A stretch of 41,258 bases of DNA from a virus. The DNA is taken from positions 1 to 41,258 of IMG/VR virus record IMGVR_UViG_3300027777_000066. One strand, 5' to 3'. Made by a program: the position numbers and the translations under genes. Position 1 is the stretch's first letter. Each line of letters opens with the position of its first letter. Shown one piece after another: positions 1 through 41,258 of this stretch. The notes beneath the pieces were generated by a model, which ran no database searches, had not been told where the DNA came from, and worked only from the letters and a program-made list of their open reading frames with translations.

Positions 1-27
1 GGGGGGGTATTTTAACTCATAGAAAGC

Positions 28-1206
28 ATGGCCAGAACCACCGTCAAATCCGGTTCGGTATCCATCACCGTCCAGCCGTGGCAGCACCCCAGCGGGCGCG
101 GATACTTCCGCGCCTCGTACCATTGCCCGCTGACCCAAAAGATCCGCCACATCACCCGCTCCACGCTGGCCAAGGCCAAGGCCGAAGCCTTCGCCAAAGC
201 CCAAGCCATATCCCAAGGTTCTCTCGACCTGGCAACTCTGCCACCCCACGTCATCAGATCGTTGCGCCGACTGCTGGAGTCAGATCCACAGCTCTCACTT
301 GTGGATGAGTTCCTGGCGTGGAAAGCCCGCGCCAAACCCGAAAAGCCTGCCAATGAAGCCGTGGCTGAATTTCTGCTCCTCAAGAAAGCCAACCAAGGAC
401 GCTCCACACAGAACTACCTCACGCTCAAGAAGAACCTCACACCCTTTGCCAGCCGTTTCGAGTCCCGGCCACTGGCATCCATCAGCGTGAGCGAGACTGA
501 ATCCCACCTCGCCTCCAACCCGAAACACGGAAACCGCACCCGTAAAAACGTCCGCGCGGCCATCGTCACGTTTTTCCGCTGGTGCTGCACAATGGATTAC
601 CTACAGGAAGGTAAAACCTCCGCTGAAAGAACCTCCACTCCCATCATCGAAGGCAGCATCCCCGAAACCTATCAACCCGAGGAACTGCGCGTATTTCTCG
701 CCAACGTCAAACCCGAGTTTCTCCCGTGGCTTGCCACCGCAGCCTTTGCTGGAGTGCGCACCGATGAGATTTCTCCCATACCAGGAAGCAAAAAAAGCCC
801 GCTAGACTGGGCAGATTTCAAGTGGGATCGGGATCTAATCATCATCCGGCCTGCAACATCCAAAACCAAGGACCGCCGAGTCGTGCCAATCCTTCCGGCC
901 CTTCGGTCATGGCTCTTTGAATTCCGCCTCGATGCAGGCCCGATCCACCGAACCCATGCCCCCACACACCGAGGAAGAGGCAAAGGCGCAAAGGCCGAGA
1001 CGGCTCGCCTCGGCGCACTGGTGGGGGGATGGAAGGACAACGCTCTTCGCCACAGCTTCATCAGCTATCGTGCGGCGATTGTGAGTCTTGGGAAAACCGC
1101 GATGGAAGCAGGCAACTCGGAAGCCGAGGCTCGGAAAAGCTACAACGATGCGAAAGGACCGGACGAAGCGGCGGAGTGGTTCTCGATACTGCGTCCAATC
1201 ATCTGA
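28..1206 (+). CDS. int: Tyrosine recombinase (phage integrase)
   Basis: This 392-aa protein is a site-specific recombinase that would join phage DNA to the host chromosome. The N-terminal part (about 1-100) is basic and looks like an arm-binding region. Residues about 105-190 resemble a SAM-like core-binding domain, and 210-385 the catalytic domain. Visible catalytic positions are R244 in AGVRTDEI, a lysine near 279-281 in SKTKDRR, R341-H342 in NALRHSF, and the nucleophile candidate Y372 in KSYNDA. Two positions that are often His in this family are Asn here (N338 before box II and N363 in AGNS), which is seen in divergent members. The ATG at 28 has no Shine-Dalgarno sequence. A tmRNA-like att core lies 140 bp downstream, as expected for an integrase with its own attP. 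The family call is firm; the target is inferred. Confidence 0.9.
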   Translation: MARTTVKSGSVSITVQPWQHPSGRGYFRASYHCPLTQKIRHITRSTLAKAKAEAFAKAQAISQGSLDLATLPPHVIRSLRRLLESDPQLSLVDEFLAWKARAKPEKPANEAVAEFLLLKKANQGRSTQNYLTLKKNLTPFASRFESRPLASISVSETESHLASNPKHGNRTRKNVRAAIVTFFRWCCTMDYLQEGKTSAERTSTPIIEGSIPETYQPEELRVFLANVKPEFLPWLATAAFAGVRTDEISPIPGSKKSPLDWADFKWDRDLIIIRPATSKTKDRRVVPILPALRSWLFEFRLDAGPIHRTHAPTHRGRGKGAKAETARLGALVGGWKDNALRHSFISYRAAIVSLGKTAMEAGNSEAEARKSYNDAKGPDEAAEWFSILRPII

Positions 1207-1220
1207 TAGGGAATTGGAAA

Positions 1221-1239
1221 TGTTCTCGGAATGTTCTCG
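1221..1239 (+). repeat. Left pair of TGTTCTCG direct repeats (putative integrase arm sites)
   Basis: TGTTCTCG occurs at 1221-1228 and 1232-1239, spaced 11 bp, i.e. one helical turn. A second pair lies on the other side of the att core. Pairs of short direct repeats flanking a core are the usual layout of integrase arm-type sites. They could instead be operators for the neighbouring HTH regulator. Confidence 0.5.
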
Positions 1240-1346
1240 ATTTAGGCACCGTTAGCGATATTCACGAGTTTTCAACGTTTTCATAACGTGTTCACTTTCA
1301 GCGTTTTGCATCTTTCTGATATTCAGCGATGGTCAATCATAGCGGA

Positions 1347-1368
1347 TTCGACTCCCCTCGCCTCCACC
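1347..1368 (+). other. attP: attP core: tmRNA 3'-end sequence
   Basis: The 22 bp read as T-loop TTCGACT, a 5-nt T-stem 3' strand CCCCT, a 7-nt acceptor 3' strand CGCCTCC, then discriminator A and CC. This is exactly the geometry of the last bases of a tmRNA or tRNA. TTCRACT plus CTCCACC is the tmRNA style (E. coli ssrA ends TTCAACT...CTCCACCA). The five bases before the T-loop (GCGGA) cannot pair with CCCCT, and no tmRNA body lies upstream, so this is an att copy and not a working RNA gene. It sits just after the integrase, the standard place for an attP. Identity with the host ssrA is inference. Confidence 0.72.
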
Positions 1369-1403
1369 TGTTTTCCCCTACTCCCATATAGAAACCTACT
1401 CCA

Positions 1404-1420
1404 TGTTCTCAACTGTTCTC
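1404..1420 (+). repeat. Right pair of TGTTCTC direct repeats (putative arm sites or operators)
   Basis: TGTTCTC occurs at 1404-1410 and 1414-1420, spaced 10 bp, 36 bp after the att core and 16 bp before the start of the HTH gene. The same word is found in the left pair at 1221-1239. A weak -10-like TAAATA (1424-1429) follows directly, so these copies could also control the HTH gene. Confidence 0.5.
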
Positions 1421-1436
1421 ACCTAAATAAAGCGCC

Positions 1437-1886
1437 ATGAGCAAACCACAGAAATTTTCCGCCATTTTGTCCGCCGCCCTCGCCAAGACCGGATGGAGCA
1501 AAGCGGAGCTGGCCCGCCGCGCAGGGATCAACCGCCGGGACGCCATCTCGTCATACACCATCGGTACGTCCACGCCATCGCCTGACTCGATGGAGAAGCT
1601 AGCCGCCGCACTTGGCGGGTCGGTCGATGACTTGATGAAGGGGCGGTTGCCAGCCGCCGACCTGCCTGCCGCGGTTGCGGTTCCGGTGGCACCTGCCGCT
1701 CCGGTGGAGATGCCCAAGCGTGGCAGGCCGCGCCTTGAGCGGGCGCTTGAGTCGGTGGGAGTGGCACCCGCCACAGAGACGGTGGATCTGCACCAGTCGG
1801 CGGACGGTAGGCTGCACCTGCGGCTTGACCGGGTGGTCACGCTCGATCAGGCGCAGCGCATCCTCGCGGTGCTGGCCGCTCAGTAG
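1437..1886 (+). CDS. XRE-family HTH regulator (probable phage repressor)
   Basis: This is a 149-aa DNA-binding protein. Residues about 8-65 form a Cro/C1-type helix-turn-helix: a helix with KTGWSKAELARRAGI, a turn and recognition helix around NRRDAISSYTIG, then TPSPDSMEKLAAALGGSVDDLM. This is followed by a Pro/Ala-rich linker (about 72-95), a basic GRPRLERAL segment with an AT-hook-like core, and a short C-terminal domain of unknown type. No peptidase S24 Ser/Lys dyad is visible, so it is not a LexA-type self-cleaving repressor. It lies alone on the plus strand beside int and attP, facing the late operon, and its 3' end overlaps the endolysin 3' end by 7 bp. Repressor function is inferred from position and fold. 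Confidence 0.8.
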   Translation: MSKPQKFSAILSAALAKTGWSKAELARRAGINRRDAISSYTIGTSTPSPDSMEKLAAALGGSVDDLMKGRLPAADLPAAVAVPVAPAAPVEMPKRGRPRLERALESVGVAPATETVDLHQSADGRLHLRLDRVVTLDQAQRILAVLAAQ

Positions 1887-2356
1887 AAGCGGATGCGGCT
1901 GCGGATGGCGGTGAGTGCGCGGCGCTTGGCGTACACGCCATCGCCGAGCCTTCCGCCGTCTCCGTTCGTGTTTCCCTCGACGGTGGGAACCATGCCGTCC
2001 TTGTCGGGTGTGCCGGTGGCGATGCCGATGTGGGAGAACGTGAAGATGACGATGTCGCCGCGTTGGATGTCTCCCATGTGTGGCTTGCGCAGGCGGACGG
2101 TGTTATCCACCGAGCGGCACCATCGTTCAAAGTCCCATGCCCCGGCTGTCTGCGGACGTGGGAAAGTGACGGTCTCGTCGGCAATGGCGCCACGTACGCA
2201 CCAGCAGACGAATGCGGCGCACCAGGCCCATGCGCCGACCGGCAGCCAGGTAGCTTGCTGGTAGCCCTCGATTTTGGTTCCACCGTTGGGCTTAGTTTCC
2301 CGCACGCCGATTTGACTCTCGGCGGCGGCTGCTAGTTTTTCGGATATGTTGCTCAT
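1880..2356 (-). CDS. Endolysin, CHAP/NlpC-type cysteine peptidase or amidase
   Basis: This is a 158-aa protein of CHAP-like type, which cuts peptidoglycan peptides or amide bonds. The catalytic set is visible: C46 in WAWCAAFVCW, H109 in FSHIGIA and an acidic/Asn region at VEGNTN (about 127-131). These follow an N-terminal helix with SQIGVRE typical of phage lysins. There is no signal peptide or membrane segment, so export would need a holin. It is the last gene of the late operon, just after the giant virion protein, and far from the small membrane (holin/spanin-like) genes near 25 kb. It could alternatively be a virion-associated lysin that helps DNA entry. Confidence 0.85.
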   Translation of the reverse strand: MSNISEKLAAAAESQIGVRETKPNGGTKIEGYQQATWLPVGAWAWCAAFVCWCVRGAIADETVTFPRPQTAGAWDFERWCRSVDNTVRLRKPHMGDIQRGDIVIFTFSHIGIATGTPDKDGMVPTVEGNTNGDGGRLGDGVYAKRRALTAIRSRIRFY

Positions 2357-2366
2357 AGATTTTGGT

Positions 2367-5300
2367 TCACGGCACCGGGCGGACGTGCAGGCGCATCGGG
2401 CCTTTTTTCTCGCCTTGGATCATGGCCTTTCCGGCGACGCTGCGGACAGCGGCCTCGCGGATGGCCGGGTGGTTCTGTGCCTGCACCAGCGCGGACACCA
2501 GACCGCTGCCTGGCATGGTCGATGCGGCGGCGTTCATCGCGGGTTGCGCGGCAAATCCCCACACGCTGCGGGCGAGCTTGCGTTCGGCGGTGTTGGTGTT
2601 GGGTGAGTTTTTATTGCCCGTGGCCACGCCGATAGCCTGGCCGACGATGGACGAGGCAGCTCCGAGCGATGGACCGAGAATGCGGGTTGCCGGGTCTTGG
2701 CCGTAGCGAGCGCCGGTGGCCATGTTGAAGAGGATGTCGTAGCCGCCCATCACCGACGAGCGGGAAATCATTTGCAAGGCGCGGGCTTGAGCCAGTTCGC
2801 CGGGGGAGAGCGTCTTATTCTGGTCGGTGCGGGCAGGGTCGCTGTAAAGCCCTTCGCGGAGGCGCTGGATGGCGTACTGGGCAGCGGCGATGGTGGCGAT
2901 GCCCTTGAGCGTGTCGCCAACGATCTTGGTCCGCTCCGCGCCGGACATCTTCTCCACCACTCCATCGACGACAGCCTCGCCCCGGTAGGCCGTGCGCAGC
3001 AGTCTGGCTTGGCGGGCAAGCACTTGGTCTTGGAAGGCGAACAGGAACGATTGGAGTGCGTAGAACATCCCGCCCGCCGGGGAGTTGGCATGTTGCGGGC
3101 GCACGCCACGGGTCACTTCGAGCGAGCCGCCGGAGTTTTTGAAAAGGTGCAGCGCGTCGCGGTACATCTTTGCTTCCGGCGTGTCTGCGGTGAGCATGCC
3201 GAGCTTGTCTCGGGACTTGGCGAAGTCCTCGGTGAACTTGAGCATCGCCGGGATGTCCTTGGAGCCGATGCCCACCTCGTTGAGATGCTTCCCGGCCAGC
3301 GTCTTCATCGACCCGCCCGCTTGGCGCAGTTCGAGCTGGGTGCGGATGAAGCTGTGGCCGATGTCCACCGTCGCCGCGTGGGTGGCGTTGGTCAGCGCGG
3401 TGAGCCAGGTCTTCGTGTGGAACATGGCCACCAGTTCGCCGCCCTTGCCGTGGCCGCCGTAGGAATCGAGGAAGCGGTTGGCGGCCAGCAACGAATTGAA
3501 GCCGTCGCTGCTCGCGCCGATGGCGTTGGAGAGGATGCGGGATTCTTCCGGTGCCATGCCGCGCAGTTCGCGGTGCATGCCCTTGATGGTGCCTACGAGT
3601 CCGCGTGCCACGTCGGACAGCTTGCCCGTGCGGATACCAGCGAGGAAAGGTTCGCCAAGTGAGGAAAACGCGGAGCGGGCGAGGAAGGCAAGCTGGGCGT
3701 GGGTGTGCGCGATCTCCAGCGCCTTGCGCATCGTCGGGTTGTCCTGGCCGTTGAGGCCGAAATACTCCTTCATCAGCGTGGCCGCCGGGGCGATCATGCT
3801 TTCGTTGCCCTCCGCGATCATGTCGGAGCGGAGTTTCTTCCACTTGGCCATCGGGTCGATCTCGCCGTTGGCGCGGGGATTGCCGGCGGCATCGAGCGCG
3901 GGGCCGGAGAACGTGCGTGCCACCCCGGCGGCCCGCACTGCGTCACCGATCTCGGTGCGCAGGATGGCGTCTGGGTTGCGCAGGTAGAACTTGCCGAGCA
4001 ACTGGTCGGCCTCGGGTCCGAACTCGCGACTCTTGAGCATCGACGGGTTGCCGCGTCCGCTGCTGAACAGGTCGTTGCCGTCCGACGAAATGCCCACCTC
4101 GTCCGTCTGGATGTTGGCGAAGTATTTCTTGGCGCTGTCTGCGGAGTCGCGGGCGCTGATCTCCTTGATCTCCGCGCCGATGGCGGTCAGGCGCTTGGCG
4201 TCCTTGAGTGGCGTGAGGGTGGCGGCCTCGGCGTTGAGTGCGGCGATCTCCTTGCGCCACTTCGCCTTGTAGGCGTTGGCCGCCTGCGCCAGAAACTCCT
4301 TCTCGTTGGAAAGCACCGTGGAGCGGTCCAGCACCCGGCGCATGGTGCGCGGTCCGGCGTCGCCCACCTGCACGCCAGCTTCCTTCATGTAGGCCAGCAA
4401 GTCCTCGCGGATTTTGACGTAGGCTTCCACCGCCTTTTTCAGCTCCGGCTGGTTGGCCAGTTCGCCGTCGCGGGAGGCGTCGCAGATGTGGTCGCCGATG
4501 CGTTCCATGAACGCGTCGCGCTCGCGGCGGGGCATCGCGTTGAGGAGCGGGGCGAGCGCCGTCTTGATGGCGTCGATCCGGTTGGCGAACGTCTTCAGAT
4601 CGTGATTCATCCCCAGGTCCGTGGCCACTCCATGCACGCCGTCCGCGCCTTTGGCCAGACCTACCAAGTCTTCGGTGAACTTGCCGAACGCCTTGCTCTC
4701 GGTGCCAGTCAGGCCGCCTTGGGCGAGGTGGCGCATCTTGTTGCCGATGCCCGTCATGTAGGTGGCGTGGAAGACGGTGGCGAACTGCTTGATGTCGTGG
4801 AGTGGGGCACCCCGGCGCATGCGGTCGATGAACGTGCTGGCACCTTCCAGCGCCTTGTCTGCCCACTCGCCCCACTGGCGGGCGCTCTCGGTCTTGCGCG
4901 TCAGCCGGGTGTCCCTGGCGAACATCATGTCCTGGAAAATCTTGGGTCCGTTCTGGCGGATGTAGGCGGCGTTGTCGGGGTAGCGTTTGGCCATGCCGTC
5001 GATGAGGTCTTGCATCGTCGGGGTCTTGCCACCGGCGGCCAGTTCCTCAGCCAGCTTGGGCATTTCCTGCATGAACTTCGCGTCGCGCTCGCCCTGGTAG
5101 CGCAGCTCGTCCTGCGACTTGGCAATGATGTGAGATTTGATGCTGGCTTCCTCGGCCTTGGTGAGTGCTGGCAGACCCGCCGCCGCTCTGTCTGCCCGCA
5201 GGTGGGCGATGACCGCCTTGACCGCATCGCTGATGGACTTGCCAACTTCGAGTGTCTTGATGGCCACAGACAGCGCGGCGTCCCATGCCTGGGCACCGAG

Positions 5301-8300
5301 GATGTCAACCGGCATCGCGTTCATGCGCCCGCTGCCCTTCTCGCCCTTGATCCAGTTCTGCACGTCCTGCTGGTGCGCCTTGAGACCGTCGATGAGGCTG
5401 CGCTGCTCGGGGGGGAGAGCGGCGGTGGGTTGCGTTTCGTTTTGTGGCGTGGCTTGCTCCAACTCCTGTCTCAGTTCCGCCATTCGGGCAGCGTTCTGCT
5501 TTTTGACCAAATCGGTCGTGCCACGTTGAGAAATCCTATACTCCAGCGTCCTGATGTGGCGCTTAATACGGTCGGTAGTGGATTCGGGGTTGGTGGTGGC
5601 GGGCGCGGCGGGTGTCTCTACCACGACTGCCGGTTCCGGCTTGGGTGCGGGTTGGTCGCGGCGGTTGTTGAACAGCGGCGTCTCGCCCTCCGTGGGGCCG
5701 AACAAGTCGGACGTGGTATCGCCAGCGTTGCCCTTGAGCGGTGCCGCCTGGCGCTTGGCAAGTTCTTCCTTGACTCTGGCGGCGTCTGCCTCCGCCTTGA
5801 TCTCGGCGTCGGTGGCGTGGCCTTGCAGTGCGAAGTCTTCGGCTGCGGGCTTGGCGGGCGGCGTATCCACGGGAGCGGGCGGCCTGTCTGCGATAACCGG
5901 CTTGGCTGGAGGTTCGGCGAACGGGTCATACGCATCGTCTGAAAAATGCTCGTCTGCGGGCAGGTGATCTGTCCGTGCCGGTAGAACGTCTTGCGCACGG
6001 GCACGTTCGCCATCGGTGACGGTGCCCTTGCCCTTGTTGGAAATGACAATCTCCTGTTGCGGGTCGATGCGTTGGGTGCCGAACTTGTCATGGTCCTGCA
6101 CCACCATCAAGCCTTCCGGCCCGTCGAACCCCTCGACCACATCGGCGTGCGTGACCTTGAATTTCTCACCGGCCATCGAGAACGTGTCGCCCTCAGCCAA
6201 GTCACTTACGGCAACTTTCTCACCCTTGCCTTTTGGGTTCTCCAGCGCGGCGGTAAAGTCTTTGTGCTGTGTTTCGAGTCGGTCCCAATGCGGCTGCATC
6301 GCGTCGCCTTTTATCCCGTTCTGGCTGGCTACCCTACCCAGTTCCTCGTTGAGCTGGGCGTGGAACTCCTTGACGGTAATGCCAAGCGCACCGGCCAGTT
6401 TGTCCACAGACAGCGCGGTGGGCGACGGGTTGTGCAGGCTCTTGAGCGTGGCATCGGCCAGCTTGCCGCCATCGGTCTTGCCGAAGCCGCCAACCCGTGC
6501 GGCGTCATCGCGGGTTTCTCCGAAGCCATCGGCGATGGCGCGGCTTTTCTCGCTGAGTTTCGCGCCCTTTCGCACTAGCTTTTCGATCAAGTCACTACCG
6601 CGATGCGGTGGTTGGAATCCGCCGTTGTCTCTGATCTTATTCATCAGCTCGAACTCGCCGGAGTCATGCACCTCGGCCACGCGGGCCGCCAGTCGCTTGG
6701 CCTCTCCCGGCTTCAATCCGCCCGCCTCGGCAATCTGGGCGTTGAAAGCAGCGGCACGGTTGCGCAAGTTTTCCAGTTGTTGCGGAGTGCCCTTGCCGGA
6801 CGCCTCCAACCGGGCGATCTGATTCTCGATTTGCTTCACCTGCCCGTTCTTCAGTGACAACTGCTTGGGCGTGAGCGGGACCGCTGGTGCCGCCGTCGTT
6901 TCCGGCGTAACCACGGCGGCAGCAGGCGCGGCGGCAGCGACCACCGGCCTCGTTTCCGGTGCGGAGGGCGGCTTGGGCACCACCTCCGCGACCGGTATTA
7001 CGGGTTCAGCAGCATTTGCCGCCCTTGCCGCCACCCTTGGTGGGAGGCTTGCTTGGTTTGGATTTGGCCATGGTTGTGTGGGGTTCGGTTGCGGTTCTAT
7101 CGCCGCCGGGATGGCGGCGGGAGAGGGGCGGTTCAGCTCTCGAATGGCTGCGGCGCGGTTGTCTGCGGCGGTGGTGGCGGCGAGGCTGGCGCGTTGCGAC
7201 GGGAGTTCCGGGCTGCCAGTCGGTAGAGGAACGCGTTGACGCTGCCATGCGTCTCGTGCCGAAGAGAGGGCGTTGAGGTTGTCGATGTCTCCTCGGAGCT
7301 TGGTGGTGAGGGCGGTTCTGGTGTCATCGGATAGGTTGGGGTGGTTCTCGGCCGCCGCGAGGGCGGTGGTGATTTGGTCGTGGGCGTTTAGGATAGACTC
7401 GTCGGTCACGCCGCGTGCGTGCTGGGCGAACTCGGGCGTGTCCCGCACGGGTATGCTGGCGAGTCCCTTGCGGCGCTTCATGGAAGTCCCCAGGTCCGCG
7501 ATGTCCAGCACGGTGTCGCTGGTGGGGTCGATGTGGCCTAGCACCTGGTGTAGCGCCTCGCCCTCGGTGTCGCCGAACAGGCGGGTGGCTATCTGTCTGT
7601 CTGTCTGGTGGTCGCCGGTCGGGGTTAGCCCCAGTTGCTTGATGGACTGCTCGGTGTGGAAGTTGAATGGCAGTTCCACGATCTCTCCGCCGGGGAGTTG
7701 CAAGGCCGGTCTGCCGTTGTCGTCGATGAGTTTGCCCTTGTAGCCCTGCCACTCGGTGTCCTTGCCGATCAGGTCGGTGATGGTGGGGTCGGGCGCACGC
7801 GGGGGCGTCACGTCGAGCGTGCCCCCGCTGTCCAGTGTCCGCGCCGGCAGGGTGGCCGCAGCCCGCCGCACGTCGTTGGGCGTGACGGTGGCACCCGCGC
7901 CGCTGGGTGTCAGGGTGTTCGGGTCGATGCCGAGCGGCGCGGCCATGTCCCCGGCAAGCCGGGTGGCTCCGGCGGCTTTCAACGGTCCCACCGCTGGAGT
8001 GACCACGGGCGCATTTGTTTCAAGAGGGACACCGCCAGCCTCCACTGGCGTACCCGTTGCAGGTTCTCCCTGCACACCATGCTGCGTCTCCGGGGAAGAT
8101 TGTTGTCCGAACTGCGGCACCCATGCTTTAGGATGCCAGCCGCGATTGAAGATCAAGCCAAGACCTGCCTGCTCGGCCACGTCCTGCGGGCCGTTGCCCG
8201 TCACGGCTCCCAGACCGGCACCCACGCCACCCGCAACGAGTGGCTCCATGATGTCGCTGGATGCTTGGCGGGCAATGGCGTCGGCACCGGGTCGAAGCCC

Positions 8301-8879
8301 CTGCACCAATACTTGTCTGCCGTCTGCGGTGAGCATCTTGGTCAGTGCGCCTGCCGCCCGCAGCGGTCCCGGCGCTCCACCGCCGCCGATGGCTCCGCCG
8401 AGCATTGCCGACCACTTGTTGGCACCGTAGTCGGCCTCCGCCGAATGCGTGCCCATGAAGGAGTTGGGCGCGATGGCGTCTGCCGCCACGTCTTGCACCT
8501 TGCGAGCGCCCATGAAGCCAGCCAGTCCGCCAGCCACGACACCGATGGCCACTGTCACCGGGTTGAGTCCCATCGCGCCCGCTGCCGCGCCTGACGCCGC
8601 GCCGGTGGCCATGCCAGCCAGCCCCGGTCCTACCGATCTAGCCGCCTCGCGGGCGAACGAGCCTAGCGGCGAGGGGGCGTTGTCTCTTTCCAGTTTTGCC
8701 GCCGCATTGCGGGCCATTCCGAAGCGAGACATCTCGTCCGCATTCATGGCGGCGGGTGGAGTCTTATCGGAAGTTAGGATTTTCTGCGTATGAAGGTCCA
8801 ACTCTGAATCGCTCAACTCGGTTGGCGAGTCGATTTGATATTGGCGACCGTCAGGAAGATTGGCGATATATGATGGCAT
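2367..8879 (-). CDS. Giant virion protein (large polyvalent / DNA-ejection type)
   Basis: At 2170 aa this one gene fills 16% of the window. Residues about 85-140 are Gly/Ala-rich and hydrophobic (GAASGAAAGAMG, GVVAGGLAGFMGARK), like a membrane-inserting segment. About 250-800 are low-complexity Pro/Ala/Thr linkers between small domains. A long helical half follows (about 1150-2170). The C-terminal stretch with GMFYALQSFLFAFQDQVLARQ resembles the ends of large internal virion proteins of short-tailed phages. No transglycosylase or polymerase motif could be recognised. Its start overlaps the previous gene's stop as TAATG, and it is followed closely by the endolysin. A role in crossing the host envelope during DNA injection is inference from size, composition and position. 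Confidence 0.72.
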   Translation of the reverse strand: MPSYIANLPDGRQYQIDSPTELSDSELDLHTQKILTSDKTPPAAMNADEMSRFGMARNAAAKLERDNAPSPLGSFAREAARSVGPGLAGMATGAASGAAAGAMGLNPVTVAIGVVAGGLAGFMGARKVQDVAADAIAPNSFMGTHSAEADYGANKWSAMLGGAIGGGGAPGPLRAAGALTKMLTADGRQVLVQGLRPGADAIARQASSDIMEPLVAGGVGAGLGAVTGNGPQDVAEQAGLGLIFNRGWHPKAWVPQFGQQSSPETQHGVQGEPATGTPVEAGGVPLETNAPVVTPAVGPLKAAGATRLAGDMAAPLGIDPNTLTPSGAGATVTPNDVRRAAATLPARTLDSGGTLDVTPPRAPDPTITDLIGKDTEWQGYKGKLIDDNGRPALQLPGGEIVELPFNFHTEQSIKQLGLTPTGDHQTDRQIATRLFGDTEGEALHQVLGHIDPTSDTVLDIADLGTSMKRRKGLASIPVRDTPEFAQHARGVTDESILNAHDQITTALAAAENHPNLSDDTRTALTTKLRGDIDNLNALSSARDAWQRQRVPLPTGSPELPSQRASLAATTAADNRAAAIRELNRPSPAAIPAAIEPQPNPTQPWPNPNQASLPPRVAARAANAAEPVIPVAEVVPKPPSAPETRPVVAAAAPAAAVVTPETTAAPAVPLTPKQLSLKNGQVKQIENQIARLEASGKGTPQQLENLRNRAAAFNAQIAEAGGLKPGEAKRLAARVAEVHDSGEFELMNKIRDNGGFQPPHRGSDLIEKLVRKGAKLSEKSRAIADGFGETRDDAARVGGFGKTDGGKLADATLKSLHNPSPTALSVDKLAGALGITVKEFHAQLNEELGRVASQNGIKGDAMQPHWDRLETQHKDFTAALENPKGKGEKVAVSDLAEGDTFSMAGEKFKVTHADVVEGFDGPEGLMVVQDHDKFGTQRIDPQQEIVISNKGKGTVTDGERARAQDVLPARTDHLPADEHFSDDAYDPFAEPPAKPVIADRPPAPVDTPPAKPAAEDFALQGHATDAEIKAEADAARVKEELAKRQAAPLKGNAGDTTSDLFGPTEGETPLFNNRRDQPAPKPEPAVVVETPAAPATTNPESTTDRIKRHIRTLEYRISQRGTTDLVKKQNAARMAELRQELEQATPQNETQPTAALPPEQRSLIDGLKAHQQDVQNWIKGEKGSGRMNAMPVDILGAQAWDAALSVAIKTLEVGKSISDAVKAVIAHLRADRAAAGLPALTKAEEASIKSHIIAKSQDELRYQGERDAKFMQEMPKLAEELAAGGKTPTMQDLIDGMAKRYPDNAAYIRQNGPKIFQDMMFARDTRLTRKTESARQWGEWADKALEGASTFIDRMRRGAPLHDIKQFATVFHATYMTGIGNKMRHLAQGGLTGTESKAFGKFTEDLVGLAKGADGVHGVATDLGMNHDLKTFANRIDAIKTALAPLLNAMPRRERDAFMERIGDHICDASRDGELANQPELKKAVEAYVKIREDLLAYMKEAGVQVGDAGPRTMRRVLDRSTVLSNEKEFLAQAANAYKAKWRKEIAALNAEAATLTPLKDAKRLTAIGAEIKEISARDSADSAKKYFANIQTDEVGISSDGNDLFSSGRGNPSMLKSREFGPEADQLLGKFYLRNPDAILRTEIGDAVRAAGVARTFSGPALDAAGNPRANGEIDPMAKWKKLRSDMIAEGNESMIAPAATLMKEYFGLNGQDNPTMRKALEIAHTHAQLAFLARSAFSSLGEPFLAGIRTGKLSDVARGLVGTIKGMHRELRGMAPEESRILSNAIGASSDGFNSLLAANRFLDSYGGHGKGGELVAMFHTKTWLTALTNATHAATVDIGHSFIRTQLELRQAGGSMKTLAGKHLNEVGIGSKDIPAMLKFTEDFAKSRDKLGMLTADTPEAKMYRDALHLFKNSGGSLEVTRGVRPQHANSPAGGMFYALQSFLFAFQDQVLARQARLLRTAYRGEAVVDGVVEKMSGAERTKIVGDTLKGIATIAAAQYAIQRLREGLYSDPARTDQNKTLSPGELAQARALQMISRSSVMGGYDILFNMATGARYGQDPATRILGPSLGAASSIVGQAIGVATGNKNSPNTNTAERKLARSVWGFAAQPAMNAAASTMPGSGLVSALVQAQNHPAIREAAVRSVAGKAMIQGEKKGPMRLHVRPVP

Positions 8880-10903
8880 TACTTAATTCTAGTGTATGTC
8901 ACACCGCTTGCTCCGCCACCCTCCGGGGCTGATGCCGGTGCGGGCTGTCCGCGTTTCAGATAGGCGTCGATGATTGCCGGGTCGATGTCGGCGCGGCGCA
9001 AGGCGTCGTTATCCATGAACGCATCGCGCAAGTTCTTCACGGTATGACCTCCTCCTTTTATCAACTCCCACGGATGCCGGTTTTTGGAGTTGCTGATATT
9101 CAGAAACGCCAGGTCGCGGTCGTTTTCAAAGGATGGAGTCATTACCGACGCGATTAAATCATCCCGAGAGACGCCATTGGCGGAGGCCAGCCGCAGGAAG
9201 TTGCCAAGAGTCGCGGCGTTGTAGTCGGTGTTGTGATCGGAAGTCTTCTTCTTGGCGGCATTGCGTGCCGCGTCGCCGAACGGCGTGCCCGGCAGCTTGG
9301 CCGGTGCGGGTGCTGTCTGCGCCGTCGCGGCTGGGGTCGCTGCTGCCGGTCCGGTCCCTCCGATGGCTGGTCCCGGTTTTTCAAAAGCCCTCGATGCCGA
9401 GATGGCTGGAACTTGATTGGGTGCGAGATCGGGGCGGAGGATGGCCAAGGCATCCTGGAATCCTTGCCCGTTGCCTCTGGTGAAGCCCTTCCCGTATTGG
9501 GCGGCCACGCTTTGCACCTGGGCGTCGGTGATTGGGGTTGCGTTGAATTTCCCCAGATCAACCCGTTTCGGGCCTCCCCACAACCATGCGTTCCCGGCGG
9601 TTTTATCCAGCGCCGTGATGTTGTGATGAGTGTTAGAGTAGTTGATGGCAATATCCAACGGCACCCCATTGGATGTGAGCTTGGCCACGCTTGCCCGGTA
9701 TTCGGATGCCGCTGCTGCATTGGCAGGGTCGATGGCACCAGCGTTCACGTCAGTCCTCCCGAAGTAGCCCGTCGTGGTATCATCAAGCAGCTTGATGCCC
9801 TGAGGAGTATTCAGAATGTCTTTGTAGGCGGATGCAGCGGTGCCAGTGCCATCCGTTCCGGTGGCATGGTGCATGCCTACAGCCAACTCCGCCAGCTTGC
9901 GATCATTTTCGCCCCCCACCGTCAAGCGTGTCTTTGCAAGTTGGGTCGCGTTGTCAGCCGCAGCCACCGCCATGTGGGGCGCTCCGCCGAGGGCTAGTGA
10001 TGAGCGATCCCCATCCGCTGAGTTTAGCGCCGTGGCTCCAAGTGCTCTTCCCTGTCCCTGCATGAAGTCATTGCCGCCAAGTCCGCCAGCCACGTTGGCC
10101 AGTCCAGCCTGATAGTTGAGAAGGTTGCGGCGGGCCAGCAGCGCGGCAGCGGGGTCGATGGGGCGCGCGGCCTGCTGCTGGGGTTGGACTCCGGCATATT
10201 GTCCGCGAATCGCGTTGAGTTGGTCCACCGTAGTTCCGTAGGACAGGTGTTCCCGGCCCAGCACCTGCATATCCACCCTCCCGCTCGCTCCGGTGTAGGT
10301 TTCCGGATCGCGGTAAAAGTCGATGACGTTGGGGTCTTTGTTGCCGTGGGTATCGGTGGCGATATACACCTGCCCGTCAGCACCATTCCTGAACACCGTG
10401 CCAAGCGGATACACGTTCTGGTTCACGGCCACGCCAAACTGGTTGAGATTCTTTCCTGTGGAGGAAAGCCCCATGTTGGTGTTGCGATCCTGCATTTCAT
10501 CGGGACCGCCTGCCAAGCTGCCGGTGGAATAGGTGGTGAAGGGTACGCCTGATGCTGCCGGAACGCCGCCGGGAACTCCGTTCCGGTAGGCGTCAGTCAT
10601 GGATCTCATTTGCAGTTCCTGTGCGGAGATTCTTCCTTTCTCTAAATTAGCGCGTGCGTTCTCGTAGGCAGCGGCAGCGGTGGCATGATTCCCCTGAGCC
10701 CCATCAAGGGCTATCTTGGCTGCTTCCGTCTTTGGCAGCCATTCGTTGCGGGTCCGCTCGAAGTCCGTCTGTGCGCCCAGCAGTCCCATCTGCCCGTTCA
10801 TCAGCCGCGCCTTGGCGGCGTTCTCGGGGTTGTTAATCTGCATGAACGCGTCGCCGATCCCGGCGAGGTTCTGGCCTAGTGCGGCTGCTGTTTGGTAGTC
10901 CAT
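8879..10903 (-). CDS. Putative internal virion protein, 674 aa
   Basis: I do not recognise this as a named family. The N-terminal 120 residues are predicted helical and Ala/Gln-rich, with repeated AAAYENARANLEKG-like heptads. A central Gly-rich region (about 110-330) is followed by a mixed region, an Ala/Pro-rich linker (about 530-560) and a C-terminal helical domain. No signal peptide or membrane segment is clear. It lies between a smaller Ala/Gln-rich protein and the giant protein, and the junction with the latter is a TAATG overlap, which suggests linked translation and a shared particle location. A role as an ejection or internal core protein is inference. Confidence 0.6.
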   Translation of the reverse strand: MDYQTAAALGQNLAGIGDAFMQINNPENAAKARLMNGQMGLLGAQTDFERTRNEWLPKTEAAKIALDGAQGNHATAAAAYENARANLEKGRISAQELQMRSMTDAYRNGVPGGVPAASGVPFTTYSTGSLAGGPDEMQDRNTNMGLSSTGKNLNQFGVAVNQNVYPLGTVFRNGADGQVYIATDTHGNKDPNVIDFYRDPETYTGASGRVDMQVLGREHLSYGTTVDQLNAIRGQYAGVQPQQQAARPIDPAAALLARRNLLNYQAGLANVAGGLGGNDFMQGQGRALGATALNSADGDRSSLALGGAPHMAVAAADNATQLAKTRLTVGGENDRKLAELAVGMHHATGTDGTGTAASAYKDILNTPQGIKLLDDTTTGYFGRTDVNAGAIDPANAAAASEYRASVAKLTSNGVPLDIAINYSNTHHNITALDKTAGNAWLWGGPKRVDLGKFNATPITDAQVQSVAAQYGKGFTRGNGQGFQDALAILRPDLAPNQVPAISASRAFEKPGPAIGGTGPAAATPAATAQTAPAPAKLPGTPFGDAARNAAKKKTSDHNTDYNAATLGNFLRLASANGVSRDDLIASVMTPSFENDRDLAFLNISNSKNRHPWELIKGGGHTVKNLRDAFMDNDALRRADIDPAIIDAYLKRGQPAPASAPEGGGASGVTYTRIK

Positions 10904-10923
10904 AATGTGTGTGAAATGTTAGA

Positions 10924-11727
10924 TCACTCCGCGCCGGAGTAACTTCTGGAATTGAGAAACGCATCCGATTTTGCCACGGTGGGGCCGGAGTTGAACGCGC
11001 CGCTGCTCGCCGCGCTCATGCCGACGTTGCCAAGGGTGGACAGGGTTTGGCCTCCGAGCCTGAGTCCAGCTCCGGTATTGAGAATCTTCTCCTGCTGGCT
11101 TTGGTAATAGTTTTCCGAGGCATTGGAGAGCAGGCCGTTGGCCGCGAGCGGGCGGTTTAGGGCTTGGTTGCGTGCCCCGGCCAGTTGTATCATATTTGCG
11201 CTGTCTTGCAGGCGTTGGTTGCCTGCGATCCTCGCCTGTCCTAGCGCCTGCATGGCCGCCTGTGCCTGCGCCTGCTGCTGGTTGATGCCACCGGCCCGCG
11301 CCAGTTGGCTTGCCAGGGCCGCGGCGTAGGCCGTGGAGCCTGCCGCCTGCGAGTCCTGGCCGCTGCCGGCGTCGCCCACCTGCACCGCGCCTGTGGAGCG
11401 CGTGGCGTCCGCAGACAGCGGGGAGCTGCCTCTGTCTCCGGCGGCGGTTAGGGCCGCTGTGAGCGGAGCTTGGTTGGCCGCCCGGTCTGCCGCCAGCTTG
11501 TCCGGCGTGTAGGCGGCGAGCGTCTGGTCTTGGAACGCACGGCGCGATTGCAGCGCGTCCTGCCGCTGTTGCGCTTGGATCGCCATGTTGTCCTGCATGA
11601 TGGCTCCTTGTCGGGAAACCTCCTGCAAGCGGGCGGTGGCGGCGGCGCGGGCTTGTGAGGCCGAGGCGCTGGCCTGCATGGCTGATCCGGCCACGGTTGC
11701 TATTGCTGATGCTGCGAGCCAGGACAT
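10924..11727 (-). CDS. Putative internal virion protein, Ala/Gln-rich, 267 aa
   Basis: The start is placed at the ATG at 11727 (MSWLAASAIATVAGS). It lies 4 bp after the stop of the previous gene, and the residues that an upstream start would add look unlike coding sequence. The N-terminus is a hydrophobic Ala-rich helix (about 3-20), followed by a long helical region very rich in Ala, Gln and Arg (ASASQARAAATARLQ). This composition is typical of internal or ejection proteins of short-tailed phages, which form helical bundles in the capsid. No enzyme motif is seen. The neighbours on both sides are of the same kind. The specific function is not known from sequence. Confidence 0.6.
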   Translation of the reverse strand: MSWLAASAIATVAGSAMQASASASQARAAATARLQEVSRQGAIMQDNMAIQAQQRQDALQSRRAFQDQTLAAYTPDKLAADRAANQAPLTAALTAAGDRGSSPLSADATRSTGAVQVGDAGSGQDSQAAGSTAYAAALASQLARAGGINQQQAQAQAAMQALGQARIAGNQRLQDSANMIQLAGARNQALNRPLAANGLLSNASENYYQSQQEKILNTGAGLRLGGQTLSTLGNVGMSAASSGAFNSGPTVAKSDAFLNSRSYSGAE

Positions 11728-11731
11728 GATG

Positions 11732-12196
11732 TTACGGGGTGAGTTGGTCTGCGGGCAGCGATAGCCGCCATTGGTTGTTGGATGGATTCCCTTCGCCGAG
11801 TAATGGATTGAAGTGGGGGGCAAGGATGCTGTCCGCGATTTTTTCAACGTCCGTCTCTTGAGTGGCGTGGAAAGTCGTCCACACCGTATCTTCCAGCGCG
11901 TAGGCCATGCGGCGGGTTCCCGGCTGGGTGATGCCGCAATGCGGAGCGGTGAGCGTGACGGCTCCCTCGTTCTCGCTCATCACCTGCATGCTGCCCTTGG
12001 ATATGACGAACGGGTGCTGGGTGGCGTGTTCCATCGTGGCAACGATGGTGCCCTTGGGCACGCTCACCTCGCGGATATACATGCCCGGCGTGAAGCGATG
12101 CACCACCGGGCAATCCGCCGACGGGTGTAGGGTGAGAGCGAACTCCATCTCATCGAAGCTGGATGGCACCGCCGGATTTGTAACAAGATCGTTCAT
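11732..12196 (-). CDS. Cupin-fold phage protein
   Basis: This 154-aa protein matches the pattern of a small cupin-like family often found among podovirus head-tail genes. It contains YIREVSVPKGTIVATMEHATQHPFVISKGSMQVMSENEG, quoted here only as a region (about 40-80), then ITQPGTRRMAYALEDTVW and a TTFHATQETDVEKI segment. The double-stranded beta fold is suggested by the repeating strand-Gly-turn pattern. The usual cupin metal ligands are only partly present (H57, H61), so catalysis is uncertain. It starts by an ATGA overlap with the gene before it. The role in the virion is unknown; such proteins may be structural or may modify host products. Confidence 0.65.
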   Translation of the reverse strand: MNDLVTNPAVPSSFDEMEFALTLHPSADCPVVHRFTPGMYIREVSVPKGTIVATMEHATQHPFVISKGSMQVMSENEGAVTLTAPHCGITQPGTRRMAYALEDTVWTTFHATQETDVEKIADSILAPHFNPLLGEGNPSNNQWRLSLPADQLTP

Positions 12197-12909
12197 CGGA
12201 TGGTGCTTACCCCGCTGGAAGAATTGCCGGAACCGCTCTGTCCGTTCCTGGCGTTGTCCGCCATCTGGTTGGTGATCGGGCTGAACAAGCCGTAGGACTG
12301 GCCGTTGTAGAGGGAGTTTTGATAGTCGTTGGCCGCGTACTTCGCCGCCTGGTTGAGCAGGCCGCTGATCGGCTCGTAGGCGGGGGCCGTCTTGAGCGCG
12401 GCGGTATTGCCCGCAGCCGCCTGCATGCCCACGTCGGGGGATTCAGAAGAGTACATCTGTGAGATGGACGATTGCTTCGCCGCGTTCACCGCGTCGCGCT
12501 GCTGGTTGGCGTAGTCCAGCGACTTCGATTGCGCGTCACGGAAGATTCCGCCGTAGGTGGTTGCCATGTTGCCCTGCTGCATGGCGTCGGTCGATGAGTG
12601 CAGCTTGCCCTTGTTGGCCAGTGCCGAGCGCAAGGCTGTCTGCGCGGTGGCTTGGTTCTGTTGGATCTGCGGGTTGGCGTAGTCCAGGTAGCTGGTCTGC
12701 AAGCCCTTGTAGTAAGGGTCATCGAACCCGGCGTAGGACTTATTGATGCTGTCCAGACCCGACGCCATTGCCGCCCGGTGGTCTGCCGCGTCCTTGGCCA
12801 CTTGCGCCGCCTGGTCTTGCTGCCACTGGAACTGCTGGGCAGACTGTTGTTCAGCGGCGTCCGCCGCCTTCTTGGCTGCGCCTCCGAAAAGATCACTGAT
12901 CCACGACAT
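12193..12909 (-). CDS. Putative internal virion / ejection protein, 238 aa
   Basis: The protein begins MSWISDLFGGAAKKAADAA, a short amphipathic helix with a Gly turn, then a long Gln/Ala-rich helical stretch (QQFQWQQDQAAQVAKDAADHR) and a Gly/Ser-rich tail. The first residues resemble those of the 267-aa protein two genes downstream (MSWLAAS), and both share Ala/Gln composition. Such proteins sit inside the head or in the tail bore of short-tailed phages and leave with the DNA. No catalytic motif is visible. Upstream lies a 136-bp gap with a strong hairpin and a GACA repeat. Function is inferred only from composition and position. Confidence 0.55.
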   Translation of the reverse strand: MSWISDLFGGAAKKAADAAEQQSAQQFQWQQDQAAQVAKDAADHRAAMASGLDSINKSYAGFDDPYYKGLQTSYLDYANPQIQQNQATAQTALRSALANKGKLHSSTDAMQQGNMATTYGGIFRDAQSKSLDYANQQRDAVNAAKQSSISQMYSSESPDVGMQAAAGNTAALKTAPAYEPISGLLNQAAKYAANDYQNSLYNGQSYGLFSPITNQMADNARNGQSGSGNSSSGVSTIR

Positions 12910-12999
12910 GTCTTAGAAATCCCTCCCGTGTATGTTCGCGTCAGACATGGCCTGAAAAATCGGGGTTTTCGCCAGACACGTCAAACCAAAAGCGATTTT

Positions 13000-13019
13000 C
13001 CGCGCCTTATATGGCGCGG
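13000..13019 (-). other. Perfect 7-bp hairpin next to a CAGACAGAC repeat, in the intergenic gap 12910-13045
   Basis: CCGCGCC, a 6-nt AT loop and GGCGCGG form a perfect stem. It is directly joined to the tetranucleotide repeat at 13021-13033. No T-run follows on either strand, so it is not a standard intrinsic terminator. It lies in the longest gap of the structural block, between the nozzle-like gene and an internal-protein gene, and could be an RNA-processing or mRNA-stabilising hairpin. Confidence 0.5.
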
Positions 13020-13045
13020 ACAGACAGACAGACGCCAGCCAGCCG

Positions 13046-14806
13046 CTATTTCGGCGGATCGGTGAACTCGAAGTGGCAGGCGAAGGAGGATAGTTTGGCG
13101 GCGGACGGGTCATGGCTGGTGAACTTGAAGCCGACGTGCGTGCCGTAGCCGCACAGACCGAACGACGGCAGGCTGAAGTTCTGCCCCACCACGCTGCCCG
13201 CCTCGACGAACGCGCCGCTCACCGGGTCGGTGCTGTAGGAAATGTGCCAGGTGCCGTCGCAGCTCACGTCGAGCCCGTGGAAGCGCTTGCGGTGCGCCGC
13301 CTTGTCGGCGTCCAGCCAGGACAGCTCCACCGTCGCCTCGCAGGCGTCGTAGGTCAGGCCGTCGTTGCCGCCGTAGAGGTAGATTTGGTTGCCGGAGCGG
13401 GCGTAGAGGCGGTTATTCTGCACAGCCCAATCACTCACCGCGAAGCCCGTCTCATAGGTCGTCCACGCCGCGATGCCGCTGGCCGGGAAGAACGAGTACA
13501 CAAACACCTTGTCGCCGATGGCCAGCATGTAGCGGCCCTCGCCCGGTTCGATCACCCCGCAGGCGCGGGACATGGATTCCTCGGTGAGAGTGCGCACCTG
13601 CTTGATGACCAGCGGGTCGATGTTGGTGCCCACGTCGAACACGGTCGCCGCGTTGGACGCGTCGCGCGCCCGCAGGCTGCGGATACCCGTGTCCGATAGA
13701 AAGAACACATCCAGCTCGCCGAAGTTCACCGTGCTGCGCGGGGCAAAGGTGCCGATATTGTCCAAAATCTGCACCGGCACGTTGGCCACCGGGTCGCCCG
13801 CCACCACCGCCCACACCTGGGTGCTGCGGCGCGCGAAAACCGCCAGATAGTTCTGGTAGGGTGCCATCGCCACCAGCGTGTCCGCCTGCCCGGTCTGCGA
13901 GTCGAGAGATTCAAAACCGGAGAAATTCACCGGGGCCGGTGGGGTGGTGATCGCCGGTTGTTTCCAGATGCTCGCGTTCTCGGTGTCGGAGAAATACAGC
14001 AATCCCTGCACCGTCGCGTACACCTTGTTGCGGTGCGTGCGGATCGCGCTGCCCGTGCCGCTCGCCGCCGTGGCCAGCATGTAGGCAGTTCCGCCCACCG
14101 TGATCGTCCATGAGTCCGTCGCCTCGCTGCCCGCCAGCGTGCCATTGCGGGACAGCGTCACAGTGGACACCTGGGCCACGCCTGCCGCCGCCGAGGCGGT
14201 ATTGGCGATGCTCATGCCGTTGTTGGTTCCCGTGTCTGTGGACATGGCGACAGACAGCGTGAACGCCGTGTTCACCGCGTCCGCCGTGATGGTGATCGTT
14301 GGCGCTCCGGCGATGGTCGAGTACACTGCCGTCACCGCCGGGTGCTTCGTCACCAGGTCGGCCAGGGCGCGGCCAAGTGTGAAAATATCGCTCGACGCCG
14401 CGCCCACGCTGTCCCAATCGGTGATGCGCACGCCGTTGTAAAAGTGGTGGACCGTCCCGTTGTCAAAGCGGGCCACCACGTAGGGAGAACCGGCGAAATT
14501 ATCGGTGGAAATCACCTCCGTCATGGCCGGTGTCCCGGTCGCTTCAAGTCGTTGGTAAAACAGACCGGCGGGCATGGCCGGTGCGGCTATCGACCCGAAC
14601 ACATAGACTCCCGTGCGCGTGGCGTGCAGGCCGAACGTCCCGGCGGGCAGCGCGAACTTCGGCACGAACGCCTTGCGCTTCTCAATCTCCCCGCCCCGGT
14701 TGATATGGATGTTGTTGCCGCTAACCAGGCTGCCCTGCTGGGCGCTGATCTTGCTGCGGCGGGCATCCAATCCCTGCTTGAACGAACTGACGAAGATGTA
14801 GGCCAT
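13046..14806 (-). CDS. Tail nozzle / stabilisation protein (P22 gp10- or T7 gp12-like role)
   Basis: This 586-aa protein is beta-rich. The N-terminus (FKQGLDARRSKISAQQGSL, then GNNIHINRGGEIEKRKAF) carries the pattern seen at the start of podovirus tail hub/nozzle proteins. Several repeats look like beta-propeller blades (for example LLYFSDTENASIW, YLAVFARRSTQVWAV, DVFFLSDTGIRSL, VFVYSFFPASGIAAW). An insert at about 150-230 is Thr/Ala-rich. It follows the adaptor gene by 14 bp, the order seen in P22-like genomes (adaptor then plug/nozzle). It would form the lower part of the short tail. The fold assignment is inference from pattern. Confidence 0.72.
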   Translation of the reverse strand: MAYIFVSSFKQGLDARRSKISAQQGSLVSGNNIHINRGGEIEKRKAFVPKFALPAGTFGLHATRTGVYVFGSIAAPAMPAGLFYQRLEATGTPAMTEVISTDNFAGSPYVVARFDNGTVHHFYNGVRITDWDSVGAASSDIFTLGRALADLVTKHPAVTAVYSTIAGAPTITITADAVNTAFTLSVAMSTDTGTNNGMSIANTASAAAGVAQVSTVTLSRNGTLAGSEATDSWTITVGGTAYMLATAASGTGSAIRTHRNKVYATVQGLLYFSDTENASIWKQPAITTPPAPVNFSGFESLDSQTGQADTLVAMAPYQNYLAVFARRSTQVWAVVAGDPVANVPVQILDNIGTFAPRSTVNFGELDVFFLSDTGIRSLRARDASNAATVFDVGTNIDPLVIKQVRTLTEESMSRACGVIEPGEGRYMLAIGDKVFVYSFFPASGIAAWTTYETGFAVSDWAVQNNRLYARSGNQIYLYGGNDGLTYDACEATVELSWLDADKAAHRKRFHGLDVSCDGTWHISYSTDPVSGAFVEAGSVVGQNFSLPSFGLCGYGTHVGFKFTSHDPSAAKLSSFACHFEFTDPPK

Positions 14807-14819
14807 GGGGAATGACGTG

Positions 14820-15593
14820 CTACACCCAAACGCTTGGTGGAGTGTACGGCGGTGGAGTTGGATTGACGGTGGCGGGTGGTGCAGATGGGGCAGGAGCTCC
14901 TGAAGTCATGGCATAGACGGAGCTTCTCAGGCGGTGTCCGGTTGGCGAGCCGCCGCCCATCACGAAGGTTTCCGACTTCTGGAAGCGCCCCTTGAGCCGG
15001 TTGTAGTGCGAGGTGGCCATCTGGAGCTTGATTGGCGCGTCCTGGGTCTTGCCTCGGGCCAGCATCTCGGCGGCCGCCATGAGCACCAGCAGCGTCCCGT
15101 CGAGGTCGCACTTGTCGGTGCCCGCCACCAGCGGCGCAAGCGTCTTCATCGCACGGAAGCGGATAGCTCCCGCCGCCACTGGCACCGGCCACACCTCGAA
15201 CTGGTTGCCCTCGTAGTGGTTCCATTTGCGGATATAGTAATCCGTCACGCCAGCGTCGGAGTTGAACAGGTTGTAATCCTCCGGCGTGATGCCGTAGTCG
15301 ATGGGTCGCCAGTGTGGATTGGTGGCGTCGGAGTCCCGCGCCCACACGCCGTAGATGCGCTCGAAGTCCACGTCGTTGTGGAACGTGTAGTAGCGTTCTC
15401 CCGCCTGCATCGCCTGCTCGCGGAACACCCGCAGGTGCGGCCAGTTGAAGTCCGCGTAGTACGTCTCCTGCACCCGCCGCAACGTCTGTTGCAGACCGGG
15501 CAGGGCTTGCGCCCCCATCGAGAGATTGGTCGAATCGCCAATCTCCGCCCGCAGGGCAGTTACCAATTGGTCAAGTGTTTGTCCGGCGGGCAT
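14820..15593 (-). CDS. Head-tail adaptor (connector) protein
   Basis: This 257-aa protein has LDQLVTALRAEIGDS at the N-terminus, then LQQTLRRVQETYYADFNWPHLR, and repeated aromatic segments such as YYIRKWNHYEGNQFEVWPVPV. These resemble podovirus adaptor proteins that dock under the portal and hold the nozzle. A helical part (about 165-225, LVLMAAAEMLARGK...SHYNRLKGRFQKSE) follows. The last 35 residues are a Pro-rich tail. The gene order of coat, small protein, adaptor and nozzle supports the call. No Shine-Dalgarno is seen; the leader is CA-rich (ACACACCAACTCC). Confidence 0.68.
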   Translation of the reverse strand: MPAGQTLDQLVTALRAEIGDSTNLSMGAQALPGLQQTLRRVQETYYADFNWPHLRVFREQAMQAGERYYTFHNDVDFERIYGVWARDSDATNPHWRPIDYGITPEDYNLFNSDAGVTDYYIRKWNHYEGNQFEVWPVPVAAGAIRFRAMKTLAPLVAGTDKCDLDGTLLVLMAAAEMLARGKTQDAPIKLQMATSHYNRLKGRFQKSETFVMGGGSPTGHRLRSSVYAMTSGAPAPSAPPATVNPTPPPYTPPSVWV

Positions 15594-15610
15594 GGAGTTG
15601 GTGTGTTAGA

Positions 15611-16003
15611 TCAGTCGCAGGGCTCGAACGCTTCTTCCACGCCGATCTTGGGCGTGAGCTTGATGCCGCCGCGCTTAGCCTTGGCCGGTTCGTCGGCGCT
15701 GGATTCTTCAGGCTCGTCCACCACGTCTGCAAACACGGCAGACAGCCGGGTAGGAAGTTGCAGGTTGAAGGCGCGTTGGCCTAGAATGCGCGTGGTACTC
15801 TCCTCGCCGTAGAAGTTGGCGATGCGGTCGTACTCCGCCGGGTGGTTCACCGGGCGCTCGGCGGTGCTGTCCGCGAGGCGGGCCACCCCGTCCACTCCAT
15901 GAATGCCGATTAAAACGCCGATTTCAGGAACCGAGACGTTATCGCGTTGAACCGTGTTGGTGAGATCGCCGCCTAGGGCGACCATGACTGAGCAGTACTG
16001 CAT
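15611..16003 (-). CDS. Small conserved-position structural protein, 130 aa
   Basis: I do not recognise the family. The protein has a compact N-terminal half (SVPEIGVLIGIHGVDGVARLADS) with likely beta strands, a central acidic segment and a Lys-rich C-terminal part (AKAKRGGIKLTPKIG). It lies between the major capsid gene and the adaptor, a place usually taken by a head decoration, head completion or connector accessory protein. The start at 16003 follows a CA-rich leader with CCAACACCAACACCACCCC. Function is not known; a head-completion role is only a guess from order. Confidence 0.55.
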   Translation of the reverse strand: MQYCSVMVALGGDLTNTVQRDNVSVPEIGVLIGIHGVDGVARLADSTAERPVNHPAEYDRIANFYGEESTTRILGQRAFNLQLPTRLSAVFADVVDEPEESSADEPAKAKRGGIKLTPKIGVEEAFEPCD

Positions 16004-16095
16004 GGGGTGGTGTTGGTGTTGGTTGCTTTTGATAGATAGAGAAAGGGGGGGGAAGGCGGGGCCACCGGAGCAGCCCCGCCTTTGTGAAGCATGGC

Positions 16096-17178
16096 TTAGG
16101 CCACCGCATAGACTCCGCAGGAGTTCATGCGTTTGACCACGGTGCCGCCGGTCCAGGTCATCGAGCGATACAGCGCGTACTTGTCCTCGGGGCGGGCGGG
16201 GGCGTGGACCTTGTTGTCCTCGCCTTCCATCGCGTAGAGTTGGATCGCGTCGGTGTCGATGAAGTAGCAGCGTTTGCTGTAGTCGATGGCACCACCGATG
16301 ATGGTTTGCAGATCATCGAGCGTCGGGTCATAGACCACGGTGCCGATGCCGTTGAGCGACAGCTTGGGAGCCGACAGATCGCGGTTGCCAGCGATGCCCG
16401 TCTGCGAATACTGCGACTTGGCGGCAACTTCAGCTTCCAGCGCATCGAGGAATTTCGATCCGCAGAGGATGAGGTTGGGCTTGCCACCGTAACGGGTGAG
16501 CTGGCGCACTTCCTTCCGCAGAGCGGTAGTGAGCGCGTCGGAACCTGCCGTGGTGGTGATGAGCGGGCGGTTGCGCCACCAGGTACTCGTCGCACGGTTA
16601 ATGCCGCCGATGGTGCCGGTAGTCACCGCGTCGGTGATGTAGGCCAGGATGCCGGGGACCAACTTGGCGTCTGCCGTTCCGTCCAGCCACAGCATCTCGT
16701 TCATCTTGCGGCTCCAACCTTCAGCCATCGAATGCAACTTGTGGTCGAGCAGGCTGGTGAGGCTGGTCACGTCGCGGCCAGACACTTGCGACGGCTTCTC
16801 ACCGAACGCGCTGTCGAGGATGGTGATGCCGTCGGCCTTGAGTTCGGAGAAACTGATGGTGATGCCGGCGTGGATTTCCTTGTACCCGTAGGCAGCACGC
16901 TTCAGGTAGGCCGGGTTCTGGAACGTCACCGAGTCGGTGCCGCTGAAGCCCTTGAAGAAGTTGCTGTCGGAGTTGAGGTAATCGCCCACGACCGGGACGC
17001 TGATTTTTTCCTTGCCGCCCGGGAAGGTCTTCTGCTTGCCGCGCAGGGCGGCGAGCAGGGGCTTGTCCTGGGTGGTCTGGTCGAACGCCTCGCCCTTGAT
17101 GTAGAAGTCAAGTGCGGCGTTGGCAATGGATTCGAGTTGTCCGGCGGTGATGCCGGTGGCAGATGGTGAAAATGACAT
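16096..17178 (-). CDS. Major capsid protein
   Basis: This 360-aa protein is the likely coat protein. It follows the scaffold gene by 20 bp. The pattern fits HK97-fold coat proteins: an N-arm (ITAGQLESIANAALDFYIKGEAF), an E-loop-like region with GGKEKISVPVVGDY, a long spine helix (about 128-165, VSGRDVTSLTSLLDHKLHSMAEGWSRKMNEML) and a C-terminal beta part with FIDTDAIQLYAMEGEDNKV. No N-terminal prohead protease delta domain is present, which agrees with a separate scaffold gene. No Shine-Dalgarno precedes the start, which is odd for the most highly made protein of a phage. Confidence 0.8.
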   Translation of the reverse strand: MSFSPSATGITAGQLESIANAALDFYIKGEAFDQTTQDKPLLAALRGKQKTFPGGKEKISVPVVGDYLNSDSNFFKGFSGTDSVTFQNPAYLKRAAYGYKEIHAGITISFSELKADGITILDSAFGEKPSQVSGRDVTSLTSLLDHKLHSMAEGWSRKMNEMLWLDGTADAKLVPGILAYITDAVTTGTIGGINRATSTWWRNRPLITTTAGSDALTTALRKEVRQLTRYGGKPNLILCGSKFLDALEAEVAAKSQYSQTGIAGNRDLSAPKLSLNGIGTVVYDPTLDDLQTIIGGAIDYSKRCYFIDTDAIQLYAMEGEDNKVHAPARPEDKYALYRSMTWTGGTVVKRMNSCGVYAVA

Positions 17179-17198
17179 GATCGTATATGGTTAGAGTC

Positions 17199-18218
17199 TT
17201 ACAGTCCGGCAGCCATTCGCACCACGTCTGCCAGGCTTTGCGGCACGGCTCGGGCGGAACTGACTGATTGCGCAGACGACGGTGCGTTGATGGCCACCCG
17301 CTTGGGCATCGCTCCTTTCAGGATCTCGGTGGCTCCCTTGTAGGCGGCCTCGGCGTATGCCACGGCCTCCTGCGGGTTGCGCGCGGGATTCTGGAGTTGC
17401 GATAAACGGATCTTATCGAACACAATCGACTTTTTTGCCGCGTAGTCGGGATCGCGTGACGCGACCTGCCGCTCCCATTGTTCCACCGTGCTGATGATTT
17501 GCGCCTCGGCTTGCCGCTCCTGATAGACCTGCTGTTCTTGCGCGGCCTCCTGGTTGCGGCGTTCGTGGATGGCTACCTTCGCTTGGTATTGGCTCAATTC
17601 CTTGGCCGCCTCCTCGCTCATTTCCCCGTCCTCGACCTTCCGGCTCGCTTCGGGCGACAGGGTGGTCCCGGTCACTCGCAGCAATTCCTGTATGACAGGT
17701 GCGATCATCTCCAACGCCTTGTGCGGATCGTTCTTCGTTGCGGACATGAACACGAACTGCTTGTCCACCTCGTCTGCGGACAGACGGTGCTGGGCCATGT
17801 AGTCCGAGATTGCACGGAACTGAGAGGCGTCCTCCTTGTAGGAGTTCTTCTCTTGAACTAACTGCTGGAAGCGCGGATGCTTGTGGAACGGAAGCTGTTC
17901 GTCATTGGGTTCCGCCTGCCCGTCCGGTCCGTCCTTCTCGCCACTCGGCGTAGGTGCGTTGGGGTCGTGGGCCTGCGTCACTTCGGGCGAGGTTTCCGCT
18001 TCTGCTGGCTGTTCTGTGGGCGGCGTTGCCACTTCTCCCGTCTTCGCCGCCACATCCCTTACGAGATCGAGCAACGTGCGCGGGCTTTCGCCGGGGGTTT
18101 CGGTAGTGGACGGTGCTACCTCGGTGGCGTCCGCCGTCCCTTCCGTGCTGGGCACGTCTGGAACCGGGCTGTCTGTCTGTTGGCCGGATGACGAATCCGA
18201 CGCGATTGCTTGCGTCAT
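17199..18218 (-). CDS. Capsid scaffolding protein
   Basis: The 339-aa protein lies directly before the coat gene. It is acidic and low-complexity over about 1-125 (Pro/Thr/Glu/Ser-rich), then strongly helical with coiled-coil character at about 185-265 (SPEASRKVEDGEMSEEAAKE, QEAAQEQQVYQERQAEAQ). A small basic C-terminal part (AMPKRVAINAPSS) could touch the coat protein. This composition and order are typical of podovirus scaffolds, which are needed inside the procapsid and then lost. The start codon sits in the loop of a 7-bp hairpin, and a GTCTG repeat lies 10 bp upstream, so its translation may be specially controlled. Confidence 0.75.
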   Translation of the reverse strand: MTQAIASDSSSGQQTDSPVPDVPSTEGTADATEVAPSTTETPGESPRTLLDLVRDVAAKTGEVATPPTEQPAEAETSPEVTQAHDPNAPTPSGEKDGPDGQAEPNDEQLPFHKHPRFQQLVQEKNSYKEDASQFRAISDYMAQHRLSADEVDKQFVFMSATKNDPHKALEMIAPVIQELLRVTGTTLSPEASRKVEDGEMSEEAAKELSQYQAKVAIHERRNQEAAQEQQVYQERQAEAQIISTVEQWERQVASRDPDYAAKKSIVFDKIRLSQLQNPARNPQEAVAYAEAAYKGATEILKGAMPKRVAINAPSSAQSVSSARAVPQSLADVVRMAAGL

Positions 18219-18225
18219 GCAAGCA
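18207..18225 (-). promoter_or_regulatory. Hairpin displaying the scaffold start codon
   Basis: On the mRNA strand TGCTTGC, a 5-nt loop ATGAC and GCAAGCA form a perfect 7-bp stem. The loop contains the scaffold ATG (18216-18218). No Shine-Dalgarno lies upstream; instead there is the repeat CAGACAGACAGAC (18229-18241) and a palindrome GCACGCGTGC. A start codon shown in a loop can either be exposed or be controlled by a factor, so this is a candidate translational control site. Confidence 0.5.
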
Positions 18226-18276
18226 TTTGTCTGTCTGTCTGCACGCGTGCCAATCCCTATTCGCCAAAATCGTTCA

Positions 18277-20487
18277 TCACCCGCCCATCATCCCTCCCGG
18301 TCCCGGCGGCTGCGCCTGCGTGGGGCCGCTGGGGGGTGGGGGAGGCGGGCCGTCTGTCTGCGGAGAACCGCCGCCGGGTTGCGGTGGGCCGCCGCCCGGT
18401 GGGGGGGGTGGGCCGCCGGGGCCGCCGCCCATGAGTTTGCCCATAGCGTTCTGCATGATGATGCTCGGCAGGCCGGAGGCTATCGCGTCTGCCGGGTCGA
18501 TGCGGTCGTCCAGGCGGATGATGAGTTGCTTCACCAGCCAGTCCGGCTTGATGCCGGGGATTTGCAGCAGCAGTGGCGCGAGGCGCTCGATGTTGGCGAT
18601 TTCCACCGCCCGGTTGGGCCGCCCGCTGGAACCCGCCTCGATCTCCAATAGAAGTTCGTCGGCCACGTCCTGCGCCGTGAGTTGCGGCCAGACGGAGCCG
18701 GGACCGGCGATCTTCATCACCGTCTCCTGGCTCATCTCAAGGAAAAATATCTGCCCCACCGCCCGCGATAGCTCGTTGAGCAAGTCGTCAAGATCGTCCA
18801 CGTTGGACGCGGTGCTAACCGTGCGGTTCTGTTCCGCGATGCTGTCGCCGGTGGCCGTCACCCCGCTCTGCGCGGAGCCGATGGACGCGTCTGACTGCCC
18901 CACCACCCGCAGCAAGTCCTCGTACACCGGTCCGGTGTCGTAGAGCGCCGCGTCGATGGGCACGCCCCGGATCGGTTGCAGCAGCTTCGCCACGTCACCG
19001 TTGGGCGGCAGCGCGTTGAGCGTGATGACCGCGTTGGCCGGGTGGTTTTTGAGTTTTTCAATGTCCTCCTCGTCGAGCTGGCCGGCGGCTACCGCCGTCT
19101 TCGGGCGGTTGGCGATGCGGTGCTGGCGCAGCGCCTCGCGGCAGCGGTTGTATTCCTTCTGCAAGGGCTTGAGCAGATGCACGTCGGAGCGCGGGAAAAT
19201 ACTGTCCTCGTTCTCCGTTTCGTTGAAAATGAGCGGGAAAACCGGCCAAAACCGCTCGATGAACACGTCGGGTTGTTTCGGTTCCACCAGAAAATCCGCG
19301 TAGCCCTCGCAGACCGTGCAGGTCTGGCCGGTGGTCTTGTCCCAGATCACCCACACGCACTTGCCGTCCTTGGTCCGCTTGCTCGGGCTGCCGTCCTCGC
19401 TCATCACGTTGGCGATGCGGTCCTTCAGACCGCTGATGCCCGTCTTGCTCTCGGTGTCGTAGCTCGTCGCGCTGCCTGCGGCGGACAGGTCGATGGCGTA
19501 AATCTCCTTGATCGTGTCCACCGGCAAAATGTACTCCTCCGCGATCCAGCGTGCGCCGGTGAACGTGCGCAAGTGGCGGCACGCCGGGTCCACAATGACC
19601 GAGGTGGAGCTGGGGAAGTCGAAACACATCCCTTCGCGCACCACCTGCTTGTCGCGTTGCTTGTAATCCTCCAGCAGCAGGCGCAGTTGTTCGATGCCCG
19701 CGCCGGCGGCGTCGAGCTTGTCGTCTGCCTTGTCTGCCAGCAGCCGTTCCATCACCGAAATCTGTTCCGTTAGACCGTTGATTTTTTCCACGTCGTCGGG
19801 GCTGCGTTCCAGCACCCGTTGGAAGCCGAGTTTCACGTAGCCCACGCCCGTCGTGCAGACGCGGCGCACCAATTGCTTCATCTGCACCTTGAACGGCGGG
19901 ATTTGCTGGTTGAGCGTGTATTCGTAGAGGATCGTCAGCGTGGATGCCACCTTTTCCAGCATCGTCCGGCGCTGCACTCCTTGCGAAATGTCCGCAATGA
20001 GTTCCGTTATCTGTGGCGGCAGCGGCATTCCCGCCTGTTGGGATGCCTGCATCGCCATTTGGATGCCCGCCAGCGCGTTGACCGTGCCGTCCCATGTCTT
20101 GAAGTCCATCGTCTTGCGCTTGCGCACCACCACTTTAGGGTTTTTCGCGTAGAGGCCCGCCACTTTCTGCCCGATGTGGCGTTGGATGATGTTGGCCGTG
20201 TACTTGTCCGGGTCTTCCCGCCCGTCCCACTGCGCCCCGCCCAAAAACGCCTGGTCGTCGCGCATCCGCTTGAAGTCCTTGCTCCAATGCGCCTTCGCCG
20301 CGCTCACCTTGCCCTGCCATTGCTTCACCAGCGCCGCCCGGCTCGCCTCCGGCTGCGGCGTTTCGCGCTGCATGCCGCTTTTCACCGGCTCGATCCGCTC
20401 GTTGTCCGCCACTCCGGCGCTCGACTCCAGCGGTTCGCTGTCGAGTGTCTGGCCTGCGGGTGCGTTTGCTGTGGGTGGATAGATCAT
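18277..20487 (-). CDS. Portal protein
   Basis: This 736-aa protein matches large podovirus portals. Early signatures are KVSAAKAHWSKDFKRMRDD, then DPDKYTANIIQRHIGQKVAGLYAKNPKVVVRKR given as a region (about 90-125). There is a wing/stem portion with QMKQLVRRVCTTGVGYVKLGFQ, a core with EYNRCREALRQHRIANRPKT, and a helical crown part. The final 65 residues are nearly all Gly, Pro and Gln, an unusual flexible tail. It would form the 12-mer ring through which DNA enters and leaves the head. The start overlaps the stop of the preceding gene by 4 bp (ATGA). Confidence 0.85.
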   Translation of the reverse strand: MIYPPTANAPAGQTLDSEPLESSAGVADNERIEPVKSGMQRETPQPEASRAALVKQWQGKVSAAKAHWSKDFKRMRDDQAFLGGAQWDGREDPDKYTANIIQRHIGQKVAGLYAKNPKVVVRKRKTMDFKTWDGTVNALAGIQMAMQASQQAGMPLPPQITELIADISQGVQRRTMLEKVASTLTILYEYTLNQQIPPFKVQMKQLVRRVCTTGVGYVKLGFQRVLERSPDDVEKINGLTEQISVMERLLADKADDKLDAAGAGIEQLRLLLEDYKQRDKQVVREGMCFDFPSSTSVIVDPACRHLRTFTGARWIAEEYILPVDTIKEIYAIDLSAAGSATSYDTESKTGISGLKDRIANVMSEDGSPSKRTKDGKCVWVIWDKTTGQTCTVCEGYADFLVEPKQPDVFIERFWPVFPLIFNETENEDSIFPRSDVHLLKPLQKEYNRCREALRQHRIANRPKTAVAAGQLDEEDIEKLKNHPANAVITLNALPPNGDVAKLLQPIRGVPIDAALYDTGPVYEDLLRVVGQSDASIGSAQSGVTATGDSIAEQNRTVSTASNVDDLDDLLNELSRAVGQIFFLEMSQETVMKIAGPGSVWPQLTAQDVADELLLEIEAGSSGRPNRAVEIANIERLAPLLLQIPGIKPDWLVKQLIIRLDDRIDPADAIASGLPSIIMQNAMGKLMGGGPGGPPPPPGGGPPQPGGGSPQTDGPPPPPPSGPTQAQPPGPGGMMGG

Positions 20488-21428
20488 TGACTCGGATTGG
20501 TGCTGTAAGGATTCGGACGCGGAAAATACTGGTTCTGAAATGCGCTGGCGGCTGAGTCCACTTCCGGCATGGGGAATGGCAGGTCGCCTACCATCGACCT
20601 AGATACCAGGCTCTGTTTGAATGCTGGATCGTTTTTAAGATACGGGTCGGAATCCTTGAATGTTGACTCTCGATACGCCTGCATTTGCGGGGTTATCTGG
20701 AAATTCGGCGAGTAGCTTGTTTCCGCCATTTTGTGGCGGGCGGCCTCTATTTGCAGCAAGCCATCCCGGTTTTCTGGAAGAAACATCATCGGATTATGGG
20801 GGTTGACCACGATAGATCTTGGTTCCGATTCGGGTGTTCCGTTCAATCCTCCTCCAATCGCCATGCCTGCAACATGCGGGTTTGCTTTCAAGTAGTCACT
20901 CATCCCGGATTGCATTGCGCTAACCACCGGGTATCCGTATGCAGTCTGCTGCGTAAGCTGAGGTGCAGGCGGGGTGGGCGGCAACTGCGTGGCCTTTTGA
21001 AATTGCGATGCAAATTGCTCCATTCCTACGTTTCTTCCAGATGATCCGGCAATCAGCGTCGTGTCCGGCTCGTATTTACTCATGTATATTCGCAACGCAT
21101 CCATCCTCTGTTTGTCCTTCAGCATGAAATCTGAAGGAGTGAAGGTTGATCCATCCGCCGCCCACTTGCCACCGGGTGTCTCGGAATTGGAATAAATGCT
21201 CTGGTCGGAAAACGTCGAATGATTAGGACGCTTGTACATGTCAGTACCATGTCCACGACCATCCTTGGATACGTCTGCACCATTCAAATCTTTGAACTGT
21301 CGATAAAGATCGTAGTCATATCCGCTGTCTCGGGGAGCATTGCGAAACTTCCACGCATCAAACGCCGTGTCAGTTCCAGGACTAGGCATTGGAAGAGGCT
21401 TTAGGATTGATGCTAACGGTTCGCTCAT
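20484..21428 (-). CDS. Phage protein with YDY/PNHxTFSDQS module, 314 aa
   Basis: Residues about 35-85 carry the pattern SGYDYDLYRQFKD, then DMYKRPNHSTFSDQSIYS and a GGKWAADG turn. This module recurs in phage proteins near portals and inside large polyvalent proteins; its biochemical role is not known to me. The rest is Pro/Gln-rich, with few predicted strands. Base composition here is more AT-rich than in the genes on either side, which may mean recent acquisition. The gene lies between the large terminase and portal genes and couples to the portal by an ATGA overlap. It may be a virion or packaging accessory. Confidence 0.6.
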   Translation of the reverse strand: MSEPLASILKPLPMPSPGTDTAFDAWKFRNAPRDSGYDYDLYRQFKDLNGADVSKDGRGHGTDMYKRPNHSTFSDQSIYSNSETPGGKWAADGSTFTPSDFMLKDKQRMDALRIYMSKYEPDTTLIAGSSGRNVGMEQFASQFQKATQLPPTPPAPQLTQQTAYGYPVVSAMQSGMSDYLKANPHVAGMAIGGGLNGTPESEPRSIVVNPHNPMMFLPENRDGLLQIEAARHKMAETSYSPNFQITPQMQAYRESTFKDSDPYLKNDPAFKQSLVSRSMVGDLPFPMPEVDSAASAFQNQYFPRPNPYSTNPSQ

Positions 21429-21474
21429 GGGCTTCTGGTTGAAATGTTGTCTGTCTGTCTGGGGCGTGGCAACC

Positions 21475-23064
21475 TCAAAATCCCGCGCACGCCTTGGCGT
21501 TGGCGCTCTGCCGGTCCTGCGCCTTCGAGCGGGCTTTTACCCACGCGATGCTGCCGCTCGGCGCGGCGGCCACTTTCCGCGATGGCGCGTTGGCCGCGTG
21601 CATCCGGCCCAGCCCCATGCCGATGTAGGCGATGGCGTCCACAAAGTCGTCGTGCTTGCCCGCCGGGAACGACAGCATTTGCGCCCGTGCCGCCTCCCAC
21701 CACGGCGCGAACGCCGGGAAGCGCACCTTGCCCATGCTCATCCGGCCACGGATGGATTGCGCCCGCGTCTGCTTGTCCTTCACCGGCACCACCTCGTCGA
21801 TGGCGCAGTAGATTTGCTCCTCCTGCATCCGTTTGCGCAGGAACGGCGCGATGGACTTGGAGATGTGGCCGCGCTCCGCCCACCAGATCAGCGGCTTGTG
21901 CCGGTCCATCATATCGAGCATCGCGTCCACCACGTCGTCGGTCTGTGCCCGTCGCCACCACACGTCCGGCAGTATCCAGATCGTGCCCTGGTCGTCCACT
22001 CCCGCCGGTATCAGCACCGTCGGGTCGCGGTCTTGCGCCAGCGACACCGCGTGGTCACTCGCGCAGTAGTGGCGCAGGTTGCGCGGCAGCTCGGCGGGTT
22101 GGTAGGTCGCCAGCCAGTCCTTTTTGAAAAAGTCCCCGTCCTCGGGCGCCGGACGCCCCTGGTAGAGCGCCGAGAACCCGCGCGGGTTGAGCCTGCGCTG
22201 CGAGCTTAGAAACTCCTTGGTGATGCGCTCAGGCCACAGCGGCTCGTCCTTCTCGCGCCCCATCACATCGTTGTCCTCGGCCAGCGCCGGGAACGCGATG
22301 ATTTTCCATTGCTTCGCCTCCTCCGCGTTGTAGCACGCGTTGGTAGGGTCGGTCAGACGCCCCACCAAGTCGTCCTCATGCCAGCGCGTCATAATGATGA
22401 CCACCCGGCCCATGCCGCCCATCAAGCGCGTCATGGCAACGTCGGTGAACCAGCTCCAAAGTTTCCCGCGCATCGTCGCGCTGTCCGCGTCCTCGCGGTC
22501 CTTCACCGGATCGTCGATGAGCAACACGTCCGCGCCGCGCCCGGTTAACGCGCCACCGGCACCCACGAACACACCCAGCCCGCCCTGTTCTGTCTGCACC
22601 CGGTCTGACGCCGCTCCGCCCTTGCGCAGCGAGCACTCGGGAAACACCTGCTGGTAGGCCGGTGTCTGCATGTACGTGCGCACCTCCCGCCCGAAGTCTT
22701 CAGCCATCGTCGCGGAGTAGCTCGCCACGATCATCTGCCGGTACGGGTCGCGGCCCATGAACCACGCCGGAAACGCTTTCGAGGCAATCTGAGATTTCCC
22801 GTGCCTCGGTGGCAGCGTGATGATGAGCCGGGGCATGCGGCCCGCGTCCACTTCTTCCAGCGCCGCCGCCAGCACCTCGTGGTGCTTCGCCACGATGTAG
22901 CGCGATAGCCGCACGTCGTCTGGGTCGCGGGGGTCCGGCATCATTAGCCGCACGAACTCGATGAGCGAGTCTTGCGCCTTGCGGGCCGCCAGCAGCCGCC
23001 GCGTCGCCGTGAGTTGCAGTTCCGCCTGCTCCAGCGCCGTGAGGTCTTTTCGCTTCGATGCCAT
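21475..23064 (-). CDS. terL: Terminase large subunit
   Basis: The 529-aa packaging motor has both domains. In the ATPase half, Walker A is LPPRHGKSQ (84-92), Walker B is DVLLIDDP (179-186) and the coupling motif is IIMTRWHEDD (223-232). In the RNase H-like nuclease half, likely metal-binding acids are D337 in CASDHA, E397 in WWAERGH and D476 in DDFVDAIAY. It would cut concatemeric DNA and drive it through the portal. It follows the tail-fibre gene by 5 bp and is separated from the small subunit by over 5 kb, which is unusual. The family is certain; headful versus cos packaging cannot be told from this. Confidence 0.95.
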   Translation of the reverse strand: MASKRKDLTALEQAELQLTATRRLLAARKAQDSLIEFVRLMMPDPRDPDDVRLSRYIVAKHHEVLAAALEEVDAGRMPRLIITLPPRHGKSQIASKAFPAWFMGRDPYRQMIVASYSATMAEDFGREVRTYMQTPAYQQVFPECSLRKGGAASDRVQTEQGGLGVFVGAGGALTGRGADVLLIDDPVKDREDADSATMRGKLWSWFTDVAMTRLMGGMGRVVIIMTRWHEDDLVGRLTDPTNACYNAEEAKQWKIIAFPALAEDNDVMGREKDEPLWPERITKEFLSSQRRLNPRGFSALYQGRPAPEDGDFFKKDWLATYQPAELPRNLRHYCASDHAVSLAQDRDPTVLIPAGVDDQGTIWILPDVWWRRAQTDDVVDAMLDMMDRHKPLIWWAERGHISKSIAPFLRKRMQEEQIYCAIDEVVPVKDKQTRAQSIRGRMSMGKVRFPAFAPWWEAARAQMLSFPAGKHDDFVDAIAYIGMGLGRMHAANAPSRKVAAAPSGSIAWVKARSKAQDRQSANAKACAGF

Positions 23065-23069
23065 CGGCG

Positions 23070-24641
23070 TCAGGAGGTGATCTCAGTCAGCGTGAGCGTG
23101 GAGATGGGTTTGCCGTAGGTGGTGGCGTTGATACGGTTTTGATTGTCTACAACGTACATCTGCAACTTGTACGTGTGAGGCAAAGCGTCAGCTGGAAGCG
23201 CGTCGATGAAGTCGATGGTGACTGCTGTCTGAATAATTCCACCATTCGCCATGGCCGAACCAACGACGGTTGTGCATTCCGTTCCAAGGGTTCCTGTTGG
23301 AACCCCTACAGGAGTCCCATCCCGAACAATCCGAAGGCGCAAGTACGGCCAGCTTGATTGGCTTAAAAGAACATTGATTGCCGCCTGAACGCGGATTTTA
23401 GAAGTGGTTCGAAACCGGGTGATCGGAATGCTCAATCCTGGTATATCAACCCATGCGGTTAAAGTTAGCGTCTGGAAATAAGTGTCCAGCACGCTCTGCA
23501 CCACCTGCACCGGGAACCCGGCAGGGAACGCCAGCGCGGCAATGCCCACAGCTCCCGCCGCCATCTTCTCCAAGGTCACCGCGCCTTCTCCCAGCTTCGC
23601 GGTGGTCACCGCTAGATCCGCCAGATTGTCTGTTGCCACCGCTGCCGCTCCCAGCTTGCCCGCCACCACCGCTCCGGCGGCCAGCGCGTTCGCCACCACC
23701 GCTCCGGTGCCAATCGAAGCGGCTACCACCGCCCCGGCTTGGATGCTCGATGTCTGCACCGAGCCGGTCGCCATCTTGCTGCTGTCAATGCTCGCGCCTG
23801 CAATCTTGTCAGAGGTGACCGCCAGCGCGGACAGCTTGGCCGTCGTCACTCCTAGGTCCGCCAGCTTGCCGGTGGTCACGCCCAGATCCGCCAGCTTCGC
23901 GCTCGCCACGGCCGCATCCGCCAGTTTGCCAGTCGTCACATTGCCGTCAATGATCGCCGCCGTACCCACCGAGTTGTTGGGGATCGTCACCACGTTGTTG
24001 ATGAGCTGCGCGGAAACGCCGATCACCACCTCGATGTTGGCGGTTCCAGACGCCGGGGCCGTGACAAACGTCAGAATCGTTCCAGCCACCGTGTAGAGGC
24101 TCTTTTTCTGATACGCTCCCGCCACATGCACCAGCGTATTGGCCGCGTTCACCGGCGCTTTCGTCAGCGTGAACACCGTCTGCGTACCGGTTCCGCTGAG
24201 CGTGTTCACCACCAGCGTATCCGTCGCTGGCCGGTAGCCCATGATGGCCCACACACCGCTGGAAAAATCCCCGTCAAAGCTCACCGAACTGGTGTGTCCG
24301 ATCCCGCACAGGTAAGGGTAGTTGTCCGCCGCCGAGATCACCAGGTCGCCCGTCTTGTAAGTCTGTCCTGCCGACCACGCCCCGCGATAGTTCGAGCCGA
24401 TCGAAGAGAACGCCGCCAGCACGTCCGCAGACATGGCCAGAAACCCGACCACCCCGTTCTTCACCGCACCGTCGTCGCGCTGCAACTCCGCCAGTCGCGC
24501 CTGCGTCGCCAGCATGCTGGCCGCAAGGTTCGCAAACTCCGCGTCAAGCTCGCTTCCCGGCAAGCCAGTCGCCGTGTACGGCACTGCCGCCAGCGTGTGA
24601 AAATTGGCGGCGGGCGTGTAGGTTGGTGGGGCTTGGCTCAT
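23070..24641 (-). CDS. Tail fibre protein
   Basis: The 523-aa protein has an N-terminal head (about 1-70), a carbohydrate-module-like segment YRGAWSAGQTYKTGDLVISA (about 84-105) and a domain resembling the T7-type fibre N-terminal fold (TQTVFTLTKAPVNAANTLV). A shaft follows at about 230-370 made of near-repeats such as VTTGKLADLGVTTAKL and GAVVAASIGTGAVVA. A C-terminal beta-rich tip (about 380-523) is likely to bind the host surface. The shaft repeats are typical of trimeric fibres. The position before terL is uncommon. The call as a fibre is safe; the receptor is unknown. Confidence 0.82.
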   Translation of the reverse strand: MSQAPPTYTPAANFHTLAAVPYTATGLPGSELDAEFANLAASMLATQARLAELQRDDGAVKNGVVGFLAMSADVLAAFSSIGSNYRGAWSAGQTYKTGDLVISAADNYPYLCGIGHTSSVSFDGDFSSGVWAIMGYRPATDTLVVNTLSGTGTQTVFTLTKAPVNAANTLVHVAGAYQKKSLYTVAGTILTFVTAPASGTANIEVVIGVSAQLINNVVTIPNNSVGTAAIIDGNVTTGKLADAAVASAKLADLGVTTGKLADLGVTTAKLSALAVTSDKIAGASIDSSKMATGSVQTSSIQAGAVVAASIGTGAVVANALAAGAVVAGKLGAAAVATDNLADLAVTTAKLGEGAVTLEKMAAGAVGIAALAFPAGFPVQVVQSVLDTYFQTLTLTAWVDIPGLSIPITRFRTTSKIRVQAAINVLLSQSSWPYLRLRIVRDGTPVGVPTGTLGTECTTVVGSAMANGGIIQTAVTIDFIDALPADALPHTYKLQMYVVDNQNRINATTYGKPISTLTLTEITS

Positions 24642-24678
24642 GGATATAGTGAAGTGAGAAATAGGTTAAGGCAGATGG

Positions 24679-24789
24679 TTATTTGAATCTAAGGTCATCG
24701 TCATCGCTCTCACACTTCAGAGTCCTCCACGCTAGCCACAGGACCAGCAGGATGAACAGCAGGCAGGTTACGCTTGGGAACGGGTGCAT
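24679..24789 (-). CDS. 36-aa single-TM protein nested in the next frame (candidate lysis peptide)
   Basis: This small ORF starts at the ATG at 24789, inside the 53-aa ORF in another frame, and ends at TAA 24679-24681. It reads MHPFPS, then a strong membrane segment VTCLLFILLVLWLAW (about 7-21), then a charged tail with four consecutive Asp. Nested membrane ORFs in a lysis region recall Rz/Rz1 spanin pairs, but no lipobox is clear. It may be a real protein; length makes proof hard. The next gene (tail fibre) starts 38 bp downstream. Confidence 0.45.
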   Translation of the reverse strand: MHPFPSVTCLLFILLVLWLAWRTLKCESDDDDLRFK

Positions 24790-24871
24790 GGCTTCTTGGT
24801 GTGCTTATGGCGTGGTGAAGGCAGAGCAGTAACAACGCGATAGTGGCGGCGGTGCCTACGTCGTGGATCAC
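24710..24871 (-). CDS. 53-aa single-TM protein, GTG start overlapping holin-like gene
   Basis: The GTG at 24871 forms a GTGA overlap with the stop of the 54-aa gene before it. The peptide has one hydrophobic stretch, GTAATIALLLLCLHHAI (about 6-22), and a basic, Pro-rich tail. A longer reading of the same frame up to 25087 is a His/Arg-rich artefact running over the preceding gene, so the GTG start is preferred. The hydrophobic end LLLLC is not a good lipobox. It may belong to the lysis set. Its 3' half overlaps the 36-aa nested ORF. Confidence 0.42.
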   Translation of the reverse strand: MIHDVGTAATIALLLLCLHHAISTPRSHAPVPKRNLPAVHPAGPVASVEDSEV

Positions 24872-25032
24872 TTGGACTGCCGATTGGTGAAAAACCCGAA
24901 GAGCGCCATGAGAAGACCCATGATGATGCCCTGAGGTGTGACGTTCGCTCCGGCGAATACCGGGGTGATGGCGCTTGCCACGCCGCCGATGATGCCGAGG
25001 GTGGTGGTGATTTTGTCGTTGTTTAGTGTCAT
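24868..25032 (-). CDS. Putative holin, 54 aa
   Basis: The ATG at 25032 lies 5 bp after the stop of the preceding gene. The peptide starts MTLNNDKITTTLG. It has two possible short membrane segments: a Gly/Ala-rich one (about 12-27, LGIIGGVASAITPVFA) and a stronger one (about 36-49, IIMGLLMALFGFF). It ends with the charged tail TNRQSK. This size and layout fit small holins. It is translationally linked to membrane proteins on both sides. The endolysin, however, is 22 kb away at the end of the same operon. The call rests on topology and context, with no family signature. Confidence 0.6.
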   Translation of the reverse strand: MTLNNDKITTTLGIIGGVASAITPVFAGANVTPQGIIMGLLMALFGFFTNRQSK

Positions 25033-25037
25033 GGTGT

Positions 25038-25379
25038 TTACTTGTTTGCTGTTTTTGGTTCTGAGAATAATCGGGTGCGGATGTCACCGACCATGATTTT
25101 GAGTTCGGCGGTGGAGATTACCTGCTGGGCCGCTCCTGCTTCGAGGCGGAGCACTCGATCTTTCCAGTCTGTGGGAGGCTGGTTAGCTAGTTTGGTATCG
25201 GTCGATGCAATGATAGCCGCATCGGCCATGTCGATGTGATTGGCGAGTTTCTCATGCGCTGAGTTATTCGCATTGACTGACGAATTGACCCATACCACGA
25301 ATGGCACCAGCACCACTGCAATGAGTGGCAGCAAGATTAAGTTAATCTGCTCAAGGGCGGTGTTGAATGACTTCATCAT
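25038..25379 (-). CDS. Membrane-anchored coiled-coil protein (possible inner-membrane spanin)
   Basis: This 113-aa protein has a single strong membrane segment close to the N-terminus (about 13-31, LILLPLIAVVLVPFVVWVN). An extended helical, charged region follows (about 35-113) with a likely coiled coil around DWKDRVLRLEAGAAQQVISTAELKIMV. This topology is the one of an Rz-type inner-membrane spanin, which joins the membranes at lysis of Gram-negative hosts. It begins MM at 25379 and sits directly before the holin-like gene. Other roles, such as a superinfection-blocking membrane protein, cannot be ruled out. Confidence 0.55.
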   Translation of the reverse strand: MMKSFNTALEQINLILLPLIAVVLVPFVVWVNSSVNANNSAHEKLANHIDMADAAIIASTDTKLANQPPTDWKDRVLRLEAGAAQQVISTAELKIMVGDIRTRLFSEPKTANK

Positions 25380-25384
25380 GTGGT

Positions 25385-25744
25385 TTATTCGGTGAAAATG
25401 TGAGGATGGGCGATATTCAGTCCATCATTCGCTAGCGATGTATAAATGCCCACCAGCGTATTGTAGGTTTCCGTATCTCCAGCCGTTTCTGCTTCATGAA
25501 TTTTCGTAAGCAATAGCAAGGTGGTTCCTTCAGGGGCTGACCATAGGGTCGCGCAGTTGACCTCAAACTCATTCGGAAATTTGGCTGTGGGTGCGGTAGG
25601 AAGCTCAGGCGGGGCAGGCGTCGGTGGGATCGACTGTTGCAATACGATTGCGGCATCCATCGACATCGGCATGGCATCGGGCAATGCAGCCCCCGCCACC
25701 GCAAAGCGTGGCAGCAAACAGAGCATTAGGAGAGTGTTTTTCAT
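25385..25744 (-). CDS. Probable secreted protein, 119 aa, unknown
   Basis: The start is placed at the ATG at 25744 (ATGA overlap with the preceding stop) giving MKNTLLMLCLLPRFAVAGAA, a likely Sec signal peptide with a basic N-region, hydrophobic core and AVAGAA cleavage area. After it comes a Pro-rich stretch (PPTPAPPELPTAPTA) that could span the periplasm, then a helical part with one Cys. A Pro-rich exported small protein next to a spanin-like gene could be an outer-membrane spanin, but the signal lacks a convincing lipobox. It could also be a host-altering factor. I do not recognise the family. Confidence 0.55.
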   Translation of the reverse strand: MKNTLLMLCLLPRFAVAGAALPDAMPMSMDAAIVLQQSIPPTPAPPELPTAPTAKFPNEFEVNCATLWSAPEGTTLLLLTKIHEAETAGDTETYNTLVGIYTSLANDGLNIAHPHIFTE

Positions 25745-26694
25745 GGTGCGGATTTCCAAGCGTTGTAGCCAGCCACGCCCTTCACGAACATGATCGTGCC
25801 AATCCCGTTCATGGACGTTTCTGATTGTGTACTTTTCGCGGCCAGAGCTTTATTGTCGGCGTGCGTGACTGTGGCGGTGTAGTCGGGCCGAGGCAGATCC
25901 AATCCATGCGCTCCATCAATGCCCAGGTCAGCGAGCACATCATATAAACCCGCAAACAAGGGTTGATCCAATGCCGTTACCATAGGGGCCAATGCTGTGC
26001 GTATATTGTCCTCAGTACACGGCGATTCATCCGTAGCATGCTTGGCTTTCAGCGCATCCATTGCAAACAGCAACAGTCGGTTGCGCATTGCCGCATATGA
26101 CGCAGCGGAAAATTCAGAGCTGGACATTAAGATCCAATCACCAGCCGTCATGTGGGCCTCGTATGGACCCGTCAGGCCGAGAATGGTTGAGTATTTGAAT
26201 ATAAAATACAGCTCGTTATACTGGACTTTGCGCAATGCCAGCAACTCAGCCATGCGCGGGACAATCTGCGGGAAATGCACTCTGGAATTACCCAGCATTG
26301 CTACTGTGTCACCGTCGAGTGGCGTCAACGTGGGTTTGGTCGCGATAGCATTGAAGATCGGAGCTAGTTCCGAGATGTCCTCAGATCGTTGCCACGGGTA
26401 TTTCATGATCTTGCCCTCTCCATACATCACTGCCATCTCACCCTGTTCCGACCGAGTGGAAGTGTTAAGACGCTCCAGCCAACCAGCGCCCAGAGCGTTG
26501 GTGGTGGCAGTGTCGAACAGTCCGAGCTTTGCCACCGCCCGTTGTTTTAGCCCCGCATCAAACTCGCTATCGACTGCGGCTTGCAAGTTGGCACGGCGCA
26601 ATAACAGGGGGGAGTAAAGGTTACCGGGGTCCACCGCAGATGCGATGTGACAGAGCAGGGCGGATAGGATGGTGGTTAAGATGCGGTGTTTCAT
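25741..26694 (-). CDS. Secreted protein of unknown function, 317 aa
   Basis: The ATG at 26694 forms an ATGA overlap with the previous stop. It gives MKHRILTTILSALLCHIASA as a clear Sec signal peptide, cut probably after ASA. The mature part is mostly helical with aromatic patches (QYNELYFIFKYSTILGL) and no motif I can name. No catalytic Ser, Cys or metal cluster stands out. It is the largest of three consecutive probable exported proteins inside the phage late operon, between the small terminase and the lysis set. Expression with late genes suggests a role at or near lysis or on the particle; the true function is unknown. Confidence 0.65.
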   Translation of the reverse strand: MKHRILTTILSALLCHIASAVDPGNLYSPLLLRRANLQAAVDSEFDAGLKQRAVAKLGLFDTATTNALGAGWLERLNTSTRSEQGEMAVMYGEGKIMKYPWQRSEDISELAPIFNAIATKPTLTPLDGDTVAMLGNSRVHFPQIVPRMAELLALRKVQYNELYFIFKYSTILGLTGPYEAHMTAGDWILMSSSEFSAASYAAMRNRLLLFAMDALKAKHATDESPCTEDNIRTALAPMVTALDQPLFAGLYDVLADLGIDGAHGLDLPRPDYTATVTHADNKALAAKSTQSETSMNGIGTIMFVKGVAGYNAWKSAP

Positions 26695-27314
26695 GGTGTT
26701 AAAGTGATTCGGGTTGCGCGCCATTCGCGGGGGTACATGGTGTGCCACACCTCAGAGCCATTAGCGTTCTTTTCGGTAACACCACCCGCATCGACCAGTT
26801 GGTAAATCCAGATCAGAGATGGATTGCTCTGACGCATCCACACCGAAGCGTTAACGTTACCTCGGCTTGGTTGGAAGAGGATCGTGCGGCCCGGCGTATG
26901 TGTAGCACCATAAGAATAAGTCACCCACGACATCGGATGGGACGTGCTGGACATCATGTCTAACTTATAGCGTTTGAACTCACTTCCAGGCGTCGAGGTG
27001 GTTGCCAGAGGGTTGGATAGATACACCCACGGGTCTGGATCGTTGGTATTTGTGCCAGTGTTAGGGTTGGCAGCGTGCCCGGTGGTACACGTGTCATAGA
27101 TGAATACACCGGCTGTCGCAAAATTGTTCACGCTCGCACGGATCTGTACGTCCTGATAACCGGGAGGCACTTGGATTTCAAACACGGGATAGAGCAAATC
27201 GTTCGGCGTGAAAACTTCAGATTCCCGAGACAGGCCTCCCAGGCGGCTGCCATAAACCATCAAGGATAGCGCCGAAATGAGGATGAATGTAAATGTGGCG
27301 AGTTTTAGTTTCAT
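26691..27314 (-). CDS. Secreted or anchored beta-rich protein, 207 aa, unknown
   Basis: The N-terminus KLKLATFTFILISALSLMV is a signal peptide or membrane anchor. There is no clear cleavage site, so anchoring is possible. The mature region is rich in aromatic residues, Thr, Ser and Asn and is predicted mostly beta. It includes VFEIQVPPGYQDVQIRASV, an ordered beta-sandwich-like stretch, and WIYQLVDAGGV. The start overlaps the preceding stop as TAATG, and the stop overlaps the next start as ATGA. I do not recognise a family; a carbohydrate-binding or adhesin-like fold is a guess only. Confidence 0.62.
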   Translation of the reverse strand: MKLKLATFTFILISALSLMVYGSRLGGLSRESEVFTPNDLLYPVFEIQVPPGYQDVQIRASVNNFATAGVFIYDTCTTGHAANPNTGTNTNDPDPWVYLSNPLATTSTPGSEFKRYKLDMMSSTSHPMSWVTYSYGATHTPGRTILFQPSRGNVNASVWMRQSNPSLIWIYQLVDAGGVTEKNANGSEVWHTMYPREWRATRITLTP

Positions 27315-28171
27315 TAGCTGATGGATCTGGTTTTGAAAGCGTTGATAAGAGTGTCTAAAACGTGTATAACATCGTCAATGGAGGCGGTGGCTGGGTCGAA
27401 CGTCAGCGTGCTTACGGCGGCGGTGGTGGCGGCTATAAAGGCGGAGGCACTTCTCCTCACCGCCACCAACACGTTCGGTGCCGCAGCCACCCCGCTCGTC
27501 GTACTCGCCGAGGTGCAGCCCGCGTTCGTCACAGATCCCAAGGCCAGCACAATGTTCAGCGTGGTGTCATTCGCCACTCCAGGGGCCAACGTCGTCAGCG
27601 TTATCACAGCGTCGCTCGGATGGCCGACAGCAAAAAAGCCAGCCATCTCAGCACTCGCATTCAACTGCTGGAAAATACGGTCCATCCACTGCGCCTGCGT
27701 CATCCCCTTGTCCAGCATTACGTTGAACACCTTCGCCGGGCTGAACAACGCACTCGTCACCGTCACACTCACCACCCCACCAACCCCAATCGGCGTCGAT
27801 CCAGACGCCGTGAGCGTACTCACCTGACACGTCCCAGCCTGCACCGTCGATCCCCCCATCCGCACCCGCATCTTGCACGGTGCCAAATCGAAGTTAGCCT
27901 CGCCGCCTGCACTCAACACAACCGCCGCATCCAAGCTGTTCTTGATCGGCAACCACACCACCCCACCATCAATGCTGAACTCCAAATTCAACACCCCTCC
28001 CGTAAACGACCCTGACGCAAAAAATGTCCCGCTCCCACCCATCCAGTCGGCAATCCCAGTGCTGCCATTCGTAATAACCTGCTCCTTGATGGTCTGCATT
28101 TGCTCAGGAGCATGCCCACCAAGACCCTCCATACAAACCATTTTTGCCAAATTCGTCCGCCAGACAGACAT
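27314..28171 (-). CDS. Phage structural-type protein, 285 aa, unknown
   Basis: The start is placed at the ATG at 28171, reading MSVWRTNLAKMVCMEGLG. A GTG at 28192 would add seven residues and cannot be excluded. The protein is Ala/Thr/Val/Gly-rich, predicted mostly beta with a helical end (about 255-285, ASIDDVIHVLDTLINAFKT). A segment GGVLNLEFSIDGGVVWLPIKN (about 55-75) resembles a small beta domain found in phage tip or decoration proteins. It directly follows the small terminase in the late operon after a 400-bp gap with structured RNA. A virion role is inferred from composition. Confidence 0.55.
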   Translation of the reverse strand: MSVWRTNLAKMVCMEGLGGHAPEQMQTIKEQVITNGSTGIADWMGGSGTFFASGSFTGGVLNLEFSIDGGVVWLPIKNSLDAAVVLSAGGEANFDLAPCKMRVRMGGSTVQAGTCQVSTLTASGSTPIGVGGVVSVTVTSALFSPAKVFNVMLDKGMTQAQWMDRIFQQLNASAEMAGFFAVGHPSDAVITLTTLAPGVANDTTLNIVLALGSVTNAGCTSASTTSGVAAAPNVLVAVRRSASAFIAATTAAVSTLTFDPATASIDDVIHVLDTLINAFKTRSIS

Positions 28172-28468
28172 CGCCACTCCCACATCCCACACCCACCAAA
28201 AGTTTTCATTTTTACCAAAATTTAGTAGGGGCGGGCGATAGGATGCCGGGGCCCCGCGTCCGGGGGGGTGCCGGGGTCCGCTGTCTGCGGGTCGGGTCGG
28301 GGTGCCGGGTCGGTGTGTGCCTGCTGCCTGCCGCTGCCGCCGTCATGCTGCCGCTGGTGCTGCCTGTCTGCCGCGGTGCTGCCGCTGGTGCAGTCAGATC
28401 GAGCTGAAGCATGCTGTCAAGATGCGTTTTTAGGGTTACAACTTGTGACAATACACATAATGCGGAAT

Positions 28469-28578
28469 CGGTTTTTTGCGCTGTGGCCCTACAGCCGTAT
28501 AGAAAACCGCTTAAAAAAGCCTAACTGAAACTGTAATTGGATGGCGTTTTGCCATCTAACAGCGAAAAAACCTGTTAG
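28469..28578 (-). other. Cluster of hairpins after the small terminase gene (in gap 28172-28574)
   Basis: Several perfect inverted repeats are packed here: CTAACAG (28556-28562) with CTGTTAG (28572-28578, including the terS stop), GATGGC (28540-28545) with GCCATC (28551-28556), GCTT/AAGC (28509-28520), and CGGTTTT (28469-28475) with AAAACCG (28503-28509) enclosing GCTGT/ACAGC (28480-28495). No T-run suits a standard terminator. A structured RNA or a packaging (pac/cos) site beside terS are both possible. The rest of the gap (28193-28440) is GC-rich with Gly/Pro-coding low complexity and no convincing gene. Confidence 0.5.
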
Positions 28579-29066
28579 TAACCGCACCCGCCGCTGTCTG
28601 CGCCGTCTGTCTGCGGGTACGCCTCGGCGTCGATGGCGGAAAGCCGATCCACCTCCGCAATCGACTTTATCACCAGCCTCTCCAGGTCGGCGGCGGTGAG
28701 CTGCGACGGCGAGCGCTCACTGTCGTCGCCGGCCCGCAGCGCCAGGCGGCGGCTCTCGATGCCATGCCCGCCCGCCTCTAGCACCCAGCGGCTAGCCGCA
28801 AACTTGGCCGCAGCCGGGGCCGTGTCTGAGTCGATGATCGACTCCAGGCATCGCAGTGCCTTATGGGCCAGCCCGCCGCATAGTATGCGCTCCCGCTCGG
28901 TGTGCGCCGCCCGCTGCACCTCGGGCAATGCCAGCGTGCGGCGAGCGGTAACCGCCAGAGCGTTTGGCGAGCCGTGAGCATATCCGGCGGCGCGAGCGGC
29001 GGCAGACTGCCCCATACCGTTTGCGATGTTGCGCGCAAAATCTCGCTGCTTATGTGTGAGGGCCAT
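28575..29066 (-). CDS. terS: Terminase small subunit
   Basis: This 163-aa protein starts MALTHKQRDFARNIANGMGQSAAARAAGYAHGS, which as a region (1-33) matches the N-terminal HTH of phage small terminases (a 'LTxKQxxF...G..QSxAARxAGYS' pattern). A helical centre (about 70-105) probably makes the ring, and an acidic C-terminal tail (about 130-163) would contact the large subunit. It recognises the phage packaging site and hands DNA to the large subunit. It is the first gene of the late operon. Its upstream region holds a striking repeat cluster. Separation from terL by nine genes is atypical. Confidence 0.82.
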   Translation of the reverse strand: MALTHKQRDFARNIANGMGQSAAARAAGYAHGSPNALAVTARRTLALPEVQRAAHTERERILCGGLAHKALRCLESIIDSDTAPAAAKFAASRWVLEAGGHGIESRRLALRAGDDSERSPSQLTAADLERLVIKSIAEVDRLSAIDAEAYPQTDGADSGGCGY

Positions 29067-29124
29067 ATGTGCGGAGGCTGGCGCGGTCTGCGGAGGCTGG
29101 CGAGCAAAAAAGCGCGTCGGGGAC

Positions 29125-29339
29125 TACGGGGGCTAGTTTGGATGTTTGCGGGCAAATTGTGTGCGCCGCTAGTTACGGGGGGTAACGGGGGCATGTTGGC
29201 CGGTTTGCTGGCGCTGATTTTGCGGGCTGTCTGGCGGCTGTCTGCCGTGTGCTAGCTCTATTTTTATACTTTTTATCTCTAAGATATAACTTGCCCCCGT
29301 TACCCCCCGTGACGCCGGAGCGTACGGGGGCATATTTGG
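29125..29339. promoter_or_regulatory. TACGGGGGC repeat cluster with a 19-bp inverted repeat, in divergent gap 29067-29492
   Basis: Direct copies are TACGGGGGCTAGTTTGG (29125-29141), TAACGGGGGCATGTTGG (29183-29199) and TACGGGGGCATATTTGG (29323-29339). A 19-nt perfect inverted repeat joins 29175-29193 (ACGGGGGGTAACGGGGGCA) and 29292-29310. Between the arms lies an AT-rich stretch with a near palindrome around 29271-29289 that could hold a promoter. The cluster sits between terS (-) and the plus-strand gene at 29493, so a divergent late-gene control region is likely. Repeats GCGGAGGCTGGCG at about 29071 and 29090 add to it. The remaining gap shows no gene. Confidence 0.55.
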
Positions 29340-29492
29340 CTATTTTCTGAAATTATTTTTTTGCACGTTGCTGGTTGGATTGCAACGAGTTGCATCAAAT
29401 CTCACGACGGCGCGTAATAAATATCTTGCGCATTGTCTGCAATCGCCTATTTTTTGCCCGTCGCCATTCCGCGCCGCCAACAACACCGAAAA

Positions 29493-29972
29493 ATGAGCAC
29501 TATAATCGCCGAAACACTACCCCCGCGCGGCATGGCCGCTATCGACTCCAGCAACCGGGGCCTGGTCCGAAAATGGCTAACGGGGCGAGGCATGGCCTAT
29601 GCCGATGTCTGCAACCTCACCGTGGCGCAGCTTAGCGGAGCGTATAACGACACCTCAGACGGCGAGTTTGACGCCCTGGTGGCGCTGTCTGCCATGGCGG
29701 CACCTGTCCGCATTGCACCCGCCACCGCCCCCGCCACTGCCCCCGCAACGGACGCGGCGGCCGCCATGGCGGCCGCCATGCAGGCGATGCTGGACAGCAT
29801 GGCGGCACCTGCCGCCATGCTCGACGAGGGCCGCGTCATTGATCTCATCGCCCAGCATGCGCCGCAGTCGCCGCAGTGCACTCTATACATAGAGGGCGCG
29901 CCGCCGACGCGCCGGGAGTTGCCCGCTGGCATGCGCCGCACGACAACAATCATGCTGCCCGAGGAGTACTAA
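29493..29972 (+). CDS. Ala-rich protein of unknown function, 159 aa
   Basis: The start is placed at the ATG at 29493, after the CA-rich leader CAACAACACCGAAAA; an upstream start would add 20 residues of non-coding look. Residues about 18-60 (NRGLVRKWLTGRGMAYADVCNLTVAQLSGAYND) form a small helical domain that resembles an N-terminal region found ahead of AAA+ ATPases in some phages. No Walker motifs follow. Next is an Ala/Pro/Thr stretch with tandem TAPATAPAT, an Ala/Met-rich helix, and a beta C-terminus with CTLYIEGAPPTRRELP. It may be a stand-alone accessory domain. Function unknown. The stop is followed by a tiny membrane ORF. Confidence 0.55.
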   Translation: MSTIIAETLPPRGMAAIDSSNRGLVRKWLTGRGMAYADVCNLTVAQLSGAYNDTSDGEFDALVALSAMAAPVRIAPATAPATAPATDAAAAMAAAMQAMLDSMAAPAAMLDEGRVIDLIAQHAPQSPQCTLYIEGAPPTRRELPAGMRRTTTIMLPEEY

Positions 29973-29991
29973 TCCCTAACCTGCAACCACC

Positions 29992-30150
29992 ATGCAACAC
30001 CCATACATCATCAGCACGCGCCGCGCACAGGGGCTGTCAATGAGCCTCAACCGCCGCCGCCGCCATGGCAGCCACCGCGCCGCGCTGGCGCTGGTGGCTA
30101 GTTTACTGACCGCGTTAATTGCCACTTGCGTTGTCATGACGACGCGCTAA
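29992..30150 (+). CDS. 52-aa single-TM peptide
   Basis: An ATG at 29992 follows CTGCAACCACC, the CA-rich leader type seen before many starts here. The peptide has a strongly basic N-terminal half (with RRRRHGSHR) and one membrane segment, ALALVASLLTALIATCVVM (about 30-48). It ends 25 bp before an intrinsic terminator, which closes this small plus-strand unit with the 159-aa gene. No family is recognised. The basic-then-hydrophobic order predicts N-in topology. Confidence 0.5.
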   Translation: MQHPYIISTRRAQGLSMSLNRRRRHGSHRAALALVASLLTALIATCVVMTTR

Positions 30151-30175
30151 TCGCATCCCCCCCCAACCCCCACCT

Positions 30176-30208
30176 CCCGGCATGCCTCACCGCGTGCCGG
30201 GGTTTTTG
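30176..30208 (+). terminator. Intrinsic terminator
   Basis: CCCGGCATGC (30176-30185) pairs with GCGTGCCGGG (30192-30201) with one G-U pair, followed by GTTTTTGTG. It ends the plus-strand unit 29493-30150. Confidence 0.85.
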
Positions 30209-30241
30209 TGTGTTATGGCAATAGAGCGCAATTTCGCGCCC

Positions 30242-30292
30242 TACGAAAAATAATCGTAAATGGTTGTGGACATCTACGAAAAAAAGCCGTAG
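30242..30292 (+). promoter_or_regulatory. Two CTACG...CGTAG inverted repeats (operator pair)
   Basis: TACGA-N7-TCGTA spans 30242-30258, and CTACG-N9-CGTAG spans 30274-30292. Both have A-rich spacers and start-to-start spacing near 32 bp, three helical turns. They lie just before the gene at 30302. They look like two binding sites of one dimeric regulator; the small HTH protein encoded at 30518 is a candidate. Confidence 0.55.
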
Positions 30293-30301
30293 GGTTTACG
30301 C

Positions 30302-30514
30302 ATGTCCAACACCGAACAACTCGCCGCCATCCGCAACCTCGCCAACGAAATCCTTGGTCTTATCGACTCCAAGCCAATCAGTCCGCTGATGCCATGGATG
30401 ATCGAGAGCACGCCAGAAGAGCACGCTGCGACTATCGCCAGCCACTGCGCGAAATTGGCGGCGGAGATCGTCAGCATGGTTATCGACCGTCCAACCACCA
30501 TTGACCCAGCCTAA
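30302..30514 (+). CDS. 70-aa helical protein of unknown function
   Basis: The peptide (MSNTEQLAAIRNLANEILGLI...) is nearly all amphipathic helix with conserved-looking spacing of hydrophobic residues. It ends IDRPTTIDPA. It has a paired operator upstream and is followed after 3 bp by an HTH gene, so the two are co-transcribed. No DNA-binding motif or membrane segment is visible. It might be a partner or anti-repressor of the HTH protein; this is inference from pairing only. Confidence 0.55.
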   Translation: MSNTEQLAAIRNLANEILGLIDSKPISPLMPWMIESTPEEHAATIASHCAKLAAEIVSMVIDRPTTIDPA

Positions 30515-30517
30515 CCC

Positions 30518-30859
30518 GTGAAACTCAAACCAATCAGCAATGTCGCTAAGTGGCTTCGCGGATCGCTTCCGCTCCCAGCGGGGGCGATACCCCTCGCTCA
30601 AGAGGGTGTATCTGGGCATGTCTGCCTCGGTCCTAACGGTAGGTGGTGGCTCTGGATGGGCGGCGTCACATCGTCCATGCCACCCGAGACACAGCGCGCC
30701 GTCATGGAGGTTATCATTGCTCAACTCGGCGGCACCGCTGCGGCTGTCGCTGACAGGCTGGCCATCTCCGCGCGCACTGTCGAGGCGTGGCGATCCGGCA
30801 AGGCACCATTGCCCCCCAAGGCTGCATACCTGATAGCCGAGCAACTGGCAGCCCAATAA
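30518..30859 (+). CDS. Small C-terminal HTH regulator, 113 aa
   Basis: The start is a GTG at 30518, 3 bp after the previous stop. Residues about 1-60 form an unknown domain rich in Gly and Trp (GPNGRWWLWMGG). Residues about 68-113 hold a helix-turn-helix: IIAQLGGTAAAVADRLAISARTVEAWRSGK, quoted as a region, in which AVADRLAISARTVEAWR is the core. This resembles Cro/XRE-like recognition helices. An intrinsic terminator follows at 30874, so it ends its transcription unit. Autoregulation through the CTACG repeats is likely but unproven. Confidence 0.68.
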   Translation: MKLKPISNVAKWLRGSLPLPAGAIPLAQEGVSGHVCLGPNGRWWLWMGGVTSSMPPETQRAVMEVIIAQLGGTAAAVADRLAISARTVEAWRSGKAPLPPKAAYLIAEQLAAQ

Positions 30860-30873
30860 TAGCCATAACCAGA

Positions 30874-30918
30874 CCCTGGAGCTAACCGCATTCGCGGGCA
30901 GCTCCGGGGTTTTATTTT
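30874..30918 (+). terminator. Intrinsic terminator
   Basis: CCCTGGAGCT (30874-30883) pairs with AGCTCCGGGG (30900-30909) with one G-U pair and is followed by TTTTATTTTG. It ends the unit 30302-30859. Confidence 0.85.
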
Positions 30919-31008
30919 GCTCAGTGGCGCTCATTGCGGTAGCTCAGGGTTGACGTTCGGCAGATAAACAACATTGCGGTCACGGGCGTAGATAGCACCG
31001 CTGCCGCC

Positions 31009-31086
31009 AAGCTGCCGCCAAGCTGCCGCTGTCCGCAGACACGCCCCGACCGCCCCGACCGCCCCGACCGCCCCGACCGCCCCGAC
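31009..31086 (+). repeat. Tandem repeats: AGCTGCCGCCA and five exact copies of a 9-mer
   Basis: AGCTGCCGC(C/T) units occur at about 31009-31030. They are followed by GTCCGCAGAC, then five exact CGCCCCGAC copies (31042-31086). No ORF crosses convincingly. The tract lies in the 318-bp gap 30860-31177, just before the regulatory repeats of the gene at 31178. Exact copies suggest recent slippage. Confidence 0.75.
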
Positions 31087-31095
31087 CGCCGGCAC

Positions 31096-31180
31096 GATTC
31101 GGCGCTATTGAAAAAGACGATTCGGCGCTAATGTTTTTGTTGACTGGCTACGCGCTTCGGCGTACTATTCGGCGCTAATG
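31096..31180 (+). promoter_or_regulatory. Promoter TTGACT-N17-TACTAT with three ATTCGGCGCTAATG direct repeats
   Basis: Direct repeats lie at 31096-31110 (GATTCGGCGCTATTG), 31119-31133 (GATTCGGCGCTAATG) and 31166-31180 (TATTCGGCGCTAATG). The last covers the promoter -10 and includes the ATG of the next gene. The -35 TTGACT is at 31140-31145 and the -10 TACTAT at 31163-31168. The predicted start of transcription near 31175 leaves only a few bases before the ATG, so the mRNA would be leaderless. Repressor binding to the third copy would block RNA polymerase. Confidence 0.68.
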
Positions 31181-31471
31181 AAAATCACAATCGACCACCC
31201 AGCCAGCTCCTACGGCGTCCCCGTCATGCTCGACGACGACGGCAGCGTGCTGCCCTACGCCAAAGGCATCCGCATGATACGCAAGCGCTTGCGCCTCTCA
31301 ACCAGTGATCTCGGCGCTATGTGTGGAGTGTCTGCCCGCACGATTGAGCAGTGGGAGTACAAGCGGCTGCCGCATGCAGCCGCTCTTAACGTCATGTCAA
31401 CCATGCCAATCAATACGTTCGTTCCGCGTCCTGTGAAGTCCACAAAGAAGCGGAAATCCAGTAGCGATTGA
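31178..31471 (+). CDS. HTH regulator (XRE/antitoxin-like), 97 aa
   Basis: Residues about 27-68 (AKGIRMIRKRLRLSTSDLGAMCGVSARTIEQWEYKRLP as a region) form a helix-turn-helix with the recognition helix SARTIEQWE. The N-terminus, HPASSYGVPVMLDDDGSVLPY, is a short arm. The last 20 residues are very basic (VKSTKKRKSSSD). The start codon is part of the third ATTCGGCGCTAATG repeat, so it probably represses itself. Its 3' end overlaps the 3' end of the primase gene by 62 bp, tail to tail. A role as a lytic/lysogenic switch component facing the early operon is inferred. Confidence 0.75.
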   Translation: MKITIDHPASSYGVPVMLDDDGSVLPYAKGIRMIRKRLRLSTSDLGAMCGVSARTIEQWEYKRLPHAAALNVMSTMPINTFVPRPVKSTKKRKSSSD

Positions 31472-33692
31472 TCTTGCGATCCGAGTCGAACACGCCAGCG
31501 GACACGCGGCCACGGTCCTGCTTGGCCAGTCGCGCCAGTGCCGACCCGCAGGCACCCGACCACGTGAACATGCTCCGCGCTTGGTCGCGGACAGGTGAGC
31601 CGTTATCCATCAAGCGCGTCTCAATCTCCAGAGCGGTGAACGAGCGGGGCAGGTCGTGCCAGATGCCAGCGTGCTGCACTGCGGTTGCAATCAGATCATC
31701 CAGGCGACGGGCGGGCGAGTTGGCGTCCACAGCGTCCACCAGATCGGGGTCGCGCCATGCCAGCACGCCAGAGCGTGAGTCGCGCAGATGCTCGGGAGTC
31801 ACCCAGCCGTCCAGGTCGTGCGCCAGGGCTGGCAGCTCGCGGCGCAGTGCCGCTTGCAGTTCGTTGCGCCCCTCCGGCGCGGACGTGTCGATGGGCAGCG
31901 TGATCGGGTTGAAATGCAGCAGAATCACCTTGTCTGACATGTCTGCGTCCAGAGGCGGGATGATTTGGAGTGCCTCGGGCGTGTCGTTGCAGCACACCAT
32001 GCACGCCCATACAGGCCGCACGCTGATGCTCGACGCGTGGCGCTTGCGAAGCTGCACCGCCTGCGGGTACATCGCCTCCTTGAACGCCGCACCGAACAGA
32101 CGCCGCGCACGGATGTCTGTCTGCGCTTGGCAATCGTCCACCACCAGCATCTCGGAGCCGATCAGGTCGTCGTTCCACAGCATGCCGCCGCTCCAGGCGG
32201 CGTAGGGGTTGGCAGAGCGCCCGCCAAGCACCTGCGTAGTAATCCATGCCAGCAAGCTCTTGCCGCTATTGACCTCACCGGCCAGCACCAGCATGGGCGA
32301 GGGGATGTGCGTGTGGCCGCGTACCGCCTTATAGCGACCAGACAGCCACGCCATATAGACTTCCAGCGCCGTGACGTTCGCAAACGCTTGGTTTAGCAAG
32401 CTCTCGATCAGCGGGTACTCGCCCTTGAACGGGCATGGTGGCTTGGCCTCGGACGTGATGAGGATGGGCAGCCCGTTGCTGTCCGCAGACATGCCTTGAG
32501 CGTGGCCGGCGATGTTGCCGCTCCACTGGATGCCGCCGTCAAGCTGCCGGTCCGCGATGGACGCCTTGGTTGCCCGCATCAGTTCTTTTGGGTCGGGGAA
32601 TTGGTCTGCCAGATGTCTGGCAACGCCGGTCACTACAGGCGCGGCGGCCGAGTAGATGAAGAAGGCGTTTTTAATCCTCACCAAATACTTGGCGGCGGGG
32701 CCGTCGTAGAACACGTCGGCGGGATCAAACGACTGCATGGTGGATTTGCCGACCGGGTGCAGGATGGCCGCCACATCCGAGTCAGCCTTCCAGTTTGGGT
32801 TGTCTGCGAACGGCTTGGAAAACGCGCTGCGTGCCGCGTCCACCGCCTCGGTGGGTTGCAGGGGGCGGCGCAGGCTGCCATCGTATGACTTCAGGCGCTC
32901 CACCGTGTCAGCCTCGCTCATATCCTCGATGCGGCACCACCACGCGGCGTCCATCAGCCAGGTGTGGATGCCGTTGGCTGGCGGTTGCGGGAACTCACCA
33001 TGCTGGCGGCTCAGGATGATCTTGCCATTGATCTTGATGCGCCCCTTGCCCGCGCCCTTGGGCTTGGCTGCCACCGCAGCGGCAGGCAACTCAGGCTCGG
33101 CGTCTGCCACAGGCTCGAACAATGCCTCGCGCTCCAGGTCGATCCACGCTCCGGGATCGTGGCTCACGAAGCACAGGCGGCCAGGGTCCTTGCACGCCTC
33201 GTCGATGACGAGGTTGTGGCCTCGGAAAAAGTTGCGGGCGGCGATGAACGCGCCCAGGTGCGTCGCGCTGTCTGCCGGGATGCGGGCGATGCCCTTGACG
33301 CCGTGGCCGGACGGCGACACAAACGCCGCCACAATGCGCGGTTCGGCTTGGAGTATCTCGACGATCTCATCGACAGACCAGCCGATGTTGTCGCAGGCGT
33401 CGAAGTCGAGTTGCAGGAAACCGCTGTGCGTGAAGCGCCCCTCAGCCACCGCCTTGCCGCGCTTGCCATCGCAGCAGCCGCTGATGCTCACAGCGGGCAG
33501 GTTGCGCTTGGCTAGGCTGTAGCCATCGTCGTCGCCAGCAGACAGCGCCAGACGCAGCTTGGTGATCTTCTCATCGAACTCCCCGGAGCGGACGCCCTCG
33601 ATCATGTCGGATAGAGTGAGCGTGGCTTCCGCCACGGGGGATGTGGCAGACTTATAGTAGTCGATCTGTGGGCTTGGATGGGTCATGGTCAT
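31410..33692 (-). CDS. VirE-N-type primase fused to P-loop helicase
   Basis: This 760-aa protein is the likely replication primase-helicase. The N-terminal 200 residues match the VirE-N/BT4734 type: LQLDFDACDN (about 93-102, the acidic pair of an AEP-like primase), SPSGHGVKGI (about 126-135) and DPGRLCFVSHDP (about 171-182). The middle (about 240-300) is a helical linker. The C-terminal half has Walker A LAGEVNSGKS (about 467-476), Walker B EMLVVDDCQ (about 507-515) and an arginine-rich region typical of superfamily 3 or DUF927-like phage helicases. The loading partner and a DNA polymerase are not found, so the host enzyme must be used. It ends the early operon. Walker residues support activity. 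Confidence 0.8.
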   Translation of the reverse strand: MTMTHPSPQIDYYKSATSPVAEATLTLSDMIEGVRSGEFDEKITKLRLALSAGDDDGYSLAKRNLPAVSISGCCDGKRGKAVAEGRFTHSGFLQLDFDACDNIGWSVDEIVEILQAEPRIVAAFVSPSGHGVKGIARIPADSATHLGAFIAARNFFRGHNLVIDEACKDPGRLCFVSHDPGAWIDLEREALFEPVADAEPELPAAAVAAKPKGAGKGRIKINGKIILSRQHGEFPQPPANGIHTWLMDAAWWCRIEDMSEADTVERLKSYDGSLRRPLQPTEAVDAARSAFSKPFADNPNWKADSDVAAILHPVGKSTMQSFDPADVFYDGPAAKYLVRIKNAFFIYSAAAPVVTGVARHLADQFPDPKELMRATKASIADRQLDGGIQWSGNIAGHAQGMSADSNGLPILITSEAKPPCPFKGEYPLIESLLNQAFANVTALEVYMAWLSGRYKAVRGHTHIPSPMLVLAGEVNSGKSLLAWITTQVLGGRSANPYAAWSGGMLWNDDLIGSEMLVVDDCQAQTDIRARRLFGAAFKEAMYPQAVQLRKRHASSISVRPVWACMVCCNDTPEALQIIPPLDADMSDKVILLHFNPITLPIDTSAPEGRNELQAALRRELPALAHDLDGWVTPEHLRDSRSGVLAWRDPDLVDAVDANSPARRLDDLIATAVQHAGIWHDLPRSFTALEIETRLMDNGSPVRDQARSMFTWSGACGSALARLAKQDRGRVSAGVFDSDRKINRYWISASLWTSQDAERTY

Positions 33693-33743
33693 GGGGTGTT
33701 CTTGGCTTGGAGTTGTAGCGTGTGGATCATGCGTTTCAGAAAT

Positions 33744-35168
33744 TCAATATAGAGAATCAGATCGGCTCGGTTCATTTTGTGTGGTGACTTCATGTGTTTG
33801 GGAAACTTGTTTGCCTGCCATGCGTTGCAGGGCGTGGACGGCGTGGAGCAAGCCCGTCTGCGTGTCGCTCTTGTCTCGCAGCGCCTCGGCCACCGCGTCG
33901 TCGATGGTGCCAGCGGCGATCAGACGGTAGATGATCGTCTCCGCAGCCTGGCCGGTGCGGATCAGTCTAGCGTTGGTCTGTAGGTACGTCTCGTTAGAGT
34001 AGGTCAGGCTCATCCACACCGCGATGCGGCAGGATTTTTGCAGCCCGTCGATGCCGTGGGATAGCGACCGCGCGTCAGCCACCCAGGTATGTATCTCACC
34101 GCGCTGAAACTCGGCCATGTCGCGCTCGTCGAACATGCGGGCACCGGGGATGGCAGCCAGAACGCGGGCGCTCTCATGTTTGAACGCGCACAGCACCAGC
34201 ATCGGCTCGCGGCCATGCTTGGCCCGCAGCTTTTCCAGCGCGGCCACCTTGGCGTCATGCACCGGCAGGATGTTGCGGTCCTCGTCGTAAACCGCGCCGC
34301 TGGTTAGCTGTAGCAGCTTAGCGCAGAGTGTGGCGGCGGTCAGTGCGACCACCTCGCCGGAGGTATCAATTGATACCAGCAATTCCTTTTCCAACGTCTT
34401 GTACTGGCGCTTTGCGTCCGGCGGCAGGACGATTGGAACGTCCACCACCGATGACGCGGGCATGTCGTTGTCCTCGCCCAGCAGCACCAGACAGACATCA
34501 GACAACGCTGCGTCGATCTCCTCCTTGCAGCCCTTGCGCAGCTTGTAGGAGTATCCCATGTAGTCGGCTTGATGAAAATAGGCGTCCTTGTAGCCGGTGA
34601 ACGTCTTGCCCAGCCGCTCTCCGTCGTCGAGCAGGCGGGCTTGCGCGAACAAGTCGAGGTAGTCGTTAGGCACCGGCGTGCCGGTCAGCCCCCACCTGCG
34701 GGCGAACTTGGGCAGATGCTTGCGCAGCGCCTTGAACCGCTTGGACGCATGGTTTTTTGCTAGGCTCAACTCGTCGATGACCAACGTGTCCACCGGGCAG
34801 TGCGCGGAGCGTGGCGGAAACATATCTGGAAGACGGTTAGGCAGCATCTCCGAGTTGATTAGATAGATGTCCGCGCTGCCGTCGTGCCATGCCTGCATGC
34901 CCTCCGCCGTGCGCAGGTGGGCTACCCGCATCCATGCGCTGTGCGTCCATCGCGCCACTTGGGCAGGCCATGTGATCGAGCAGACACGCAACGGGGCAAC
35001 GATGAGCGCCGCCTTGAACTGTCCGCAGACGGCTAGCGTGTCAATCGCCGCCAGCGTCACCACCGTCTTACCCTTGCCCGGTGGCACGAACAAGGCCGCA
35101 CGCTCACGATCAACCAGATGGCCGATCATCGCCGGTTGATAAGGGAATGGGTGGAATGTCTCAGGCAT
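33744..35168 (-). CDS. SNF2-family DEAD-box-like helicase/translocase
   Basis: The 474-aa protein has helicase superfamily 2 motifs: motif I PPGKGKT (29-35), motif II DELS (132-135, replacing DEAH), motif III LTGTP (161-165) and a motif VI-like NARLIRTGQ (about 406-414). Such phage SNF2 proteins move on double-stranded DNA. They are regularly found next to a VRR-NUC nuclease gene, as here (the next gene upstream, 2 bp away). Roles in recombination or replication-fork restart have been proposed for this pair; no direct evidence is in the sequence. Walker A lacks the usual first Gly spacing but keeps GKT. Confidence 0.85.
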   Translation of the reverse strand: MPETFHPFPYQPAMIGHLVDRERAALFVPPGKGKTVVTLAAIDTLAVCGQFKAALIVAPLRVCSITWPAQVARWTHSAWMRVAHLRTAEGMQAWHDGSADIYLINSEMLPNRLPDMFPPRSAHCPVDTLVIDELSLAKNHASKRFKALRKHLPKFARRWGLTGTPVPNDYLDLFAQARLLDDGERLGKTFTGYKDAYFHQADYMGYSYKLRKGCKEEIDAALSDVCLVLLGEDNDMPASSVVDVPIVLPPDAKRQYKTLEKELLVSIDTSGEVVALTAATLCAKLLQLTSGAVYDEDRNILPVHDAKVAALEKLRAKHGREPMLVLCAFKHESARVLAAIPGARMFDERDMAEFQRGEIHTWVADARSLSHGIDGLQKSCRIAVWMSLTYSNETYLQTNARLIRTGQAAETIIYRLIAAGTIDDAVAEALRDKSDTQTGLLHAVHALQRMAGKQVSQTHEVTTQNEPSRSDSLY

Positions 35169-35170
35169 GA

Positions 35171-35443
35171 TTAAAGAATGGTGAAGACAGCAGCACGCCC
35201 TGCCGCGATTGAGTCCACGGACACAGCCGGGATGTCCTGCTTACACAGGTCGTTCATCCACTTTTTTTGCAGAGCGGTGGGCTCCTTGCCCGGGGCCTTG
35301 AACTCGATGAATATTACCCTTCCTTTGCAGATGAACATCCGGTCTGGCACTCCCCGGTGGCCGGGTGTCGCGTTCTTGATAGATATGCAGCCGTTGGCGC
35401 GAGCGTAGTCGCAGACAGCTTTCTCGATGGTGGATTCCCTCAT
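35171..35443 (-). CDS. VRR-NUC domain nuclease
   Basis: This 90-aa protein is a minimal VRR-NUC, a PD-(D/E)XK-fold nuclease. Visible residues are E6 (TIEKAV), G31-V-P-D34 and the core F46-E47-F-K49 in IFIEFKAPG, then Q59 in ALQKKW. Such stand-alone domains can act on branched DNA such as Holliday junctions. It lies 2 bp from the SNF2 gene and its start overlaps the end of the methyltransferase-like gene by 4 bp (ATGA). The pair is widespread in phages. All active residues are present. Confidence 0.88.
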   Translation of the reverse strand: MRESTIEKAVCDYARANGCISIKNATPGHRGVPDRMFICKGRVIFIEFKAPGKEPTALQKKWMNDLCKQDIPAVSVDSIAAGRAAVFTIL

Positions 35444-36405
35444 GGCTTGGATGCTTCCTTGGATGGTTCAATAAAACTGTTGTCCCCAAGAATTGGACGC
35501 GCCATCAGCACGCCGTGGAACGTCTCATATTCCATGCCGTCTTGGGTCGGCCCTGGGCATTCGCATTCTTCGCAGTAGTCCAGCCCGCAGAGTGAGCAGA
35601 CTTCGCCAAGCTCCCCGGTTTCCTCGTCGTAGCCGTCGCAGTCTGCCGCGAAGCTCACGCGCCGCCATCCGGTATCACCGCCCCATTGCAGAGCCATCGC
35701 GTCCGCGATTCCCTGATACGTCTTGGAGCGTTCGCGCCAGCGGTCAGGCGACGGTGTGAGCTTGTTCTGGCCGTTGTCGCATTGATTCGCCCAGCGTGGC
35801 TTTCCGTCCACCATCCGGGGCGGGACGTTTGCGGTTGGCCGGAGTTTCGGCAGACCTTTCAGCCATAGCCCGGTGGTCTTGCTCGCATCGTCCCCGAACT
35901 GGTGCGGGTGGACGTATTGACAGGCTTTGCGGATGTTGCTGGAGATCGCGCCCACGGGGTTCTCAATGGCAATGCGCGGGCAGTCCGCATCCATGAACAG
36001 GCGCACGAAGTCCAGAGCCTCGGCTTGCGCCTTCCGGCGATCCTCGCCCACCAGTGTTCCCTGTTTCACTTTCTGGTGATACCCCACACCGGGGAATTTG
36101 TCATAGTCCGGGTCACTGAATGCCCATGCTGCCGCTACGTTCAGATAGGTGCATGGCGGGTGAGCGATGATTAGATCCCATCCGTTGCCGAGAATGTCCC
36201 GAACGTCGCCCGTGTAGTGGTCGCCGGGTGTTTCGGTTTCCAGCATATCGCAGGACGTGGCGACGTGTCCCAGGGCGTTGAAGGCATCCCGGACGGTTCC
36301 CGATGACTCGCAAGCCACAAGAACACGAAGAGGGACAACAAGACGCTGCATGGAATGCCGAGGAGCATCCTGCGCGAGTTCGAGCGTTAATTGGTCGGCA
36401 TCCAT
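35440..36405 (-). CDS. Cytosine-methyltransferase-like protein with C-terminal zinc finger
   Basis: The ATG at 36405 lies 4 bp after the stop of the preceding gene; an upstream start at 36432 would add nine residues and overlap it. The protein has an SAM-binding motif I (VLVACESSGTVRDAF, about 28-42) and motif IV with the catalytic-type Cys, IIAHPPCTYLN (79-89). A motif VI-like IENPVG follows at about 150. A C-terminal four-plus-Cys finger, CSLCGLDYCEECECPG, ends the protein. This is a divergent phage family whose methylation has rarely been tested. It may protect phage DNA or only bind it. The PPC Cys is intact. Confidence 0.75.
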   Translation of the reverse strand: MDADQLTLELAQDAPRHSMQRLVVPLRVLVACESSGTVRDAFNALGHVATSCDMLETETPGDHYTGDVRDILGNGWDLIIAHPPCTYLNVAAAWAFSDPDYDKFPGVGYHQKVKQGTLVGEDRRKAQAEALDFVRLFMDADCPRIAIENPVGAISSNIRKACQYVHPHQFGDDASKTTGLWLKGLPKLRPTANVPPRMVDGKPRWANQCDNGQNKLTPSPDRWRERSKTYQGIADAMALQWGGDTGWRRVSFAADCDGYDEETGELGEVCSLCGLDYCEECECPGPTQDGMEYETFHGVLMARPILGDNSFIEPSKEASKP

Positions 36406-36409
36406 GAGC

Positions 36410-36700
36410 TTATGCGTTCGCCGGGAAATCACGGACCTCCATGATGCGGCTTGTTTTGATTCCTCCGTGGACGGGAATCATTCGGACGTTGCAAAGGGCG
36501 TCCTCAACTTCTCTGCGAACATTTTTCGACAACGATTCCAAGTCGAGCGTCCTAAACGCTAGCGTCTTTTCGAGTCGCTGGACGTATCGCTCTAACCCTG
36601 CAATCTTTCTATCTCGTTGATCCAGACGGCGAACAAGTCGCTGGACCACAACGCCATGACTGGCGCTGTTTTGGGGTGGGGGTTCGTTGGTTTCAGTCAT
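36410..36700 (-). CDS. Coiled-coil protein, 96 aa
   Basis: The start is set at the ATG at 36700 (MTETNEPPPQ), which overlaps the previous stop by 8 bp; a longer reading has no support. After a Pro-rich start, residues about 20-75 form a strong basic coiled coil (VQRLVRRLDQRDRKIAGLERYVQRLEKTLAF as a region). The C-terminal part is VEDALCNVRMIPV. Function unknown. It could be a DNA-binding or oligomerising accessory factor of the replication genes. This region (36.4-37.2 kb) is more AT-rich than its surroundings. Confidence 0.55.
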   Translation of the reverse strand: MTETNEPPPQNSASHGVVVQRLVRRLDQRDRKIAGLERYVQRLEKTLAFRTLDLESLSKNVRREVEDALCNVRMIPVHGGIKTSRIMEVRDFPANA

Positions 36701-37112
36701 GGCGTGGGTCAGCTTGAGCGTTCGGCAGAAAAGAATCACAACATCCAGTGGCTTCCACATCGCCCCATGCTTCGGGAGAATTATCGTTCGTGCATCGGAG
36801 TTGGTCGTATCGACCTTCCAGCGGCATGGACCATCGGCAGTTCGCGCATTGTTTCTTGATCGGATGCAGAGCAGAGCATGCGATTTGCGATGCGTGCTTG
36901 AGTGTTTTGATTTCACGACTTCCTTCGCCAGATCCGCGTTGCATGATGCACTGAGCACTAATATCTTGTAGCGCGGTCCTATATTGATTGCGCTCGACCA
37001 TCACCGACATCAGTTCGTTTTGCAGGTCTGATATGATTGATTTCCAGTCATCCGAAGATGCCGAACAAGACGCAGCATCTGACGGGCTTTCACTTTGTTG
37101 TTTCGTTTTCAT
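36693..37112 (-). CDS. Zinc-ribbon-like Cys-rich protein, 139 aa
   Basis: Residues about 22-50 are helical (DDWKSIISDLQNELMSVMVERNQYR). A Cys set follows: CANCRW (about 88-93), CTND (about 107) and GCCDSF (about 122-128), suggesting a treble-clef or zinc ribbon. The start overlaps the previous stop by 4 bp (ATGA). Many phage early genes of this type have only a Cys-cluster in common. No enzyme motif is visible. Function unknown. Confidence 0.6.
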   Translation of the reverse strand: MKTKQQSESPSDAASCSASSDDWKSIISDLQNELMSVMVERNQYRTALQDISAQCIMQRGSGEGSREIKTLKHASQIACSALHPIKKQCANCRWSMPLEGRYDQLRCTNDNSPEAWGDVEATGCCDSFLPNAQADPRHD

Positions 37113-37324
37113 GACTGTTTATTGGTGCGCGGCTGCGCTTTGGCGTTCGCCTCAAAATATTTTCTTCCATTAGCGGTGATTTTCACCTTGTCCCCAGCCC
37201 ATTTGCCAAAACACACTTCTGCAAAGATCGGCGGGGTCTGTGTGTTTGCATATTGCTTCCATGATCGTTTCAGTTGCGGAGATTCCACCGGGGGCAGAGG
37301 GCGAGCTACTTCCGGCTCGCTCAT
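37109..37324 (-). CDS. 71-aa basic protein of unknown function
   Basis: The start at 37324 reads MSEPEVARPLPPVESPQLKR. A start further upstream would run over the end of the 249-aa gene and looks unlikely. The protein has a Pro-rich N-terminus, an aromatic centre (SWKQYANTQTPPIF) and a basic end (KVKITANGRKYFEANAKAQ), the last resembling a small winged or OB-type strand pattern. The stop overlaps the next start (ATGA). Function is unknown. Confidence 0.5.
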   Translation of the reverse strand: MSEPEVARPLPPVESPQLKRSWKQYANTQTPPIFAEVCFGKWAGDKVKITANGRKYFEANAKAQPRTNKQS

Positions 37325-37349
37325 CCGTTCCACCCCCAGCGGAAAAAGG

Positions 37350-38099
37350 TTAGCGGCTCGATACCACCGGCTTCTTAAACACCCGCAGGCCAATGCGTTC
37401 ACCGGCGGCCACAATATCTCGACCATGCTCGTCAGCGTCGCGCAGCCAGGTGAGGATGGCCATCCGCGACGGGATGATCGTCACCAAGTCGCGGCGGGTG
37501 TCTGCCAGCTTGTCTGTATCGTCCACCTCAAAGTCGATGGCGAAGCGCACGCCGTTGGGCGATGCCAGCTCTGCCACGCTGGCGCTTGCAGCCATGCGCT
37601 CGTCCAGCGCCGTCTGTCGCGCCTTGGCCGCAGCGATGGCCGCCAGCGTGTCAGACAGCTTACTGCTATCCGCCGCGGCTGCCGCAGCCTGCTCTGCCGC
37701 CACCCGCGCCGCCTGTGCCACCTCAAACGCAGCCCGCTCCACCGCCAGCGCCGCTGCCTGCTCTGCGGCCACCGACTCTGCGTGGTCGCCCACTAGCCTG
37801 TGAATGCGTTCTTCCTCGGCCTTGATGCCAGCCACAAACTCAGCGGCGGTCGCATCTATGAGCTTGCCTATCCGATTGACCGGCTCCTTCACCATCTTGC
37901 GGCATTTTTCAACCTCGATGCGCATCTGGCCAAGCGTGCGCGATACGTGTTGTGCGTCCGCGCTATCGTCGTTTGTCGCCACGCCCGTCACACTGGCTGC
38001 CAGCACCAGCATCGAGGCTTTACGTTTCTCCGCGTCGGGTGAGATGGTTAGCGAGTAACCGTTGCCTTGTAGAATCAGGGATTCTGTGTCTGTGTTCAT
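37350..38099 (-). CDS. Coiled-coil protein next to DNA-metabolism genes, 249 aa
   Basis: The N-terminal domain (about 1-60) is beta-like with ILQGNGYSLTISPDAEKRK. It is followed by a long Ala/Glu-rich coiled coil (about 60-175, including VAAEQAAALAVERAAFEVA and ARVAAEQAAAAAADSSK). A C-terminal globular end (about 185-249) has FEVDDTDKLA and ILTWLRDADEHGRD. This layout is common in phage recombination or nuclease-accessory proteins of unknown activity, found near annealing and ssDNA-binding proteins. The start follows an A/T-rich leader with ACCAATTTAATACC. Confidence 0.6.
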   Translation of the reverse strand: MNTDTESLILQGNGYSLTISPDAEKRKASMLVLAASVTGVATNDDSADAQHVSRTLGQMRIEVEKCRKMVKEPVNRIGKLIDATAAEFVAGIKAEEERIHRLVGDHAESVAAEQAAALAVERAAFEVAQAARVAAEQAAAAAADSSKLSDTLAAIAAAKARQTALDERMAASASVAELASPNGVRFAIDFEVDDTDKLADTRRDLVTIIPSRMAILTWLRDADEHGRDIVAAGERIGLRVFKKPVVSSR

Positions 38100-38161
38100 G
38101 GTATTAAATTGGTTCGTGGTATATGTTTTCGTCGTGGCTGTCGTGGTCGGGATCTATGGGT

Positions 38162-38326
38162 TCATCTTGGAAAAAATCCGCGCAGGTCGGTGCGCAAGTG
38201 GCCGCTGCAGACGCACGCCCCTCGGCGGAGCAGTCGGCAGCGTTGGCGGTAGCATGTATCACAGTGGTCAGGGTGGCAGGGGTGTTCGCGGGCGGCTCTG
38301 GCTAGGGTAGCCAGCCGCTCGCGCAA
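38162..38326 (-). CDS. Possible 54-aa Cys-rich peptide with TTG start
   Basis: A TTG at 38326, 2 bp after the preceding stop, opens a frame ending at 38162. The peptide LRERLATLARAAREHPCHPD holds a helix, then Cys/His residues (CHPDHCDTCYRQRC and CVCSGH) that could bind zinc. It fills most of the otherwise empty 38100-38328 gap. Its rare start and lack of leader make it uncertain. It could also be a chance ORF in GC-rich DNA. Confidence 0.4.
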   Translation of the reverse strand: MRERLATLARAAREHPCHPDHCDTCYRQRCRLLRRGACVCSGHLRTDLRGFFPR

Positions 38327-38328
38327 AG

Positions 38329-38718
38329 TCAGAACGGTTGATCTGATAGGGCCGCAGGATGCTCCCACAGCAGCCACGGCAGACGGTGGAGCAGCAGCGG
38401 CTGCAACCCCTCCCGAGTCGGCCGCGCCGCCAGCCAGCAGGTCTCCGGGTCTACCGGGTCGCGCATCAGGCACAAATCCGTCTCGAAGCTGTTCATTGCC
38501 TGGTGCCACGTCGCCACCTCCGCGCTCGCGCCCACCGGCAGCATCGGCAGCGCCTCGCCAGCCGTGCGCGACAGGCTGCGGTTCTCCGCCGGCAGCGATC
38601 GGGCAGTCTCGTCGGGAGAGGGTCTGTCTGTCAGCACCACTCCCGCAGACGGCTTTCCCGGCAGTGCGGCAGCGGCGGCTTTCTTCTTTGCGGCGATGAT
38701 TTCAGCGATGGTGGCCAT
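38329..38718 (-). CDS. Conserved phage early protein, 129 aa
   Basis: The start is placed at the ATG at 38718 (MATIAEIIAAKKKAAAAALPG), seven codons after a possible upstream start. The N-terminal helix is Ala/Lys-rich, followed by a Pro/Ser linker. The C-terminal 60 residues, WHQAMNSFETDLCLMRDPVDPETCWLAA with LQPLLLHRLPWLLWE, match a small domain I recall from many phage genomes next to recombination genes; its function is not known to me. Context beside the DNA-binding protein gene at 38796 fits DNA metabolism. Confidence 0.6.
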   Translation of the reverse strand: MATIAEIIAAKKKAAAAALPGKPSAGVVLTDRPSPDETARSLPAENRSLSRTAGEALPMLPVGASAEVATWHQAMNSFETDLCLMRDPVDPETCWLAARPTREGLQPLLLHRLPWLLWEHPAALSDQPF

Positions 38719-38795
38719 GTCGTTATTTCTCTCACCCACAATGCCCCACCCCGAGAAACTCAGGGTGAGGCGCTTCGATTAACCCTTGGGGTAAA

Positions 38796-39527
38796 TCAAA
38801 ACTTAATGTCATCCTCGCCACCGGCCAGCAGCGCAGCCACTTCTTTGAGAGCAGCGATAAGAGCGGCGTCCTCCGTGTTGCCCGCCGCGATGGCGTTTGG
38901 CAGCCACTTCTCGATCAGTGCGACAACGCCCGCCTGGTCAGTCTCTCCGATCTCGTCGAGCGTCTTGCCCTTGTAGCGGCCCACATGCACCACCACGCTG
39001 CCCCAATCCAGAACCGCAGCAGACTGAGTCTTGCTGGCTGTGACGCTTTGTGGCGCGTCGTCGTCATCCTGCACCGCGTCGTCGCGGTCCTTGATGCGCT
39101 TGTATTTTCCAGACGGCTTCAGCGCCACCTTGTCTGGCTTCATCGTCGAGATGTTAGCGTATGTCTGATCGTCCTTGTGAGCGTGCACCACCTCGATCTT
39201 CAAGCCCATGCCGATGAGTGTCTCGGTGTCGAACTCCGCCAGCTCCGCCGACGTAAGCTCGCGGCCCATCATCTTTTTCAAGTCCTTGCGGATCGCGCTC
39301 TTCACGTCCAGCGATGGCGTGTAGCCACGCGTCCAGATGCAGTAGCGGCGGTTCTCGTTCTCCTCGTCAGTCACCTCCGTCTCGATCACCAACCGGAATT
39401 CCTCCTTCTCACCGAAGGCCGTCATGCGCTTTTTCAGCGGCGTAATATCGACGATGACAGCACGGATGTAGTCTTCAGTTTCGGGATGCGATTTGAATGC
39501 CCCGCCTTTTTTTTCACTTAGTTTCAT
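38796..39527 (-). CDS. Putative ssDNA-binding protein with ExoX-like C-terminal domain
   Basis: The start is set at the ATG at 39527, right after an (AAC)6 leader; a longer reading upstream would translate that repeat as poly-Thr. Residues about 10-125 (DYIRAVIVDITPLKKR, EEFRLVIETEV, IWTRGYTPSL, AIRKDLKKMMGR) resemble an OB-fold/DUF669-like domain of phage DNA-binding proteins. An acidic, disordered segment (DDAVQDDDDAP) follows. The last about 70 residues contain VHVGRYKGKTLDEIGETD, which is the pattern of the ExoX-like C-terminal domain. It would protect or process single-stranded DNA during phage replication. Confidence 0.65.
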   Translation of the reverse strand: MKLSEKKGGAFKSHPETEDYIRAVIVDITPLKKRMTAFGEKEEFRLVIETEVTDEENENRRYCIWTRGYTPSLDVKSAIRKDLKKMMGRELTSAELAEFDTETLIGMGLKIEVVHAHKDDQTYANISTMKPDKVALKPSGKYKRIKDRDDAVQDDDDAPQSVTASKTQSAAVLDWGSVVVHVGRYKGKTLDEIGETDQAGVVALIEKWLPNAIAAGNTEDAALIAALKEVAALLAGGEDDIKF

Positions 39528-39547
39528 TGTTGTTGTTGTTGTTGTTA
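39528..39547 (-). promoter_or_regulatory. AAC-repeat leader just upstream of the start codon
   Basis: On the mRNA strand, six AAC triplets run directly into the ATG at 39527, following the TAA stop at 39545-39547 of the preceding small gene. There is no Shine-Dalgarno. An unstructured CAA-type leader is known to raise translation in other systems (the plant-virus omega leader); a similar effect here is inference. Confidence 0.6.
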
Positions 39548-39694
39548 GAAAAATCGGATCACGCAGTACACCTCCGCGATGATGCTTGCGATGGCAGCCA
39601 CGGCCAGCGCCCACGCCACCACAAAATCGCGGTAGAGTCCGCGCACCTTGCGGCGCGCCGGGAAGACGTAGATGATCGGCAGGAAATGTTTCAT
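39545..39694 (-). CDS. 49-aa single-TM protein
   Basis: Starts at the ATG at 39694, which overlaps the preceding stop (ATGA), and ends at TAA 39545-39547. The peptide has a short basic part, FPARRKVRGLYRD, and one hydrophobic segment, FVVAWALAVAAIASIIAEVY (about 24-43). It is inside a run of very small early genes (39545-39989), two of which are membrane peptides. Such early membrane proteins can block superinfection or alter host membranes; the role here is unknown. Confidence 0.6.
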   Translation of the reverse strand: MKHFLPIIYVFPARRKVRGLYRDFVVAWALAVAAIASIIAEVYCVIRFF

Positions 39695-39897
39695 CGTGGC
39701 GTGCGGGTTTTTAGATGTACAGACCCCACCCGGCGGGCAGCTTCCAACAAGTCACCGCAGCGTATCCAAACGCTGTCGGTGCCGCGCAGGCTCGCCGCCA
39801 TTGACTCCAGCATGCCGCGTTCCTCCACCGGATGAATGCCCGTCGTGATCGCCCGGTAGCCCGTGTCGATCGCCTCTTGTTGTGTGATGATTCTCAT
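39691..39897 (-). CDS. 68-aa early protein, unknown
   Basis: Begins MRIITQQEAIDTGYRAITTG and is linked on both sides by 4-bp overlaps with small genes, which supports it being real. It is likely a small alpha/beta protein with a helical segment (about 27-45, RGMLESMAASLRGTDSVWI) and a basic tail. No motif is recognised. Function unknown. Confidence 0.55.
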   Translation of the reverse strand: MRIITQQEAIDTGYRAITTGIHPVEERGMLESMAASLRGTDSVWIRCGDLLEAARRVGSVHLKTRTPR

Positions 39898-39989
39898 TGC
39901 AGTTGTTTAGTTAGAACGAAGATGATTACCGCCAGCACGCAGTCCACCGCCACCACGACAGACAGACACAGCATGATGACATCCCTCAC
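39894..39989 (-). CDS. 31-aa single-TM peptide (GTG start, or 26 aa from ATG)
   Basis: The GTG at 39989 makes a GTGA overlap with the preceding stop; an ATG at 39974 is the alternative start. The body is one membrane segment, CLSVVVAVDCVLAVIIFVL, with tail TKQLQ. Its codons 7-11 (ATGCTGTGTCTGTCTGTC) include one of the genome's GTCTG repeats. It is too short to be sure of, but the overlap with both neighbours supports translation. Confidence 0.45.
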   Translation of the reverse strand: MRDVIMLCLSVVVAVDCVLAVIIFVLTKQLQ

Positions 39990-40237
39990 AGGTCCACCTC
40001 CACCCGGTCCATGTCCGCATTGTGCAGCTCGTTCAGTCTGGTTCTGTACTGCACCCGGCAGACCGGGCAGACGCCTTCCAGCCAGCCGTCTTCTACGGCT
40101 TGGTCGGCGATGGCCATTTCTATCTCCGCAGACAAGTCCAGCAGGTTGCCCGTCACTGGTTCGTCCACGATGATTTTGTGATACTGTCCGCAGAAGCGGC
40201 ACGCGCGATCGGCGGAGATGATTGCTGTGTAGGTCAT
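39986..40237 (-). CDS. Zinc-finger-like protein, 83 aa
   Basis: The start at 40237 (MTYTAIISADRACRFCGQYH) is chosen over an upstream reading that overlaps the whole next gene. Two CxxC pairs, CRFCGQYH (about 13-20) and CPVC (about 58-61), likely bind one zinc, with a helical part (DLSAEIEMAIADQAVEDGW) between. This layout is common in small phage transcription or DNA-metabolism modulators. No further function is readable. Confidence 0.6.
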   Translation of the reverse strand: MTYTAIISADRACRFCGQYHKIIVDEPVTGNLLDLSAEIEMAIADQAVEDGWLEGVCPVCRVQYRTRLNELHNADMDRVEVDL

Positions 40238-40254
40238 GGGTCCGGTTGGTTGGA

Positions 40255-40515
40255 TCAATCCCGGCGGCGCTGGATAAACTCCGCCACATCGCAGGCCCGG
40301 TAGCGGATCACGCTTCCAGGCACGATGGTCACTCGCGGCAAATCCGCCTTGATTGACTCCAGTGCCTTCTGGTTCATGTTGAGCAACCCGCACACCTGCA
40401 CCACCGTCAGCAGTTGCAGGTCGGCGGCAAAGCGCGTGATGAGCTGGGCTACCAACTCGGCGCGGGCCGAGTCGATCAACTCCGCCATCTGGGTAGGGGT
40501 CAGGGTGATGTTCAT
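40255..40515 (-). CDS. MerR/excisionase-like HTH protein, 86 aa
   Basis: The C-terminal 55 residues, with LTVVQVCGLLNMNQKALESI (about 36-55) followed by VIRYRACDVAEFIQRRRD, match the winged-helix of HTH_17/excisionase-type proteins, here likely a DNA-bending or repressor role. The N-terminal helix, TPTQMAELIDSARAELVAQL, may dimerise. It starts by a 4-bp overlap with the ribbon-helix-helix gene at the head of the early operon. It could help excision with the integrase or control early genes. Confidence 0.7.
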   Translation of the reverse strand: MNITLTPTQMAELIDSARAELVAQLITRFAADLQLLTVVQVCGLLNMNQKALESIKADLPRVTIVPGSVIRYRACDVAEFIQRRRD

Positions 40516-40703
40516 TGCATTTGCGCGAGCAAGAGATTCTGAATTGCACGGGCAGCGAAATTGGAATAACTCTCGCCGTTTTTCTGCGCCTCTTTCTGCG
40601 CCAATTTGTAAAGTGCCAAAGGAATGTTAACCTTCGTCACCTCTTTTGTCTTGCCCGTCGCGGGTCGTCCCGGTCGTTGTTTGGTTGGTGTATTACTGCT
40701 CAC
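40512..40703 (-). CDS. Ribbon-helix-helix regulator, 63 aa
   Basis: Starts with GTG at 40703. The basic N-terminal arm (TKQRPGRPATGK) leads to a beta strand, KEVTKVNIPL, and two helices, ALYKLAQKEAQKNGESYSNFAARAIQNLLLA (as a region), the ribbon-helix-helix fold of Arc/CopG repressors. It is the first gene of the early operon and faces a divergent gene of the same fold across 127 bp with repeats, so both likely control that region. Confidence 0.78.
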   Translation of the reverse strand: MSSNTPTKQRPGRPATGKTKEVTKVNIPLALYKLAQKEAQKNGESYSNFAARAIQNLLLAQMQ

Positions 40704-40830
40704 GGGCCGAAGCTGGCCATTAAAACGGGCAACGTAAAGATATTTTAACTACCTGTAATAAAACGGGCCAATTTAATTCTTGCTTTCTATTAGGTATCAG
40801 GCAAAATAGCCCTGAAAATAAACGAACCAA
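40704..40830. promoter_or_regulatory. Divergent promoter region with TAAAACGGGC repeats
   Basis: The word TAAAACGGGC occurs at 40721-40730 and 40759-40768, 38 bp apart. A minus-strand promoter candidate is TTGGCC-N17-TTAAAA, covering the repeats. A plus-strand candidate is TTGCTT (40780-40785) with AAAATA (40803-40808). The repeats would be operators of one or both flanking ribbon-helix-helix proteins and so the switch between the early operon and the gene at 40831. Confidence 0.5.
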
Positions 40831-41148
40831 ATGAAAACTAACGAAAACGCTCCCCCCAAAACTCGATCCAGAGGCCGTCCCAAGATGGAAGAGAACGAAA
40901 AAACCAAGTCCACCGGCGTCTCATTCACACCGGTTTTGCAGGCGATGGTCGTCGAAGAGGCCCAACGCCGTGGCATCAGCATGTCAGCCTTGGTCATTGT
41001 AGCCATCCGCGAGGAACTCGCCCGCGCCTACATGCGCCGTCTCGACCCTAACAGTGACTCCGACGCGGTGGACACCGAGAGTACCGATCCAAAAAAAACT
41101 GCGCTAGCCGCGCTAAAAGCTCCTTATCCGATGCGAAAGGCAAGGTGA
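40831..41148 (+). CDS. Ribbon-helix-helix regulator with disordered tail, 105 aa
   Basis: A basic arm (PPKTRSRGRPKMEENEKTK) precedes a strand, STGVSFTP, and helices VLQAMVVEEAQRRGISMSALVIVAIREELARAYM (as a region, about 34-67), i.e. an Arc/CopG-like ribbon-helix-helix. The arm resembles the one in the divergent partner (both with RGRPK/RPGRPA). The last about 35 residues are acidic then basic and probably disordered. The codons near the end include a run of eight A (41091-41098), a possible slippage site. The stop lies inside the intrinsic terminator that follows. Confidence 0.75.
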   Translation: MKTNENAPPKTRSRGRPKMEENEKTKSTGVSFTPVLQAMVVEEAQRRGISMSALVIVAIREELARAYMRRLDPNSDSDAVDTESTDPKKTALAALKAPYPMRKAR

Positions 41149-41160
41149 TCGCCTTGTTTT
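41141..41160 (+). terminator. Intrinsic terminator overlapping the stop codon
   Basis: CAAGGT (41141-41146), loop GATC and GCCTTG (41151-41156) form a 6-bp stem with one G-U pair, followed by TTTT. The TGA stop of the ribbon-helix-helix gene (41146-41148) lies inside the hairpin. The remaining 98 bp to the window end hold no supported gene. Confidence 0.65.
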
Positions 41161-41258
41161 CCAACCGCCAGCTTGTCCTCAACCTCTAATCCCCCATCGC
41201 CGCGATCCTCGCCTTCATGGGGCAAACCTTCGATCTGTGGGACACGCTAGGTATTTTC

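Follow-up and report, generated by a model that had tools for sequence, protein, structure and literature searches.

What is repeated in this phage genome, and why, is the question raised by two words, GTCTGTCT and GTCTGCGGAC, that are scattered along it. The DNA analyzed (hereafter the window) is 41,258 bp long, has a GC content of 0.61 and makes up the whole of an IMG/VR virus record. It belongs to an uncultured freshwater-type virus of bacteria that is a member of a podovirus group. The minus strand bears nearly all of its genes. Those that enter the analysis are as follows.

28-1206, plus strand, integrase (phrog_1), context gene
16096-17178, minus strand, SU10-like major capsid protein (matches Pfam weakly, under the cut-off)
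18277-20487, minus strand, portal protein
21475-23064, minus strand, terminase large subunit (TerL), query for gathering relatives
31410-33692, minus strand, primase/helicase with a BT4734-like N domain
33744-35168, minus strand, SNF2-type helicase, query for relatives of the replication module
35171-35443, minus strand, endonuclease/Holliday junction resolvase type (phrog_93, phrog_5702)
35440-36432, minus strand, DNA methyltransferase (phrog_757)
37350-38099, minus strand, possible exonuclease (weak match to phrog_10477, E 3e-4)

A DNA search of the phage collection with the first 25 kb of the window revealed no near relative, and the closest cultured terminases are those of Microcystis phage Mae-Yong1326-1 (53%), Rhizobium phage RHph_N65 (48%) and Pseudanabaena phage Pam1 (43%). 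Neither an annealing recombinase nor Gam/Abc2 was recognised among the scanned window proteins; most early genes are without any match, and nucleases are present. A tRNA search of the window for a link to the host gave no tRNA, and no Rfam match was over threshold.

A short core within the longer words

A sequence-only reading had placed GTCTGTCT at 12 sites and GTCTGCGGAC at no fewer than seven, on both strands and in genes as well as gaps. The recount bore this out: all 12 places are present and hold 16 overlapping copies of GTCTGTCT (11 on the plus and five on the minus strand), with start coordinates 0-3 bases off those first listed, and seven copies of GTCTGCGGAC lie at the named starts (two on the plus and five on the minus strand). 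The GTCTGCGGAC pattern read backwards has no copies in the window.

7595-7606, plus strand, GTCTGTCTGTCT, two overlapping GTCTGTCT followed by G
13022-13033, minus strand, AGACAGACAGAC, two overlapping GTCTGTCT
18171-18178, plus strand, GTCTGTCT
18229-18240, plus strand, GTCTGTCTGTCT, intergenic, flanked by genes 17199-18218 and 18277-20487
18352-18359, plus strand, GTCTGTCT within GTCTGTCTGCGG
21449-21460, plus strand, GTCTGTCTGTCT, intergenic, flanked by genes 20484-21428 and 21475-23064
28162-28169, minus strand, GTCTGTCT
28605-28612, plus strand, GTCTGTCT within GTCTGCGCCGTCTGTCTGCGG
32115-32122, plus strand, GTCTGTCT
34489-34496, minus strand, GTCTGTCT within GTCTGATGTCTGTCTG
38622-38629, plus strand, GTCTGTCT
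39960-39967, minus strand, GTCTGTCT
2148-2157, plus strand, GTCTGCGGAC
11407-11416, minus strand, GTCTGCGGAC
17772-17781, plus strand, GTCTGCGGAC within GTCTGCGGACAG
24423-24432, minus strand, GTCTGCGGAC
31031-31040, minus strand, GTCTGCGGAC
32481-32490, minus strand, GTCTGCGGAC
35021-35030, minus strand, GTCTGCGGAC

One of the GTCTGCGGAC copies adjoins a 9-bp perfect tandem repeat, CGCCCCGAC, present in 5.4 copies at nucleotides 31042-31090.

On both strands together, 1.03 copies of GTCTGTCT are expected from base composition, 0.82 from an order-2 Markov model and 4.8 from an order-4 model; the values for GTCTGCGGAC are 0.15, 0.16 and 0.42, respectively, the order-4 expectation already including the enriched pentamer described below. 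When synonymous codons were permuted within genes (about 33 kb of coding DNA), which preserves the proteins and codon use, GTCTGTCT was found 8 times against 1.1 expected and GTCTGCGGAC 5 times against 0.3. The counts obtained from Markov models and codon permutation are therefore far below those observed, and codon and base use, named beforehand as what might predict them, does not.

The true unit is a short core, (T/C)GTCTG, of which the 8-mer and the 10-mer are extensions.

2148-40550, GTCTG set, 175 copies (109 on the plus and 66 on the minus strand), on average 218 bp apart, including 81 TGTCTG

TGTCTG ranks first of all hexamers in the window (81 against 18.9 expected), and under a codon-preserving null GTCTG is the top pentamer (148 against 77, z 9.8-10), with TGTCTG at z 15. 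Synonymous permutation within genes over the same 33 kb or so gave 136 GTCTG against 70.5 and 58 TGTCTG against 13.5; the excess over protein and codon needs goes from about 1.9-fold (GTCTG) to 4-fold (TGTCTG), and this permutation ruled out an ordinary codon or composition effect. The enrichment is independent of codon use and symmetric between strands: density is 4.1 per kb in coding and 4.7 per kb in non-coding DNA, copies in each of the six frames add to it, and relative to the codon null the excess is much the same on the top (1.8 times) and bottom (2.1 times) strands. The test for strand skew that the sequence-only reading had suggested thus detected none beyond the codon null.

To the left of GTCTG the favoured base is T, then C, and in the window clade the base to the right is C or T. 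A longer consensus was sought around GTCTG, and the information proved to be confined to the core and the -1 base (5-6 bp). The word is non-palindromic (GTCTG/CAGAC), and its one-base neighbours are near 1 or lower, the excess sitting in one sharp-cored word. The longer words of clade A are in part made up of tandem copies or close direct pairs of the core, direct GTCTG pairs being frequent at offsets 4, 8, 9 and 11 (33 at offset 4 against about 1 expected at uniform density). Isolated copies nevertheless predominate, with about 16 tandem overlaps among the 175 sites. A palindrome or hairpin reading of GTCTGCGGAC was rejected: inverted GTCTG pairs within 40 bp occur at chance (18 against 17), and therefore the 10-mer is no evidence of a hairpin.

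GTCTG in related and unrelated phages

GTCTG is a property of the phage branch and recurs in separate branches. Among the TerL relatives the excess is carried by L008 (90%) and L009 (89%) and not by L010-L012 (80-81%); it recurs in L020/L021/L022 (TerL about 61%) and in L024/L051. In G008 and G009 the word reaches 9-10 per kb, one per about 105 bp (387 against 137 and 462 against 170, respectively), and under the codon-preserving null its z is 21-23 in G008 versus 0-1 in non-enriched relatives. GTCTG tops three separate branches of the podovirus group, and on a TerL tree, a quick one built from that single gene, the GTCTG label needs at least four changes, of which well-supported branches force three. 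In G439 (L385-L387), an unrelated phage of 60 kb, TGTCTG occurs 121 times against 43. This phage encodes RNR, DNA polymerase and VWA-type genes and strongly avoids palindromes (278 against 736).

The relatives gathered with the helicase tell how the word stands to gene content. Only L328 and L329 of the 34 are enriched (L360 weakly), with L260 added through another search, and about 30 share the helicase without the excess; in 22 of these a homologue of the window primase was detected. No gene present in enriched genomes only was found among the compared relatives. The methyltransferase is also in L352 and L337, which are without GTCTG excess, and was not found in L329, which has it. A gene-linked cause was therefore rejected. 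L328 has a terminase 93% identical to that of the window and the same replication module (helicase 76%); the other helicase relatives (L330-L360) have no match to the window terminase on the stretches compared. Either whole modules have been exchanged in mosaic fashion, or the stretches are not long enough to decide.

Sister branches have words of their own: CCAGG in G012 and kin, CGGAC in G017 and kin, CCGGC in G015 and TGTCC in Mae-Yong1326-1. As a control of the method, the known Bacillus subtilis Chi, AGCGG, came out as the top pentamer, with like fold excess, in contigs of Bacillus badius (58 vs 23) and Aneurinibacillus (54 vs 29). The top hexamer of an Avibacterium contig consists of parts of its USS.

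Conservation of copies in aligned phages, which had been proposed as a check, was found over short distances and not over longer ones. Of 59 pentamers with the same GC content, GTCTG is retained best between G008 and G009, which are 87% identical (0.76 versus 0.65), and among the window, L008 and L009 its retention is 0.58-0.63 versus 0.35-0.44. Between the window and L260 or L329, old splits at about 70% identity, single GTCTG sites showed no excess retention, so that individual sites are replaced and the density is maintained.

Avoided words and restriction

The coding DNA of the window contains 170 six-base palindromes where the codon null gives 626 (ratio 0.27), and 14 palindromes are wholly absent; depletion is similar in L328, L008/L009 and cyanophage Pam1. 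G008 and G009 (L168-L173; 42.7 and 47.9 kb) have no GATC, no CTAG and 0-1 GCGC. In L020 coding DNA, CCGG, GATC, AGCT, ACGT, GCGC and CGCG are all at zero, as are GGWCC in G016 and CCWGG in G010. Such extreme avoidance of restriction sites in the podovirus group is that of DNA under attack, and this strong restriction pressure makes it likely that cut ends and exonuclease are routine for these phages. G012 (L186-L188) has 500 CCAGG against 249 and 556 GATC against 157 expected by composition; ACTGG, CCTGA and GTAC are absent from it and its palindromes are not depleted. This phage may have a multi-site methylation of its own.

Displacement by restriction avoidance was rejected as the source of GTCTG, since a shuffle so constrained keeps the excess: in the window it stays at z 8-10 when the 38 avoided words are also barred, and across the phages so treated z is 8-21 with 38-55 words barred.

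Candidate explanations for the word

Separate branches and an unrelated phage have converged on the word with no gene in common, which points to something that the hosts share. We tentatively propose, at somewhat less than even chances, that GTCTG was selected as a Chi-type recombination word of the phage's host, a host that our search did not find. GTCTG would be the Chi-type word of a host helicase-nuclease of the RecBCD/AddAB type. Phage DNA that is cut or has an exposed end would be digested by this enzyme as far as GTCTG, where the enzyme would switch to recombinational repair. With a word each 200 bp or so (about 105 bp in G008/G009) little DNA would be lost and the phage could be rebuilt from fragments, while branches on other hosts would bear other words (CCAGG, CGGAC, TGTCC). 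This reading is the most likely one because of the convergence, the AGCGG control, the precedent of E. coli phages and the restriction pressure, and the z of 8-21 left after avoided words are barred supports it. Counted against it are the lack of orientation bias and of a hot region as described for Chi, the close direct pairs (offsets 4, 8, 9 and 11), which are no known Chi feature, the turnover of single sites at about 70% identity, and the presence of resolvase-type and possible exonuclease genes in the window.

Also counted against the Chi-type reading is that no host is known and no sampled genome comes near the phage density. Word counts in about 1,030 bacterial genomes (399 Pseudomonadota, 292 Cyanobacteriota and 337 Alphaproteobacteria, some of them present in two of these sets, and other phyla hardly covered) gave none approaching the GTCTG-word density of the phage: the maxima were 0.30 per kb for CTGTCTG and about 0.7 per kb for TGTCTG, versus 1.02 and 1.96 in the phage. 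Pieces of the highest-scoring genomes showed no GTCTG excess above z 2.3 under the codon null, and a paired-word search in 80 genomes from the order of a MAG with a TerL relative found nothing.

E. coli phages without a RecBCD inhibitor over-represent Chi with an observed/expected ratio of about 2.4-2.5, and the Chi excess in those without recombinases exceeds that of the host core genome (PMC3784561). Chi in these phages (GCTGGTGG; Bobay, Touchon and Rocha 2013, PMC3784561) resembles GTCTG in being a short asymmetric word with about 2-fold or greater excess in genes and gaps. GTCTG differs in having a core of 5-6 bp rather than 8, in being far denser (4-10 per kb versus 0.2 per kb), and in its lack of orientation bias or regional concentration, a bias that is typical of E. 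coli and not strictly defining; its role is predicted from the pattern. The likeness to AGCGG, which is recognized by AddAB and was demonstrated biochemically, lies in the pentamer length and a like fold excess under the same codon null (two Bacillales contigs); GTCTG, in contrast, is a pattern in sequence, and none of the sampled genomes is that of a host bearing the word. The DUS of Neisseria and the USS of Pasteurellaceae are words of 9-12 bp enriched in the bacterial genome. They too are dispersed on both strands, and here neither a word of 9-12 bp nor, among the sampled genomes, an enriched one was seen. The stoperators of cluster A mycobacteriophages are likewise a phage word at many genome sites, about 13 bp long, a few dozen in number, located in gaps and oriented, unlike the 175 GTCTG sites, which are mostly within genes and on both strands.

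A phage protein, such as a primase or one that packages or condenses the DNA, might prefer GTCTG as its site and so select for it on both strands, but this is unlikely. T7-type primase sites have a GTC core, clade A has direct pairs at short fixed offsets, and the words of different branches (GTCTG, GTCCG, TGTCC) resemble one another. However, replication modules differ among the GTCTG branches (the window has a BT4734-type primase, G008 another primase/helicase family set), the helicase relatives described above lack the word even when they have the same primase, and no gene exclusive to enriched genomes was found.

Less probable still, the surplus could be a functionless by-product of restriction-site avoidance and of 4-bp tandem duplication by slippage. 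These phages do avoid dozens of words and tandem GTCTGTCTG is strongly over-represented, but the excess persists in the codon shuffle that bars those words, the avoided words are not the same across the three GTCTG branches, isolated copies dominate, and G016 and G010 show the excess with few tandems. Similarly improbable is a compositional signature of the host, produced by context-dependent mutation or repair and passed to its phages with no direct benefit to them. The word does track branch rather than gene content and is also found in the unrelated G439; against this, no bacterial genome among those sampled bears such a signature, and the excess is in one sharp-cored word with one-base neighbours near 1 or below.

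A self-mark, with GTCTG as the site of a methyltransferase or of a defence system that spares word-rich DNA, is quite improbable. A DNA methyltransferase is encoded in the window and G012 is enriched in GATC and CCAGG, known methylation sites, but the methyltransferase does not track the word (L352, L337 and, in reverse, L329), and we know of no precedent for a 5-bp non-palindromic mark at such density. Chi, uptake and packaging-orienting words had all been invoked in the sequence-only reading, and Chi fits best; a word for DNA uptake or for orienting packaging is very improbable in spite of the genome-wide dispersal, as packaging-orienting words of the KOPS type are strand-skewed and GTCTG has no skew beyond the codon null, while for uptake there is neither a long consensus nor an enriched host among the sampled genomes.

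A broader form of the Chi-type reading is possible, if on the unlikely side: that an uncultured phage has one selected, host-specific pentamer, at up to 10 copies per kb, which is swapped when the branch moves to another host, and that GTCTG is an undescribed Chi-type word shown by all phages of one bacterial lineage, unrelated ones included. The word could then be a host barcode, and phage genomes by themselves could reveal the specificity of repair enzymes. Few bacteria have a known Chi word; should phages show that of their host so plainly, their sequences alone could allow Chi specificities, and links to hosts, to be deduced for uncultured bacteria, and phage adaptation to host recombination enzymes would become testable far beyond E. 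coli. Should GTCTG prove to be something other than Chi, separate branches that have converged on one pentamer, symmetric between strands and independent of codon use, still demand explanation.

A last observation concerns Microcystis phage Mae-Yong1326-1 (L382, OP028995), which has a GC content of 0.72 and TGTCC as its top word (184 against 74). This phage was reported to be lytic on strains of three cyanobacterial orders (PMC9503304), and the gap in GC content between it and Microcystis makes its true natural host worth checking.
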